64,000 bases of DNA, taken from Vibrio navarrensis (GTDB lineage Bacteria > Pseudomonadota > Gammaproteobacteria > Enterobacterales > Vibrionaceae). A program made the translations under genes and the position numbers. The DNA is taken from contig NZ_CP065217.1 in the NCBI RefSeq assembly GCF_015767675.1, positions 3,038,001 through 3,102,000 on the forward strand, given 5' to 3'. The notes below the pieces were generated by a model, which saw only the letters and a program-made list of their open reading frames with translations, searched no databases and was not told where the DNA came from. This document shows positions 1 to 64,000 of the stretch, piece by piece (within the stretch, counting starts at the first letter, position 1; each line of letters opens with the position of its first letter).

Positions 1-64
1 AAAAACCAGCATCCAAACAATAAAAGAACCAAGAGCAAGAAAGGAGGCAACAGGAATATTATAT

Positions 65-84
65 CCGTCATTCCGCAGCTAATT
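65..84. repeat. IS left terminal inverted repeat
   Basis: This 20-bp end begins CCGTCATTCCGC and is inverted relative to 1806-1825 with one mismatch at position 4. The outer end adjoins the TTATAT target duplication. Confidence 0.9.
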
Positions 85-195
85 CCAGAATTTAAATAGT
101 GTGATCTGGCGATCAGTTTTTCATAAAAACCACGACACCATCTTGACCGCGATCGACAGTTTTGATCTATTACTGCTATTTGACGGTCTCAAAAT

Positions 196-1806
196 ATGTC
201 TACCCATCCTGTTATTAAACGCTTAGATCACCTTGGTCTCATTGCCGCCTTTTGTCACGAAATTGGCCTGCCACGGATGATAGATGCCGTTATCCCAAAA
301 TATTCTGACCACAATGTTTCTCATGGTGACGCGGTATTGGCCATGCTCCTAAATGGACTTGGCTTTCATAGCAGAACACTGCACATGTTCTCGGACTTTT
401 TTAAGACCAAGCCTGTGTCTAAGCTACTCGCCAAAGACATTGAAGCACACCACCTTACTGATGATGTACTAGGCCGCACCTTAGATGCTCTATACGAAGC
501 CGATGTCTCAGCGCTCTATCAGGTTATTGCTGAGCGTGTTGTTGATAAACTGGGCTTGACGACGGATTCTGTTCATCTTGATATCACTAGCTTCCACGTT
601 GATGGTGAGTATGCACAAGATGAAAACACCAACGTCATTAAGCTTGTAAGAGGCTACAGTCGGGATCATAGGCCAGAGCTTAACCAAGTGGTGCTTGAAC
701 TCATCTGTGAAAACCAAGCAGGTATTCCTGTTTACATGCAAGCACTGAGTGGCAACACCAATGATGCCAAGGCATTCGCTGAAGTCACTAAAAGACACAT
801 ACATTGCCTAAAAGCCGCGCAAAATAGTCGTTACTTTATCGCTGATGCCGCCTTGTACACCGAAGAAAGCATCTCCTCGCTAGATGAGCAAAATCAAAAG
901 TTCATTACCCGTGTACCCATGACCATCAAGCTCGCAAAACAAGCACTGTTTGCGCTAGAGCCAGAGCAATTAATCGCTATTGATGATGGCTACTCAGGAT
1001 GTTGGATAGACTCGGATTACGGAAAGGTCAATCAACGTTGGTTGCTCGTTCACAGTGAACAGGCCACCAAGCGGGAAGAAATCACTTTCTTCAAGAACTT
1101 AGAGAAAAACATAGCAAAAGAAATCAAAGCGTTGGAAAAGCTAAGTAAAAAACCATTCGCTTGTGAAGTTGACGCAGAATTAGCGTTTAACGATTTCAAG
1201 AAACAATCTGACTTACTAGGGTTTGAACAAGGCACTCTCATCAAACTGCCGACTTACTCTCATTCGGGCCGCCCAAAGACAGATGAAGCACCGACAGGAT
1301 ACCAATACTTTATCGAAGCCGCTCCCTTCACCGACCTAGAAAAAGTAAAACTGGCTAAGCTCAAAGTAGGCATGTTTATCCTCGCGACAAATGACACCGA
1401 CAATGAAGAACTCACCATGACGGCTCTTCTAGCACATTACAAATCGCAACAAAAAGTCGAGCGCGGCTTCCGCTTTCTAAAAAGCCCTGAATTTTTAACC
1501 TCTTCCATCTTCTTGAAAAAGCCTGAACGCATTGAAGCGTTGCTAATGATAATGACGTTGAGCTTGCTTGTTTACGCCAGTTTAGAACACAAAATCAGAG
1601 AGCAACTCGCACAAACCGAAGCGTTCTTCCCAAGTATGGTAAAGAACAAGACGACCTCCAGACCGACGGCACGTTGGGTCTTCTTGCAATTCGAAGGCAT
1701 AGATACGTTAGAAATCAACGGCCAACGGTTCATCACTGGACTTCAAGAGCACCAAACACAACTACTCAAATTACTCGGTAGATTCTATGAGGTAGTTTAT
1801 TCCTAA
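196..1806 (+). CDS. IS1634-family transposase
   Basis: This 536-residue DDE transposase catalyses movement of the insertion sequence that carries it. Candidate catalytic acidic residues lie in LDITSF (about residue 129), IADAALYT (about 217) and QKVERGFRFLKSP (about 422). The last has the spacing of the YREK-type signature of the IS4 superfamily. The length is normal for the IS1634 family and no frameshift is seen. The gene fills nearly all of the element between the inverted repeats. It lies antisense to the membrane-protein gene it disrupts. Family assignment rests on motif pattern and overall organisation. Confidence 0.9.
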   Translation: MSTHPVIKRLDHLGLIAAFCHEIGLPRMIDAVIPKYSDHNVSHGDAVLAMLLNGLGFHSRTLHMFSDFFKTKPVSKLLAKDIEAHHLTDDVLGRTLDALYEADVSALYQVIAERVVDKLGLTTDSVHLDITSFHVDGEYAQDENTNVIKLVRGYSRDHRPELNQVVLELICENQAGIPVYMQALSGNTNDAKAFAEVTKRHIHCLKAAQNSRYFIADAALYTEESISSLDEQNQKFITRVPMTIKLAKQALFALEPEQLIAIDDGYSGCWIDSDYGKVNQRWLLVHSEQATKREEITFFKNLEKNIAKEIKALEKLSKKPFACEVDAELAFNDFKKQSDLLGFEQGTLIKLPTYSHSGRPKTDEAPTGYQYFIEAAPFTDLEKVKLAKLKVGMFILATNDTDNEELTMTALLAHYKSQQKVERGFRFLKSPEFLTSSIFLKKPERIEALLMIMTLSLLVYASLEHKIREQLAQTEAFFPSMVKNKTTSRPTARWVFLQFEGIDTLEINGQRFITGLQEHQTQLLKLLGRFYEVVYS

Positions 1807-1825
1807 ATTAGCTGCGGAATGTCGG
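1806..1825. repeat. IS right terminal inverted repeat
   Basis: Read on the minus strand it begins CCGACATTCCGC and matches the left end over 20 bp with one mismatch. It overlaps the last base of the transposase stop codon and is followed by the second TTATAT copy. Confidence 0.9.
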
Positions 1826-2021
1826 TTATATCCTACCACTTCAGCTTCATATTGGGACTTTAAGCTTACACCGATCGCACTGATAAAGGCAGAAACGATT
1901 AATAAACCAAAGTTTCTAACCTTCATTTCAAGGTCGTTAAAGTGTTGTTGAACATCAACTATTTTCTTCCATACTTCCACATTTAGCTTCAAATATTCAA
2001 GCTCAATGTCTTTTTCATCAC

Positions 2022-2894
2022 TCATGAATAAGCACCTTTAAACATTTGAAAATCAAATATCTCTAATAACTCGGAGAAACTATCTACGGTATATGTTGGT
2101 GGGATATGATGATAATTATCTTTAATTTTCTTTTCTCGTTCTACGTCTTCATCCGTCCAATGTGTAACAGCTCTCAACAACTCATAACCTTCAGCATTAT
2201 TTTCAAAATGAGCAGTACCATATCTCGCAAATACATCTGTAACACATGCCTGCTGAGCCATCTCAATGTCTTTCATTTCACTATCACCGATGTAAACACA
2301 TTCTTCTACATCAGCACCGAGGTCATTTATAATATCTAGTAATAACTTCGGGTTAGGCTTCGTCTCACCTTCAGGTGTGTGTCTTGGTTTGGTAAGTGAA
2401 AAACTGAACTTTGTTCCTGAGCCTAATTCCTCAGGAAGCTCATGGTCTGGTGGTGAGAACAAGTAATCAATGTAGTTATCCAAACCCAGCTTCTTCAATC
2501 GATATGAAGTGTAGTATGACTTAGACTCTGTATACGCAATAATTAGCACACCAATGCTTTTTAAAGCTTTAAGAGTGTCTTCTACTGTAGGATATAAACG
2601 CAGATGTTTTTTTCTTTCAGATCGGAATGCATGAATAGCTTCACCGAGCGCGTCATTGATCCCATCTTCAGAACCATACATATCAAGTAAAGACGGTAAA
2701 TTTTGAAGTAAGAAGGCATACTCTGCGGTGCCGTGTTCTTGATGAATTTTCTTAACTTCAGGCAGGATCACGTCACTACTTAATCCTGTAATCTCGTAGA
2801 CCTTGTCAAACATCGCCGAGTTACTAGCATACCAAATACTAAACCAGTCAAATAAAGTGTTGTCTAAATCGGTAATGAGTACAGTTTTTTTCAT
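2022..2894 (-). CDS. HAD-superfamily hydrolase, outer copy
   Basis: This 290-residue protein has haloacid dehalogenase motifs in order: DLDNT at the N terminus (nucleophile Asp9, acid/base Asp11), YTES as motif II, KPNP with the motif III lysine, and IGDSEMKD as motif IV. A cap domain probably occupies about residues 20-110. Such proteins are usually phosphatases or nucleotidases, and the substrate is unknown here. It is about 95% identical by eye to the copy at 21626-22498. Its stop overlaps the start of the membrane-protein gene (ATGA), so the two were translationally coupled before the IS insertion. It lies outside the left att repeat and probably belongs to an older neighbouring element. 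Confidence 0.85.
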   Translation of the reverse strand: MKKTVLITDLDNTLFDWFSIWYASNSAMFDKVYEITGLSSDVILPEVKKIHQEHGTAEYAFLLQNLPSLLDMYGSEDGINDALGEAIHAFRSERKKHLRLYPTVEDTLKALKSIGVLIIAYTESKSYYTSYRLKKLGLDNYIDYLFSPPDHELPEELGSGTKFSFSLTKPRHTPEGETKPNPKLLLDIINDLGADVEECVYIGDSEMKDIEMAQQACVTDVFARYGTAHFENNAEGYELLRAVTHWTDEDVEREKKIKDNYHHIPPTYTVDSFSELLEIFDFQMFKGAYS

Positions 2895-3176
2895 TTAACT
2901 ACTCTAATCTAAGTCGTGGGAATCAAGTATCCCAACAGGTTAACACTAGAGAGCACCCATTCAAAGGTAAGCCATTATCATTCACGACGGAAGTAACTAA
3001 GTAACACCAAATATCATACTTCCAAAACACTCAAAATGATAATTATGTAGATATCCCCAACGCGCTTACTACACACACCGCAAAACCTCTTATCTCAAAC
3101 CGACTTTTCGACTATCCATCAAAACGATCAGTTGTTCCACAAAGGCAAAACTAAAACCTCATAGCACCGTAAAGTC

Positions 3177-3195
3177 ACCATGGTCGTACCATGGT
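3177..3195. repeat. Paired ACCATGGT palindromes, outer copy
   Basis: Two self-complementary octamers ACCATGGT are separated by three bases (CGT). The same arrangement with a different spacer (ACG) occurs at 22780-22798, at the same distance from the other tRNA-derived repeat. A third related CCATGG lies downstream in both copies. Confidence 0.6.
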
Positions 3196-3436
3196 TCTTC
3201 TCGCTCGAAGCCCTTGGTAATACTGGCTTGCGAGATGTCAGCTTTTTGCATTTGTTGGATTTACTGGGATTCTCTTGCGCACAGAATCGTCATGTGATGA
3301 ACCATATATGGACCATGGGAGAAATTTTAAGGAGGATAAAGGAAGTCTATTGGAGCGAAAAAAGAGAAGACAACAGAAAAGGAAAACTGAGGTAAACACC
3401 TGAAAAGTAGAACATTTTCAAACACCTAAAACGACG

Positions 3437-3461
3437 AAAGGCCGCTATAAAAGCGACCTTT
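3437..3461 (-). terminator. Factor-independent terminator formerly downstream of tRNA-Leu
   Basis: Arms 3437-3446 and 3452-3461 pair on the minus strand with a 5-nt loop, followed by a T-rich tail. It lies just beyond the displaced tRNA 3' end, as a different terminator does at the intact tRNA (23021-23050). Confidence 0.7.
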
Positions 3462-3467
3462 CTATGT

Positions 3468-3524
3468 ATGGTACCGGTGGGCGGACTTGAACCGCCACTC
3501 CCGAAGGAAACGGATTTTGAATCC
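3468..3524 (-). repeat. Left attachment repeat: displaced 3' part of tRNA-Leu
   Basis: These 57 bp repeat 23061-23117 with a single mismatch (position 3477 versus 23070). They correspond to the tRNA-Leu 3' part from the anticodon loop to the CCA end. The similarity stops inside the anticodon arm, so this is a remnant and not a gene. An inverted repeat ATCAGC-aag-GCTGAT (3528-3542) lies immediately beyond and may be a recombinase site. The copy marks the left end of the 3.5-23.1 kb element. Confidence 0.9.
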
Positions 3525-3957
3525 AAAATCAGCAAGGCTGATCCGTGTACTAACAATCACTTAAAATCATTTCCACACCAGAATTCATGGTAACTTATCG
3601 GCATCAAATTCAAGAATTAACCTGCGCAATATAAACCATTATAACGATTGCGTTTGCACATAGTTCGCCAAGGAACCCTCAACGAACTACAGCTGAAATA
3701 GACGTTTCCATCAAGCCATATGAATCATAGTGTTACGAGATAATGGAAACGGATTTTGAATACAAAATCAGCAAGGCTGATCCGTGTATAAACAATCACT
3801 TAAAGTCATTTTCACACCAGAATCCATGGTAACTTATCGGCATGAAATGCACTGTTAGATAGCGCAAGAATAACCCCATCCAACCATCACGTTTGCCCAT
3901 AGTTCGCCAAGAAACTCTCAACGAACTACAGCTGAAATAGACGATTCCATCAATCCA
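3506..3957. repeat. Imperfect direct duplication at the left end of the element
   Basis: Segment 3506-3718 is repeated at 3745-3957 with an offset of 239 bp. Both copies start with the tRNA anticodon-arm sequence GGAAACGGATTTTGAAT, then ATCAGC-aag-GCTGAT, and both contain a conserved block around 3655-3715 and 3897-3955. The middle of the repeat is more divergent. No gene is seen in 3525-4120. Confidence 0.85.
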
Positions 3958-4120
3958 GAACTCGTCACACAAGCGGAATCCCACAAAAGACCGTAGCTGT
4001 TGTGAGATCATAGCATTAAGTTAGCCATTGGTATTATTAACACTCTCCCTTATAACAGATCTCCTTGCGTGTTCCTTCAAAATTAGTAAAAATCCCTTTT
4101 CTAAAACTGAGAAACGCGAA

Positions 4121-4894
4121 ATGAGTACAAAGAGAACCCAATCAGGCGAAACTACAAGTGATTTAATCCTATCATCACACACCGGAACAAATGACGATCT
4201 ATTTCCTAAAATACTCCAACTTTTTGTAAAAGAGGGGTCGACTATAGCTGATGTTACATACGGCAAAGGAGTATTTTGGAAAAAAGTAGATAAAACAAAA
4301 TATAACATCCACTTTTCCGATATTGATCCTAACGTTAAAGACCAAGATAAAGGAGTCGTTCCCAACATAGACTCCAGAGATCTACCATACGAAAACTCCT
4401 CCCTAGATGCTCTCGTATTTGATCCACCATACATGGAAGGATTCTACAGGAGAAGCGAGACTCATTTAGCAGGCTCATCAAGTCATAGCTCTTTCAGAGA
4501 AGCATACTCTAACGGCACAGCTACAAAACAAACAACTGAACTAAAATACCATGATCTTGTAGTCGATATGTATATGTCATCTGCTCTGGAGGCTCGACGA
4601 GTCCTTAAAGATAACGGTGTATATATCGTAAAATGCCAAGATGAAGTTAGTGCCAACAGACAAAAGCTCAGTCATGTTGAAATTATATACGGACTCGAAG
4701 GGTTGGGATTCTACTGTAAAGATCTCTACGTTTTAACAAGAAACAATAAACCAGTTGTGAGCAAGCTTAAAACTCAAGTTCACGCAAGGAAAAACCACTC
4801 CTACTTTCTTGTTTTTATTAAGAATGCAGGAAAAAAAGGATATTCTAACTGTAGTGACCTAGTAAGAAGCTACTGGGATAAAAAAACAGACTAA
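4121..4894 (+). CDS. DNA methyltransferase, probably N6-adenine
   Basis: The protein has about 257 residues from ATG 4121. A longer frame opens at TTG 4028, but its extra 31 residues look unrelated to a methyltransferase fold. An AdoMet-binding motif I-like segment (ADVTYGKGVFW) precedes the catalytic motif IV FDPPY, the order of gamma or related classes. DPPY is more typical of N6-adenine than N4-cytosine enzymes. The gene converges with the gene at 4965-5627, and a bidirectional terminator separates them. That neighbour looks like a nuclease, so the pair is probably a compact type II restriction-modification system carried as cargo. The target sequence cannot be read from the protein. Confidence 0.8.
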   Translation: MSTKRTQSGETTSDLILSSHTGTNDDLFPKILQLFVKEGSTIADVTYGKGVFWKKVDKTKYNIHFSDIDPNVKDQDKGVVPNIDSRDLPYENSSLDALVFDPPYMEGFYRRSETHLAGSSSHSSFREAYSNGTATKQTTELKYHDLVVDMYMSSALEARRVLKDNGVYIVKCQDEVSANRQKLSHVEIIYGLEGLGFYCKDLYVLTRNNKPVVSKLKTQVHARKNHSYFLVFIKNAGKKGYSNCSDLVRSYWDKKTD

Positions 4895-4899
4895 AAACG

Positions 4900-4937
4900 C
4901 CATTGTTCGGCAATTTAGATTTACTGTCGAACAATGG
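4900..4937. terminator. Bidirectional terminator between methyltransferase and nuclease genes
   Basis: Perfect 10-bp arms CCATTGTTCG (4900-4909) and CGAACAATGG (4928-4937) form a hairpin. T-rich tracts follow on both strands: 4948-4961 on plus, and the run before 4899 on minus. Confidence 0.8.
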
Positions 4938-4964
4938 TATTTACTAGTGATTTTTTTTCCATTG

Positions 4965-5627
4965 TTACTCTTCGTCGATTTCTTGACCTAAAGAATCGTC
5001 TAATAACTCTTCAATATCAGTAGTCCACTCTTCAGATAGGGGATACGTGATCACTTCAGTTGTCGCAAGCAAGTACTGTTGATCTTCCGTACTATATTTC
5101 TTAGAGGTTGTCAGTCGACAATCTCGATTTCTTTTATATGCAAAATCCCATTTACCCGTAAAAGGAAACAAAGGAACTGCGAGTATGTCATAGTCACCAC
5201 GTTTATAGTTCGTGGTTTCCACCACATTTCCATTCGGAAGAGTCACTGGTCGCTTGTCACTAGCGTCATTTTGTACATCTGCTGATAAACTACCTAGATT
5301 GTCATTCCAGCATATGCTATTGGTTTGAATAGATTTATTTTGTATTGTGTACCTTCTTCCATTAAAAACAAAGTCTCTATCAATCTTGTTATTCTCCCGA
5401 TCATGATCATCATGCTTTCTTACGTCATCGATTTCTTGATGAGGCTCAAGAACATGTTTCTCAAACATCTCCTCAGCAATATAACCTAGTATCATCCCTC
5501 TCAAACTTGGAGCTCGCTTTATAGCGTTAACTAAGTCTTCGGGCTCGACCTCATCAATGATATTGATAACGTTATCTCTAGCAGCAACAGCATCTTCATG
5601 ATCGTAATGCTTAAATTTTTTACCCAT
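4965..5627 (-). CDS. Putative type II restriction endonuclease
   Basis: This 220-residue protein has no family I can name with certainty. The middle part reads IDRDFVFNGRRYTIQNKS (about residues 82-99), compatible with a PD-(D/E)XK-like core in which the last position is NK. It is followed by GDYDILAV and a WDFAYKRNRDCRLT-type segment often seen after the core of restriction enzymes. It converges on the DNA methyltransferase gene at 4121-4894, which is the main reason for the call. Both C- and N-terminal parts are acidic. It could instead be another type of effector nuclease. Confidence 0.55.
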   Translation of the reverse strand: MGKKFKHYDHEDAVAARDNVINIIDEVEPEDLVNAIKRAPSLRGMILGYIAEEMFEKHVLEPHQEIDDVRKHDDHDRENNKIDRDFVFNGRRYTIQNKSIQTNSICWNDNLGSLSADVQNDASDKRPVTLPNGNVVETTNYKRGDYDILAVPLFPFTGKWDFAYKRNRDCRLTTSKKYSTEDQQYLLATTEVITYPLSEEWTTDIEELLDDSLGQEIDEE

Positions 5628-6119
5628 AAACTAGCCTAATTTTTATAGTGAGTTACTATAGTAGTGCAACAGCACCTTTAACTTCAATAACCCACTTTAA
5701 AACTTATTGTGATCAACTAGTTACAAATAACTTGAACTTTGAACTTATCGAATCAGGCATTTTCTTACACCCCGCACACAGTTAGACCAAATCGTTCACC
5801 ACTCACTATCAGGGTAATACCATATTAAATCGGGCCTCCTAGCGGAGTTATTTATATGTTTAGTTACACTCGATGAAAAACAGCACCGTTTTGAGAGTTC
5901 CCATACCCGGTATGGGTTTCTACTTTCATCAATTGCCCCACTCTCCATACCACACATCAAAATCTCAAAAATCATCGTTCTGCCCCTCCCACTTTCTACA
6001 TAACCTTTTAACTCACGCACCAAGCCAAGACGAAGCCACACTCATCAGCGGATGAGCTCTGTGGTATAAAGAGGGGCGCGTCACCCACCAACAATGCACT
6101 TGGTTATAAGAGAGCAACG
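5628..6119. other. Intergenic region upstream of the polymerase gene
   Basis: About 490 bp between the divergent nuclease and polymerase genes. It holds the palindrome at 5900-5916 and presumably both promoters. Short frames here have no support as genes. Confidence 0.5.
5900..5916. promoter_or_regulatory. Candidate operator upstream of the polymerase gene
   Basis: The 17-bp near-perfect dyad CCCATACCCGGTATGGG lies 204 bp before the polymerase start. It has the size and symmetry of a dimeric repressor site. Which protein would bind is unknown; the element's WYL-type regulator is one candidate. Confidence 0.4.
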
Positions 6120-8984
6120 ATGAACAATGAAAACAAACCTGACCATGTTGAAGCCATAGATAAAGAACTCGACGAATACTTCCAAGCAGAAACCACCGAC
6201 CAAACTAAAGAATCAACCAGCATTGAACTCGACCAATTCCTCACTCAAGAACAAACCGATGAATACTCAAGTAAAGCTGTCGATGATGAGCTCGACATCT
6301 ACTTCGAGAATGAACAGCAGTCACCATGGCAAGCTCTCAAAGGCGATGATGAAGCGGTTCACATTGGTATAGACAGTGAGTACGTCTACAACGCCGAGGA
6401 AAACCGAAACGACATTCTGTCCTATCAGTATTATCTAATCGCAGGTGAACACCACATGAGCGATGTGGTACTTACCCCCGTTGCTGATGTTATCAAGAAG
6501 TCCAGAGCCGCGAACAAAAGCCGTGAAGATGAACTCAAGGCGATTAATCGAATCAAGAAACCTCGTAAGAAATTTGAAGAGTTCTTGGTTGAAGTACTCC
6601 AAACTGCAATGGGGCGCGGATTCATCACAGGATGGCCAAAGAAAATCTACATCTATGCTCACTACCTCAGAGCTGACATGGTGTCATTCGAAGCGTTCTG
6701 GGATACCAGTCAGAAAGCGAAACTGGAAGTCGTCAGAAGCACATTAACCTCCACACGTGGCGCATACGGCATCGACCTAGACGCAGTGGGTAGAACCAAG
6801 CAAGCTTCAGAGCCCGTTCACTTTACAGACAAGAATGGAAAGAAACGTGAGAGTCGTGTCCGCTTTGTAGATACTTTACTACTTAGCCCAGGGCAAAGTG
6901 GACTTGATAGTGCGGGAGAACTCATCGGCATGCCAAAAGAAGTGATCCCAGCTCCATATCGCAAAGACCGAATGGATGAACTACTAGTAGAAAATGAACC
7001 ACTCTTCCTTCGTTACGCATTGAGAGACGCCGAAATCACCGTTAAGTACGGATTGGAAATGCAACACTTCGCCCTCGAAGACATTAAAAAATCACTCAAA
7101 GATAAAGTTCCAGCAAACAGGTTAGATAAACTTCAGTTTAAGCACCTACCATCAACACTGGGTAACTTCTCTGTATCACTATTCAAAGCCCTCACGGGTG
7201 ATAAAGACGATCTGAACCAAGCACTCGGTATGGAGACCAAAACGATTCAATACTGGAATCAAACTCAAGGTCGAGTCATGCAGAAGAAAGAAACTGTCAT
7301 CACTGCTGGTCGTCGTATCTTCGAACAACTGGCAATAGACTGCTTCCATGGCGGAAGAAACGAATGTTACGTGTTTGGTGGCGTAAACTTAGGCGATTAC
7401 AACGATTTCGATCTTGCTACAGCGTACGTCAATGCCTTAATGGACATTAAACCCGTAGACTTCGAGAAAAGCTTCACTTCAACCAATATCAATGACTATC
7501 TCGGTCATAAAATGGGGTTTGCTTACGTTAAGTTTAAATTCCCAGAGCACACTAAGTTTCCATCTCTTCCAGTCAGAACGGACTTATACGGCCTGTACTA
7601 CCCACTAGAGGGCTACTCTTACTGCACCGCACCTGAAATAGAAGTCGCATATAACATGGGGTGTGATATTGAAATTCAGTTCGGTGTTATCGTTCCATGG
7701 ATTGAAGATAAAGAGCCACTTTTCAAAGGCTTTACGGAACTAATCAGAGAGCAAAGACAAAAATACACGGATGAAGGCGATAAATTCAGAGAGAAGCTCT
7801 GGAAGGAGATTGGCAACACACTATACGGTAAATTAGGGCAAGGACTCAAAGGAAAGCGCGGTTTCAACTCATTAGATGGGTTAAGCAAAAATATCCCACA
7901 CTCTCCTGTTACCAATCCATATTTTGCTGCCAGTGCCACAGGGTTCGTTAGAGCGGTTCTCTCAGAGCAATTGGCAGGGATTCATAAACACCATGGCGAC
8001 GACTTTACCGTTGTAAGTGCCACAACAGATGGGTATCTCGTAGACTGTACTGAAGAACAACTCTACGTTTCAGGAACCATTAGCCAACGGTTCAGTAAGA
8101 TATGCGAGCAAACGGGTGACGGTAAGATGATTAAACATAAGCACCATGCTAAACAAATCATCGCAATGAAAACCCGTGGACAAATTACTGGTGAATATGG
8201 CGATACCGAACCTGTCATAGCAAAAGCAGGCGTTAAGCCACCAGAATCAGCCTTATCATCGGCAAAGGATGAAAATGCTTATATGGTCGAACTGTTCTTA
8301 GACCGTTACCCCGGACAGAAGATCCCAAACAACTCATTGATTTCACCTCGTGACATGTACCTTAAAGACATGGACTTGATAGAAATCCAACGAGAAAAGA
8401 CGCTCAACTTAGAGTTCGACTTTAAGCGTAAACCCGTTAATCCTCGCATGACTAAAATCCGCCACCCTAAAGGTCACATCGTCGAGCATATCTACTTCGA
8501 TACCGTACCTTGGAAGAACGAGCAAGAGGGACAACAGACTCGCGCATTGTTTGATGGATGGCGACGCGATAACTGTCTTAAAACAATGGAAGATTGGGAG
8601 AACTGGTTCGACTACAGCAAAACCAAACCGCTACTGAAGGGATCATACATCAAGTATGAGGAAGGCGGTTCACAGGGTGCCCTACTAAAACTCGCGTTAC
8701 GTGCCCTATCTAAAGAGAGCTACGGACTGACCAAAACCATTAATGGTAAGAAACTTACTCTCAAACAACTTACTGAACTGTTTAACAATGCAGGATTTAG
8801 AATTGCAGATAATGCCATTAGTAATTCACGAGACACTGCTTTTCGTCCTAACGTACTCGCTGCAACCCCAAGACTGATACCACTATTACGTTGGTTAATT
8901 GCAACGTTCCCTGACATGGAGATAGAACACTTTTTCCATAAAGACGAACTGGATGAAGTAAAAATGATGCTGAAGAACTCGTGA
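6120..8984 (+). CDS. Primer-independent family B DNA polymerase (piPolB) of a pipolin
   Basis: This 954-residue polymerase is inferred to replicate the element. The N-terminal 80 residues are acidic, with repeated short D/E-rich helices. The 3'-5' exonuclease motifs follow: DSE at 85-87 (Exo I), HYLRAD with Asp186 (Exo II) and YALRD 299-303 (Exo III). Polymerase motif A is FDLATAY with Asp431, motif B is KEIGNTLYG (562-570), and motif C is TTDG (635-638) in place of the usual DTDS. KTRG (684-687) stands where other family B enzymes have KxY. The TTDG and KTRG variants are, to my knowledge, marks of piPolB rather than of protein-primed phage polymerases. All catalytic acids are present. ATG at 6120 follows a GAGAG Shine-Dalgarno-like stretch. 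A tyrosine recombinase in the same tRNA-bounded unit supports the call. Confidence 0.9.
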   Translation: MNNENKPDHVEAIDKELDEYFQAETTDQTKESTSIELDQFLTQEQTDEYSSKAVDDELDIYFENEQQSPWQALKGDDEAVHIGIDSEYVYNAEENRNDILSYQYYLIAGEHHMSDVVLTPVADVIKKSRAANKSREDELKAINRIKKPRKKFEEFLVEVLQTAMGRGFITGWPKKIYIYAHYLRADMVSFEAFWDTSQKAKLEVVRSTLTSTRGAYGIDLDAVGRTKQASEPVHFTDKNGKKRESRVRFVDTLLLSPGQSGLDSAGELIGMPKEVIPAPYRKDRMDELLVENEPLFLRYALRDAEITVKYGLEMQHFALEDIKKSLKDKVPANRLDKLQFKHLPSTLGNFSVSLFKALTGDKDDLNQALGMETKTIQYWNQTQGRVMQKKETVITAGRRIFEQLAIDCFHGGRNECYVFGGVNLGDYNDFDLATAYVNALMDIKPVDFEKSFTSTNINDYLGHKMGFAYVKFKFPEHTKFPSLPVRTDLYGLYYPLEGYSYCTAPEIEVAYNMGCDIEIQFGVIVPWIEDKEPLFKGFTELIREQRQKYTDEGDKFREKLWKEIGNTLYGKLGQGLKGKRGFNSLDGLSKNIPHSPVTNPYFAASATGFVRAVLSEQLAGIHKHHGDDFTVVSATTDGYLVDCTEEQLYVSGTISQRFSKICEQTGDGKMIKHKHHAKQIIAMKTRGQITGEYGDTEPVIAKAGVKPPESALSSAKDENAYMVELFLDRYPGQKIPNNSLISPRDMYLKDMDLIEIQREKTLNLEFDFKRKPVNPRMTKIRHPKGHIVEHIYFDTVPWKNEQEGQQTRALFDGWRRDNCLKTMEDWENWFDYSKTKPLLKGSYIKYEEGGSQGALLKLALRALSKESYGLTKTINGKKLTLKQLTELFNNAGFRIADNAISNSRDTAFRPNVLAATPRLIPLLRWLIATFPDMEIEHFFHKDELDEVKMMLKNS

Positions 8985-9070
8985 TAGTTGGTAACGATAG
9001 CGGAAAACGTGAAGAGAACCGCTTACACACAAACATTTAACTGGTTGATTTTAATAAATTATATCAACAT

Positions 9071-9187
9071 AAATGGATGTTATATCTTGATAGGGGATTA
9101 GGTTAACGATTTCGTGATGGGATTACTGACGTAATCAGAGGGGAATTGCGTGACCTAATTACACTATCAAGATACAACATCCATATT
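9071..9187. repeat. Extended imperfect inverted repeat, candidate origin or structured RNA
   Basis: The outer arms (9071-9093 and 9163-9187) pair over about 20 bp, containing GGATGTTATATCTTGATAG and its near-complement. Inner arms around 9096-9108 and 9148-9160 pair less well. The centre is GATTAC-tgac-GTAATC (9121-9136), so the whole block folds into one long hairpin with no poly-T tail on either strand. Its place directly after the polymerase gene is suggestive of a replication or control function. Confidence 0.65.
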
Positions 9188-9313
9188 TTCTCATAACATG
9201 ATGATTTAAATATCATTATTCGTTCCTAACCGAGTTAACCTATCCCGACCTCTTGCCTTTATCCAATCTTAAAAAGGGGGTCAGTGCTTCAATTTTTTCT
9301 AAATTTAAATTTC

Positions 9314-9327
9314 GTGACGCCCGTCAC
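9314..9327. promoter_or_regulatory. Perfect palindrome, candidate operator
   Basis: GTGACG-CC-CGTCAC forms a perfect 6-bp dyad with a 2-bp centre, about 300 bp upstream of the gene at 9632. Only symmetry supports it. Confidence 0.35.
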
Positions 9328-9631
9328 AAAAATAAAAATGAGAATATTGATCCAATTTTCTCTTGACAAATACCGATACATATCTAGCAGGTTCTTAAAC
9401 CAATTCTCCCGAGTGGATGAATATCCCTTTTTAGTGACAAGCAATTCGGTAATACCCTCGTTACACGCCTTTTAAACAACGATACGCCCCCTTGTAATCC
9501 ACTTTTCATTTTTTCACTATAAAACACTCAAAACCATATATAAGTTGTTGTTTTAAAGGGGTTTTCAATATTGACCGAAAACTTAAAAGGGGCTTAAATG
9601 AGGACTCTTTTTAAATATGGAGACAAGAAAA

Positions 9632-10231
9632 ATGACTGATGTAAACAAAGCATTAGAGTTCACTGAAAACCTTTTAAGCGAGTTAGCCGATGCAGTTGTA
9701 AACGCGTTGTCGAACGCGGGTGCTGGTCGTGTTGTTGATAAGGAACTGTGTGAGCAAGCCCAGTACGATATTGGTGCTGCAATGTGCGAAGCTAAACAGC
9801 TCTTTCAAGGAAACAAGAATAAGTTCGGTAAATGGCGTGATGAAAATATTATCGGCAACGGTAAACGTACGGTAGATAAGCGCACGCTTACACGTTGGAC
9901 TAACTTATGTGAATTCGGAACGCTAGATGAATGTCGTAAAGTAGGATTTACCAAAGTTTACAAGTTATCGAGTAAACGCTATGCCCCTTTGCGTGAGCAA
10001 ATTAAACAACACCTAGAACAACACCCGGATGTTGAATCCGACACTATCAATGAAATGTTCAACGATTTTGCAACTCAATTAAAAACAGAGAAGAAACAGA
10101 CCACCCCCGTTGTGAATGATGACTTAGTTGACAAGGTATCGGAACTGGAAGCTCGCCTCAAAGAGCTAGAGCAGGAAAATGCCAACCTACGTCAACAGTT
10201 AGAAGGTCAACCCACTCTTGAAGCTGCGTAA
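9632..10231 (+). CDS. DUF3102-like protein with C-terminal coiled coil
   Basis: I use ATG 9632 because GGAGA sits seven bases before it, giving about 199 residues; an in-frame ATG at 9617 lacks such a site. Residues about 45-75 (IGAAMCEAKQLF and FGKWRDEN) resemble DUF3102, a family often on plasmids and phages and linked to ParB-like functions. The last 45 residues form a clear heptad coiled coil (VSELEARLKELEQENANLRQ). The rest is basic and helical. A role in maintenance, partition or replication of the element is plausible but unproven. It opens a run of three plus-strand genes after the structured intergenic region. Confidence 0.6.
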   Translation: MTDVNKALEFTENLLSELADAVVNALSNAGAGRVVDKELCEQAQYDIGAAMCEAKQLFQGNKNKFGKWRDENIIGNGKRTVDKRTLTRWTNLCEFGTLDECRKVGFTKVYKLSSKRYAPLREQIKQHLEQHPDVESDTINEMFNDFATQLKTEKKQTTPVVNDDLVDKVSELEARLKELEQENANLRQQLEGQPTLEAA

Positions 10232-10291
10232 CTTGTTACCGAAACGACATTATGACGTTTCGGTTTTGCTATCGACTATTAAGGAACACCC

Positions 10292-10762
10292 ATGTCAACC
10301 GAAGTAAAAAAGAACACGGTGAATTTATTCAGTGTCAAGTTACAGGTGTCAACGAGTATCTTGGCATCAATCAATATCACTGATAGCAATATCAGTGTCA
10401 GAGCAGCGAGCGGTAAACAGCTAGCTCATTTGACTCTCAAAGATGAAGAAAGTGAGCAAAATCTCGATACGCTATTTGCTGACCTTGAGAAGCTTTGTAT
10501 CCGAGACGCGAATTACTGGATAACCCTCCCAACAGGTAGTTGGGTGCGGAAAAACGCCATTCTAGGATATGAATGTCACCTTAGTGAAAAATATCAAGGA
10601 CTTATCCTGAGAACTCAAGGTAACCGGATTCTTTCATTTATTCCCTGTGATGATCTAGATACACAGTTAGTGATCAAACAGGAAATTCAGAAGGCTGCAG
10701 CAGCCTCATCACCGTCCCGTCGTTACAAACCGACTTGGAACTTTTATCAAAACGCAGTTTAA
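10292..10762 (+). CDS. Hypothetical protein, 156 residues
   Basis: ATG 10292 follows a good AAGGA ribosome site. I do not recognise the family. The protein seems mainly beta-stranded in its middle part, with ITLPTGSWVRKN around residue 77 and a glycine-rich turn, and has a short basic, proline-containing C terminus. There is no signal peptide or membrane segment. It lies 60 bp after the DUF3102-like gene and 34 bp before the next gene, so the three probably form an operon. Confidence 0.65.
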   Translation: MSTEVKKNTVNLFSVKLQVSTSILASINITDSNISVRAASGKQLAHLTLKDEESEQNLDTLFADLEKLCIRDANYWITLPTGSWVRKNAILGYECHLSEKYQGLILRTQGNRILSFIPCDDLDTQLVIKQEIQKAAAASSPSRRYKPTWNFYQNAV

Positions 10763-10796
10763 CTACATCTTTTACTTAACTATTGGAGTATCCATC

Positions 10797-11066
10797 ATGA
10801 ACATGTCTATCTATGATTTAATCGTTAATGCTTTCACCGCTGAAGCAATTCGCACTAACCAGAACCGCCAAACTCGCCTTCGTGAGGTACGTAAAGTTGG
10901 TCAGAATATCGAGTCGAAAGGTGGCAAGATCCAACACTGGGATCAAATCCTTGATGAGCTTGAAACCGCGCTGGTGCACGACTATGACACTAAACGCGAT
11001 TCTTTCGGTTACAAGGAGACAGCGAAGCGCTTGAAGCAGGTGATTAGCGAAGTCACTGGTCACTAA
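10797..11066 (+). CDS. Hypothetical small helical protein, 89 residues
   Basis: ATG 10797 follows TTGGAGT, with a second possible start at 10803. The protein is charged and predicted helical throughout (TRLREVRKVGQNIESKG, AKRLKQVISEVTGH), with no membrane segment and no known motif. It ends a three-gene plus-strand run and converges with the gene at 11091-11855. Its basic character suggests a nucleic-acid or partner-binding role, but this is a guess. Confidence 0.6.
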   Translation: MNMSIYDLIVNAFTAEAIRTNQNRQTRLREVRKVGQNIESKGGKIQHWDQILDELETALVHDYDTKRDSFGYKETAKRLKQVISEVTGH

Positions 11067-11090
11067 CGTGTTACAAGTTACTCTCACTAC

Positions 11091-11855
11091 TTAATAGTTT
11101 TTTAATAGTACGTTCTTTATCAAATAAATTGCCCAGACCTTAGCGATTATTTCATGCAAGAATTTCAATATCCTATCTGAAAGGTGTTTGTTGACAGACG
11201 TTGGCAAACACCTTTCTACCCTCTGCTTTCCATTCTTGAAACGACATAATTTCAGCACGAACCCACCAATAAAAAAGAAGCAGAGTCTAACCTTAGTCAG
11301 AATTTCATCAACTGCAGACAAAGAGTCTCTAACCTTAGTCGGAATCTCATCAACTGCAGACAAAGAGTCTCTAACCTTAGTCAGAATCTCATCAACGTCA
11401 GATAATGTAATAATATGATCTTCGACAATTTTTTTAGTAGTTTTTAACTTATGGTGCGCTAGGGCTGGAAACAAAAGTTCAGGTAGATGAGGATCTTTTA
11501 GGAGCCTGTCATCAAAATCAGGGTATAACTCCGGAACAATCATCGACAAATACAGCGCTTGTACATCTGTATAACCCGCAGATTGTTTAGGTGACGGCAA
11601 ACCGATACTAGAGCAAAAATCATCATCAACAAACTCGGCGGCATTACATCGAACGTCTTCTATAGCTGCTTTGACGTAATGCCAGACTCCACTACCAGCT
11701 AAAACGGTTTCTCGACCATTGATCAATGTGCTCTCTGTTTCAAATGCGCTAGCGTGATACTTCAATCCTTTCTCATCTAAAAGCGCTTTTAACTGTAACT
11801 CACAAGCTTTGATTCGCTTCTTAAGAACATTAATTTCTTTCTTTTTTCTAGACAT
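11091..11855 (-). CDS. Hypothetical protein with internal 14-residue repeats
   Basis: This 254-residue protein begins with a basic coiled-coil-like helix (MSRKKKEINVLKKRIKACELQLKALL). It then has a globular part of unknown type and about 2.6 copies of a 14-residue unit DEILTKVRDSLSAV at about residues 153-188. After the repeats the C-terminal 65 residues are hydrophobic and basic and look unlike the rest, so the repeat expansion may have joined unrelated sequence. No strong ribosome site precedes ATG 11855. I do not recognise the family. Confidence 0.55.
   Translation of the reverse strand: MSRKKKEINVLKKRIKACELQLKALLDEKGLKYHASAFETESTLINGRETVLAGSGVWHYVKAAIEDVRCNAAEFVDDDFCSSIGLPSPKQSAGYTDVQALYLSMIVPELYPDFDDRLLKDPHLPELLFPALAHHKLKTTKKIVEDHIITLSDVDEILTKVRDSLSAVDEIPTKVRDSLSAVDEILTKVRLCFFFIGGFVLKLCRFKNGKQRVERCLPTSVNKHLSDRILKFLHEIIAKVWAIYLIKNVLLKNY
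11289..11397. repeat. 42-bp tandem repeat inside the 11.1-11.9 kb gene
   Basis: Copies start at 11289, 11331 and 11373, the last incomplete. They differ by only a few bases and are contiguous with no spacers. Because 42 is a multiple of three, copy-number change would alter the protein without shifting the frame. Confidence 0.85.
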
Positions 11856-12014
11856 TGTTTACGCAGTTTCACAATACAACGACTGATAATCCTATCATAA
11901 GTATTGGGTATGTTAGTCCGTGTTATTAACTCCCCAACGAACTAAATGATCACTAAGCTAAAAGTCCCTATGATAAAAAGAGAAAGCACCAATCAAAAAT
12001 TACGACCAACAAAA

Positions 12015-12039
12015 AAGCAGAGACGGAATGTCTCTGCTT
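12015..12039. terminator. Terminator of the H-NS-like gene
   Basis: Perfect 10-bp arms AAGCAGAGAC (12015-12024) and GTCTCTGCTT (12030-12039) are flanked by T-runs in both directions. It lies 27 bp beyond the stop of the minus-strand gene. Confidence 0.85.
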
Positions 12040-12065
12040 TTTCTATCAACTTAAATTTATTCCTG

Positions 12066-12473
12066 CTAAATCGCAAAATCCTCTAGGGACTGGCCATTAT
12101 TCAATGCTTCCTGAATCGCAGCAGGCGTTCGCCCCTGCCCCGTCCAGGTTTTTTCCTGACCTGAAGCATCAGTATATTTATATTTCGCAGGCCTAGGTTG
12201 ACGTTTAGCTTGTGTCTTAGCAGGCTTGTTCGAAGAAAGGGCCGAGATTAACTCGTTCACATCCAGACCTTGTTCCGTGATTTGTTTAGCTATCGCCGCT
12301 AACTGAGCTTCTTTCTCCGCTTGCTCCTCACGGATTTTCGCCTCTTCTTCTCGGCGTTCTTCAATCACTGTAGTGAATTTACCGTATGCTTCCTCTAGCT
12401 GCTCCATGGTTAAATCGCGAGCAAAAGCACGAAGACTACGCAAATTGAGTAACGTTTTAATAAGTTCGTTCAT
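12066..12473 (-). CDS. H-NS-like nucleoid-structuring protein
   Basis: The protein has 135 residues from ATG 12473, which follows GAGG at normal spacing. A frame opening four codons earlier overlaps that site and is less likely. Residues about 1-60 form the oligomerisation coiled coil (LRSLRAFARDLTMEQLEEAYGKF). The C-terminal domain ends KTWTGQGRTPAAIQEALN, the classic H-NS AT-hook-like DNA-binding loop being TWTGQGRTP. H-NS proteins silence AT-rich horizontally acquired DNA. A copy on the element could moderate its own cost or antagonise host H-NS. It has its own terminator. Confidence 0.93.
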   Translation of the reverse strand: MNELIKTLLNLRSLRAFARDLTMEQLEEAYGKFTTVIEERREEEAKIREEQAEKEAQLAAIAKQITEQGLDVNELISALSSNKPAKTQAKRQPRPAKYKYTDASGQEKTWTGQGRTPAAIQEALNNGQSLEDFAI

Positions 12474-12549
12474 TGTAAACCTCATAAATACAGCCCGTGT
12501 ACGTATTTATCCGGGCTATTACATCATCAATAAAAAGTAAGAAACTAAA

Positions 12550-14103
12550 TCAATTTACTTCAGTTCTATTTCTACCATTATTCTTAGCTTTATAAAGAGC
12601 TTGATCTGATTTTTTTATCACATCATCAATTCGTTCAGCCAAACCTTCCCAAGACGAAATTCCTATTGAAATCGTGATGTTTCCAACTGTCGGGAATGAA
12701 TATATTTCAATAGACTTACGTATTCTCTCTGCTGCTTCAAATGCTCTGTTTAAATCCGTATTAGGTAAGAAAATCATAAATTCTTCTCCTCCGGCTCGAC
12801 AGAGAACATCGTGCTCCCTAGCTTGGTTTTTCATAAGTTGTGAAACATTCTTAAGTAATTCATCACCTACGTCATGACCATATGTATCATTAACTTTTTT
12901 AAAATAATCAACATCCAGAGCAAGAACTGAAAATGGAATATTCTCAAGACGGAAACTTTCGATTGCTTTATCTAAACCACGTCTATTCAAAAGTCCAGTC
13001 ATTGAATCGGTTAAACTATCAGAATGAAGTTTTTCTATCGTATTAGACACGATACTAAAAGCTCGTAAGAAACTTATTTTTAAATGCGAGGCTTCAAAAT
13101 ACCACGGTTTGATCTTCTTCAAGTCATCCATTGTCTTTACATGACTTTCGAAATTTCTAACAGCGCTGGCCAGTTGCCAAAGTGGCCTAGAAATGAAGAT
13201 AGATGACACCCAAATTAGTAAAAGCGTTAGTATGCCAATTGGCAGTGACTCTAGAAATACTTTCCACATTTGTTCGTCAAGAGTAGAGAGCGTTAATTGC
13301 TTTGACTTTTGAGCAACAATCCCCCAACCTGCATTCTTCACCGGAGCATATCCTGCAAGCATTTCCACCCCTTGAGAGTTAAAAATATCCTTCCCTCCAA
13401 AATCTCCTTGGATAACATCGTTAATAACTTCATTATTAACGATAACTTGGCCTATTCTTCGCTTATCAGGATGGTAAATGAGTGTATGATTTCTATCAAC
13501 AACGTAAAGATATGACCCATCTTTATAACCATGCTGCCCCAATAATGTGGTTAGGATATTTTTCTTTTCCAAGTAAATTGTTCCACCAACATACCCTAAA
13601 TACTCCCCTGAAGAAGAAAAAATTGGATAGGAAATGCTGGTTAAATAGTTGCCTGCTGGTGACACAAAGGGATCAGTGATGATTGGCGCTTGAGCCCTTA
13701 AAGACTGAAGGGACCTTTCACTAGTCAATTTAACACCTTTAACCTGTACAGTTTCAGGTGAAACGGCAACAATGATCCCTTCTGTATTAACGATAACTAC
13801 TGAGTTAAATGAATCAGTTTGAGTACGGAGACGCTCTGCTTCAAGTTCGAGCACCTGTGAGTTATTCATTTTAGAACTGAGAACATGCGCACTAAATTTT
13901 AGTTGCGAAAAGGCGGATTCGATAAAAGCGTCCGTCATTTCTGCCATTTTCTCTGCGTATACGCGATTCGACTCCATTGTGTTGTTGACAATCAAATCCC
14001 GTTGAACTTTATAGATGGAGTAAAATGCATTAAAAAGGGTAATAACTACGCTGAATACACCTAAGATTAAAATCAATTTTCTTAAATTTAATTTTTCAAA
14101 CAT
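12550..14103 (-). CDS. Membrane diguanylate cyclase with dCACHE sensor
   Basis: This 517-residue protein probably makes cyclic di-GMP in response to an external ligand. TM1 lies at about 9-30, a periplasmic double-CACHE sensor at about 35-280 and TM2 at about 284-306. A linker leads to the GGDEF domain at about 360-515. The signature is GGEEF at 438-442, an active variant. The inhibitory I-site RxxD is present as REHD 429-432, five residues upstream. The gene stands alone on the minus strand within the element, upstream of the H-NS-like gene, and could alter host biofilm or motility behaviour. The ligand is unknown. Confidence 0.92.
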   Translation of the reverse strand: MFEKLNLRKLILILGVFSVVITLFNAFYSIYKVQRDLIVNNTMESNRVYAEKMAEMTDAFIESAFSQLKFSAHVLSSKMNNSQVLELEAERLRTQTDSFNSVVIVNTEGIIVAVSPETVQVKGVKLTSERSLQSLRAQAPIITDPFVSPAGNYLTSISYPIFSSSGEYLGYVGGTIYLEKKNILTTLLGQHGYKDGSYLYVVDRNHTLIYHPDKRRIGQVIVNNEVINDVIQGDFGGKDIFNSQGVEMLAGYAPVKNAGWGIVAQKSKQLTLSTLDEQMWKVFLESLPIGILTLLLIWVSSIFISRPLWQLASAVRNFESHVKTMDDLKKIKPWYFEASHLKISFLRAFSIVSNTIEKLHSDSLTDSMTGLLNRRGLDKAIESFRLENIPFSVLALDVDYFKKVNDTYGHDVGDELLKNVSQLMKNQAREHDVLCRAGGEEFMIFLPNTDLNRAFEAAERIRKSIEIYSFPTVGNITISIGISSWEGLAERIDDVIKKSDQALYKAKNNGRNRTEVN

Positions 14104-14235
14104 TTACCCACATGGCCCCATATTCTAGTTATAGTTTAGTCAATCTAATCGACTAAATCCTTAGCTGCAACTTATATAAAGTCAACAATTATAATTCAAA
14201 CCTAATGAAAAGAGAGTTCCCCCTCTTTTCAAGGC

Positions 14236-14439
14236 TTAGTCAGCTTTTCCCAAAACCCCACCTAGGATACCACCGACAAGAACGCCAATGGGTATTGAGG
14301 CAGGATGTGGTATTCGAGAAGCAACAATAGCGCCAATGGCACATCCCTTCTTAGCACCGCTCAAACTGAGTTCAACTTCGATTTTTCTATCTTGGTCTTG
14401 ATTGGGATAACGTATATGAACTGCTTCATTTCGCATCAT
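14236..14439 (-). CDS. Small glycine-rich, possibly membrane-inserting protein
   Basis: A 67-residue protein with a charged N-terminal half (HIRYPNQDQDRKIEVELS). Its hydrophobic C-terminal half carries spaced glycines (AIGAIVASRI and GVLVGGILGGVLG), like a glycine-zipper hairpin. No signal peptide is evident. A GGAAAT sequence precedes the start. It follows the secreted-protein gene at 14612-14860 in the same direction but behind a terminator. The family is unknown to me. Confidence 0.5.
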   Translation of the reverse strand: MMRNEAVHIRYPNQDQDRKIEVELSLSGAKKGCAIGAIVASRIPHPASIPIGVLVGGILGGVLGKAD

Positions 14440-14460
14440 ATTTCCTTACTTAAACGAAAA

Positions 14461-14491
14461 AGGGCGACAACGTGAATAACGCTGCCGCCCT
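14461..14491 (-). terminator. Terminator downstream of the small secreted-protein gene
   Basis: On the minus strand arms 14479-14491 and 14461-14473 pair imperfectly (AGGGCGGCAGCGT with ACGTTGTCGCCCT), followed by a run of T. Confidence 0.6.
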
Positions 14492-14611
14492 AGTGATGTC
14501 ACACCAACTCTACTTGAGCCTGCTCAAATGCCGAGAGTCCCCACTTTCTACATTCAAGCTATAGAGTAGGTCAGTGCAACAAACTCTTTAAATTAGTCGA
14601 TTAATGACATA

Positions 14612-14860
14612 CTACTTAGCAGTGCACTTTGTTGCATCCGTTTCTTTACCGTTCAGAGTTCCGCATACATCAGCTTGCCACTGCACAATGACACCATAAG
14701 CCGCTGTATTCTGAGTGCCAGGCTTACCGTTCCACTTCGATTCAAGCAGTTCTTTCATTTGTGAAATATCACCCGGATTACCGCCGAGCGTACCGCCAGC
14801 GAATGATGAGGTGGTAGCGAATAGACAAGTTAGACCTAGCAGGATGATTGATTTTTTCAT
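14612..14860 (-). CDS. Small secreted protein with a cysteine pair
   Basis: An 82-residue protein with a clear Sec signal peptide (MKKSIILLGLTCLFATTSSFA, cleavage after FA near residue 21). The mature part of about 60 residues has two cysteines (VCGTLNG and TKCTAK) that could form a disulfide in the periplasm. A GGAAATAA ribosome site precedes ATG 14860. I do not recognise the family. It lies upstream of the small glycine-rich gene, and a terminator separates them. Confidence 0.65.
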   Translation of the reverse strand: MKKSIILLGLTCLFATTSSFAGGTLGGNPGDISQMKELLESKWNGKPGTQNTAAYGVIVQWQADVCGTLNGKETDATKCTAK

Positions 14861-15118
14861 TGTGTTATTTCCTTGAATACATCATGACGCCATCAGTGAA
14901 GGCACCGAGAGCGCGAATGGTTAATAGTTTAAAGAGGGTGATCGACAGGTTGTGTCGAGACGAGTGAATCAATTTCACTCAGGTTATATATGCCTTGTCA
15001 GACATACTTTGCGGCGACCAATAAAAGCGATAGCAATATCAGTAACCTTATGAAGTTTCGCTAGAAATAATCGGAGTTTCTGAAAGCCCGACACACCCTG
15101 ACGAGTGGTCTATCTACA

Positions 15119-16009
15119 ATGCGTAGCATGAAAGAGCATGACACCCTAGCGAAAAGACTTGGTATTATCCTGACCCGTTTGAATACGGGAGAACGGTTAT
15201 ATCTGGAAGAATTGAGTCGAGAATTCGGTGTGAGTGAACGAACTCTACAACGGGATTTCAATGAGCGTTTAAATTACCTCCCTATTCAACGCGAAGGTGC
15301 GTGTTATTTTCTTGACCCAAAGGTTCTGGGTAGGCAGACCAACCACGAAATATCAACGTTACTCGCCAACATGGGACTCGATACATTGTTTTCGGGTAAG
15401 CACTATCTGAGTAACGGTGTGCTCAACAACAAATCGACGCCGCCGTTTCTATTCAAGAACCCGCACATCGAAGACATCAGTGATTACTCCAATATGTTCG
15501 AGAAACTTATCGAATCGGTCCAGAGGCGAAATGTCATCAGCTTTACCTGTGAAGGGGTGACTTACGATGAGTTTCATCCCTACCGCTTGGTGAATGAATA
15601 TGGATTGTGGTACGTGGCAGGGACTCAGAGAAACCGCCTAGAGTCACTCAGAATCGTGAAGATTCGGGATTTAATCTGCTACGAAGATAAATACTCTCCC
15701 GACCCTAGCGTTGAACAAAAGCTCACTGGTCGAGGATATGAAGGGGAGTTACTCAATCCCGTTGAGGTTCTTATACAGATGAGCAGTAAAATGACCGACG
15801 CATTCTTGAATGACAGTAATACTGACGACTTCCAAGTATTGAAAGAACTGGATTCGGGCAGCCTGCTTATCAGCCACCAGACCAAGAACATTCCTCGGTT
15901 ACTACGTCAGCTCAAAGCGTGGCTTCCTCATGCCGAAGTGCTCTCACCTGACTGGATTCGTTACTTGTTGAAGCAAGAGTTACAAACCTACCTGGACTCA
16001 ACCAAGTAG
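15119..16009 (+). CDS. HTH-WYL transcriptional regulator
   Basis: This 296-residue protein has an N-terminal winged helix-turn-helix (about residues 10-60, LEELSREFGVSERTLQRD) and a WYL domain at about 130-215. The WYL signature reads HPYRLVNEYGLWYVAGT, with a basic cluster at RNRLESLRIVKIRD. A WCX-like C-terminal region follows. WYL regulators sense ligands or nucleic acids and often control defence loci and mobile elements. It stands alone, so it may be the element's master regulator. ATG 15119 and 15128 are both possible starts, as neither has a strong ribosome site. Confidence 0.9.
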   Translation: MRSMKEHDTLAKRLGIILTRLNTGERLYLEELSREFGVSERTLQRDFNERLNYLPIQREGACYFLDPKVLGRQTNHEISTLLANMGLDTLFSGKHYLSNGVLNNKSTPPFLFKNPHIEDISDYSNMFEKLIESVQRRNVISFTCEGVTYDEFHPYRLVNEYGLWYVAGTQRNRLESLRIVKIRDLICYEDKYSPDPSVEQKLTGRGYEGELLNPVEVLIQMSSKMTDAFLNDSNTDDFQVLKELDSGSLLISHQTKNIPRLLRQLKAWLPHAEVLSPDWIRYLLKQELQTYLDSTK

Positions 16010-16307
16010 AAAGCTAGCGCACTGATTGACGGTAAACAGTGCCTTCTTGAGGGTAGAATGCGGTGTCGTCCAGTTACCTCGACATAATGTTGTTTCACTG
16101 GGCCACTACAGCCCACCCTCACCAAGAACTTACCCCTATGCTCTGATTTTTAAGTCACCTATGTTGGGTATGGAAAGTGACTGATTTAGCAGAATCACAA
16201 ACCGATACCGAGCAAGGTAAAACTCAAAACGATGCTGTTTTTCGTCGTTAATTAGAAAACACTAAAATAATTCCGAAGGAAGCTGAATTTTAATAGAGGG
16301 TAAAACC

Positions 16308-16433
16308 ATGATGTCTGATGCACGAACTCTGCTCCAACTCGCTAGCTCAAGCCCGTATCTTTTCCTTGTTGATATAGCCAACCTGTTAAGCTTTGCTGCC
16401 ATTGGCTATCTGATTTGCTTGATTACCGGATAA
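16308..16433 (+). CDS. Small hydrophobic protein, 41 residues
   Basis: ATG 16308 follows GAGGG at seven bases. The frame ends with TAA at 16433 and a strong terminator follows 15 bp later. The C-terminal half (LVDIANLLSFAAIGYLICLI) is one likely membrane segment. The ribosome site, hydrophobic helix and dedicated terminator together support a real small gene of unknown role, perhaps a membrane-active or regulatory peptide. Confidence 0.5.
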   Translation: MMSDARTLLQLASSSPYLFLVDIANLLSFAAIGYLICLITG

Positions 16434-16447
16434 CTGAGCCATGAATT

Positions 16448-16488
16448 GAACTTGTCACTATAGATTCCAGTGACAAGTTCCTTTTTTT
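16448..16488 (+). terminator. Strong terminator after the 41-residue gene
   Basis: Perfect 12-bp arms GAACTTGTCACT (16448-16459) and AGTGACAAGTTC (16469-16480) are followed by a run of seven T. Confidence 0.9.
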
Positions 16489-16630
16489 AACCAAGGACAA
16501 ATGTTCTCCTACTGCAGAAAGAGTGAAAAGTTAGACTAAGAAATCCATTCAACGAGTATTTTCCTAGAATTATTTGTTTCAAACATGTTTAATCCCTCCC
16601 TCAAAATAAACAACAACTAGGAACACTAAA

Positions 16631-17092
16631 ATGTCTATTCCATTCAATAAATTAGATTGGTTACACAATGGCTGTCAAAGTGAAAAAATCGCCAAATGTG
16701 CAGCAGCAGCTCATGCACATGAAGCGATTACTACAATCGCCACTTTCTATGCTGACGAAGACCATTACACTATCGAAGCAGGTGCTGAATACCTAGAAAA
16801 CTATGAAGGCCAAGAAGTATTGTTTCTAGAGTTCAAAGCGTATAGCGATTGTGAACATTCTCGCTCTATCGCCATCATCTACGAGAAAGAAGATCTAGTG
16901 ATGCACTGTGTTGAGTTTTCATTTGGAGGCGAGGATAAAGAGGAATACTTTGAGCCAGTTTCTCCAATGACTGTTAAGGGGTTCTTTAGTTACCTGAACA
17001 CCTTGCCTAATATCAAGAAGCATGTACTACCTTCGAGCCTGGACGAAAAAGAGCAACTATCTTTAAGTATGCTTGAGGAACTGTCTCAATAG
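16631..17092 (+). CDS. Hypothetical acidic protein, 153 residues
   Basis: ATG 16631 lies 10 bp after an AGGAA site. The protein is acidic, with LEFKAYSDCEHSRSIAIIYEKEDL in the middle suggesting beta strands and a charged C terminus. It has no signal peptide or transmembrane segment, and I do not recognise the family. It sits alone on the plus strand, between the 41-residue gene and a terminator-bearing intergenic region. Confidence 0.6.
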   Translation: MSIPFNKLDWLHNGCQSEKIAKCAAAAHAHEAITTIATFYADEDHYTIEAGAEYLENYEGQEVLFLEFKAYSDCEHSRSIAIIYEKEDLVMHCVEFSFGGEDKEEYFEPVSPMTVKGFFSYLNTLPNIKKHVLPSSLDEKEQLSLSMLEELSQ

Positions 17093-17316
17093 GTTTTCTC
17101 ATATCAACGTAACCATAAGCACTGCCTAAGAACATCAAACTAGGTTATCCCAAATGGAAACGTTGAAAATGCCCAAGTTTTCGCACCGAACTACGAACTA
17201 TTTACTAAGGTGCGCTCTTGGCGCTGAATAGGGCCTAGCCTTTACCCCTAGTAGCAGAGATAGCATCAGACAAATCATTCTCTCGGTATTTCCCATAGGC
17301 TTCCCTACCTTTACTA

Positions 17317-17350
17317 CCCCCATTGCTTCGACATAGCAATGGGGGTTTTT
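17317..17350 (+). terminator. Strong plus-strand terminator
   Basis: Perfect 11-bp arms CCCCCATTGCT (17317-17327) and AGCAATGGGGG (17335-17345) precede five T. Confidence 0.9.
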
Positions 17351-17507
17351 AATAACAAAACACCAGAACAAACCAACCAAACTCGTTAAAATTAACGCTC
17401 CCTTCCTTGGTGTTTCCACCGTCCATCGCAATCCAGCAACGCCATCCCCTCTGAATCCCGAAGGCAACGGATTGGGTAAACGTTGCTAAAACTTGCCCCA
17501 ATGAAAA

Positions 17508-17552
17508 AGGCTTCCCATCACGCCATGATTAACATGGATCAATGGGAAGCCT
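17508..17552 (-). terminator. Terminator of the DUF2787 gene
   Basis: Arms AGGCTTCCCAT (17508-17518) and ATGGGAAGCCT (17542-17552) pair on the minus strand, with an inner hairpin, and are followed by a T-run (AAAAA at 17504-17508 on plus). Confidence 0.8.
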
Positions 17553-17627
17553 CTGAGTCACTAGGAAGTGAGTAACCAATTTTATGGTTCATATACGGTG
17601 CTTTCAACTTGGTTCCAAACGAATGGA

Positions 17628-18059
17628 CTAATCCACCGTGACTTTTATCTCATCGAACACGCCCATTTCGACGTAGCTAAGAAAGTTGGATTCCCACATC
17701 GAATAAAACTCAGCAACGTCATTACTCGTTATCGACAGCTCCGGAACATAGGAAAAACTTGCGGTTCCAGATGAGAAGTTAAAGTCCACCTCTTTAACCA
17801 GTTCGGGATAAGGACCATCGCAATACGCAAAGTCAGTGATGTAATCAAAGATCCACTGGCCGTTGCAGTGGACAAGTCTGATTTCAACAGGATGAAAACC
17901 ACCATTTTCCGAACTGTAGGATGAATCTCGGAAGTTAAACACGACCGATTGGATCATGGGTGTCCATTTGCCTGATTCGCTGATCACTCGGTTTAAAGCA
18001 TCTTGAAGATCGACACTGACAGGCAGCAGTAATCGCTCAACGTCAAAAGTTAAGTTCAT
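17628..18059 (-). CDS. DUF2787 family protein
   Basis: This 143-residue protein matches the DUF2787 pattern common on Vibrio accessory elements. It has VVFNFRDSSYSSENGGFHPVEIRL (about residues 39-62), WIFDYITDFAYCDG, then PELVKEVDFNF, and ends near MWESNFLSYVEMGVFDE. The biochemical role of the family is unknown. It is the last gene of a minus-strand run (int, GIY-YIG-like, two unknowns, DUF2787) and has its own terminator. There is no signal peptide or membrane segment. Confidence 0.85.
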   Translation of the reverse strand: MNLTFDVERLLLPVSVDLQDALNRVISESGKWTPMIQSVVFNFRDSSYSSENGGFHPVEIRLVHCNGQWIFDYITDFAYCDGPYPELVKEVDFNFSSGTASFSYVPELSITSNDVAEFYSMWESNFLSYVEMGVFDEIKVTVD

Positions 18060-18160
18060 AATAAAATCTCGTTTAGTTTGCTAGGGAAGCACTCTTGTTA
18101 AGTGCTCGGTATGAAAAGCCAGAGTTGGCTTAGTGGATAAGGATTGATGTGCTTAGGGGG

Positions 18161-18661
18161 TTATTCAGCTTTGGTTTCAGAGTCCACGATAGACAGAAGT
18201 TCATCACGACGTTGCTCGTAGTCAGGCGCTAGAACGTGGAGAAACACCGATTTTTCCGACTGGATGATAAGACCAAGCCCCCTGCAAACTCCGCACATAA
18301 AACCCGCGTTGTTCGCTGACTGTCCTGAAAACACACACTTCATCACAGAGCTCTTGAACGACTTATCACCCTGCACATCCAGAACAGCGGTGATATCTTT
18401 AAGCGGGATCCATTCCTTGCTGTGTAGACCGCCACCTTCATTGCCCGACATGCGGATATAGAGCTCGGTTTCCTCGTCATGTAAGGCGATTTCATAGAAC
18501 ACATGGTTCTCTGTTTTCGGTGATAGCTTTTTAGCTTTGCCCTCGCGCACGATATTAGTGAAATGGTCTACTGGTTGATCGTCAGTGACCGTGACTTGTT
18601 CATTGCCTTCTACGATTTCAGGTTGAACCGTTTCTTGTTGTTGGTTTGATTTACGTGCCAT
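18161..18661 (-). CDS. Hypothetical protein, 166 residues
   Basis: ATG 18661 follows AGGAGG, an excellent ribosome site. The N-terminal 35 residues are polar and probably disordered, followed by a beta-rich part (HVFYEIALHDEETELYIRM, then HSKEWIPLKDI). CGVCRGLG near residue 122 gives a CxxC pair that might bind metal, though only two cysteines are close together. The acidic C terminus is helical. I do not know the family. It lies between the unknown gene at 18706 and the DUF2787 gene in the same direction. Confidence 0.65.
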   Translation of the reverse strand: MARKSNQQQETVQPEIVEGNEQVTVTDDQPVDHFTNIVREGKAKKLSPKTENHVFYEIALHDEETELYIRMSGNEGGGLHSKEWIPLKDITAVLDVQGDKSFKSSVMKCVFSGQSANNAGFMCGVCRGLGLIIQSEKSVFLHVLAPDYEQRRDELLSIVDSETKAE

Positions 18662-18705
18662 AGGACACCTCCTTTAAGATGGAACTATTCAGGTTTAATT
18701 TGGTT

Positions 18706-19089
18706 TTAAGATTCAGCTTGGTCAGCTAACTTAGCGACAGGGAACGTTGGACTGTTGATTGGAGCGCAGCAGTACACACCAGCGCCTTCCATGGTTACGA
18801 TGGCAACCGCTAGCAACCAAGGACAATCATCGTCGTTTAACAACAGCACCCATTCTGGGTAATTAGTAACAAAGCGAAGGAAGTGCAGATCTTCCTCAGA
18901 TTGTTCACTCAAGGCTTCGTCGGTATCGGACTCCTCAATCAAGTACAAGGTCGTACCGACTTCATCCCAGAATGCTTTGGTGTTTTCTTCATCACCGAAT
19001 GGCTCTATCAGGTGTTCGAGTAGTTTTGCTTTCACACCATCAGGCATTGGTAGTGATTGAATGTCTTCAAACTTGTTTACTGTTTTCAT
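18706..19089 (-). CDS. Hypothetical acidic protein, 127 residues
   Basis: I place the start at ATG 19089, preceded by AAGGAA. A longer frame to 19179 runs through the terminator of the upstream gene and is unlikely. The protein is acidic and helical (LLEHLIEPFGDEENTKAFWDEV), followed by a hydrophobic stretch (WLLAVAIVTMEGAGVYCCAP) that may be a buried core strand-helix. The family is unknown. It starts just after the terminator of the GIY-YIG-like gene, so it probably has its own promoter. Confidence 0.6.
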   Translation of the reverse strand: MKTVNKFEDIQSLPMPDGVKAKLLEHLIEPFGDEENTKAFWDEVGTTLYLIEESDTDEALSEQSEEDLHFLRFVTNYPEWVLLLNDDDCPWLLAVAIVTMEGAGVYCCAPINSPTFPVAKLADQAES

Positions 19090-19115
19090 CGTGAATTTCC
19101 TTCTAATAATGAAAA

Positions 19116-19148
19116 AGCCCCTGTTTAGCTCATCGCTAAACAGGGGCT
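19116..19148 (-). terminator. Terminator after the integrase operon
   Basis: Perfect 14-bp arms (19116-19129 and 19135-19148, AGCCCCTGTTTAGC and its complement) have a 5-nt loop and T-runs on both sides. It ends the int/GIY-YIG-like unit. Confidence 0.9.
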
Positions 19149-19166
19149 TTTCTAATATGTATTGCG

Positions 19167-19586
19167 TTATTCGGACCAATTAAACTTGTAGTTCAACGGC
19201 GGTAGCTCGTAATGTTGTCGTACATACTCATTGAGCAGTTTACCTTCCAATGTATATGCATCTTCCTTCGTGTTGCATGATTTCCAGCACACATAGAGAG
19301 TATCGATGGGAAATACATCCTCAAAGTTAAAATTACGATATCGCCATCCAGCCATATGACCTTCTTGTCTAGTTCCGGTAGCGCAACTTATAAAAGCACG
19401 AACTCGAAAGTTTAATCTCTCACTTTCACCGATATCCAGAATCCCATGCTCATCAACACCAACGGCTCGACTGAGCTCTTTCTCCGCAGCAATGATGTAC
19501 ACTCCCGGTCCCTTGGGTATCGAATTTATGTCAACAATGGACAGTAATTCCCAGTCAGTCCAATCGGACCAATCATCGTATTTCAT
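19167..19586 (-). CDS. GIY-YIG-like nuclease-fold protein
   Basis: This 139-residue protein has features of the GIY-YIG fold: GPGVYII (residues 26-32), then ILDIGESERL (about 49-58) in place of the YIG strand. An arginine follows in NFRVRAF, and a helix with a possible metal-binding glutamate is at YTLEGKLLNEY. In this fold the second tyrosine is replaced (LDIG), so nuclease activity is uncertain. The gene overlaps the integrase gene by 14 bases and shares a terminator, so the two are co-expressed. A role in excision or DNA processing of the element is an inference. Confidence 0.65.
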   Translation of the reverse strand: MKYDDWSDWTDWELLSIVDINSIPKGPGVYIIAAEKELSRAVGVDEHGILDIGESERLNFRVRAFISCATGTRQEGHMAGWRYRNFNFEDVFPIDTLYVCWKSCNTKEDAYTLEGKLLNEYVRQHYELPPLNYKFNWSE

Positions 19587-20856
19587 TTACATCTCTCTGT
19601 AATTCATTGGCATTATCTCTCGAATCCCAATGTATCTCCGGCTTCGCAGTCACCATATCCGACAATCGTGAACCAATTTCGCGCCTACGTCCAACTGTCA
19701 GCTTCGAATAGCGTCTTGTTGATGACAGGTCAGCATGATTGAGCTGCTTGGCTATGTCGTGTAACGAAACACCTTGTGATGCCAGAAGACTACCAACAGT
19801 ATGCCTTGCACTGTGCAGGGTTAGATTCGCTTTATCTCCGGGTATGTCGGGCAGTCCCATCTTGGCTTTGATAGCCTTGAAAGCATGCCTAGGTTGTCCT
19901 ACTGGTTTACCCTTTTTGCGTCCAGGAAAGAGATACGGATTATTCGCCACATGAGGCACTGACCTCAAAATATCAAGCATGTAATCACTCAGATAAATAA
20001 CGTGGCTACTACCGTTTTTCGTATGAGGGATAGTGAGCGATTTCTCTTCCCAATTCACATCGGATTTCAAGCGTAAACGCAGTTCTTTATCCCTCGCGCC
20101 AGTCAGAAACAGCAGAACTAAGTACGCACCAATGCTCTTATCCTCATGGTTCAGAGCGTGACCTATGAACTCCTTTAGCTGTGATTCGGATAAGTAGCCA
20201 GTGCGAACGTTATCTTCTTTTAACAAGCTCACTTTGTCCGCGATAAGTGGCGCATCCATCAACTTGTATGCCTGACGATTAATAGTTTTCAATAAGGCCA
20301 AAACGCGATTTATCGAAGCGGGAGCATACGGAGTTCCTTTAATAGTCACAGTATTCTGCATCTCCATTTGGACTTTGATGATATCGGCGGCGGTTAGGTC
20401 ATGAATCGATATGTGATGGATAGACTTTGCTAAACGAAATCGCGCTGCGTCGTCCTTCCAACTGCGTTTCTGTTTAGCCAGTGGCAGGTAAACTTCATCA
20501 AAAAACCGAGCTAGGGTCATTGTCTTCTCGGTAGTCTGATTGTCACGCTCAAGCTTTGGATCAATACCTTCAATAATTTGCTGGCGATACTCTTTGGCTG
20601 TCTTGCGTAATGTGGCGAGGTCAGTTTCAGGGTGCTTACCAAGACCAATGCTTGCCTTTTTACTTGTTACCGGACTGGTATAACGCAGCAGGAAGCGTTT
20701 CCCGCCAGATTTACCCACTAAGCAGCGAACACCAGTAGGTAAACCAGAATCCTTCATAGCGGACAGATTGACTTCGTAATCGGTGGATTTTGCAGTTGAG
20801 GGGTTGGGTTTAAGATTATTGAGGAAAGTAGTAGTGAGTCGTTGTAATTTGCTCAT
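19573..20856 (-). CDS. int: Tyrosine recombinase (integrase) of the element
   Basis: This 427-residue recombinase has the complete catalytic set: Arg255 (TGARDKELR), Lys280 (HTKNGSSH), His348 and Arg351 (HSARHT), His374 (LNHADLSST) and the nucleophile Tyr383 (RRYSKL). An N-terminal DUF4102-like arm-binding region covers about 1-100 and a core-binding SAM-like domain about 110-210. It probably catalyses integration into, and excision from, the tRNA-Leu gene 2.2 kb away. The overlap with the GIY-YIG-like gene shows a shared transcript. Length and residues are intact, so it should be active. No excisionase is recognised. Confidence 0.95.
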   Translation of the reverse strand: MSKLQRLTTTFLNNLKPNPSTAKSTDYEVNLSAMKDSGLPTGVRCLVGKSGGKRFLLRYTSPVTSKKASIGLGKHPETDLATLRKTAKEYRQQIIEGIDPKLERDNQTTEKTMTLARFFDEVYLPLAKQKRSWKDDAARFRLAKSIHHISIHDLTAADIIKVQMEMQNTVTIKGTPYAPASINRVLALLKTINRQAYKLMDAPLIADKVSLLKEDNVRTGYLSESQLKEFIGHALNHEDKSIGAYLVLLFLTGARDKELRLRLKSDVNWEEKSLTIPHTKNGSSHVIYLSDYMLDILRSVPHVANNPYLFPGRKKGKPVGQPRHAFKAIKAKMGLPDIPGDKANLTLHSARHTVGSLLASQGVSLHDIAKQLNHADLSSTRRYSKLTVGRRREIGSRLSDMVTAKPEIHWDSRDNANELQRDVNEIR

Positions 20857-20978
20857 TCAAACCTCCATTAACTAGATATTCGATTAGTTAATATTTGTTT
20901 GAATGGGTGTTTATTACGGTTAAATAAAAGCTGAACAACACGAGAATAGTATCATCCAGCTTATCTTTTATCGACTAA

Positions 20979-21629
20979 TCAATCACTAGATTTCGTTGAC
21001 AGCTCTTGAGGTATGACAGGTGAAGTTTGTCCTTCTACCTTTGTTAAATTAGGTGTCACATCATTGATTTTTGATTCTGTTTTTTCAGGTATATTTTGGG
21101 AACTTGTATTACCAATATCAGGCACCTTCTCACCCATACAAAAAATCAACACTGTTAAAATAAGTAAAACTCCACCGATCCCTAAATAAAAAATCTTTGC
21201 TTTCGTTGTACTTCTGACATTTTTAAATCCCAGGATACTGACAGCGCTTTCTTCACCAATCTTTCCCGTTAGATTAATATTAGGTAATTGAGTCTTTATT
21301 TGTTTCTCCATCTCAATCCCTTTGAGCACAGCCCCTTTTAGAAGGGGGTGATACCAATAAACATCTACTAAAAAAACCAGCATCCAAACAATAAAAGAAC
21401 CAAGGGCAAGAAAGGTGGCAACAGGAATATTATATCCAACCACTTCAGCTTCATATTGGGATTTTAAGCTTACACCAATTGCACTGATAAAAGCAGAAAC
21501 GATTAATAATCCAAAGTTTCTAACCTTCATTTCAAGGTCGTTAAAGTGTTGTTGAACATCAACTATTTTCTTCCATACTTCCACATTTAGTTTCAAATAC
21601 TCTAGATCAATGTCTTTTTCATCACTCAT
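20979..21629 (-). CDS. Membrane protein of the HAD-linked cassette, intact copy
   Basis: A 216-residue protein with a cytoplasmic N-terminal helix (LKLNVEVWKKIVDVQQHFNDL). Predicted membrane segments lie at about 38-56, 68-88 and 143-163, and the C-terminal tail is Ser/Thr/Pro-rich. The helix followed by paired membrane segments loosely recalls SLATT-type effectors, but I cannot assign it. The start overlaps the stop of the HAD gene by four bases, so translation is coupled. The second copy at 1-2025 is broken by an IS, which makes this the only complete copy in the window. Confidence 0.8.
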   Translation of the reverse strand: MSDEKDIDLEYLKLNVEVWKKIVDVQQHFNDLEMKVRNFGLLIVSAFISAIGVSLKSQYEAEVVGYNIPVATFLALGSFIVWMLVFLVDVYWYHPLLKGAVLKGIEMEKQIKTQLPNINLTGKIGEESAVSILGFKNVRSTTKAKIFYLGIGGVLLILTVLIFCMGEKVPDIGNTSSQNIPEKTESKINDVTPNLTKVEGQTSPVIPQELSTKSSD

Positions 21630-22498
21630 GAATCAGCACCTTTAAACATTTGAAAATTAAATATCTCTAATAACTCTGAGAAACTATCTACCGTATAAGT
21701 TGGTGGGATATGATGATAATTCTCTTTAATTCTCTTTTCTCGTTCTACATCTTCATCAGTCCAATGAGTAACAGCCCTCAACAACTCATAACCTTCGGCA
21801 TTATTTTCAAAATGAGTAGTACCATATCTAGCAAATACATCTGTAACACATGCCTGTTGCGCCATCTCAATGTCTTTCATTTCACTATCACCGATGTAAA
21901 CACAATCTTCTACATCAGCCCCAAGGTCATTTATAATATCTAGTAACAACTTCGGGTTAGGCTTCGTCTCTCCTTCGGGAGTGTGTTTTGGCTTGGTTAG
22001 CGAAAAACTGAACTTTGTCCCTGAGCCTAGTTCCTCAGGAAGTTCGTGGTCTGGCGGAGAGAACAAGTAATCAATGTAGTTATCCAAACCCAGTTTCTTC
22101 AGTCGATATGAAGTGTAGTATGACTTAGACTCTGTATACGCAATAACTAGGACACCAATATTTTTTAAAGTTTTAAGAGTATCTTCCACTGTAGGATATA
22201 AACAGAGGTGTTTTCTTCGTTCTGACCTAAATGCATGAATAGCTTCATCTAGCGCTTCATTGATCCCATCTTCAGAACCATACATAGCAAGTAAAGACGG
22301 TAAATTTTGAAGTAAGAAGGCATACTCGGCAGTGCCGTGTTCTTGGTGAATTTTCTTCACTTCAGGAAGGATCACGTCACTACTTAATCCTGTAATCTCG
22401 TACACCTTATCAAACATCGCCGAGTTACTAGCATACCAAATGCTAAACCAGTCAAATAAAGTGTTATCTAAATCGGTAATGAGTACAGTTTTTTTCAT
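21626..22498 (-). CDS. HAD-superfamily hydrolase, inner copy
   Basis: This 290-residue protein has motifs DLDNT (Asp9, Asp11), YTES, KPNP and IGDSEMKD, giving a complete HAD active site with a probable helical cap. The substrate is unknown; small-molecule phosphates or nucleotides are usual for the fold. It is translationally coupled to the membrane-protein gene. It is nearly identical to the copy at 2022-2894, with scattered substitutions that mostly keep the frame and chemistry, suggesting selection on the protein. The cassette is the gene pair closest to the tRNA end of both stacked elements. Confidence 0.85.
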   Translation of the reverse strand: MKKTVLITDLDNTLFDWFSIWYASNSAMFDKVYEITGLSSDVILPEVKKIHQEHGTAEYAFLLQNLPSLLAMYGSEDGINEALDEAIHAFRSERRKHLCLYPTVEDTLKTLKNIGVLVIAYTESKSYYTSYRLKKLGLDNYIDYLFSPPDHELPEELGSGTKFSFSLTKPKHTPEGETKPNPKLLLDIINDLGADVEDCVYIGDSEMKDIEMAQQACVTDVFARYGTTHFENNAEGYELLRAVTHWTDEDVEREKRIKENYHHIPPTYTVDSFSELLEIFNFQMFKGADS

Positions 22499-22779
22499 TT
22501 AACTACTCTAATCTAAGTCGTGTGAATCAATTCTCCCGACAGGTTAACACTAGAGAGCTACCATTCAAAGGTAAGCCACTATCATCCACGACTGAATTAG
22601 ATAAGTAACACCAAATGCCATACTTCCAAAACACTCAAAATGATAGTTGAGTTGATATCCCCAACGCCCTTACCACACACACCGCAAAACCTCTCATTGC
22701 AAATCGACTTTCTACAATCCATCAAAACGATCAATAACCACATAGCAGCCAAACCAGAAGCGCATAGCACCGTAAAGTC

Positions 22780-22798
22780 ACCATGGTACGACCATGGT
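22780..22798. repeat. Paired ACCATGGT palindromes, inner copy
   Basis: Two ACCATGGT octamers with spacer ACG, matching 3177-3195. They lie about 260-280 bp from the tRNA-derived repeat in both elements. Confidence 0.6.
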
Positions 22799-23020
22799 TC
22801 TTCCAGACCGCAACCCTTGGCAATACTAGCTTGCGAGTTAGCAGTCACCGGAGTTTGTTGGATTTACTAGGATTCTCTTGCGCACAGATTCGTCATGTGA
22901 TGAACCATGAATGGACCATGGGAGATTTTTCAAGGCGGATAAAGTGAGTCTATTAGGGCGAGAAAAGGGGCGATAGCAGAAAAGGAAAACTGAGGTAAGC
23001 TTTTGATTAGCCTAGAAACA

Positions 23021-23050
23021 ACAAAGCCCCGACTGTCGTCGAGGCTTTGT
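23021..23050 (-). terminator. Terminator of tRNA-Leu
   Basis: Arms of 13 bp (23021-23033 and 23038-23050) pair with one mismatch on the minus strand, followed by TTGTTT. It lies just after the tRNA CCA end. Confidence 0.85.
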
Positions 23051-23060
23051 CATATGAATC

Positions 23061-23117
23061 ATGGTACCGATGGGCGGACTTGAACCGCCACTCCCGAAGG
23101 AAACGGATTTTGAATCC
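23061..23117 (-). repeat. Right attachment repeat within tRNA-Leu
   Basis: This 57-bp copy forms the 3' part of the intact tRNA gene and repeats 3468-3524 with one mismatch. The crossover that inserted the element lies within this identity block. Confidence 0.9.
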
Positions 23118-23146
23118 GTCGTGTATACCAATTTCACCACACCGGC
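23062..23146 (-). tRNA. tRNA-Leu (anticodon CAA)
   Basis: This 85-nt gene has the long variable arm of a leucine tRNA, with the CCA end encoded. The anticodon loop TTCAAAA sits on stem ACGGA/TCCGT and gives CAA, reading UUG codons. The T-loop is GTTCAAG. The acceptor stem pairs GCCGGTG with CATCGGT, leaving two G-U pairs (1-72 and 5-68). In the displaced copy at 3468 the 5-68 pair would be G-C. The gene is therefore intact but carries a 3' end supplied by the element. Confidence 0.95.
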
Positions 23147-23338
23147 ATCTTTAGGCTATTGCCTTTCGATGCTTGGCATTATACGTAAGCTTTTCGGTTG
23201 TGCAAGAGCAAAAGATTGAAATAATTACCGTTTGCCTAGATTTTCGCCACAAATGAACACAGTGTGCGTTAGCTCTCTTTTATTCCAATGGCGAGAACTA
23301 TATCCTGACGCCCGATTTTAACGGTAAGTGATGCATTT

Positions 23339-23812
23339 ATGACTATAACAACATTGCCACCTGCTGGCCTGTTCCGCCGGCTTGCGGCGCTTTTTTATGA
23401 TGCCCTGATTATTATTGCCCTAGAGATGATTGCTGCTGGCGTAGTGATGGCAGTGCTCTTCGCTTTAAATGGGATGGGAATACTAAGCTATGGGGAATAT
23501 CTCGATGCCGCGGATCTGCTCAGCAGACATCCGATATTTAGCCCAATGTTTACCTTCTACTTAGCGGCGGTGTGGGTCTATTTCTTTGTCTTTTTCTGGA
23601 CCCGAGCAGGGCAGACGTTGGGTATGCGCGCTTGGAAGATTCAGGTAAGAAATCAAGACGGGACGATGATCAGCACCACTCAAGCCTTGATTCGTATCGC
23701 CACTTCCGCCTTTGGCCTTGCCAACCTCGCTGTGCCTTTTGACCCTCAGAAACGAGGGTTCCATGATATTTGGGCAAAAACCCAAGTCGTAGTGTTGCCT
23801 GTGGCAAAATAA
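23339..23812 (+). CDS. RDD family membrane protein
   Basis: A 157-residue inner-membrane protein. The RDD signature is FRRLAALFYDAL at residues 12-23, followed by three predicted membrane helices (about 24-48, 75-95, 112-132) and the RAGQTLGMRAWKIQV segment typical of the family. Molecular function is poorly defined; some relatives are linked to ion transport. It is the first chromosomal gene beyond the tRNA and converges with lptG across a shared terminator. Confidence 0.9.
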   Translation: MTITTLPPAGLFRRLAALFYDALIIIALEMIAAGVVMAVLFALNGMGILSYGEYLDAADLLSRHPIFSPMFTFYLAAVWVYFFVFFWTRAGQTLGMRAWKIQVRNQDGTMISTTQALIRIATSAFGLANLAVPFDPQKRGFHDIWAKTQVVVLPVAK

Positions 23813-23815
23813 GTA

Positions 23816-23844
23816 ATGGAAGGCCGAAGCCTTCCATTTTTTTA
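23816..23844. terminator. Terminator between RDD gene and lptG
   Basis: Nine-bp arms ATGGAAGGC (23816-23824) and GCCTTCCAT (23829-23837) are followed by seven or more T on the plus strand. Confidence 0.85.
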
Positions 23845-24912
23845 TAATTTCCGATTGAGCAGCATCACCGCGATAGTTAAAAAGACGATACTGGGCGCAA
23901 TGGCACCAAATACAGGGGAAATGCCGTAGACCAAGCTGAGCGGACCGAAAAATTCGCTGGAGATATAAAATGCGAATCCGGCAATTACACCAGACAGTAC
24001 CCTCGCCCCCATAGTCACACTTCGCAGCGGGCCAAAAATAAACGACAGCGCCATCAGCATCATCACGCCAATAGAGATAGGTTGAGTGATCTTACGCCAA
24101 AACGCTAATTCATAGCGAGAAGCATCTTGCTCTGACGCTTTCAAGTAAGTGACGTAGTGATACAATCCACTGATGGAAAGCTCTTCAGGTTTGACGGTGA
24201 CCACGGCCAGTTTGTCTGGAGCCAAGGACGTTTCCCAATCCATCTGCTCTAGTGACTGCTTAGTAATCACCTTCTCATCTTGCATATTGGTGATTTGCAC
24301 GTAGCGCATCAGCCAACGATTGTCTTGTAAGTAGTCGACTTCTTCAGCAAACACCACTGCTTGCAGCTTTTTGTCAGCATCAAAGCGCCACATGTTCAAC
24401 CCGTACAACTTATCGTCATCCACTTTGCCGATAAAGATGAAATCATTGGCATCTTTGGCCCAAACCCCACTGCGCACCGAGACAATGCTGCCGCCAGAAA
24501 GGGCAAAAGCGCGTAAGTCTCGCGCTAACTTCTGCGCTTCAGGAGCGCCCCACTGGCCTAAAGTCATCACAACCAACATCAGTGGAATCGCTGTTTTCAG
24601 CACTGAGAGGCCGATGTCCAACTTAGAAAATCCCGCCGCTTGCATCACCACTAACTCTGAGCTAGATGCCAACATGCCTAGGCCAATCAGCGCCCCAAGT
24701 AATGCGGCCATGGGGAAAAACATTTCGATATCGCGTGGAATGCTCAAAACAACAAAGTAGAGCGCGTGCAACAGATCGTAAGCTCCTTTGCCGACTTTAC
24801 GTAGTTGTTCCACATATTTGATGATGCCGGAGAGGCCGACAAAGGTGACCAGAACCAAAGAGGTGGTGGCAACGATGGTTCTACCAATATAAAGGTCTAG
24901 AATTTTGAACAC
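23842..24912 (-). CDS. lptG: LPS export permease LptG
   Basis: A 356-residue subunit of the LptB2FG ABC transporter, which extracts lipopolysaccharide from the inner membrane and passes it to LptC/A. It has six membrane helices, three at each end, around a periplasmic beta-jellyroll (about 125-265). The N terminus (LDLYIGRTIVATT) and the loop after helix 2 are typical. The gene lies 3 bp after lptF and is cotranscribed with it. Length is normal. Confidence 0.96.
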   Translation of the reverse strand: MFKILDLYIGRTIVATTSLVLVTFVGLSGIIKYVEQLRKVGKGAYDLLHALYFVVLSIPRDIEMFFPMAALLGALIGLGMLASSSELVVMQAAGFSKLDIGLSVLKTAIPLMLVVMTLGQWGAPEAQKLARDLRAFALSGGSIVSVRSGVWAKDANDFIFIGKVDDDKLYGLNMWRFDADKKLQAVVFAEEVDYLQDNRWLMRYVQITNMQDEKVITKQSLEQMDWETSLAPDKLAVVTVKPEELSISGLYHYVTYLKASEQDASRYELAFWRKITQPISIGVMMLMALSFIFGPLRSVTMGARVLSGVIAGFAFYISSEFFGPLSLVYGISPVFGAIAPSIVFLTIAVMLLNRKL

Positions 24913-24915
24913 GAG

Positions 24916-26016
24916 TTACGCCAACCTTTTCTTCTTAAAATTGTCTTTCATGCGTCGCACCGGAACACTGTCCATCAGATTGACCAAGATCGCCACCAAC
25001 AGCAGCATGCCATTAATTGGCCACATACCAACCGATGTTGGAATGTCCCCTTCTTCTAATGCCGATTTGGTGGCACTGATCGCTAAGAAGTAAGCGAGGT
25101 AGATCAAGATAGCAGGCCCCATCTTGGCAAATCGGCCTTGACGTGGATTGACCGCAGAGAGAGGAATCACCAGCATGGTCAGCAGTGGAATACAGACAAA
25201 CAGTGAGAATCGCCATTGCAGTTCAGCTTGCGCTTCACGATCGGGGTGACCAATTAAGTCCAGCGTTGGCGTTGCGTCCCAATCTCGACCCCGATACTTC
25301 ACCGCTCGCTGACCGATCAGCCCGTCATACTGGGCAAATTCGGTGATCATATATTCAACGCGTGTCGGAATGCCCTCATAGCGTGTCCCCTCTTTCATTG
25401 AGATGATCTGCCTGCCGTCAGACAACTCTTTCACCTCGCCAGAGCTGGCAAACATCACACTAGGAAGAATTGAGTCTCGGGGTAATAACTGTGCGACAAA
25501 CACATTAGACAGCTGCTTGTCTTTAATATCGTCAATGAAAACCACCGAAGAACGGTCAGGTGTGAACTGAAATTGTCCTTTTTTCAGTAAATCGACGCTG
25601 TTCTCGGCCGCCACTTGCTCAGTCAGTTGCTCTACTTTATCCATCGACCAAGGAGAAAGCCAAAGCGCGTTGAAAGCCGCCAAGCCAGAGGTCATCACAG
25701 CGAGATAGAGGGCCGCTTGGATGAGAAATTTATTGCCGATGCCAGTAGCATTCATGACGACAATTTCACTTTCGGCGTAGAGGCGACCAAAAGTAATCAA
25801 AATACCGATATACAAGCTCAATGGCAGCATCAAAAGCCCCATTGAAGGCATATTCAATGCAACCACTGAAACAATCAGACTAGTAGGGATATCACCATCC
25901 GACGCATCGGCCAGTACGCTAATGAACTGTTGGCTGAGAAACACCAAAAAAAGTACGAAAAAGATCGCAAATTGGCTCTTGAGTGTCTCGCGGATCAAAT
26001 ATCTAACAATAATCAC
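24916..26016 (-). CDS. lptF: LPS export permease LptF
   Basis: A 366-residue partner of LptG with the same layout: three membrane helices, a periplasmic beta-jellyroll (about 125-250), then three helices, and a basic C terminus. The start MIIVRYLIRETLKSQ is typical for the family. It is divergent from pepA with 193 bp between the starts, as in many gammaproteobacteria, so both promoters lie in 26017-26209. Confidence 0.96.
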   Translation of the reverse strand: MIIVRYLIRETLKSQFAIFFVLFLVFLSQQFISVLADASDGDIPTSLIVSVVALNMPSMGLLMLPLSLYIGILITFGRLYAESEIVVMNATGIGNKFLIQAALYLAVMTSGLAAFNALWLSPWSMDKVEQLTEQVAAENSVDLLKKGQFQFTPDRSSVVFIDDIKDKQLSNVFVAQLLPRDSILPSVMFASSGEVKELSDGRQIISMKEGTRYEGIPTRVEYMITEFAQYDGLIGQRAVKYRGRDWDATPTLDLIGHPDREAQAELQWRFSLFVCIPLLTMLVIPLSAVNPRQGRFAKMGPAILIYLAYFLAISATKSALEEGDIPTSVGMWPINGMLLLVAILVNLMDSVPVRRMKDNFKKKRLA

Positions 26017-26209
26017 GCTGAAATTACCTATACAAAACTTGTTTTTTTGGTCGAATCACTATAGTTTCCCGTTGAACCTTTTATTTTTTTAAAAAACTGA
26101 CTAAATGTTAATCTGAGCTTTAACAGAGTAGACCGAGAATAGAATTCAACAAGTAAGCGGTCATTATCTAACATTTAGAACTATTTGTCTTCAGGATGTA
26201 GGAGTACGC

Positions 26210-27721
26210 ATGGAGTTCAGTGTAAAAAGTGGCAGTCCAGAGAAACAACGTAGCGCATGCATCGTTGTTGGTGTGTTTGAACCACGTCGCCTTTCTCCAG
26301 TAGCCGAACAACTCGATAAAATCAGTGACGGTTATATTAGTTCATTGCTTCGCCGTGGTGATCTCGAAGGTAAACCAGGCCAGATGCTACTGCTGCATCA
26401 AGTACCGGGTGTGCTTTCTGAACGTGTTCTTTTAGTCGGTTGCGGCAAAGAACGCGAACTGGGCGAACGTCAGTACAAAGAGATCATTCAAAAAACCATT
26501 AACACGCTCAACGAAACAGGTTCTATGGAGGCCGTATGCTTCTTAACTGAACTGCACGTGAAAGGACGTGACACGTATTGGAAAGTACGCCAAGCCGTTG
26601 AAGCAACGAAAGATGGTTTGTACACCTTTGATCAGTTTAAGAGCGTAAAACCTGAAACTCGTCGCCCACTGCGCAAATTGGTATTCAACGTACCGACTCG
26701 TCGTGAACTGAACATGGGTGAGCGCGCTATTACTCACGGCCTTGCGATTGCTTCTGGCGTGAAAGCGTGTAAAGACCTCGGCAACATGCCACCGAATATC
26801 GCCAATCCAGCCTATTTGGCCTCTCAAGCTCGCCGCCTAGCGGACGACTACGACACCATTTCTACCAAGATCATTGGCGAGCAAGAGATGGAAAAGTTGG
26901 GCATGACCTCTTACTTGGCGGTTGGCCGTGGTTCGAAAAACGAATCCATGATGTCGGTCATTGAGTACAAGGGTAACCCAGATCCAGACGCTAAACCGAT
27001 TGTACTGGTCGGTAAAGGCCTCACATTTGACTCAGGCGGTATTTCGCTCAAACCCGGCGAAGGCATGGATGAGATGAAGTACGACATGTGTGGTGCGGCT
27101 TCGGTTTTCGGCACGATGAAAGCGGTGGCAAAACTCAAACTGCCACTCAACGTGATTGGCGTGCTAGCAGGTTGTGAAAACATGCCGGGCAGCAACGCAT
27201 ACCGCCCAGGTGACATCTTAACCACCATGTCAGGTCAAACGGTCGAAGTGTTGAATACCGACGCGGAAGGCCGCTTGGTGCTGTGTGATGCGCTCACCTA
27301 CGTTGAACGTTTCGAACCAGATTGTGTGGTCGACGTAGCGACGCTAACGGGTGCGTGTGTGATTGCCCTTGGCCACCACATTACTGGTGTGCTTGCGAAC
27401 CACAACCCATTGGCACACGAGCTGGTGAATGCCTCTGAGCAAGCAAGCGATCGCGCATGGCGTCTACCGATGGCAGATGAATACCATGAGCAACTTAAGA
27501 GTCCATTTGCGGATATGGCCAATATCGGTGGCCGTCCTGGCGGCACCATTACTGCGGCCTGTTTCTTGTCTAAATTCACCAAGAAATACAACTGGGCTCA
27601 CTTGGATATCGCGGGTACGGCGTGGCGCTCTGGCGCAGCCAAAGGCTCAACGGGCCGTCCGGTCTCAATGCTGGTCCAATTCCTATTGAACCGCAGCGGC
27701 CACCACGAAATTGAAGAGTAA
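26210..27721 (+). CDS. pepA: Leucyl aminopeptidase PepA
   Basis: This 503-residue M17 aminopeptidase is a hexameric two-metal enzyme. The family signature NTDAEGRL is at about 350-357, with [10 protein letters not shown] (about 268) and the metal-binding Asp/Lys region before it. PepA also acts as a DNA-bending cofactor in Xer recombination and in carAB control in related bacteria. Here it is followed by its terminator and then holC and valS, a conserved order. Confidence 0.97.
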
Positions 27722-27736
27722 TACTCTCAACAACAA

Positions 27737-27758
27737 AAAGGGCCTCAAGGCCCTTTTT
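27737..27758 (+). terminator. pepA terminator
   Basis: Arms AAAGGGCC (27737-27744) and GGCCCTTT (27749-27756) surround a 4-nt loop, followed by T. Confidence 0.9.
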
Positions 27759-27786
27759 TAATCGTTCAACCTAAGGTTAAACGACG

Positions 27787-28236
27787 ATGCAAAGAGCCAC
27801 GTTTTACATTATTCAGCCACAAAGCCCTCAAGCGAGTGACCTCGGATTCGCCCACTACGTGGTGTTTCTCGCTCATCATTTTGCTAAGCAAGGGGCCAAA
27901 GTGTATCTCAACTGCAACAGCAAAACTCACGCCGAGCAGATGGCGGAGTTTTTTTGGCAAGTCGAACCCGAACAGTTTGTCGCGCACAATTTGGTCGGAG
28001 AAGGACCGAAATACGCCACCAACATTGAGATCGGCCATTCTGCTGTGCGCCCTTGTTGGAATCGGCAGTTGGTCATAAACTTGGCGGAAAATGAGACAAC
28101 CTTTGCGAACCAGTTTGCTGAGGTGGTAGACTTCGTCCCTTGCGAAGAAAAAGCTAAACAGCTCGCGAGAGAAAGGTATAAAATCTACCGCCAAGCTGGT
28201 TATCACTTGCAAACCATCGAAATTGAACACAACTAA
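27787..28236 (+). CDS. holC: DNA polymerase III chi subunit HolC
   Basis: This 149-residue clamp-loader accessory protein binds single-strand binding protein and HolD (psi). Features include the N-terminal FYIIQPQSP and a central CNSKTHAEQMAEFFW, with the late segment VDFVPCEEKAKQLARERY typical of chi. It lies between pepA and valS, as in E. coli and Vibrio. Confidence 0.95.
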   Translation: MQRATFYIIQPQSPQASDLGFAHYVVFLAHHFAKQGAKVYLNCNSKTHAEQMAEFFWQVEPEQFVAHNLVGEGPKYATNIEIGHSAVRPCWNRQLVINLAENETTFANQFAEVVDFVPCEEKAKQLARERYKIYRQAGYHLQTIEIEHN

Positions 28237-28330
28237 CCGTCAATCCTTATAGTTAAGCTCTCTCTTTAGAGAGTTCACTTATAGAGATTGACTCAGATTC
28301 AACCATCAACGTATCCATTTAAAGAGCGCT

Positions 28331-31189
28331 ATGGAAAAGACATACAACCCAACTTCAATCGAACAAGCTCTGTATCAGACTTGGGAAGAGCAAGGCTACT
28401 TTAAGCCACACGGTGACACGACGAAAGCGTCATACAGCATCATGATCCCGCCGCCGAACGTCACAGGTAGCCTACACATGGGCCACGCGTTCCAAGACAC
28501 CATCATGGATACGCTGATCCGTTGTGAACGTATGAAGGGCAAAAATACCCTTTGGCAAGTCGGTACCGACCACGCAGGTATCGCCACTCAGATGGTGGTT
28601 GAGCGTAAGATCGCTGCAGAAGAAGGCAAAACTAAGCACGATTACGGTCGTGACGCTTTCATCGACAAAATCTGGGAATGGAAAGGCCAATCAGGCGGCA
28701 CCATTACTCAGCAGCTTCGTCGCCTTGGCGCGTCAGTCGACTGGGATCGTGAGCGCTTCACCATGGATGAAGGCCTGTCGAATGCGGTTCAAGAAGTGTT
28801 CGTGCGTCTATACGAAGATGACCTCATCTACCGCGGTAAGCGCTTAGTTAACTGGGATCCTAAACTGCACACCGCGATCTCAGATCTCGAAGTTGAGAAC
28901 AAAGAGACTAAGGGCCACATGTGGCACTTCCGCTACCCGCTAGCCGATGGCGTAAAAACCGCAGATGGTAAAGACTACATCGTTGTCGCCACCACACGTC
29001 CAGAAACCATGCTCGGCGATACTGGTGTGGCGGTGAACCCAGAAGATCCTCGTTACAAAGATCTGATTGGTAAAGAGATCATCCTGCCTATCGTTGATCG
29101 TCGTATCCCAATCGTAGGCGATGAACACGCCGACATGGAAAAAGGTACAGGCTGTGTGAAAATCACCCCAGCGCACGACTTTAACGACTGTGAAGTGGGT
29201 AAACGTCATCAACTGCCGATGATCAACATCTTCACTTTCGATGCCAACATCCGCGACGCTGCAGAAGTGTTCACCACCAACGGTGAGCCAAGTGATGTGT
29301 ACTCCACCGAGATTCCAGCCAAATACCAAGGTATGGAGCGTTTCGCGGCGCGTAAAGCGATCGTGGCGGAATTCGACGAGCTTGGCCTTTTGGAAGAGAT
29401 CAAAGATCACGACTTGACAGTGCCATACGGCGACCGTGGTGGCGTGGTGATCGAACCTATGCTGACTGACCAATGGTACGTGCGCACTGCACCGCTGGCA
29501 AAAACCGCGGTTGAAGCGGTTGAAAACGGTGACATTCAATTCGTACCTAAGCAATACGAAAACATGTACTTCTCTTGGATGCGTGACGTTCAAGATTGGT
29601 GTATCTCTCGTCAGCTGTGGTGGGGTCACCGCATTCCTGCTTGGTACGACAACCAAGGCAATGTTTACGTAGGTCGCAGCGAAGAAGAAGTTCGTCAAAA
29701 GCACAACCTAGAGTCGGTGATTGAACTACACCAAGACGAAGACGTACTGGATACCTGGTTCTCTTCTGCCCTATGGACGTTCGGCACGCAAGGTTGGCCA
29801 GAGCAAACGGACGATCTGAAAGTCTTCCACCCTTCAGATGTACTGGTGACGGGTTTCGACATCATCTTCTTCTGGGTTGCGCGCATGATCATGATGACCA
29901 TGCACTTCGTCAAAGACGAAAACGGTAAGCCACAAGTGCCATTCAAAACCGTTTACGTTACCGGCCTAATCCGTGATGAAAACGGCGACAAGATGTCGAA
30001 ATCGAAAGGTAACGTGCTTGACCCGATCGACATGATCGACGGTATTGATCTTGAGTCTCTGGTTGAGAAGCGCACTGGCAACATGATGCAGCCTCAGCTA
30101 GCAGCGAAGATCGAGAAGAACACACGTAAGACATTTGAAAACGGCATTGAAGCCTACGGTACAGACGCACTGCGCTTTACGCTTGCTGCAATGGCATCCA
30201 CAGGTCGTGATATCAACTGGGATATGAAGCGTCTGGAAGGTTACCGTAACTTCTGTAACAAGCTATGGAACGCCAGCCGTTACGTGATGATGAACACCGA
30301 AGAGCAAGATTGTGGCTTTGGCGGTGGTGAGATCGAATATTCACTGGCGGACAAATGGATCGAATCTCAGTTTGAACTGGCAGCGAAAGCGTTCAACAAC
30401 CATATCGACAACTTCCGTCTCGATATGGCAGCCAACACCCTGTACGAATTCATCTGGAACCAATTCTGTGACTGGTACTTAGAGCTAACCAAACCCGTTC
30501 TATGGAAAGGGACTGAAGCACAGCAACGTGGTACGCGTCGTACGCTAATCACAGTGCTGGAGAAGACGCTACGTCTGGCTCACCCTGTGATTCCTTACAT
30601 CACCGAAACCATCTGGCAAAGCATCAAGCCACTGGTTGACGGTGTGGAAGGCGAGACCATTATGCTGCAAGCTCTGCCTCAATACGATGAAGCGAACTTC
30701 AACCAAGCAGCGCTCGATGACATCGAGTGGGTGAAAGCCTTCATCACCAGCATCCGTAACCTACGTGCTGAGTATGACATCAACCCAGGTAAGCCTCTGT
30801 CTGTAATGCTAAAAGCGGCGACAGAAGAAGATGCTGCGCGCGTTGAAGCGAACAAGCAGGTACTGATTTCTCTGGCGAAGCTGGAGTCAGTACGCGTGCT
30901 CGCAGCCGGTGAAGCAACACCTGCGTGCGCGACAGCACTGGTCGGTAAATCTGAGCTGATGATCCCAATGGCGGGCATCATCGATAAAGATGCCGAGCTT
31001 GCTCGTTTGGATAAAGAAGTAGCGAAAACACAAGGCGAAATCAAACGCATCGAAGGTAAGCTGGGCAACGAAGGCTTCGTGGCAAAAGCACCTGAAGCGG
31101 TTATCGCCAAAGAGCGTGAAAAGCTGGAAGGTTACAAAGAGACACTCGTCAAGCTAGAAGAGCAGAAGACAACGATCGCGGCACTTTAA
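28331..31189 (+). CDS. valS: Valyl-tRNA synthetase
   Basis: A 952-residue class I synthetase. The HIGH motif appears as HMGHA in [15 protein letters not shown] (residues about 38-52). The KMSKS loop is [12 protein letters not shown] (about 555). A CP1 editing domain lies at about 190-335, the anticodon-binding domain at about 670-820, and a C-terminal coiled coil at about 885-950. Length matches the E. coli enzyme. It is essential for charging tRNA-Val. Confidence 0.98.
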
Positions 31190-31215
31190 TCGCTAAAAGT
31201 TAGAAGTTAAGGATC

Positions 31216-31247
31216 AAAGGGTTGATGTGAAAGCATCAACCCTTTTT
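31216..31247 (+). terminator. valS terminator
   Basis: Twelve-bp arms AAAGGGTTGATG (31216-31227) and CATCAACCCTTT (31234-31245) lead into T. Confidence 0.9.
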
Positions 31248-31347
31248 GCATTTTATGGCTCGAACGCGTTAGAAGATATCGCTTTCTCATTCCATCCCAA
31301 TCAATAGTTTTTATCTATCAAACTAATCTTAACTGCCCATTAGAATT

Positions 31348-31366
31348 AATGATAACAATTCTCAAT
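31348..31366. promoter_or_regulatory. Candidate Fur box
   Basis: AATGATAACAATTCTCAAT resembles the 19-bp Fur consensus, with paired ATGATAA and ATTNTCA halves. It lies 40 bp before the DUF2061 gene, so iron control is possible. Confidence 0.4.
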
Positions 31367-31405
31367 AATAGACTTATCGAAACAACGCAACGATGAGTCA
31401 TTATC

Positions 31406-31816
31406 ATGAAAAAGACACTAACTTTTGCAGCACTTCATTTTACGGTCGCTTTCACTGTCGCCTACATGTTAACTGGTGACATCCTCATCGGCAGCTTGAT
31501 CGCCATGATTGAGCCCTCAGTGAACACCGTGGCATTTTACTTTCATGAGAAAACATGGGCGCAAGCACCCGCATTAAAAGCGCGTCAGTGGATGACCAAA
31601 CTCAAAACCGCCAGCTTTGCGACCGTCCATTTCAGCGTGGCGTTTTCCGTAGCCTACCTGTTGACTGGTGACCTTTTGGTCGGTGGCATCATGGCGATGA
31701 TTGAACCTTCGATCAATACAGTAGTGTACTACTTTCATGAAAAGGTCTGGTTACGCCACAGTGCAAGCAAACAAACGCGCGATTCACACCGTTTTTGTTT
31801 GCACCCAACGGCATAG
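31406..31816 (+). CDS. Protein with two DUF2061 membrane repeats
   Basis: A 136-residue protein made of two similar halves (about 4-50 and 68-115). Each has a LHFTVAFTVAYMLTGD-like helix, then IAMIEPSVNTVAFYFHEK. DUF2061 proteins are predicted small inner-membrane proteins of unknown function, usually with one repeat per 60-70 residues. The halves match at most positions, so the gene arose by internal duplication. A Fur-box-like site precedes it. Confidence 0.85.
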   Translation: MKKTLTFAALHFTVAFTVAYMLTGDILIGSLIAMIEPSVNTVAFYFHEKTWAQAPALKARQWMTKLKTASFATVHFSVAFSVAYLLTGDLLVGGIMAMIEPSINTVVYYFHEKVWLRHSASKQTRDSHRFCLHPTA

Positions 31817-31850
31817 CCACTCTATAGTTTTGGCCATCGTGAACTGAAAT

Positions 31851-32357
31851 ATGAATGGTCTTATGTCAAAAGAGATGGAATTTGTCTTACGCCCTATCAC
31901 GGTTGAGGATAATTCCTCAATTGCCCAAGTTATTCGCCAAGTCTCGGCCGAATATGGCTTAACCACCGATAAAGGCTACAGCGTTGCCGATCCGACACTG
32001 AACGATTTGTACAGTGTCTACAAGCAACCACGCGCTGCGTATTGGGTGGTGGAACATCAAGGCGAAGTGGTCGGGGGCGGTGGCTTCTCGCCGCTCAGCG
32101 GCGCTGAAGATATTTGTGAACTACAAAAAATGTATTTTTTACCCATTTGCCGCGGCCAAGGGCTGGCCAAGCAAATCATCGCCTTGTGTAAAGCGTTGGC
32201 GAAAAACATGGGCTATCAACAATGCTATCTTGAAAGCACCGCCAACTTGAAAGAAGCGCTGGCACTGTATGAAAAAGTCGGCTTTCGCCATCTCGATGCG
32301 CCACTGGGCAACACCGGACATGACGCCTGTGAAGTGGTGATGATCACTGATCTATAA
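31851..32357 (+). CDS. GNAT family N-acetyltransferase
   Basis: A 168-residue acetyl-CoA-dependent acetyltransferase. The fold is visible as [31 protein letters not shown], then the acetyl-CoA loop [15 protein letters not shown] (about 94-108, RxxGxA-type), and [21 protein letters not shown] at the end. The substrate is unknown. Met5 (31863) is an alternative start. It converges with the gene at 32359-33159, only 1 bp between stops. Confidence 0.9.
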
Positions 32358-32358
32358 T

Positions 32359-33159
32359 TCACCACACCCAATGGGTGACACAGAGATCTTGGCTAAGCGC
32401 CACTGAGAACTCTTGGCGTTGCCCATCGAGTTCCACCGTCAGTGAGTAAAGATCTCGCGGATCGGGATCGTTGAGATCGGCATAGCGCGGCGCCTCGATA
32501 TGAAACAGCGCGCATTCGTGTGCCGCTCTCACATCAATCGGGATCTGATACGTCATACCGTTGAACTTCACCGCCGCCGAGACTAAGCCGGGCGCAAAAG
32601 TTTGATAATAAAGGTCAACCTTAAACTCACAGCCACCGCCGTGATGCCAGATCTGCTCGGTGGTGATGTGATCGAGTCGCACATGACGGATAAATTGCAG
32701 ATACGGCACTTGCCAGATGCCGATACGCTCATCGCTTTTTTGATAGCCATTGGCCGTCAGTACGCACACACCCGGCTCATCTTCGTCAAACAGTAAGGAT
32801 TCTTCTTCCTCAAGAAAAAGGATCTCGAAACGATTTCGCCCCAGTTGCAGGTAAGGTCGGATATCTTTGCGATAGACAAGTTGACTTTGGTCGCAATCAA
32901 ACACCGCTACCCCATTGAGGCGCACCTCAGCATGATAATCAACCCCACCGAGTACCAGCTCAACCGCAGGAAAGACCAGCATCGCCTCGTCAACCTCAAT
33001 GTCATGCATCAAATGCCACTCTTGCTGGGCAATTTCCTGCTCTGAGAGATCGTCAGGCAAAATTTGGCTCAGCGGAGCGGGAAAAGTAATGTCATCTTGA
33101 GCGATGGAGATATCGGTAAGAGGAGAAAGTTGCCAAAGGCCGCTAAGCGAGAGTTGCAT
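32359..33159 (-). CDS. Protein with a glycoside hydrolase family 2-like N-terminal fold
   Basis: About 266 residues from Met at 33159. A longer frame to 33282 adds 41 residues lacking family features. The start LSLSGLWQLSPL resembles the sugar-binding domain of GH2 enzymes (jelly roll, with VRLNGVAVFDCD and LGRNRFEILF), but no catalytic barrel follows. Conserved in Vibrio; a carbohydrate-binding or regulatory role is an inference. It lies downstream of rraB on the same strand behind a terminator. Confidence 0.65.
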   Translation of the reverse strand: MQLSLSGLWQLSPLTDISIAQDDITFPAPLSQILPDDLSEQEIAQQEWHLMHDIEVDEAMLVFPAVELVLGGVDYHAEVRLNGVAVFDCDQSQLVYRKDIRPYLQLGRNRFEILFLEEEESLLFDEDEPGVCVLTANGYQKSDERIGIWQVPYLQFIRHVRLDHITTEQIWHHGGGCEFKVDLYYQTFAPGLVSAAVKFNGMTYQIPIDVRAAHECALFHIEAPRYADLNDPDPRDLYSLTVELDGQRQEFSVALSQDLCVTHWVW

Positions 33160-33286
33160 AATAATATTGAGCCAGATCAAATTTGCGCCATTATACGCAC
33201 ATTCGTATCGCAGAGGCGAGACATCGCGGCGTAGATTAATGACCACATAATCAAATCGTTTGGTGGCGAGCAAAGCAGGCAATAAA

Positions 33287-33308
33287 AAAGCTGGCGTTTG
33301 CCAGCTTT
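33287..33308 (-). terminator. rraB terminator
   Basis: Arms AAAGCTGGC and GCCAGCTTT (33287-33295, 33300-33308) with a 4-nt loop and a T-run on the minus strand. Confidence 0.85.
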
Positions 33309-33320
33309 CAAATCAAGCGA

Positions 33321-33743
33321 TTAATCTTCGTAATCGTCGTCTTCGTCATCATCAGGGTAAAGCGCGTCTTCGCCTTCGTAGTACGTGCCCCAACCGTCAT
33401 AAATAATGTCATATTTTTCAGCTAGATGAACCAGTTTCTCAACTTGGGCGTCAATCGCTTCGGCATCAAGGGCAGATTGCATGGTCGCATCACAGCAAAG
33501 CAAGATCCTACCATCTTCATCTTCGGTCTCTTCCGCTTCCAAAACCTCAAAACCCATCTTAAAGGCTTCAACCACCGCTTTTTCCAGCGTCTCAAAGTCT
33601 TCGGCAAACAGATGGTGCTCAATTTCATACAGAGCATCAGGATCGCTGCCATCCTCGAGTAGGGCAGCAATAATATCGCGAGTATCTTCCTTTTGAATCT
33701 CGATTAATTCTTCAACTGACAGATATTCATCTTCGTGAGACAT
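33321..33743 (-). CDS. rraB: RNase E activity regulator RraB
   Basis: A 140-residue acidic protein that in E. coli binds and inhibits RNase E. Typical features are the N-terminal helix [20 protein letters not shown], then [20 protein letters not shown], the YDGWGTYYE segment and an Asp/Glu-rich C-terminal tail. Length equals the E. coli protein. It has its own terminator. Confidence 0.93.
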
Positions 33744-34309
33744 GGTTTAGCTCCGGAATCGTAACTCTAACTTGGTTCATCGTTAATGCGGTGAAATATG
33801 GCATGGATCGAGCGGAAAAGCCACCGACAAACTCTTTTCCCCTTTATCTTTCTCTGCTGCGGCGAGCAAAAGTCACAAGCACGCCAACTTTGCTACACTA
33901 AATTAACAAATTTACCTTTTCAGTAAGATTCAGAAGATCCTACGTGAGCAAAAACGGACGGCTAATAAATATAATTGCCTAAAATTTGCCGCTTCATTCA
34001 CGATTAAATTCTGTCAAAAAGTAAGATTACGACTAATGGAGCGGCAATAAGTGCATATTATTGAATGCTTATTCAATCATTTCCTGAGATTGTTCAGCCA
34101 GGGAGCGCTAAGAGACGCGCATAAAAACGCATATTTAGCCCTCTACAAGGATGAACACCAGACTGAGCCATAACTCCAATATTGAAACAAATAATGGCAT
34201 AAACAACCATTATAAAGACAAAATGCAGAATTTAAACAAAGCAAAGTGATTTGCATCTTATAGATAAGGTTGTCATAAATAGCGGCAGGATAAATTGTAA
34301 GGATGCAAA
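33744..34309. other. Long intergenic region between rraB and arcA
   Basis: About 565 bp with divergent promoters for rraB and arcA. It contains the ARG box at 34060-34077. No gene or RNA is recognised. It is AT-rich near arcA. Confidence 0.5.
34060..34077. promoter_or_regulatory. ARG box upstream of arcA
   Basis: ATTGAATGCTTATTCAAT matches the 18-bp ArgR palindrome WNTGAAT-N4-ATTCANW, with both half-sites perfect. A degenerate half-site (TGCAT) lies a few bases before it. ArgR with arginine probably controls arcA, which starts 230 bp downstream. Confidence 0.7.
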
Positions 34310-35530
34310 ATGAGTAAGCTGTATGTCGGTTCCGAGGTCGGTCAACTGCGACGAGTGTTGCTAAACCGCCCAGAACGAGCCCTAACCCATCTCACCCCCT
34401 CCAACTGCCACGAGTTACTGTTTGATGATGTGTTAGCAGTTGAGGCGGCGGGCCAAGAACACGATGCGTTTGCCAACACACTGCGCAGCCAAGGGGTTGA
34501 AGTGTTACTGCTGCACGATCTCTTGGTTCAAACCCTAGCCGTGCCGCAAGCCAAACATTGGCTGCTGAATGTGCAAATTTCGGATTTTCGCTACGGGCCG
34601 ATTTTCGCCCGCGATCTGCGCCACTATCTCTCTGATATGGACGATGAGCATCTGGCAACCATTCTACTCGGCGGATTAGCCTACTCTGAACTGCCGATCA
34701 AATCCGCGTCTATGCTACCGAGAATGAAGCGCCCGCTGGATTTCGTCATTGAGCCGCTACCCAACCATCTCTTCACCCGCGACACCTCGTGTTGGGTATA
34801 TAGAGGCGTGTCACTCAACCCAATGATGAAAGCGGCGCGCCAACGCGAAACCAACCATTTACGCGCGATTTACCAATGGCACCCGACGTTTGCAGGGCAA
34901 GATTTCATCAAATACTTCGGTGATGAAGACCTGCACTACGACAACGCCAATATCGAAGGAGGCGATGTGCTAGTGATCGGCAAAGGCGCGGTGTTAATTG
35001 GTATGTCTGAGCGCACTACGCCACAAGGGGTAGAAAACCTCGCGGCGAGCCTGTTTAAGTCCGGCCAAGCAAAAGAGGTGATCGCCATCGACCTGCCGAA
35101 ACACCGCTCTTGCATGCATTTAGACACCGTCATGACGCACATGGATGTCGATACCTTTTCGGTCTATCCAGAAATCATGCGCAAAGATCTCGATACTTGG
35201 CGCCTCACACCGCAAGGAAACGGTGAAATGCGCGTCGAGGCATCGCATAACTATCTGCATGCTATCGAAACGGCTCTTGGTTTGGATCAGCTCAACATCA
35301 TCACCACAGGTGGCGACAACTACGAAGCCGAGCGCGAGCAGTGGAATGATGCCAATAACGTGCTGACCGTCAAACCGGGCGTGGTGATTGGCTACGAGCG
35401 CAACGTCTACACCAATGAAAAGTATGACAAGGCAGGGATTGAGGTTTTAACCATTCCCGGCAATGAACTGGGACGCGGACGTGGCGGCGCACGCTGCATG
35501 AGCTGCCCGATTGAACGCGATGACATTTAA
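34310..35530 (+). CDS. arcA: Arginine deiminase
   Basis: A 406-residue enzyme that converts arginine to citrulline and ammonia, the first step of the fermentative deiminase pathway. Visible features are FTRDTSCWV, a substrate-binding EGGDVLVI region, a [10 protein letters not shown] segment with the catalytic His, and the C-terminal GGARCMSCP with the nucleophilic Cys (about residue 398). It is followed by a terminator and then argF. Confidence 0.97.
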
Positions 35531-35557
35531 TCTCGCTAACTCCTAGCCTTTTCAACA

Positions 35558-35584
35558 AAAACCGATGTTTACGCATCGGTTTTT
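35558..35584 (+). terminator. arcA terminator
   Basis: Arms AAACCGATG and CATCGGTTT with a 6-nt loop, followed by T (35558-35584). Confidence 0.85.
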
Positions 35585-35595
35585 CCTTACGCAAA

Positions 35596-35613
35596 TAAAA
35601 ATATTTATTCACA
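35596..35613. promoter_or_regulatory. ARG-box-like site upstream of argF
   Basis: TAAAAATATTTATTCACA matches 16 of 18 positions of the ArgR consensus, 60 bp before argF. The right half-site ATTCA is exact and the left is degenerate. Confidence 0.5.
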
Positions 35614-35672
35614 AATATAGCATTTATATGTTTTACTAGGGCCATAACTCTTCATAGAAAAAGGGCTGGCTC

Positions 35673-36677
35673 ATGGCATTTAATCTTCGCAATCGCAATT
35701 TTCTCAAGCTGCTGGACTTCTCGCCGAAGGAAATTCAGTTTTTGCTGGACCTCTCCGCGCAGCTGAAAAAAGCCAAGTACGCCGGAACCGAGAAGAAAAC
35801 CTTACAAGGCAAGAACATCGCGCTGATCTTCGAAAAAGCGTCGACCCGTACACGCTGCGCGTTTGAAGTGGCCGCTTTTGATCAAGGAGCACAGGTTTCT
35901 TACATCGGTCCATCCGGTTCGCAAATCGGCGACAAAGAGTCGATGAAAGATACCGCTCGGGTGCTCGGGCGAATGTACGATGGCATTCAGTATCGCGGCT
36001 TTGGCCAAGCGATTGTTGAAGAGCTTGGCGCGTACGCAGGCGTGCCAGTGTGGAACGGCCTGACCGACGAATTCCATCCCACGCAAATTCTTGCAGATTT
36101 CCTCACCATGCTAGAGCACGGCCAAGGTAAAGCGTTGCATCAAATCAAATTTGCCTATCTTGGCGATGCGCGCAACAACATGGGCAATTCGCTCATGGTT
36201 GGCGCGGCCAAGATGGGCATGGACATTCGTTTAGTCGCGCCGAGAGCCTTTTGGCCGGAAGAGGAGTTAGTGGCCCTTTGCCAAACCATTGCCAGCGAAA
36301 GCGGGGCAAAAATCACCTTGACCGAAAGCGTCGAAGAGGGCGTAGCCGGGTGTGATTTTCTCTACACCGATGTGTGGGTTTCAATGGGCGAAGCACCGGA
36401 AGCGTGGGATGAGCGCGTGGCGCTGATGAAGCCGTATCAAGTCAATATGGCGATGCTCAAGCAAACGGGCAATCCTGCGGTGAAATTTATGCACTGCTTA
36501 CCCGCCTTCCATAACGATGAAACCGTCATCGGCAAACAAGTGGCCGAAAAATATGGGATGAAAGGGCTAGAAGTGACAGAAGAGGTGTTTGAATCAGACC
36601 ACTCAATTGTCTTTGATGAAGCAGAAAATCGCATGCATACCATCAAAGCGGTGATGGTGGCAACGCTGGGCAGTTAA
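35673..36677 (+). CDS. argF: Ornithine carbamoyltransferase
   Basis: A 334-residue enzyme making citrulline from ornithine and carbamoyl phosphate, or running in reverse after ArcA in the catabolic pathway. Motifs are STRTRCAFE (carbamoyl phosphate binding, about residue 56), HPTQ-type LTDEFHPTQ, and HCLPAFH near 273. Sitting after arcA and an ARG-like site makes either an anabolic or catabolic role possible; sequence alone does not decide. Confidence 0.95.
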
Positions 36678-36734
36678 CCGAAACACAAGTGAGTTAATCG
36701 ATTACATTGGCGCGTAAAAGCTTGATGTAATCGC

Positions 36735-36762
36735 TTGCGCTCACGCGCTTGATGCGTATAAT
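36735..36762 (+). promoter_or_regulatory. Promoter of the pyrBI leader
   Basis: TTGCGC (36735-36740) and a perfect TATAAT (36757-36762) are separated by 16 bp and lie 28 bp before the leader peptide start. Confidence 0.7.
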
Positions 36763-36790
36763 ACCCGGCAATTTGTCCGAGGGTTATGAA

Positions 36791-36898
36791 ATGACAATGC
36801 GTTTGACAACCAACACAGCACGACGAGCAGGCACTCAATCTCACCTGCATGGCGCTGTTTCTTCTGTCGTTGCATTGACTAATCCGATTGATTTTTAA
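36791..36898 (+). CDS. pyrL: pyrBI leader peptide
   Basis: A 35-residue reading frame starts at ATG 36791 and ends at TAA 36898, with the attenuator hairpin beginning on the next base. It lies between a good promoter and pyrB. The sequence differs from E. coli PyrL, but the layout is the same. Coupling of translation to transcription across this frame would let UTP levels control read-through into pyrBI. Met3 (36797) is an alternative start. Confidence 0.75.
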   Translation: MTMRLTTNTARRAGTQSHLHGAVSSVVALTNPIDF

Positions 36899-36925
36899 AG
36901 CCTCCCGTAATGGGAGGCTTTTTTA
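36899..36925 (+). terminator. pyrBI attenuator
   Basis: Arms AGCCTCCC (36899-36906) and GGGAGGCT (36912-36919) precede seven T. It starts directly after the leader stop codon and 33 bp before pyrB. Confidence 0.9.
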
Positions 36926-36957
36926 TTGCCTGAAACATTCAGATAGGGAAGACGACT

Positions 36958-37887
36958 ATGACAAACTCGCTTTATAAAAAGCACATTATTTCCATTCCGG
37001 AGCTGAGCCGTGCTGAGCTGGAATTGATTGTCAAAACGGCTGGTCAACTCAAAGCAGAGCCAAATCCAGATCTGATCAAAAACAAAGTGGTGGCGAGCTG
37101 CTTCTTCGAGCCCTCGACCCGTACCCGCTTGTCGTTTGAAACGGCGATTCAGCGCATCGGCGGCGACGTGATTGGCTTTGACGATGGCGGTAACACCTCG
37201 CTGGCGAAAAAAGGCGAAACACTGGCCGATTCCGTGCAAGTGATCTCTAACTATGTGGATGCGTTTGTCATGCGCCACCCGCAAGAGGGCGCAGCGCGTT
37301 TGGCGTCGGAGTTCTCAAACGGCGTGCCCGTGATTAACGCGGGCGATGGTGCCAATCAGCATCCAACGCAAACCCTGCTCGATCTGTTCACCATTTCTGA
37401 AACCCAAGGCCGCTTGGACGAGCTCAACGTGGCGTTTGTCGGCGACCTCAAGTATGGCCGCACGGTCCACTCGCTCACTCAAGCACTGGCGAAATTTAAC
37501 AACATCCGTTTCTTCTTTGTCGCGCCAGATGCGCTGGCGATGCCAGAGTACATTCTGGAAGAGTTGGATGAAGCAGGCATCGCCTACAGCGTGCACAACG
37601 ACATGGACAGCGTGATCCCAGAGTTGGATATTCTCTACATGACCCGCGTGCAAAAAGAGCGTTTCGATGCCTCGGAATACGTGCACATCAAATCGGCTTA
37701 CATCCTCACCGCCGCCATGCTGGAAAATGCCCGCGATAACTTGAAAGTGCTGCACCCGCTGCCACGCGTCGACGAGATCACCACCGATGTGGATAAAACG
37801 CCTTACGCCTACTACTTCCAACAAGCGGGCAACGGCGTGTACGCGCGTGAAGCCCTGTTAGCCCTAGTTTTGAATGAATCACTGTAA
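36958..37887 (+). CDS. pyrB: Aspartate carbamoyltransferase catalytic chain
   Basis: This 309-residue enzyme condenses carbamoyl phosphate and aspartate, the committed step of pyrimidine synthesis. Motifs are [10 protein letters not shown] (about 53), a HPTQTLLD loop (about 135), and a PLPRVDEI loop near 267. It forms the E. coli-type dodecamer with PyrI, encoded 15 bp downstream. Length is normal. Confidence 0.97.
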
Positions 37888-37902
37888 TCGGAGAGAAATA
37901 GC

Positions 37903-38364
37903 ATGGAAAAAGAGACAAAATTGCAGGTTGAAGCGATTAAAAACGGTACAGTGATTGACCACATTCCGGGACAAGTGGGCATTAAGGTGCTGAAACTGTT
38001 CGATATGCACAACTCTTCCCAGCGCGTCACCATCGGCCTCAATCTGCCCTCTTCCGCGCTTGGCAGTAAAGATCTGCTCAAAATTGAGAACGTCTTCATC
38101 AGTGAAGAACAAGCGCGCAAACTGGCGCTGTATGCCCCGCACGCGACCGTTAACCAAATCGAAAACTATCACGTGGTGAAGAAACTGGCATTAGAGTTGC
38201 CGGAGTTTGTCAGCGATGTGTTCGAGTGCCCGAACAGCAACTGCATTTCTCACAACGAGCCAGTAGCCAGTAGCTTTCGCGTGTTTGAAAAGAAAGGCGA
38301 TGTGCGCTTGAAATGTAAGTACTGCGAGAAAGTATTTTCACGCGAAATCGTCACCGAGCGTTAA
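37903..38364 (+). CDS. pyrI: Aspartate carbamoyltransferase regulatory chain
   Basis: A 153-residue subunit that binds CTP/ATP and gives allosteric control. The zinc site has the usual four cysteines: CPNSNC (about 109-114) and CKYC (about 138-141). The nucleotide-binding N-terminal part carries [16 protein letters not shown]. It is followed by a strong terminator. Confidence 0.97.
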
Positions 38365-38378
38365 TCATTACAAGCACT

Positions 38379-38406
38379 CCCCCAGCCTTCGCGGCTGGGG
38401 GATTTT
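38379..38406 (+). terminator. pyrI terminator
   Basis: Nine-bp arms CCCCCAGCC (38379-38387) and GGCTGGGGG (38393-38401) with a short T-rich tail. Confidence 0.85.
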
Positions 38407-38481
38407 CTCTTTACCAATCATCCCTTTCGCGGCACACTGAAGCCTCTTTTGTTTTCCCTTCAATCAAGATGGAACATAACA

Positions 38482-38871
38482 ATGACTAAAGTACTTCACA
38501 CTGATTCGGCGCCTGCGGCCATCGGCCCTTACATTCAAGGCGTTGACCTTGGCAACATGGTCCTAACTTCTGGCCAGATCCCCGTCAACCCTGCGACCGG
38601 CGAAATCCCAGCAGAGATCGCAGCGCAAGCACGTCAGTCTCTCGACAACGTCAAAGCCGTGGTCGAAGCCTCTGGCCTGAGCGTGGGCGACATCGTAAAA
38701 ATGACGGTTTTCGTCAAAGATTTAAATGACTTCGGCACAGTGAATGACGTGTACGGCAAGTTTTTTGACGAGCACAACGTGGCGCACTACCCAGCCCGCT
38801 CTTGCGTAGAAGTGGCTCGCCTACCGAAAGATGTTGGCATCGAAATCGAAGCGATTGCGGTACGCAAATAA
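38482..38871 (+). CDS. ridA: RidA/YjgF enamine deaminase
   Basis: The start is ATG 38482, following GGAAC; an in-frame codon at 38449 adds 11 residues without support. The 129-residue protein hydrolyses reactive enamine intermediates from threonine dehydratase. It has the family pattern SAPAAIGPYIQG, LTSGQIPVNP, and PARSCVEVARLPKD with the conserved Arg near residue 105. Its place after pyrBI is conserved in enterobacteria and Vibrio. Confidence 0.96.
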   Translation: MTKVLHTDSAPAAIGPYIQGVDLGNMVLTSGQIPVNPATGEIPAEIAAQARQSLDNVKAVVEASGLSVGDIVKMTVFVKDLNDFGTVNDVYGKFFDEHNVAHYPARSCVEVARLPKDVGIEIEAIAVRK

Positions 38872-38906
38872 TTGATTGAGTCGGCTCACCGAGAGCGGCA
38901 AAAAGT

Positions 38907-38933
38907 AAGGGTGACACGAGGTCACCCTTTTTT
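38907..38933 (+). terminator. ridA terminator
   Basis: Nine-bp arms AAGGGTGAC (38907-38915) and GTCACCCTT (38921-38929) followed by six T in all. Confidence 0.9.
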
Positions 38934-38947
38934 GTCTCTGCGCGAGG

Positions 38948-39910
38948 TCACACTACGCGATTTAACGCTTCACCGCGCCAAAATGCATTGATGTTTTCCA
39001 TCAGGATCTCGACCAGTTTGCTGATCGCCGAATCACTGCCCCACGCCACATGCGGTGTGAGCAGCAAGTTCGGCAACGCCATGTTCGCCAACAGCGGATT
39101 GGTTTCATCCGCAGGCTCTTGGCTAAACACATCCACGCCAGCACCAGCAATTACACCATTTTTCAGCGCAGCGACCAACGCCTGCTCATCAACCAAACCA
39201 CCTCGCCCAGCATTGAGTAAAATCGCCGATGGCTTCATTTGCGCCAGTTCCTCCGCGCCAATCAAATTGACCGTGTGCTCAGACAGCGGACAGTGCAAGC
39301 TTATGGCGTCACTGTTTTGCAGCACTGCGCTAAACGGCAGATACCCTTCACGACACTGCGTCGCCCCTTTGTGCTCAGCAAAAAGCACCTGCATACCCAA
39401 AGCTCGCGCCAGTTTGGCGGTGGCTTGGCCCAGTGCACCTGCGCCAATAATGCCTAAGGTTGTGCCAGCAATATCGCCAATCGGATGGGTAAAAAAGCAG
39501 AACTGCTTATCTTTTTGCCAGACGCCAGCGGCAATATCTTGATGATAAGCAAACAGATTACGTCTTAGGGCAAACAGCATCGCCATCACATGTTCCGGCA
39601 CTGAGTTGCCCGCATAGCCTCGCACATTACTCACCGCAATCTGCTTGGCCGCGCAGTAGTCCACATCCACGTTATTAAACCCGGTGGCTGCCACCGCGAT
39701 CAGACGCAGATTGGGCAGTTGACTTAACAGCGCTTGGTCTAACACCACCTTGTTGGTGATAACCATATCAGCCGCTTGCAGGCGGTCCACCACTTGCTCT
39801 GGCGAGGTGAGAGGGTACTCAATCCAGTGGTGAGCAAAATCGACTTGCGGCAGTGGAATGTGAGCGGGAATGGTGGCTCGGTCGAGAAAAACGATAGTGG
39901 GCAGTGACAT
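38948..39910 (-). CDS. D-2-hydroxyacid dehydrogenase
   Basis: A 320-residue NAD(P)-dependent oxidoreductase with the Rossmann motif GIIGAGALG (about 152). The catalytic triad fits: Arg in LNAGRGGLVD (about 235), Glu in QEPAD (about 264) and His in TPHVAWGS (about 288). Substrate may be hydroxypyruvate, glyoxylate or similar; relatives include glycerate dehydrogenases. It converges with ridA and lies 36 bp downstream of rluA in the same direction, so the two may be cotranscribed. Confidence 0.93.
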   Translation of the reverse strand: MSLPTIVFLDRATIPAHIPLPQVDFAHHWIEYPLTSPEQVVDRLQAADMVITNKVVLDQALLSQLPNLRLIAVAATGFNNVDVDYCAAKQIAVSNVRGYAGNSVPEHVMAMLFALRRNLFAYHQDIAAGVWQKDKQFCFFTHPIGDIAGTTLGIIGAGALGQATAKLARALGMQVLFAEHKGATQCREGYLPFSAVLQNSDAISLHCPLSEHTVNLIGAEELAQMKPSAILLNAGRGGLVDEQALVAALKNGVIAGAGVDVFSQEPADETNPLLANMALPNLLLTPHVAWGSDSAISKLVEILMENINAFWRGEALNRVV

Positions 39911-39946
39911 AGCAACTCCTGTAATGCACTGCCCATCGCTCGTTGA

Positions 39947-40699
39947 TTAAGGGTTGGACAGCGTTTTGTAATCCGGTAATTTACGCGCAGGATCGTAATA
40001 AGAAAAGATCATCTCTTGCGCCTCCGGATAAAAATCACACGGCACAAAGATGCTGCGCAGCCAACGATTCTTCGGATGATAAAAGCTCAGCTCGGCGGCA
40101 TGCAACTCTAAACGTGCAGAAAAGGCGCGCGCTTCACCGCTAGCGTAAAACTCATCCCCGACAATCGGATGACCGATGGACTGCATATGTACACGCAGTT
40201 GGTGAGTACGGCCGGTGATCGGCAGCAGGCGCATGATGGTGGTCTGCTCACCATTGGGGTGCACTTCACGCTTGGCCACGTGGAACTTGGTCTGCGATGG
40301 CCTGCCCTCTTCATGACACACTTTCTGCAACGGACGATTTGGCCAGTCGACAATCAACGGCAGATCGATCATGCCTTCATCGGCTTCCACATGGCCCCAA
40401 ACGCGAGCGTAGTAGATTTTGTGCGTTAAACGGTATTGAAACTGCTTCTTCAGTGCCGATTCTGCATGTTTGCCTTTGGCTAGTAGCATCAAGCCTGAGG
40501 TGGCGAGATCCAAACGGTGTACCACTTGAATATCTGGGTCTTGCTGTTTCAAACGACTCCAGACGCTGTCGTGGTATTGCGGCAAGCGCCCCGGCACCGA
40601 CAGCAGGCCAGACGGCTTATTAACCACCAAGATATGCCCATCTTCATAGACAATGTCTATCCAAGGGTCGGTCGGCGGATGGTATTCAAACTCAGACAT
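39947..40699 (-). CDS. rluA: Pseudouridine synthase RluA
   Basis: A 250-residue RluA-family synthase. The catalytic motif HRLDLATSG holds the active Asp (about residue 64). Other family parts are VNKPSGLLSVPG, a GRTHQLRVHM loop (about 165) and HAAELSF. RluA modifies 23S rRNA U746 and some tRNAs at U32. It lies next to rapA as in E. coli, supporting RluA over RluC/D. Confidence 0.93.
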   Translation of the reverse strand: MSEFEYHPPTDPWIDIVYEDGHILVVNKPSGLLSVPGRLPQYHDSVWSRLKQQDPDIQVVHRLDLATSGLMLLAKGKHAESALKKQFQYRLTHKIYYARVWGHVEADEGMIDLPLIVDWPNRPLQKVCHEEGRPSQTKFHVAKREVHPNGEQTTIMRLLPITGRTHQLRVHMQSIGHPIVGDEFYASGEARAFSARLELHAAELSFYHPKNRWLRSIFVPCDFYPEAQEMIFSYYDPARKLPDYKTLSNP

Positions 40700-40770
40700 A
40701 AAAGTGTCTCATAACAAAATCAATCAAGGTCGCCCGTTGAGTGGCATATCACGACAACGGGCGACGCGAA

Positions 40771-43680
40771 TTAGTTGTGGCTGACCACAATCAAACGCAG
40801 TGAATCAAGCTGGTACTGCGCTTTGCCAATGTAACCACTCAGCTCTTTGATTTGCGCGTCAATCGCTTCCAACTCTTCGTCACGAATATTCGGGTTGACC
40901 GCTTTCAGCGCTTGCAGACGTTCCAGCTCACCATTGAGGCTTTGCTGCATCTCTTGCTGTGCTTGCTGACGAATCGCTTCGACGCGCTCAACCACCAGCG
41001 TGTCGCCGGACTCAATCAAACGGTGAATATCTTGTTGCACCGATGAAACCAGTTTACTGGCCAGATGACGGTTAACTGGGCTGAGCTGGCGGTTAAAGCC
41101 TTCAAACTCAACTTGAGCCGACAAATCGTTGCCGCGCGCATCCATCATCAAACGGATGGGCGTGCGCGGTAGGAAGCGGCCGATACCGCTGCGTTTTGGC
41201 GCTTGAGCATCCACGGCGTAGATCTGCTCGAGCAAAATTGTGCCGACCGGCAACGCTTTGTTCTTCAGCAGCGACACCGCACAGGTACCGACGCCTTCGC
41301 TCATCAGCAGGTCGATACCGCCTTGAATCATCGGGTGTTCCCAACTGATAAAGTGCATGTCTTCACGCGACAGCGCCGTATCGCGATCAAACGTAATGGT
41401 CGCCCCTTCGTACGGCAAGCCCGGATAGCTTGGCACCATCATGTGCTCGGATGGCGTAACGACAATCGCGTTTTCGCCTTTATCGTCTTGGTTAAGGCCA
41501 ATGGTATCAAACAGGCTCAGCGCAAAGCTCACCAAGTTGGTATCGCCATCTTTGCCCGCGATCTCTGCCACGATCTGCTGCGCTTTTTCGCCGCCGTTAG
41601 AGTGCATTTCCAACAGGCGATCGCGCCCTTGCTCCAACTGCGCTTTCAGCTCGAGGTTCATTTTGGCTGATTGGGCAATCACCTCTTCCAGCGGCGTATT
41701 GTCACCGGATGCGAGGATCGCAATCAGCGTGTCGGCGTATTGGTCATACACCGCGCGGCCCGTTGGACAGGTTTCAGCAAACGCGTTCAAGCCTTCATCG
41801 AACCAACGCGCGAGCACCTCTTGCGCGGTGCCTTGCAGGTAAGGGACATGAATGTCGATATCACGTTTTTGTCCGATGCGATCCAAACGACCAATCCGCT
41901 GCTCAAGCAGATCCGGGTTAAACGGCAAATCAAACATCACCAACTGGTTTGCGAACTGGAAGTTACGGCCTTCTGAGCCGATCTCACTACAAATCAGCAC
42001 CTGGGCACCGCCCTCTTCTTGGGCAAAGTACGCGGCTGCTTTATCGCGTTCGAGAATCGACATGCCTTCGTGGAACACGGTTGCGCGAATGCCTTCACGC
42101 TCGCGCAGCGCTTGCTCTAGTTGCAGCGCGGTGCTGGAGCGTGATGCGATGACTAAAATCTTCTCGCTGCGTTTGGCGAGGATTTTTTCCAGCAGCCAGT
42201 TTACCCGCGAATCAAATTGCCACCAGCTTGAATCGTCCCCTTCAAACTCTTGAAAGATCTCTTCCGGATAAAGGTTTTTCATCGCACGCGCTTCCGGCGT
42301 CATTTTACCGCCGATCATGCCAGAGACACGCATTGAGGTAGTGTATTGCGATGGGATCGGCATCGGCAGCAGGTGTACGTTACGCACCGGGAAGCCTTTG
42401 ATGGCAGCACGGGTGTTACGGAATAAAACACGCCCCGTACCGTGGCGATCCATCAGATTGTCAATCAGCTCTTGGCGCGCAGCGGCTTTGCTCTCTTCAT
42501 CGGCGTTGCTTTCGATAATACGAAACAGCGGTTCAACGTCCTGCTCCGAAAGCAGCTCAGTGATCTGATTTTTTGCCTCATCAGGCAGCAACTTGCCCGA
42601 AAATAGGGCAGTGATCGCATCGGCAACTGGCGCGTATTGCGCTTCTTCTTCGACAAACACCTCGTAGTCGTAGAAACGGTCTGAATCAAGCAGGCGCAGG
42701 CGGGCAAAGTGGCTCTCGCGGCCAAGCTGCTCAGGCGTTGCTGTTAGCAGCAATACGCCCGGCGTGCGCTCAGCCAGCCCTTCAATCACTTGGTAGCCGC
42801 GGCTCGGTTTGTCTTGGCTCCATTCCAGATGGTGCGCTTCATCAACCACCAACAGATCCCAATCCGCTTCCAGCGCTTGCTCAAAACGCTTGCGACTTTT
42901 GCGTAAGAAATCCAGTGAGCAGAGCACGTACTGCTGGGTGTCAAACGGGTTGTCCGATTCGGCGAATGCTTCGATGCAGCGCTCTTCGTCAAAAATCGAG
43001 AAATGCAGGTTGAAACGACGCATCATTTCCACCAACCACTGGTGCTGCAAAGTTTCCGGCACCACAATCAAAATGCGCTCAGCACGGCCAAGCAGCACTT
43101 GTTGATGAATGATCATCCCCGCTTCGATGGTTTTACCTAGGCCAACTTCATCTGCCAGTAACACGCGCGGCGCATGACGACGACCCACTTCGTGGGCAAT
43201 GTAAAGCTGGTGAGGAATAAGGCCAGCGCGCATGCCACAGAGGCCGCGCATTGGGCTGCGATGCTGCTCATACTGATTTTTCAATGCGCGGTAACGCAGC
43301 ACAAAGTTGTCCATGCGGTCGATTTGACCGGCGTACATTTTGTCTTGCGGCTTGTTGAAACGAATTTGGTTGCTAAGGAAAATTTCACGCAGTGCCACGC
43401 CCGTTTCTTCGGTGTCTTCGCGCGTGCCGAGGTAAGTGTAAAGGCCTTTCTCTTCCACCACTTGTTCCACACGCAGTGACCAGCCTTCTTGACACTCCAC
43501 GACATCACCGACGTTAAAAATCACTCGGGTTACTGGGGCATCGTTACTGGCATAAACACGGTTTTCCTCTGAAGCGGCGAACATTAATGTCACCGTTCGC
43601 GCATCTAATGCGACCACCGTACCTAAACCCAAATCACTTTCCGTATCGCTGATCCAGCGTTGCCCCAGAGCAAATGTCAT
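40771..43680 (-). CDS. rapA: RNA polymerase-associated ATPase RapA
   Basis: This 969-residue Swi2/Snf2 ATPase recycles stalled RNA polymerase. It has the N-terminal Tudor-like domains (about 1-110), helicase motif [13 protein letters not shown] (about 177), DEAH (about 281) and the C-terminal helicase part with [11 protein letters not shown] and [10 protein letters not shown]. Length is equal to E. coli RapA. Confidence 0.97.
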
Positions 43681-44200
43681 GAATTGACTACCTCGTTTTG
43701 ATTATGAATTCTAAAAGCTTAGTTCTGCTTACGCCCCTCGCCAACCGGGAAAAGGCGAATAATTCGCTGTAAAAATCGCCGCAGAAAAAGGCCGCTAATC
43801 TTACTTGATGCCGTGATGGAGGTCACGCCCAAACACTGGGATTCACCCTATTTTTTTTCGCCGAACGTGGATGAAATCAAAATGTAAAAAACTCATGGCA
43901 TTTGTGGGATCGGGTGTGATCAAATTTGCGTATACTTAAACAGAACCTGTTCGCCCTGTCTCGTCAGAAAGCTGACAGCGGCACAGATAATGCAGGTTCT
44001 CGGTACACGTTTAGGATCAACACGGGTTTGCAGTAAGTCGTCTCGCTACTCGGTTGACATGCCATATGCGCCCCCAATGGTGCCTCTGTCGGTAATGGCC
44101 GGAAGTATTCGACCTCTGCTGCAAGCATACGGCCAAGCAGAAGACCTCTGTCTTCGCTTGGTACTGAGCAAGCAAAGCCGCGTTGCGGCAAGGAGACGCT
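43681..44200. other. Intergenic region between rapA and the phoH-like gene
   Basis: About 520 bp with divergent promoters, but only a weak -10-like TATACT near 43932 is seen. No gene or RNA is recognised. Confidence 0.45.
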
Positions 44201-45577
44201 ATGGGCGATACCGACCGGAAACTGTTTGTACTTGATACCAACATACTGCTACACGAACCCTTCGCTATCTACTCGTTCAAAGAGCACGACGTGGTGATAC
44301 CCATGACGGTGCTTGAAGAGCTGGACCGAATCAAAGACAGTAAACGAGATGTGGCACGCGATGCGCGCGTGGCAATTCGTGCACTGGAAGACCTCTTTCG
44401 CGATGCCACTCCGGATGAAATTTCAGAAGGCATTCCCGTCTCCGGGGAAGGCAACAATCGCGGTACCATTGCTATTTTGGCCGATTTCGAACTGCAAGAA
44501 ACGGTCAAAGCCTTTGCCGATAAAGCGGGCGACAACCGCATTCTCAATGCCGTGCTCTATCTGCAAAACAAACGTGCGCCACGCGAAGTGGTGCTGGTTA
44601 CCAAAGACATCAACATGCGTCTGCGCGCCAAAGGGGCCGGAGTACGCTTTGTTGAAGACTATCGCACCGACCAACTGATTGACGATATTCAATACCTGAC
44701 CAAAGGCTTTCAACAGCGTGAAGGCGATTTTTGGCAAAACGTGGATCAGGTTGAAAGCCGCACGCTCGGCGGCCGGACCTATCACACCCTCGATAGAGCG
44801 CCGTTCGACCCGACCTTTATTAACCAATATGTGATTGATGAAGAGAGCGACTTCGCCGGCCGTGTGGCGGAGATTGACGGCGATAAACTGACGCTGCTCG
44901 ACATCAGCCGCGAACGTATGATGCACCGCCGTGCTTGGGATATCTCACCGAAGAACATCTATCAGGCGATGGCGCTGGATGCGCTGCTGGATCCGACCAT
45001 TGACCTTGTTATCCTCACTGGCGCGGCGGGCAGCGGTAAAACCTTGCTTGCCATGGCCGCCGCGCTAGAGCAAACCATAGAGAAGAAGATGTTCGATAAG
45101 ATCATCGTGACGCGCAACACGCCAGACATCGGCGAGTCGATCGGCTTCTTGCCCGGCACAGAGGAGGAAAAAATGATGCCTTGGCTTGCGTCCGTGACCG
45201 ATACGCTGGAAGCGCTGCACAAAAACGATCACTGCACCGAAGGCTCGCTCAAATACATCGTCGATAAAGCCAACATTCAGTTCAAATCGATCAACTTTAT
45301 GCGCGGCCGTTCGATTCAAAATGCGTTTGTCTTGCTGGATGAGTGCCAAAACCTTACCGCATCGCAAATCAAAACCATCATCACCCGCTGTGGGGAAGGC
45401 ACTAAGATCGTCTGTTCTGGTAACCTCGCGCAGATTGATTCCCACTATCTGACTCCAGTCACCTCGGGCCTGACCTACATGGTCGAGCGCTTTAAGAATT
45501 TCGAAGGCAGTGCCAACATCCACCTCAACGGTGTGGTGCGCAGTCGCTTGGCGGAATTTGCCGAGGAGAATTTGTAG
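44201..45577 (+). CDS. PIN-PhoH ATPase (YlaK-like)
   Basis: About 458 residues from ATG 44201, preceded by AAGGAG; a TTG six codons earlier is less likely. An N-terminal PIN nuclease domain (LDTNILLHEP, about 12-21) is joined to a PhoH ATPase with Walker A GAAGSGKTLLAMA (about 264-276), Walker B VLLDECQN and a C-terminal SGNLAQID. PhoH2-type proteins act as RNA helicase/RNases in some bacteria. It converges with tldD across a minisatellite and terminator. Confidence 0.9.
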   Translation: MGDTDRKLFVLDTNILLHEPFAIYSFKEHDVVIPMTVLEELDRIKDSKRDVARDARVAIRALEDLFRDATPDEISEGIPVSGEGNNRGTIAILADFELQETVKAFADKAGDNRILNAVLYLQNKRAPREVVLVTKDINMRLRAKGAGVRFVEDYRTDQLIDDIQYLTKGFQQREGDFWQNVDQVESRTLGGRTYHTLDRAPFDPTFINQYVIDEESDFAGRVAEIDGDKLTLLDISRERMMHRRAWDISPKNIYQAMALDALLDPTIDLVILTGAAGSGKTLLAMAAALEQTIEKKMFDKIIVTRNTPDIGESIGFLPGTEEEKMMPWLASVTDTLEALHKNDHCTEGSLKYIVDKANIQFKSINFMRGRSIQNAFVLLDECQNLTASQIKTIITRCGEGTKIVCSGNLAQIDSHYLTPVTSGLTYMVERFKNFEGSANIHLNGVVRSRLAEFAEENL

Positions 45578-45610
45578 TGGAGAAAGTGAGGAACTAGGAA
45601 ACGAGGTTGC

Positions 45611-45698
45611 TGGGTTCTGGGTTCTGGGTTCTGGGTTCTGGGTTCTGGGTTCTAGGGGCTGGGGGCTAGGATCTAAGATCTAGGATCTAGGATCTAGG
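45611..45698. repeat. 7-bp minisatellite between phoH-like gene and tldD
   Basis: About six copies of TGGGTTC in tandem (45611-45652) lead into related AGGATCT units (about 45668-45696). It lies in the space between two convergent genes, before their shared terminator. Confidence 0.85.
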
Positions 45699-45738
45699 TT
45701 ACTCATAAATGAGCAAACGAGACAATCGTGAGCTTAAA

Positions 45739-45765
45739 AAAGGGGGCGATCATTTCGCCCCCTTT
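45739..45765. terminator. Bidirectional terminator between phoH-like gene and tldD
   Basis: Arms AAAGGGGGCGA and TCGCCCCCTTT (45739-45749, 45755-45765) have T-rich flanks on both strands. Confidence 0.85.
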
Positions 45766-45783
45766 CGTTTTTATTGTGTGGGA

Positions 45784-47229
45784 TTATTCCGTGCCGCCTA
45801 CCGTGATGGAGTCGAGTTTCAGGGTCGGTTGCCCAACACCAACCGGGATACTCTGCCCGGCTTTGCCACACACGCCGACACCGCGATCGATGCTGAGATC
45901 GTTACCGACCATCGACACTTGCTGCATGGCTTCAATCCCTGAACCAATCAAGGTCGCACCTTTGACCGGGCGAGTGATCTTGCCGTTTTCGATCAAATAC
46001 GCTTCCGAGGTTGAGAAGACAAATTTACCGGAAGTGATGTCTACCTGACCGCCACCGAAGTTCGGCGCGTACAAGCCTTTTTTCACCGTGGCGATGATCT
46101 CTTCCGGCGTGTGCTGACCCGGCAGCATGTAAGTGTTGGTCATGCGCGGCATCGGCAGGTGAGCGTAAGATTCACGGCGACCGTTACCCGTTGGGTTCAC
46201 GCCCATCAAACGCGCATTGAGTTTATCTTGCATGTAACCTTGCAAAACGCCGTTTTCAATCAGGGTGTTGTATTGACCATTTACCCCTTCGTCATCCACG
46301 TTCAAAGAACCACGCAGATCTTTGAGTGTGCCGTCATCGACAATAGTACACAGTGGCGAGGTCACTTGACTGCCGATTTTGCCGGAGAAGACGGAAGAGC
46401 CTTTGCGGTTGAAATCCCCTTCCAAACCATGGCCGACCGCTTCATGCAGCAGTACGCCCGGCCAGCCCGAACCGAGCACCACAGGCATGGTTCCCGCTGG
46501 CGCAGCGTCTGCTTCAAGGTTGACCAGCGCCATGCGAATCGCTTCATCAGCAAAGTGGAAAGCACGTTGCACGCCATCTTCTTCACCGATAAAGAAATCG
46601 TAGCCAAAACGGCCGCCGCCACCTGAGCTGCCACGCTCACGGCGATCGCCTTTTTCCGCCAGTACGCTAATGGACAATCTCACCAGCGGGCGCACATCGC
46701 CTGCGTAAGTGCCATCGGTTGCGGCAACCAGCATCTGTTCATGCACGCCGCTTAAGCTGATCGACACCTCTTTGACAAGCGGCTCTTTGGTGCGGATATA
46801 GGCATCGAGCGATTTAAGCAGTTCGGTTTTTTGCTGTTTTTCCCAGCATGCGAGTGGATTGAGCGCCGCATAATAGTGCTGATTGTCGCTACGGCGAAAG
46901 GCTTGCACTTGACCATTTTGCCCTTGCTGGGCAATACCGCGCGCGGCAAGAGCGCTTTGACGTAAGCCGTCCAACTGGATTTGGTCGGCATAGGCAAAAC
47001 CGGTTTTTTCACCCGTCACAGCACGCACACCGACACCACAATCAATATTGAAAGAACCGTCTTTGATGATGCTGTCTTCCAGCACTAGAGATTCGTGCCA
47101 ACTGGACTGAAAATAGATGTCGGCATAGTCAATTTGGCGCGTTGCAATGCTGCTTAACGTCTCCGCCACGTCCTGCGCTGTTAGACCTCCCGGTGCTAAC
47201 AGTGCCTCTTCTACTTGATTAATACTCAT
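45784..47229 (-). CDS. tldD: Metalloprotease TldD
   Basis: A 481-residue TldD/PmbA family protease that with TldE degrades unfolded peptides and can mature peptide toxins. The zinc-binding motif [12 protein letters not shown] (about 262) is clear, as are [19 protein letters not shown] and [13 protein letters not shown]. It overlaps nit upstream by four bases and ends a long minus-strand run from rng. Confidence 0.97.
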
Positions 47230-48062
47230 AAGCTTGACTCTGCTTTTTTATTTAGTAAATGGGTAAAACGACCATGCTGAGCAACGGGCATGTTTTGTCG
47301 AATCTTCTCGCTATAGGCTAAATCAATCTCGGCAACAAGCAAGTCGCCCTGTTGTGAGAGTTGCGCCACCACACTTCCCCACGGGTCAATCACCATCGAA
47401 TGGCCCCACGTTTCTCGCTTGGCGGTGTGCTGGCCACCTTGTCCCGCAGCAATCACCCACGTTTGTGTTTCGATTGCTCGGGCTCTGAGCAGCACTTCCC
47501 AGTGCGCTTCGCCAGTGACGGCGGTAAACGCCGCAGGCACCAACATTATTTGCGCACCTTGCTCGCGCAGCGCTTGGTAGAGCGCAGGGAAACGCAAGTC
47601 GTAACAGATACTCAGACCAAGTTTGCCAACCGGCGTCTCCACCACGCAAATTTCATTGCCGGGCTGAAAACTGTCGGACTCGCGATAGCTACCGTGGCCA
47701 TCGGCCACATCGACATCAAACATGTGCAGTTTGCTGTAATGGCCTAAACGCTCACCATCAGGACCAAACACCAGACTGGTGGTGGTCACGCCAGTGGCGC
47801 TGCGAATCGGCATGCTGCCGACCACCAAGGTGATCTGCTGGCTTTTCGCCAACTGCGCCAAAGCGCGTTGCAGCGGCCCATCTCCCAGCACTTCCGCATG
47901 CTGGTGGTAGGCTTGTTTGTCGGCAAACAGCAGCGCATTTTCCGGTGTCACCACCAGTTTCGCCCCTTGTTTGGCAGCCTGCTCACAGCCGCGTTGAATC
48001 GCCGCCAGATTCGCTGCGGGTTCGGCGCTTGAGGTCATCTGAATAATGGCAATCCTTTCCAT
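47226..48062 (-). CDS. Carbon-nitrogen hydrolase (nitrilase superfamily)
   Basis: A 278-residue Nit-type amidase. The catalytic triad is present: Glu in TPENALLF (about 41), Lys in YSKLHMFD (about 112) and Cys in [11 protein letters not shown] (about 153). Related Nit enzymes hydrolyse deaminated glutathione. It lies between yhdP and tldD, overlapping tldD by four bases, so the genes are coupled. Confidence 0.93.
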
Positions 48063-48071
48063 TGCACACTC

Positions 48072-51000
48072 CTATTGTTGCGCTTCGCTGCGCATTTTCT
48101 CTGGCAGGGTAAACTCACCGCGGCTACGCGAAATCTCTTTTACCGTCGGCGCTTCCAGCGGCCCTTTGACTTCGTAGTTGACCTGCGTAAACACCTCAAC
48201 CACGGGCGAAATCACCGTCGAGATCGCCAGCACGTACAGTGCAGTTTGCGGCGCTACGGCAAACGCCGTCAGAATCGGAATACCCGAGGTGACATCGGGG
48301 ATAAACTGCACTTCGGCATCGACCGTGCGCTGCCCCATGTCCGCCAAACCGCGAATACGCATTTCACCGGCCAGCGCATCCATAAAAATGTCGTTAGTGA
48401 CAAACACACCATCTTGAATTTTGCCGGTGCCTTTGATCGAGTTAAACGCCATGCCCTGATCAAACACATCGGTAAAATCGAGCTGCATTTTACGGATGAT
48501 CGAGTCTAGACTGAACAGCCCCAGCAGACGCGCCGCGCCGCTCACATCGGAGATCACCCCTTTGCCAAACTCGCTCTGTACTTCGCCATCTAAGGTGCTG
48601 ACACGCATCGACCAAGGTGCGCCATCCCACCCCACTTGTGAGGTGATCTCAAACGGCGCCTTTTGGATCCCCGAGGTAATGCCAAAGCGCTCCATCAAGT
48701 CGCTGTTGTTTTCACCGCTCACTTTGAGGTTCATTTGAGAGTGACTGCGCTCGCCATCCAGCATCCAGCGCCCGCTCACGTCCACCTGACTATTGCCACT
48801 GGCGAGCTTGAGCTGTTTCCACTCCAGCGCGTTACCTTGACGCTGTAAATCGACGTTAACGGTACCGACTTTGTAGCCTTGTAACCAAAAATCATCAATA
48901 TTGAGAGTCAGATTCGGCATCGCTTGGTGGAACTGACGGTCAAAATCGCTGATGAGCGGCGCATCTTCACTTTCTGCGGTCAACAGCGACTCTTGCTTGG
49001 CTTTTTTCTCATCCAACCCCGGGATATAAAGGTGCAGTTTCTCCAACGACACCGCTAAGTCATAAGGTTCAAGATAGTGCGCTTTGCCGTCGACTTCCTG
49101 ACTTTTCACTTCCAGTTGCCAACTGAGGTTCTTCTTACGCGCAGAGAAATCCACATCGTGGAACTCGATCCCTGCAAGGCGCAATGTCGGCGTTTCCAGT
49201 TTGACTCGAGTGGGTAGCGGAATTTCTGGCGTTTGCATCCCGTCGAGCGCGGACTGGTTGCTCGCGGGCTTCGCCATCACCACATCCAGCCATTCATCAA
49301 AATCAACGTAGTCAGTGCGGATCAACGCATGATGCCCCACCACTGGGCTGATTTTGAACCCGCCATTGCCCAGTACCAGGTTGGTCGCGGTCAACTGCGG
49401 CACTTTACCGGTAATGTCGATTTCGGTTTGATATTTCGCATTGGGAAGTTGCAGACGCGCGGTGATCGACTCTTGATTACCAGAGGCTTGCAAGCGCGCA
49501 TTCCAGCTTTCACCCACCGATTTATTGAGCGGATACGGGTAGCGACTGGCGACGCGATCCAACTTAGCGCTGAGATCTAACTGATAGGTGAAGCCGACAT
49601 CATTGAGCTGCAAATCGATGTCCATCAACCAAGGCGCATGGCCGGAAAGTCGCCCTAGCCATTGCTCGCCGACATAAGGGACCAGCGGCTTCACATCCCA
49701 ATCCGCCACGGTGTTGATCTTAACGCTGTAGCCGTAATCGGCGCTTTCACCGGCAAAATCGATGGCGATGTTCTGCTTGAGCAACTTGGCCGCCAAACCG
49801 GAGGCTTTCACCACATCGTTGTCGAACTCAATCCGTCCGGAGACTTTTTCCAAAGCCATCGGCGGCGCATCAATATCGACATGATTGCCTTTCAGATCGG
49901 CGTATCCCCACGCACGCGGCTCTTTGCTGCTCTCAAAGGGAATATTGAGTTGGAACTGCGATACCACCGGCCCTTTAACTTGCAAAGCCGTGAGCGCAGC
50001 GCCGACAGAGTCCACCAGCGGTGTCGCGGTCATGTAGTCACGCACCGCATTGCCTTCCGCCGTGGCGCTCGCCTCGATTTCAATATGGCCATCTTCGACC
50101 AGTTCCGGAATACGTCCGGTGATACGCGACGCTTGCACCTCTTTTAAGGTCGCCGATTTTGAATCAAGGTACATGGCATCGTTTTGGAACAATAGATCCA
50201 TCTGCAAATCCGTGATCGGCGGCCACGCGGTATCAAAGCTGAATTTCCCCTCTTGCAAACCGACCCAAGCTTGGAACATGCCATCGTTGTCTCGGTAAGG
50301 GAACTGACCCAGTTCACCGTACCAAAGCAGCTTGGCGGTATTGACTTTACCACCTTGAATCGCGCTGGAGAGATAGTCGGTTAACTCGCGGCCAAGCGCC
50401 AACGTCGGCAAATAACGCCACGTTTCGCCGGCATTGTAAGCGTCGGCTTCGGCATAAAAAGAGAGAAACGGACTCTGGTTGTCTGGGAAGTCTAAACGAA
50501 ACTCACCCAACACTTGCAAATCTGGCGTGGCGGCGGTCACCTTGTCGGCCCATAGTCGCCAGCCCCCAGCGTAGTTTTGCCACACAAGGTCGACTTGCCC
50601 TTGCTTGATATTGAGCGGCGCCTGAAAGACGTCTCCGTAGGGAAACACATCATCAATCACCGCCAAAGAGACTTTGGCTTGCGTCGGCGTGCCGAAGATT
50701 GATCCTGTCACATTGTGAAAACCCGGCAACAGATCCCACTGCTGCATGGCTAAGGAATCGACTTCTGCCGAGTAGCGCAGCGAGTCGAGCCCATCGGTCA
50801 TTTTCAGGCGAATGTCTTCAATCAGCCCTTTTGGCTCCAGTTTGACCAACACATCGGTCACGTCGGTAGAGTCTGGCATCAGCTTAACCAGTGGCAGCAA
50901 GGCCTGAATGCTCAGTTGTGAGAGGTTCAGCGTCCAACCTTGTGGCTGCCAATCAAAGGCGACATCCAGCTCCGGCCAGTCGGTTTCGTCGGTGCGCAAA

Positions 51001-51962
51001 CTCAGTGAGTGGCCATTCACTTTCCACCCCTCTTTATCGGGAAAAAGCTTGAACACGCCCGATTCGAGGATCAGCGCATGGCGACTTTTTTCACTCCAGA
51101 TAAGCTCGGAAGGCAACAATTCCACATAGGCATAACGCGGCTTCGAGTGCTGTAAGGTCAGCCAAGACTTGAGGCTCACCTTGCCAGATTCAATCCCGCT
51201 CTCACTTTTCATATAGCGAGTCAGCCAAGGCGTCACGGAGATCTCCTCGGCATTAACGTAAAACTCACCACTAACATCCAAGAGCGAACCATGATCGACA
51301 AAGTTAGCGGTTACTAACAGCGCATTGAGATTGGTGCCAGCAATGCTGACCACCCCTTCCGCTAAGTGGTGCGCGCCTTGATTACGCCAACGCAGCTTCT
51401 CAATATCCAGTCGGCGATTTTCGCCCGACACCGAGCGATACCAGATTTTCGATTGAGTGAGCAACACCTCTTCAAGTTGCCTGAGCAACAAGGTATCGAG
51501 CCGTTCAATCAGTTGCGAAGTTTCACTGTCCACCACAGGTTGCGCAGAGGTTTGACTGCTCTCGGATGGCGGCGAAATAAGGTTCAGCGATCGCACATCC
51601 AAAGCCAGACCATTGAGATCGAGATTGGCGACGACTGGCTGTAAAGTCAGTAAAGATTGGAGTAAATCGAACTCGACGTGGATTTCATCCACCGACAAAT
51701 TGATCTCTTGCTCACCGGGCAGTTGCGCCTGAAGCCCTTGCAACGCCACCGACGGATGGCTATTGCGCCAGGCGCCAGCCACACTGCGGATAGCCACATC
51801 AAGGCCCGTGCCCTGTTTCACCCAACTGGTGATTTCTTGCTGAAAATGGTTCATGCGCGGCAGGGCAATCCGCAGCGCAGTGACAGTGACAGCCAGCAGC
51901 AGCAGGGCTGACACGATCAGCCACAGCAGCGCTCGCCCAAGGCGGGTAACAACAGAGATCAC
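48072..51962 (-). CDS. yhdP: AsmA-like phospholipid transporter YhdP
   Basis: A 1296-residue inner-membrane-anchored protein with one N-terminal membrane helix (about 10-30) and a very long periplasmic part rich in beta repeats, ending in the DUF3971/AsmA-like C-terminal region (LTAFAVAPQTALYVLAIS). YhdP with TamB and YdbH moves phospholipids to the outer membrane. Length agrees with E. coli YhdP. It lies 10 bp after rng. Confidence 0.95.
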   Translation of the reverse strand: MISVVTRLGRALLWLIVSALLLLAVTVTALRIALPRMNHFQQEITSWVKQGTGLDVAIRSVAGAWRNSHPSVALQGLQAQLPGEQEINLSVDEIHVEFDLLQSLLTLQPVVANLDLNGLALDVRSLNLISPPSESSQTSAQPVVDSETSQLIERLDTLLLRQLEEVLLTQSKIWYRSVSGENRRLDIEKLRWRNQGAHHLAEGVVSIAGTNLNALLVTANFVDHGSLLDVSGEFYVNAEEISVTPWLTRYMKSESGIESGKVSLKSWLTLQHSKPRYAYVELLPSELIWSEKSRHALILESGVFKLFPDKEGWKVNGHSLSLRTDETDWPELDVAFDWQPQGWTLNLSQLSIQALLPLVKLMPDSTDVTDVLVKLEPKGLIEDIRLKMTDGLDSLRYSAEVDSLAMQQWDLLPGFHNVTGSIFGTPTQAKVSLAVIDDVFPYGDVFQAPLNIKQGQVDLVWQNYAGGWRLWADKVTAATPDLQVLGEFRLDFPDNQSPFLSFYAEADAYNAGETWRYLPTLALGRELTDYLSSAIQGGKVNTAKLLWYGELGQFPYRDNDGMFQAWVGLQEGKFSFDTAWPPITDLQMDLLFQNDAMYLDSKSATLKEVQASRITGRIPELVEDGHIEIEASATAEGNAVRDYMTATPLVDSVGAALTALQVKGPVVSQFQLNIPFESSKEPRAWGYADLKGNHVDIDAPPMALEKVSGRIEFDNDVVKASGLAAKLLKQNIAIDFAGESADYGYSVKINTVADWDVKPLVPYVGEQWLGRLSGHAPWLMDIDLQLNDVGFTYQLDLSAKLDRVASRYPYPLNKSVGESWNARLQASGNQESITARLQLPNAKYQTEIDITGKVPQLTATNLVLGNGGFKISPVVGHHALIRTDYVDFDEWLDVVMAKPASNQSALDGMQTPEIPLPTRVKLETPTLRLAGIEFHDVDFSARKKNLSWQLEVKSQEVDGKAHYLEPYDLAVSLEKLHLYIPGLDEKKAKQESLLTAESEDAPLISDFDRQFHQAMPNLTLNIDDFWLQGYKVGTVNVDLQRQGNALEWKQLKLASGNSQVDVSGRWMLDGERSHSQMNLKVSGENNSDLMERFGITSGIQKAPFEITSQVGWDGAPWSMRVSTLDGEVQSEFGKGVISDVSGAARLLGLFSLDSIIRKMQLDFTDVFDQGMAFNSIKGTGKIQDGVFVTNDIFMDALAGEMRIRGLADMGQRTVDAEVQFIPDVTSGIPILTAFAVAPQTALYVLAISTVISPVVEVFTQVNYEVKGPLEAPTVKEISRSRGEFTLPEKMRSEAQQ

Positions 51963-51972
51963 AAATTTTCCA

Positions 51973-53442
51973 TTACATCATCACGACATCAAACTGCTCT
52001 TGTATGTACAGAGGCTCCGCTTGAATACGTACTTGCTTACCAATAAAGACTTCCAACTCGGCCAAGGCATGCGACTCTTCACCGCGCAGCGCGTCGGCCA
52101 CCGCTGGAGACGCATACACAACAAACTTGTCGGCGTCGTAGGCGCGGTTCACTCGCGTAATCTCTCGCAGAATTTCGTAGCAGACGGTTTCGACCGTTTT
52201 CACGCTACCGCGCCCTTCACAAGTTGGACAACTTGAGCAGAGAATATGTTCGATACTTTCTCGCGTACGTTTACGCGTCATCTCCACCAAACCAAGTTGA
52301 GTAAAGCCGTTGATGTTGGTTTTCACTCTGTCTTTGCTCAGTGCATTTCCCAGCGAGGTAAGTACCCGCTTACGGTGCTCTTCGGAAGTCATATCGATAA
52401 AGTCGATAATGATAATGCCGCCTAGGTTGCGCAAACGAAGTTGACGGGCAATCGCTTGGGTCGCTTCGATGTTGGTGTTAAAAATCGTCTCTTCGAGATT
52501 GCGGCGACCAACAAACGCCCCGGTATTGATATCCACCGTGGTCATCGCTTCAGTCTGGTCGATGATCAGATAACCGCCAGATTTAAGCTCAACTTTGCGT
52601 TCTAGAGAACGTTGCACTTCGTTCTCGGTGTCGTACATGTCGAAGATCGGTTTATCGCCTTCGTAGAGTTCAAGCTTATCGGTCAATTCCGGCACATACT
52701 CGGAAGTAAACTCTTTCAGGTTTTCAAACTCCTGACGGGAGTCGACCAGAATCTTATCCAGCTCGGTGCCCACAAAATCGCGCAAAATACGTTGTGCGAG
52801 GCCCAATTCTCCATACAAGGTAGAACGGGTTTTGTACTTCGCCCGGCGCTCCATCACCTTGTTCCACAAACGTTTGAGAAAGGCTGCATCTTGTGAGAGC
52901 TCTTTTTCATCCGCCCCTTCTGCGGCAGTGCGAATGATAAAGCCGCCGTGTTCATCGCAGTAGTGAGTAACAATGCGTTTGAGACGTTCGCGCTCCGATT
53001 CACTTTCAATACGTTGCGACACACCGACGTGGCTGGCCCCCGGCATAAAAACTAAATAACGCGACGGAAGAGTAATGTCGGTGGTTAGACGGGCACCTTT
53101 GGTACCGAGCGGATCTTTAACCACTTGCACGACGATGTCTTGCCCTTGGCGCACCAGCTCAGAAATGTCGCGCACCTGAAATTGCTGTTTTTCATTTTCC
53201 GCGACGCACTCGGTGTGCGGGACAATATCCGACGCGTGAAGAAAGGCGGCTTTATCCAAGCCAATGTCGACAAAGGCGGCCTGCATGCCCGGCAAAACCC
53301 GGCTGACCTTCCCTTTATAGATGTTACCGACGATGCCACGACGAGCTTCGCGTTCAATATGAACTTCTTGTAGTACTCCACCTTCAATCATGGCCACGCG
53401 AGTTTCACTCGGGGTCACGTTAAGCAGCAACTCTGCACTCAT
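51973..53442 (-). CDS. rng: Ribonuclease G
   Basis: A 489-residue endoribonuclease for 16S rRNA 5' maturation and mRNA turnover. The S1 domain is at about 36-120, and the DNase-like catalytic core has VDINTGAFVG and IDFIDM with its metal-binding Asp residues. The zinc link CSSCPTCEGRG is near 402. It lacks the long C-terminal scaffold of RNase E. It starts the rng-yhdP-nit-tldD run. Confidence 0.97.
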   Translation of the reverse strand: MSAELLLNVTPSETRVAMIEGGVLQEVHIEREARRGIVGNIYKGKVSRVLPGMQAAFVDIGLDKAAFLHASDIVPHTECVAENEKQQFQVRDISELVRQGQDIVVQVVKDPLGTKGARLTTDITLPSRYLVFMPGASHVGVSQRIESESERERLKRIVTHYCDEHGGFIIRTAAEGADEKELSQDAAFLKRLWNKVMERRAKYKTRSTLYGELGLAQRILRDFVGTELDKILVDSRQEFENLKEFTSEYVPELTDKLELYEGDKPIFDMYDTENEVQRSLERKVELKSGGYLIIDQTEAMTTVDINTGAFVGRRNLEETIFNTNIEATQAIARQLRLRNLGGIIIIDFIDMTSEEHRKRVLTSLGNALSKDRVKTNINGFTQLGLVEMTRKRTRESIEHILCSSCPTCEGRGSVKTVETVCYEILREITRVNRAYDADKFVVYASPAVADALRGEESHALAELEVFIGKQVRIQAEPLYIQEQFDVVMM

Positions 53443-53463
53443 GTGCGCACCTCAGTTTAAAAA

Positions 53464-54024
53464 TTATAAGAATTCGTGCAGCAGCTGGTCAGTCTCAAAC
53501 AGAGGGAGTCCTACGACAGCGTGATAGCTGCCCTCAATACGGGTAACAAAACGTCCACCCAAACCTTGAATTCCATAACTGCCAGCTTTATCGCATGGTT
53601 CACCTGACTGCCAGTATTGTTCGATTTCTTCGTCTGTCAGGGCTTTAAACCACACCTCCGTCGTTACCACGACCGAGCGTTGTTTGGTGGATGTCACGAC
53701 AGTCACCGCCGTCATCACCTGATGACGACGATTTGAAAGCTGTTTAAGCATGCGCTTCGCATCGTCGAGATGCTGCGGTTTCTCTAGCACTTGTTCATCA
53801 CAGACCACCACAGTATCGGAGCCGATCACCACACTCTCGGTGCTGACCAAAGCAAGCCCTGCGAGCGCCTTTTCTTGCGATAGGCGCTGGACATACTCGA
53901 CGGGCGACTCATGCTCAGCTTTGGCTTCTGCGATATTTGGCACGACCACGGCAAAATCATGGCCAAGTTGGGACAAAAGCTCTTTACGTCTTGGAGAGCC
54001 AGACGCAAGCACCAAACGGCTCAT
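53464..54024 (-). CDS. maf: Maf-like nucleotide pyrophosphatase
   Basis: About 186 residues from ATG 54024, preceded by AAGG; an earlier in-frame start would extend into mreD. It starts LVLASGSPRRKELLSQLG, the Maf signature with its Ser/Arg phosphate loop, and holds SDTVVVCDEQVLEKP (about 72). Maf proteins hydrolyse dTTP/UTP or modified nucleotides. It lies between mreD and rng, a conserved order. Confidence 0.95.
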   Translation of the reverse strand: MSRLVLASGSPRRKELLSQLGHDFAVVVPNIAEAKAEHESPVEYVQRLSQEKALAGLALVSTESVVIGSDTVVVCDEQVLEKPQHLDDAKRMLKQLSNRRHQVMTAVTVVTSTKQRSVVVTTEVWFKALTDEEIEQYWQSGEPCDKAGSYGIQGLGGRFVTRIEGSYHAVVGLPLFETDQLLHEFL

Positions 54025-54029
54025 GCTTA

Positions 54030-54518
54030 TTACCTTACATGCCAGTGGCGACGTATCCGCCGCATCAATAAAAACACCCATGGCCAAAGTATACAGTTAA
54101 TTACTGCGGTCCATAGCGATAATGGATTGAATACCACGTCCTGGATCAAATATTCTCCACAGAATATCAGCACTTCCAGTGTGGCACTTAAGCCCGCCAC
54201 CAGCAGGGCTTGTTGCCAGAGCGCCATATTTCGGATCAGCAAAAAGTTCAATGCAACCAAATAGATGACGATTGACATCATCATGCCGCGTATGCCTAAG
54301 GTCGAGCCGATCAGCAGATCCCACAACAGGCCAAGGATCAGCGCGCTGCCGACATTAACGCGGTGCGGCAATGCCAGCACCCAGTAGCAAGTCACCAACA
54401 GCAACCACGAGGGACGAAACAGATCCAAACTGCCCGGCCAAGGGATGGTTTGCAGAACCAGCGCGACAAAAAAGCTAAGGCCGATCACCATCCGACTGCG
54501 TAACACACTATTCGCCAT
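54030..54518 (-). CDS. mreD: Rod shape-determining protein MreD
   Basis: A 162-residue inner-membrane protein with about five to six hydrophobic helices (for example VIGLSFFVALVLQ and LLVTCYWVLAL). It is part of the elongasome with MreB and MreC. It overlaps the end of mreC by 11 bases. Confidence 0.94.
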   Translation of the reverse strand: MANSVLRSRMVIGLSFFVALVLQTIPWPGSLDLFRPSWLLLVTCYWVLALPHRVNVGSALILGLLWDLLIGSTLGIRGMMMSIVIYLVALNFLLIRNMALWQQALLVAGLSATLEVLIFCGEYLIQDVVFNPLSLWTAVINCILWPWVFLLMRRIRRHWHVR

Positions 54519-55398
54519 CGCTTACCTCTTGCGTCACTTGATCACCGCTATTGGCATCCAATACTTTGTGTTGACGATCTTCATTTGGCCATACCAAAAG
54601 CAGATAGCGCAGGCGGTCAAATTCCACCACGGGTTTGGCTTTAATCGCCGCAAACTCACGTCGAGTATCATGCTCGACCGAAGTAACATGGGCTACAGGG
54701 TAGCCTTCCGGGTAAACCCCGCCAAGGCCCGAAGTCACCAGAAGATCATCCACCTGAATATCGGTACTGGTTGGAATGTATTCCAACTGGATCTCATCGA
54801 TTTCACCGTTGCCCGAGGCAATCACACGAATATCATTGCGGATCACTTGCACTGGAATGGCGTTTTTCGCGTCAGTAAGCAGCAAAACGCGGCTGTTGTG
54901 CGCCGCAACAAAGGTCACTTGACCAACAATGCCTTTTTCGTTGATCACTGGCTGACCGACATACACACCGTCGATACGGCCTTTGTCAATCACCACTTGA
55001 TGACGATACGGAGAAGTGTCCACCGCCATCACTTCCGTGACCATTTTCTTTTCATCACGCACAAAAGAGGATCCGAGCAGCTTACGTAAGCGCAGGTTTT
55101 CTTCTTTGTATTGATCGAGTAGCAGTAAGTCACTGCGCAGACGCAAGACTTCACGTCTTAAGTTCTGGTTGCCTTCCAACAGTGACTGTTGGGTATTAAA
55201 GCGCTCGTACACGCCATCAAACATAGTACGTGGCAAATCCGCCGTATACTGAATCGGTGCCACTAAGCTATTGAGAAAGTATCGAACACCCGAGAATGCG
55301 TCTAAACGGTTGTCTGCAAACATCAAACTGGCGGATGCGATCACCGCAAACAACAGACGCAACTGTAGAGAAGGGCCCCTACCAAAGATTGGCTTCAT
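54508..55398 (-). CDS. mreC: Rod shape-determining protein MreC
   Basis: A 296-residue protein with a single N-terminal membrane helix (about 12-30), a coiled coil (about 65-110, with LRREVLRLRSDLLLLDQYKEEN) and two periplasmic beta domains. MreC links MreB filaments to PBP2. It follows mreB by 61 bp. Confidence 0.96.
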   Translation of the reverse strand: MKPIFGRGPSLQLRLLFAVIASASLMFADNRLDAFSGVRYFLNSLVAPIQYTADLPRTMFDGVYERFNTQQSLLEGNQNLRREVLRLRSDLLLLDQYKEENLRLRKLLGSSFVRDEKKMVTEVMAVDTSPYRHQVVIDKGRIDGVYVGQPVINEKGIVGQVTFVAAHNSRVLLLTDAKNAIPVQVIRNDIRVIASGNGEIDEIQLEYIPTSTDIQVDDLLVTSGLGGVYPEGYPVAHVTSVEHDTRREFAAIKAKPVVEFDRLRYLLLVWPNEDRQHKVLDANSGDQVTQEVSDGE

Positions 55399-55459
55399 TG
55401 TGTTTTAGAACCTTAGGCTGGCAAGCTTGGGCAAGCCGCGCTTACCCAAGCGGTGACCA

Positions 55460-56512
<1,053 letters not shown>

Positions 56513-56558
56513 TCATCCTGCAAGAAAAATAGAAGATAAAAATTGCCCTAAATGTACC

Positions 56559-56585
56559 AATGCCTTGCTATCACAGCAAGGCATT
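56559..56585. terminator. Inverted repeat between mshQ and mreB, possible terminator
   Basis: Perfect 11-bp arms AATGCCTTGCT and AGCAAGGCATT (56559-56569, 56575-56585) with a 5-nt loop. It has no clear T-run, so it may attenuate rather than end the msh transcript. Confidence 0.45.
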
Positions 56586-56671
56586 GATCCATAAACATGG
56601 ACTAAAACACGCAATTTCTGACCATACTTTAACGCAGCATCATCAAACGGCTAAAAAACACCGATTTGTCA

Positions 56672-59600
56672 TCAATTCGATTCTCGCCACCAGATGACTC
56701 GATTGCTCCCGCTGTAAAAGCCAAACTGGGCTAGCCCAACCGCACTCTGCTGCCAACTCAGACTTTGCTGGTGATATGTTCTCAACCAAGGTAAACCATG
56801 CGTTTCTAAATCTAGTAAGGCTTTGATAACGCCACGATTGCGCAATCCGGGGGCGCTGAAGTTAATATTCGCAACCCCCAAACTGAGTACCGAAGGAGCA
56901 AGTGTCGCTTTCACTTCTGGCGGGGTTGCCGTGCCACTTTTGAGCACGGCAAAGTCCGTCGAGTCGAAAGTAAAATGATTTACCGAACCTAGATCACTGC
57001 AACTATCATCGCTGTTAGTACGAAAGATCCCGCCGCTAAAATACTGCGCTTCCACTTTTTGCGAAAGCGGGTTAGTTTCTGGGCCGTTAGTGTCGTGGAT
57101 TAGCAAGCGTCCCCAACGCTGAGCGAGAGACTGATCAATATCTTCAAACACATAAGGTAGACAAGGTCCATCGGCCGAGGTTTGGTAACAGACCCCATCC
57201 TGATCTTTCAGATCATCCACTGTCAGTTGCAGATCAAAGTCGCTACTAAAGGGCTCCATTGGAGCAAACGGCTTAACGTAGCGGATCTGCTCATCACGCA
57301 GTTCTACACTACGGTAATTGGTCGCCGTCGCTCCCAACGTACCCAAAACAATGTCTGGTGTTGCGGTTGGATCCCGTTCTATTGTTAGGCCATTACTGGC
57401 GAGATAGCTACGGTTCCCCCAGCTATTGTCATAACGCCACCAATCACTGTGCTGGTAATTAAAAATCGCTCCCCCACTGGTAGAACGTGGATATAGATAC
57501 ACTCCCGGATCTGAGCTAAAACCAAACGATTGACCAAGATAAGTAAAGGGCTGGACTCCAGCACTACATGCCGCCTCAAGCGCAACAGTCATGGGTGAAA
57601 CAGCAAAATAAGCTGGAATAAAGCGGCTGATATTGCCTGTGCTGGCGGCAGTAATTGTATACGCACTGCTGCCCTGAAAAGCACCTTGAGGCGTGACGGT
57701 AAAATTAAACACCCCCACTTCGCTGACCGACTGTGGAACCGTGTTGGTTCCGCCGACAATCGGCACTTGCTGATAACTGGCGGTGCTGAGAGTTCCGGCT
57801 TGCCCCAAGGCAGGCGCAACCAAAGTGTGCGTCAGCTCCATATTGCCGTGCTGATAATTGGGGGTCACTACATCGCCTTCACCGTACGCGGTGACAAGCA
57901 AATCAAACCGCTCCCCCACCGCAGCAAACACGTCGCAGCTCGTATTGGCAGTGGCGCACTGCCCGTTGTCACTCTGGCTGTTACTTGCACTGATCTGGAG
58001 ATATTTGGGAAAGTTGACAAACTGATCGCTGCCGACCATCAACAAACCATTTTCAGCACCGCTGCCTTCATAAAGGGCATTAAGCTGCATCTTGCCTGCA
58101 TCAGGGTAATTTAGCGTAAAACTCGCCTCGCCAGAGGCGTTAAAACTCATCTCAATTTCGCTGACGAGCGCTTGGCTGTTGCCAATATCTGCCGTATTAA
58201 TGCTGACCGCCGGGCTTCCCACCACTGATGAGCTGTCTGGCGAGATATAGCTGCTCCAAAACTTAATCGTCTTATCGACGTTGGCAAATTCAGGCACACA
58301 TTGCAAAGAGTCATCGCTGGTCTTGACCGCTGTGATAGTCGCTGTTGCCGATGAATTGGCGATGAAATCCGGCACATCAATGACAAAGCCACTGTCTGCA
58401 AAGGTGGTCGAGCAGTGACTTGCTGACCAACCGCCGCCCGTTTGACATAAGGTAGTGGCAAACGGCTTGGTTGTGGGTGATGAGCCACTCACCCCTAACG
58501 TGATACTGCCGGGCTGATTTTTTCTGAGCTCAACCGTGGTCGAGCCGCCACTGAAGTTAATGACGTTGCCTCCTACCCAACCGCCTCCACCGCTGACCGT
58601 GGCAGGGCTGAGTGTCGCCTGCACAGGATCGGTAAACAGCTCGCTACAATCGGCATTATTACAAGCTAGGATGGTGACGCTTTCAGCGCTGCAAGTGACG
58701 CCTTGTCCGGTATGAATGATGCGGAAATGGTCGATCTGTTGATCAATCGGGCTTGAATCAAGCGCACACACCTGAAAATTATCGATTTCATGGATATTGT
58801 TCGAGCCCCCTGTCGAGCCCGTAATCGACAACAGAAAATCATCCGGTACCGCTGCCTGATTATACTGGCTATCGAGCACATTGAGCGGGCCAACAATCGT
58901 CTGCCAATTGCCACTGCCCACTTTGCGCAGGATTTCGACTTGCGACTGATTACTCACTCGTGAGTCGACCACAATTTTATAACGGTGGACATCGCCACTG
59001 TTGTTGTTATCCACCGTTGGGCTTAAGCAGCTACCACTGGTGTTGGTGGTACCGTTATTACAAGCCCCCGCCAAATAGCGATAACCGGTTTCATCTTCGC
59101 CTGAGCCGCGCAAAGCGACCGACTGGCGACGACGACCTGGCTTATCCCCTTGCCCACCTTCATTGGAAAAGTTGCCATACTCATCAATGCCTATCCCGAG
59201 CCAGCCACCAGCAAACCCCGGCTCATTGGGCTTAAAACCATAGCCCAGCGGGCCACCAAAAGCCCCCGCTCGCGGTGTGACTCGCGCGTCGGAAAGTACC
59301 ACCGCGATGCCATCAGCACCTGTACCATCATAAGCAAAGTGATCAAACTCGACTTCAACAAGATTGTCGCGTGCAGGGAAAAGGCGTTGGTAGCTTGATG
59401 ACGTTGATTGATTGCCAACCGCTTGGGTAAAGCGCAAACGGCCATTGACCACGCCCGGCTGAAAACTCCCTTTACTGGTCGATGTCACCCAAAGATCGGA
59501 CAGTGAGCTATCAAAACTATCGCTAAAACATTGTAAAGTGGGCCCACTGCTGCAAGGATGCCGTTGCCGATATAACTGGAGGATTTGTGCATTGCTCAGC

Positions 59601-61279
59601 GCTTGAGAAAAAATTTGCACTTCATCAATAAAACCATCAAATGCTCGACCTGGATAATTTTGATCTTGAGCTATTTGCAATGGAAGATTATTGGTTCGTA
59701 AACTGCCAGAGATATTATCTGAACTATCTAATTGCCCATTAATAAATATCGCTTGCCGTTGATTGCTTAGATTTCGATCATAGCGAATTGTAATATGAGA
59801 CCATTGATTTCGTGGAATAGCCCCATTTGAGGTTAATGAGCGAGTGCCAGAAGGGGATCTTTCCCAATACCAATACACTCGCCCTGAACTGTCTAAATGA
59901 AATTCATAGTTGCCATCTTTCGAAACGATACTCATCAAGCCAGAGTTGGGATAATCCTTAGGATAGACCCAGGCAGAAACGGTCAACGTCTCCTCGAAAT
60001 CAAGTAGTGGGGAGTCTGGGATTTCCAAATACTGGTTCGACGATTTATCAAACACCCCATAACCACACGTCCCTAAGTTGTTTAATGTCGGCAGTGCTGG
60101 CGTAACAAGCGCGGTAACCGCGCCATTCACCGCGCGACCATGTAAAGCATTGCCGGAAGCATCGAGAACCTCATTGGCACTACCATCCCAGACTTGCTCT
60201 TCTAAATGATAGAGAGCAACAGCACTTGGTAAGGCGCTCGCTCCACACGCATTCGCTGGTACTGAGTTGTAAAGACAATTTCCCTCAACAACGCTCCCGC
60301 CATTGATGTTCACAATCCCCCAGTTAGGTTGTCCTGCGGTAACATCACCTAATACATATGAACCATTGTTTAATGTCACTTGATTGTTGGTACTAGTAAG
60401 GTTTCCGGTGACGGAGGTATTGTCAATAACAACGTTACCATTCGCACTGACACTACCAACAACATTGGCGTCAGTAATCGCCACACTATTATTTGGGGTT
60501 GTGATATTTCCCGATACATCTGATCTAGTAACAACAATATTGCCATTGGCACTTAAACTACCCGTAATAGTCGAGTCGGTCACCGTCAAAGTGTTATTTG
60601 GTGTTTTGATATTTCCCGATACATCCGATCTAGTAACAATGATATCGCCATTGGCGGTTAAACTCCCCGTAATGGTGGAGTCGGTCACCGTCAAAGCGTT
60701 ATTTGGTGTTTCAATACTTCCACTGACAGACGAGCCATCAACTAAAATATTGCCACTCGCAAATACAGCACCTTGAACATTGGTGTTTTCAAGTGTAATA
60801 CCATGATTATTGGAACGAACATTGCCACTCACACTTCCGCCTTGAATGGCAATTGCCCCTCCAGTGGTAATTGCGCCTTGTACATCGACATTGTTTAACG
60901 TGACTGGCGTATCAGCAGCTTGGTAGTTGCCAAAAAGTCGATTGTTATTACCTTGCCAAGTTGTCGAGCCAGACGAAGAAACCAAATCCACAACCGTCGT
61001 GGACGAGCCAATCGTATTGCTTCCCGCTAGACTAAAACCAGCATCCGCCGATAAGATCGCGTGTGAGTTAGCAGTGATGTTATCTCCAGATAAGAGGGAA
61101 ACGGAGCCGTTAGCACAGTGGTAAGTACGTATGCCACCTGAGACACTTTGCTGCCAATTGTTGCTGCTACACGTGGGTAAATCAGCATTGGTAGCGCCAG
61201 AGAAAAGCAGATAATCTCTTGCGACGGAAGGAAAGGAAGCCAGTAAAACCAGCAAAGCAAAGGCAATTCTACCCATCAT
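56672..61279 (-). CDS. mshQ: MSHA cluster large surface protein MshQ
   Basis: A 1535-residue secreted protein with a signal peptide (about 1-20). Residues about 128-310 hold a tandem beta-repeat region with a 35-residue period. A LamG-like domain follows at about 385-575 (YLEIPDSPLL, VSAWVYP, DGFIDEVQIFS), then an L-type lectin-like region at about 585-845 and a DUF6701-type C-terminal part. MshQ is encoded with the MSHA pilus genes and may act as a tip or adhesion factor. It is the last gene of the cluster before mreB, and overlaps mshP by 11 bp. Confidence 0.9.
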   Translation of the reverse strand: MMGRIAFALLVLLASFPSVARDYLLFSGATNADLPTCSSNNWQQSVSGGIRTYHCANGSVSLLSGDNITANSHAILSADAGFSLAGSNTIGSSTTVVDLVSSSGSTTWQGNNNRLFGNYQAADTPVTLNNVDVQGAITTGGAIAIQGGSVSGNVRSNNHGITLENTNVQGAVFASGNILVDGSSVSGSIETPNNALTVTDSTITGSLTANGDIIVTRSDVSGNIKTPNNTLTVTDSTITGSLSANGNIVVTRSDVSGNITTPNNSVAITDANVVGSVSANGNVVIDNTSVTGNLTSTNNQVTLNNGSYVLGDVTAGQPNWGIVNINGGSVVEGNCLYNSVPANACGASALPSAVALYHLEEQVWDGSANEVLDASGNALHGRAVNGAVTALVTPALPTLNNLGTCGYGVFDKSSNQYLEIPDSPLLDFEETLTVSAWVYPKDYPNSGLMSIVSKDGNYEFHLDSSGRVYWYWERSPSGTRSLTSNGAIPRNQWSHITIRYDRNLSNQRQAIFINGQLDSSDNISGSLRTNNLPLQIAQDQNYPGRAFDGFIDEVQIFSQALSNAQILQLYRQRHPCSSGPTLQCFSDSFDSSLSDLWVTSTSKGSFQPGVVNGRLRFTQAVGNQSTSSSYQRLFPARDNLVEVEFDHFAYDGTGADGIAVVLSDARVTPRAGAFGGPLGYGFKPNEPGFAGGWLGIGIDEYGNFSNEGGQGDKPGRRRQSVALRGSGEDETGYRYLAGACNNGTTNTSGSCLSPTVDNNNSGDVHRYKIVVDSRVSNQSQVEILRKVGSGNWQTIVGPLNVLDSQYNQAAVPDDFLLSITGSTGGSNNIHEIDNFQVCALDSSPIDQQIDHFRIIHTGQGVTCSAESVTILACNNADCSELFTDPVQATLSPATVSGGGGWVGGNVINFSGGSTTVELRKNQPGSITLGVSGSSPTTKPFATTLCQTGGGWSASHCSTTFADSGFVIDVPDFIANSSATATITAVKTSDDSLQCVPEFANVDKTIKFWSSYISPDSSSVVGSPAVSINTADIGNSQALVSEIEMSFNASGEASFTLNYPDAGKMQLNALYEGSGAENGLLMVGSDQFVNFPKYLQISASNSQSDNGQCATANTSCDVFAAVGERFDLLVTAYGEGDVVTPNYQHGNMELTHTLVAPALGQAGTLSTASYQQVPIVGGTNTVPQSVSEVGVFNFTVTPQGAFQGSSAYTITAASTGNISRFIPAYFAVSPMTVALEAACSAGVQPFTYLGQSFGFSSDPGVYLYPRSTSGGAIFNYQHSDWWRYDNSWGNRSYLASNGLTIERDPTATPDIVLGTLGATATNYRSVELRDEQIRYVKPFAPMEPFSSDFDLQLTVDDLKDQDGVCYQTSADGPCLPYVFEDIDQSLAQRWGRLLIHDTNGPETNPLSQKVEAQYFSGGIFRTNSDDSCSDLGSVNHFTFDSTDFAVLKSGTATPPEVKATLAPSVLSLGVANINFSAPGLRNRGVIKALLDLETHGLPWLRTYHQQSLSWQQSAVGLAQFGFYSGSNRVIWWRESN
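60350..60898. repeat. DNA coding for the tandem 35-residue repeats of MshQ
   Basis: About five units of 105 bp encode a pattern like TDSTITGSLTANGDIIVTRS. The two central copies are nearly identical at DNA level (around 60480-60700), so length variation by recombination is likely. Confidence 0.75.
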
Positions 61280-61691
61280 CTCTTACCCCAACTTCAACCA
61301 CTCGTTGCAACATCCAATCTCCGGCCTGACATCGCCCTTTGGCGGTCAATTGAAACACATTTCGTCCATCATCCATTGCGCCGAGCTCAGCGCAGCTCAC
61401 TTCCGCCTTGCAGTTGGTTAAGCCGTCACCACTGAAACTATAGTTCTGCACTGCGTTGAGGTGGCAACTCCCTTGCGTGGTCGATTGATAAAATTGACTG
61501 ATTTCGATCTCCGCCGCTGAACGCGCCGCCATTTCGGCTCGGGTGCCGAGCACCATGGAAACCAGTTGCTGGCTATTACGTTGCTGGTTGCGGTTGGCGA
61601 CCGCGGCGACAAAACCGACCACGACGATAATAAAGATCACCAAAACCAGCCCGCTGCCGCGTTGGCTACGGCGTGTTGTAGATAAGTGCAT
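61269..61691 (-). CDS. mshP: MSHA biogenesis protein MshP
   Basis: About 140 residues from ATG 61691, preceded by GGAG; an upstream in-frame ATG at 61727 lies deep inside mshO. The N-terminal region QRGSGLVLVIFIIVVVGFVAAVANR is a PilX-like membrane segment. Cysteines in the pilin-like body suggest disulfides. It overlaps mshO upstream and mshQ downstream. Confidence 0.88.
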   Translation of the reverse strand: MHLSTTRRSQRGSGLVLVIFIIVVVGFVAAVANRNQQRNSQQLVSMVLGTRAEMAARSAAEIEISQFYQSTTQGSCHLNAVQNYSFSGDGLTNCKAEVSCAELGAMDDGRNVFQLTAKGRCQAGDWMLQRVVEVGVRDDG

Positions 61692-62439
61692 TATGAACAA
61701 ACTCCACCTTTTCACCGCGATCTTCAAAGGTTAATTCAATTTTAATTAAACCGTTGCGCTGCAACTCGGGCTCTGCCACCTCAAAGCTGGCTTGGCTGAG
61801 GTTTTCTGCCATTAAGACTCCCGAACCGAGCTCGCTTGGCTGTAGAGCCGTGCGATCCAGTTGATAATCAGCGTAACGATAGATTCGGTTGTTCTCATAA
61901 CAAAAAGCCACCGGAGTGCGATAAAAATAGACGCGCCGAGCAGGCGATTGGCGCTCAAAACTCGTTGGTTGGGTCAACGTTACATTGACCATAGTGCGAT
62001 CGTTTGGCGAGGTAAAATCGACATCACTGGCAACCTGCGCGGTTTGCGCTGCGCTTGAGACCGCTTGACGCAACGCTTCACCATCAAGCGGATAAACGAC
62101 TAAGCGCTCGCCAGCCGAAAGACTTTTTTCTATTGGCAAAAGGCGGATCGTCGTGGACGGCGCCAAGGAAGAAGGCAAGCTACTGTAAATTGCACTATTG
62201 GTGATAGGTAAAAACTCAATACAGCCGTTGGCAACCAGCACACTGTTTGGCACCGCTTCACGCAGCTCACGACTAAGGCGTTCGGTGACAAAACGCCCTT
62301 GTTGAATCAGCGCTTCACGCGCGCTGCTATCGACATAAATGCTTAATCCTTGACGAATCACCGAGCCGAGAAAAAGCCCGACCACCGCCAGCAAGATAAT
62401 GGAAATCACCATTTCGATCAGGGTAAAACCACGTTGCAT
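61666..62439 (-). CDS. mshO: MSHA minor pseudopilin MshO
   Basis: A 257-residue type IV pilin-like protein. The prepilin start MQRGFTLIEMVISIILLAVV has the G/F cleavage site and the Glu5. It shares a base with the end of mshD (ATG overlap) and so is coupled. It is a minor subunit of the MSHA pilus. Confidence 0.92.
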   Translation of the reverse strand: MQRGFTLIEMVISIILLAVVGLFLGSVIRQGLSIYVDSSAREALIQQGRFVTERLSRELREAVPNSVLVANGCIEFLPITNSAIYSSLPSSLAPSTTIRLLPIEKSLSAGERLVVYPLDGEALRQAVSSAAQTAQVASDVDFTSPNDRTMVNVTLTQPTSFERQSPARRVYFYRTPVAFCYENNRIYRYADYQLDRTALQPSELGSGVLMAENLSQASFEVAEPELQRNGLIKIELTFEDRGEKVEFVHNALIYNTP

Positions 62440-63002
62440 CAGTAGTTCCCCCGCATGGCGCTAAACGGATAGCGATTGCCCTGCGGGTCAATAATCACCA
62501 CAGCAATACGTTTGTAGTGAGTGGCTGTGGCAGCCGCTTGCGCAGAAAAAGAGCCGCCATTGTCCTGCACATAAAACACGCTCACTTCTACCTGATAACG
62601 ACGGTATTCATCGGCTCGGTCATCTCCTAGCACATCCACCACCGAGCCATTCAAACCATGAAAGTCATCCACATCGTTATACAAGGTTCGGTCGTTTTCT
62701 CCAGCCGCAGTGTCAGGCCCAAGTGAGGTGGGATCAGTGCACAAAGTGCGGCCGGTGGTCGCGACTAACACGCACTCCGGCAGGCCGCCATTGGGGCCAG
62801 AGTTGTGATCAAATTGGCGACCGACGATTTCATCGAGCACCGCGCGGCCTAGATCGGCGGCTTTGACCGCCAACACTTGTTCAGCGCTCTGCTGCGAGCG
62901 CGGATAGAGCGCCGCCGTCAGGCTGGTGATGGCAATGGCAATCAAGGTGATCACGATGATCATTTCTACTAGAGTAAAACCGCCGCCTCGTTTAACAGCC
63001 AT
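62439..63002 (-). CDS. mshD: MSHA minor pseudopilin MshD
   Basis: About 187 residues from ATG 63002, preceded by AAGGG; an earlier ATG at 63044 lies within mshC. The prepilin signature GGGFTLVEMIIVITLIAIAI is clear, with a cysteine pair (CVLVATTGRTLC) in the body. It overlaps mshC slightly. Confidence 0.92.
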   Translation of the reverse strand: MAVKRGGGFTLVEMIIVITLIAIAITSLTAALYPRSQQSAEQVLAVKAADLGRAVLDEIVGRQFDHNSGPNGGLPECVLVATTGRTLCTDPTSLGPDTAAGENDRTLYNDVDDFHGLNGSVVDVLGDDRADEYRRYQVEVSVFYVQDNGGSFSAQAAATATHYKRIAVVIIDPQGNRYPFSAMRGNY

Positions 63003-63477
63003 AAATATACCCTTGCGTATTAATGCAAATTTGCCGTGTTTCACCGTTTTGTGTGTTGCTTAAGGTGACGGTGCAGATGGCGCTTTGGCACTGCGCCGCA
63101 CGGCCAAGCGCATCAAAATCGAGGTAATTATTGCCTGCATCATTGCTTAAACTGAGCGAAACATCGCTAGCAGCGGCATTTACCACACTGGCGTCATTGG
63201 CATCAAATTGGCTGTTATCACAAGCGCCCGTCAGTTGCGAAAGGGAGACTTGCTTCGCTTCGGTGGCGCTGAGTAGCCAGCGATTGCAATAGCCGCTGCG
63301 CTGCATGGCGCGGCTTTGCACTAAACGCAGCGAGGCAAGCAGCTCGCTTTGTGTGGTGATAGTAGAAAAAGAAGCAGGGCCAGAAAAACGGCTGGCAGCG
63401 TAAACCGAGATGATGCCGAGCAGCAGAATCACCACAATCAGTTCGACTAAAGTAAAGCCATTGGGTTTACGTGCCAT
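62992..63477 (-). CDS. mshC: MSHA minor pseudopilin MshC
   Basis: A 161-residue protein with prepilin signal NGFTLVELIVVILLLGIISV and four or more cysteines. A C-terminal pair (CINTQGYIYGC) resembles a pilin disulfide loop. It follows mshA behind the mshA terminator. Confidence 0.92.
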   Translation of the reverse strand: MARKPNGFTLVELIVVILLLGIISVYAASRFSGPASFSTITTQSELLASLRLVQSRAMQRSGYCNRWLLSATEAKQVSLSQLTGACDNSQFDANDASVVNAAASDVSLSLSNDAGNNYLDFDALGRAAQCQSAICTVTLSNTQNGETRQICINTQGYIYGC

Positions 63478-63506
63478 AAAGATACGGAGTTAAGATTTAG
63501 AAAATA

Positions 63507-63527
63507 AAGGCCAGCGTCGCTGGCCTT
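63507..63527 (-). terminator. mshA terminator
   Basis: Ten-bp arms AAGGCCAGCG and CGCTGGCCTT on the minus strand, followed by TTTATTTT. Such a partial terminator would give more pilin than downstream minor subunits. Confidence 0.8.
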
Positions 63528-63538
63528 GAGAGAACGAT

Positions 63539-64000
63539 TTAACAACCAGTATCAACAACAGCCGTAATCGGCGAAGCACTAGATGTTGCAGGTTCGCTGT
63601 ATGATACATAACAATTTGTAGCTACAATACCTGCAGCATCTCTGTTTGTATCTGAAGAGAATGTGACAAAATATTGAGCTCCCAAAACTGCAGCTCCGCC
63701 TGAAATAGCCACATTCCAATCACCAGGTAATCCAGTCACAGCAAGCTCAATGCCATCAGCGGCGGCTGTTGGATAGCCAAAACTAGTAGCGACTCCCTCT
63801 GCTCTAGGAGTAGTTGTTGCACCTTTCGATACAGTTTCTTCGCCTCGAATAGCAGACTTGCCATAAACAATCCCCGCAGCACCATCAATCGCGCCTTTTA
63901 ATCCTTGCAGTGATGCTCCGCGCGCGTCACCCTGAAGATTCAGAAAACGAGGCGCTGCAGTGACTGCTAGGATACCCAAAATAACTATTACCACCACCAA
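63539..64000 (-). CDS. mshA: MSHA major pilin MshA, N terminus beyond the window
   Basis: At least 153 residues of the major subunit of the mannose-sensitive haemagglutinin pilus. The visible start is inside the hydrophobic alpha1 helix ([18 protein letters not shown]), so the prepilin leader lies outside. The C-terminal disulfide loop runs from NCYVSYSEP to DTGC. A Gly/Ala-rich middle is typical. Its base composition looks less GC-rich than that of the neighbouring minor pilin genes. Confidence 0.93.

Follow-up and report, generated by a model that had tools for sequence, protein, structure and literature searches.

A probable pipolin in a tandem array at a tRNA-Leu gene of Vibrio navarrensis, with a polymerase partner family and signs of module exchange

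The window, a stretch of 64,000 nucleotides from Vibrio navarrensis (NCBI RefSeq assembly GCF_015767675.1, contig NZ_CP065217.1, positions 3,038,001 to 3,102,000; host genome of 5.1 Mb in three contigs), contains an element of 19.6 kb, here called element 1, between two tRNA-Leu(CAA) repeats (3468-23117). Directly upstream lies the right end of a second one, element 0. The features are as follows.

1..3467, no strand: right end of element 0, with a HAD gene (2022-2894) and a TM gene interrupted by a DDE insertion sequence (about 67-1825)
3468..3524, plus: direct repeat attL, 57 bp, also the right end of upstream element 0
4028..4894, plus: DNA methyltransferase, putative cargo (Pfam; phrog_24333, 1.9e-64)
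4965..5627, minus: 220-aa ORF next to the methyltransferase, taken by eye as a candidate restriction nuclease (346 homologues; no family match reaches its cut-off)
6120..8984, plus: piPolB-family DNA polymerase, 954 aa (Pfam, homologues, tree)
9617..10231, plus: p204, with a C-terminal coiled coil, without relative in the other loci compared
10292..10762, plus: p156, 156-aa member of the piPolB partner family, lying 1.3 kb downstream from the polymerase gene
10797..11066, plus: p89, small ORF following p156; an ORF next to a Salinivibrio piPolB matches it weakly (8e-5)
12066..12485, minus: H-NS-like protein (Pfam)
12550..14103, minus: dCache-GGDEF diguanylate cyclase, putative cargo (Pfam)
14612..14860, minus: p82, small conserved protein beside WYL
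15119..16009, plus: WYL/WCX transcription regulator
16631..17092, plus: p153, in 4 of 12 genomes compared
17628..18059, minus: DUF2787 protein, integration module
18161..18661, minus: p166, integration-module protein (phrog_28971)
18706..19179, minus: p157, integration-module protein (phrog_32947)
19167..19586, minus: 139-aa ORF between p157 and Int, without family
19573..20856, minus: tyrosine recombinase (Int), 427 aa (Phage_integrase, 2.6e-20)
20979..21629, minus: membrane protein, PADLOC 'Hydrolase-TM'
21626..22498, minus: HAD hydrolase, matching 'Hydrolase' in the PADLOC Hydrolase-TM pair
23061..23117, plus: direct repeat attR, 57 bp, the 3' part of tRNA-Leu
23062..23146, minus: tRNA-Leu(CAA), integration target

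The initial annotation had proposed a 57-bp tRNA-Leu repeat at each end; the two copies differ at one mismatch (98% identity), and the right one forms the 3' part of tRNA-Leu(CAA), giving element 1 att-like direct repeats of which one overlaps a tRNA gene. The GC content per kilobase is 0.36-0.46 inside the element vs 0.45-0.55 on its right side. A whole-genome search with 147 bases of the element end returned both known places and two others at 77%. The left end (3506-3957) holds a unit in two copies with a spacing of 239 nt, the second of which includes 17 nt of the att core. A further tRNA-Leu-like core, with 17 of 18 matches to att, lies at 17446-17486 between p153/WYL and DUF2787, where 40 mononucleotide shuffles gave at most 15 matches. 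The 41-nt stretch around it has a copy in element 0 (locus L003, 15504-15544), is 97-100% identical in the related genomes G193, G226, G096 and G112, and recurs, whole or in part, at 78-88% in several other genomes; it is possibly a relic or an accessory site.

The polymerase matches Pfam DNA_pol_B_2 with 27.0 bits (cut-off 25.8) and carries DSE (residue 85), YALRDAE (299), NDFDLATAY (428), KEIGNTLYG (562), TTDG (635) and KTRG (684), which we take to be its exonuclease and palm motifs. TTDG and KTRG had both been read as pointers to primer-independent family B polymerases, and both are present. Among the best 120 of 282 homologues, TTDG occurs in 120 and KTRG in 116, and of the 55 rows in the tree set that are not references, 54 have TTDG, a Fusobacterium plasmid being the exception. 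KTRG, on the other hand, is not diagnostic, because none of the seven clade-B polymerases from Vibrio in the tree set has it. In the tree against known piPolBs and phi29-like enzymes that had been suggested as a check, the polymerase falls in the same half as those of E. coli, Aeromonas, Buttiauxella and other bacterial homologues, while phi29 and PRD1 pair up in the opposite half, with an inner branch length of 2.44; this opposite half also contains clade B and plasmid polymerases. This is a quick tree with flagged long branches and an unsure deep order. With that limit on its deep order, the tree does not place the polymerase within the protein-primed clades, a position named beforehand as evidence against a pipolin.

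Close relatives of the polymerase extend to V. parahaemolyticus (97% identity), and the polymerase of another genome of the genus (G127) is identical to V. tapetis polymerases. A distant homologue with both TTDG and KTRG is encoded by Staphylococcus epidermidis pSE-12228-03; it differs in being only 25.6% identical over 668 aligned columns and in its location on a plasmid, which is circular and encodes a relaxase and a recombinase-family protein. S. epidermidis is among the hosts of plasmid pipolins named in PMC9710591. Homologues, tree and TTDG together show by sequence comparison that the element 1 polymerase belongs to the piPolB family; it is a putative primer-independent enzyme. Downstream of the polymerase gene, a 47-nt inverted repeat was observed (9062-9195); the segment 9040-9210 folds as single-stranded DNA with a z of -7.2, and the repeat is not general among the relatives compared.

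The proposal that the element has its own tyrosine recombinase is borne out by the Phage_integrase match of Int. The order DUF2787, p166, p157, Int is found among homologues in E. coli and other piPolB loci, with a p166 homologue in at least 26 of 39 loci, a lower bound as several loci end at contig ends. E. coli pipolins (L018, L153; PMC7385651) resemble element 1 in their piPolB (38.6% identity over 872 aligned columns), published att repeats (PMC7385651), tRNA-Leu site, tyrosine recombinase, WYL genes and a polymerase directed towards the tRNA end. Matches to L018 reach 1e-39 for DUF2787, 3e-35 for p166, 8e-16 for p157, 3e-115 for Int and 3e-71 for WYL; this sharing of accessory genes is a yardstick of our own, outside the published definition of pipolins. 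The E. coli elements differ in that they possess a second recombinase as well as an HTH gene ahead of the polymerase, and their partner gene is upstream, whereas element 1 has one recombinase and p156 downstream.

We consider, with a probability of about 0.9, that the stretch 3468-23117 represents a pipolin integrated in the Vibrio chromosome, where it is the member nearer to the tRNA in an array of two elements; this estimate includes the excision, partner and cargo steps proposed below. The grouping of the polymerase with bacterial piPolBs and the same DUF2787-p166-p157-integrase module in E. coli pipolins support the pipolin identity put forward in the initial annotation, which overlooked the neighbouring element of the tandem, the exchange of modules and the partner of the polymerase.

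The strongest competitor is a generic tRNA-Leu island with an independent integration module, on which a piPolB cassette arrived by chance and plays no part in mobility. Within 227 genomes of the genus, close Int homologues (E<=1e-100) occur at 14 loci in 13 genomes, nine with piPolB and five without (element 0, G160, G202, G046 and G108), and four of these five are in genomes without piPolB anywhere; the conflicting polymerase and integrase histories described below also fit such an island. However, piPolB itself occurs in 15 of the 227 genomes and at 16 loci, of which 14 are uninterrupted, another contains a stop and the last, in G209, is ruined. Homologues of p166, p157 and Int lie close by at every one of these 16 loci, although at one of them just remnants are left. 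They are retained also at loci whose integrase has only 36-39% identity, and the E. coli locus has the module too, which makes a chance arrival rather unlikely.

The DUF2787, p166, p157 and Int proteins of element 1 are 82-96% identical to those of four Vibrio genomes (G112, G193, G226, G096), whereas the polymerases of these genomes are only 32-37% identical to that of element 1. Trees of the polymerase and of the integration module conflict, each rejecting the grouping of the other; the tested groups were named after earlier trees had been seen, and a branch of the module tree with support 93/100 falls just short of the tool's mark of 95. As far as sequences can tell, the two modules are thereby shown to have different histories. 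The four genomes belong to the Vibrio clade-B pipolins, together with G205, G011 and G038, which share the tRNA-Leu(CAA) site wherever the tRNA fell in the stretch and have integrases 93-96% (G112, G193, G226, G096) or 67-84% (G205, G011, G038) identical to that of element 1. Their polymerases are 32-37% identical, without KTRG, on the Int strand and accompanied by a second integrase. In element 1, unlike these Vibrio relatives, polymerase and Int occupy opposite strands and p156 lies downstream of the polymerase; because position and strand differ, the polymerase/p156 side may be rearranged. The comparison suggests that the polymerase was swapped between elements, travelling with its p156 partner gene. 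Bimodular pipolins with exchangeable defence cargo have reportedly been described in NAR in 2024; element 1 is alike in its modularity and putative defence cargo, and we do not claim the modularity as new.

By sequence similarity, p156 is shown to be a member of an uncharacterised family encoded beside piPolB, and this family is present in exactly the 15 piPolB genomes among the 227 searched. Over a wider range, no partner was found at E<0.1 in 7 of 55 piPolB loci, and among the 12 order-level genomes that show a long match to piPolB, 2 lack it. The Enterobacteriaceae form is linked to p156 by iterated search only, the direct profile comparison giving no link (probability 1.4, E 0.04). In E. 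coli, the 212-aa partner lies upstream of the polymerase on the same strand, 46 nt before its annotated start; an overlap of the two genes arises only with the earliest start codon. The predicted fold of p156 is confident, and the LytTR fold, a DNA-binding domain, was considered as a candidate; the idea that p156 binds DNA is a guess, prompted by a fold match that is weak. Tentatively, and with slightly less than even confidence, we propose that the family is an unrecognised, near-obligate partner of primer-independent polymerases across proteobacterial pipolins including those of E. coli, needed for the start or regulation of piPolB (for example by origin binding), and that tandem tRNA-Leu integration serves as a workshop for exchanging polymerase-partner modules. 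The role of piPolB for its element is described as unclear in PMC9710591; with its exact co-occurrence in the 227 genomes, the E. coli gene order and its confident predicted fold, p156 offers a direct handle on what piPolB does. Contig JAQTWB010000006.1 (69 kb) carries two piPolB loci (L025 and L026) with the same match span and identity and with identical partners.

The right end of element 1 recurs in the DNA before position 3468 over 5.4 kb, in three blocks of 88-90% identity, with another 0.4 kb at 78%, and the repeat at 3468-3524 is common to both elements. Compared with element 1, the element 0 genes are 38% (WYL) and 89-96% (DUF2787, p166, p157, Int) identical; element 0 also has the HAD and TM genes and lacks a polymerase. 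Its left boundary is uncertain because a whole-genome search with the element end detected no left repeat. In G120 and G041 the left-flank gene, an HD-GYP protein by translation, and tRNA-Leu are about 0.75 kb apart; here they are 34.6 kb apart, and therefore about 15 kb of element 0 and cargo would precede the shared repeat. By reading of the sequence, this cargo would include a second aconitase, a GFA-type protein and an IS3-type element. The aconitase-like gene (L003, 9024-11744) is 44% identical to a gene at C1:1563093 of the same genome, and nine tRNA genes (Phe, Thr and Asn repeats) are clustered upstream of the array (L002, 12832-15961).

A second array was found at tRNA-Leu(CAA) in a genome of another genus of the same order (G227, C1 4538001-4597998, L154-L156). 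It contains four partial tRNA copies, and the gene set WYL, DUF2787, p166, p157, Int and polymerase is present twice; an internal stop interrupts one polymerase. The tandem arrangement is hence not a single accident. Three att repeats have been published where E. coli pipolins adjoin a prophage (PMC7385651); the array neighbour of element 1 differs in that it is itself an element with an integrase of the same family. Two related elements sharing a single site are a plausible substrate for the module exchange recorded in the trees, and the partner family and the tandem arrays are the parts that deserve follow-up.

The array also bears on whether the element is a decayed relic in which nothing moves and the polymerase is a fossil. 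Element 0 lacks a left site and its TM gene is split by the insertion sequence (DUF4277/DDE type, 8-bp flanking duplication), and G209 has its ruined piPolB copy; but in element 1 the polymerase, Int and p156 reading frames are open, the 57-bp repeats are 98% identical and a 97% identical polymerase exists in V. parahaemolyticus, so that decay is an improbable account.

Pfam families confirm the proposed methyltransferase (also phrog_24333), H-NS-like protein, diguanylate cyclase and WYL regulator. PADLOC models matched the neighbouring pair at 6e-132 (Hydrolase) and 1e-63 (Hydrolase-TM), a predicted defence pair; inhibition of T7 by a HAD-like hydrolase and a transmembrane protein is reported in PMC9122126. 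As the initial annotation had stated, no phage structural or conjugation family rose above noise in element 1 (19 ORFs by Pfam, 20 by PHROGs); neither the relaxase nor the type IV secretion genes that define an ICE were recognised among the 19 ORFs by Pfam, and no terminal-protein family was recognised by Pfam or PHROGs. A head-scaffold family hit to the coiled coil of p204 (E 0.0095) was treated as a chance match. Phage structural genes in related elements had been named as grounds for doubt; among the matches listed for G112, G044 and G011 (ORFs of at least 90 aa, except one 391-aa G112 ORF across the stretch boundary; all 25 Pfam and 25 of 44 PHROGs families) none was found, and 33 of the 40 listed ORFs belong to integrase, helicase, methyltransferase, restriction-enzyme and polymerase families. 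The restriction systems of related elements are of BglI-, SfiI- and HsdM-type families.

A defective prophage or phage satellite with a protein-primed polymerase is thus disfavoured and very improbable: its size, integrase and tRNA site, the phi29 polymerase as closest solved fold, HAD-TM pairs known from P4-like satellites and PHROGs families, built from viral sequences, that match p166 (3e-27), p157 (4e-13), DUF2787 (5e-41) and the methyltransferase would suit it, but neither the polymerase (against 50,697 phage records) nor p166 matches a phage record at E 1e-5, no polymerase relative was confirmed in IMG/VR by a search sensitive to close relatives only, the tree sets the polymerase apart from phi29/PRD1, within its unsure deep branching, and no structural or terminal-protein gene was recognised.

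For the integrated pipolin, we propose the following hypothetical multistep scenario, in which (i) Int would recombine the two 57-bp sites and excise a circle, regenerating one site, as the anatomy of the element suggests; (ii) the polymerase would copy or maintain this circle, or help the host to tolerate DNA damage, with p156 as a putative DNA-binding or regulatory partner; (iii) the circle would enter tRNA-Leu(CAA) of a new host, and entry beside a resident relative would yield a tandem array; (iv) side-by-side elements with similar modules would provide recombination with a substrate on which polymerases and cargo could be exchanged. Expression would be held low by WYL and H-NS, and the methyltransferase/nuclease pair, the HAD-TM pair and the diguanylate cyclase would represent cargo of benefit to the host. 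Three 42-bp tandem repeats lie at 11286-11411, within the p254 reading frame.
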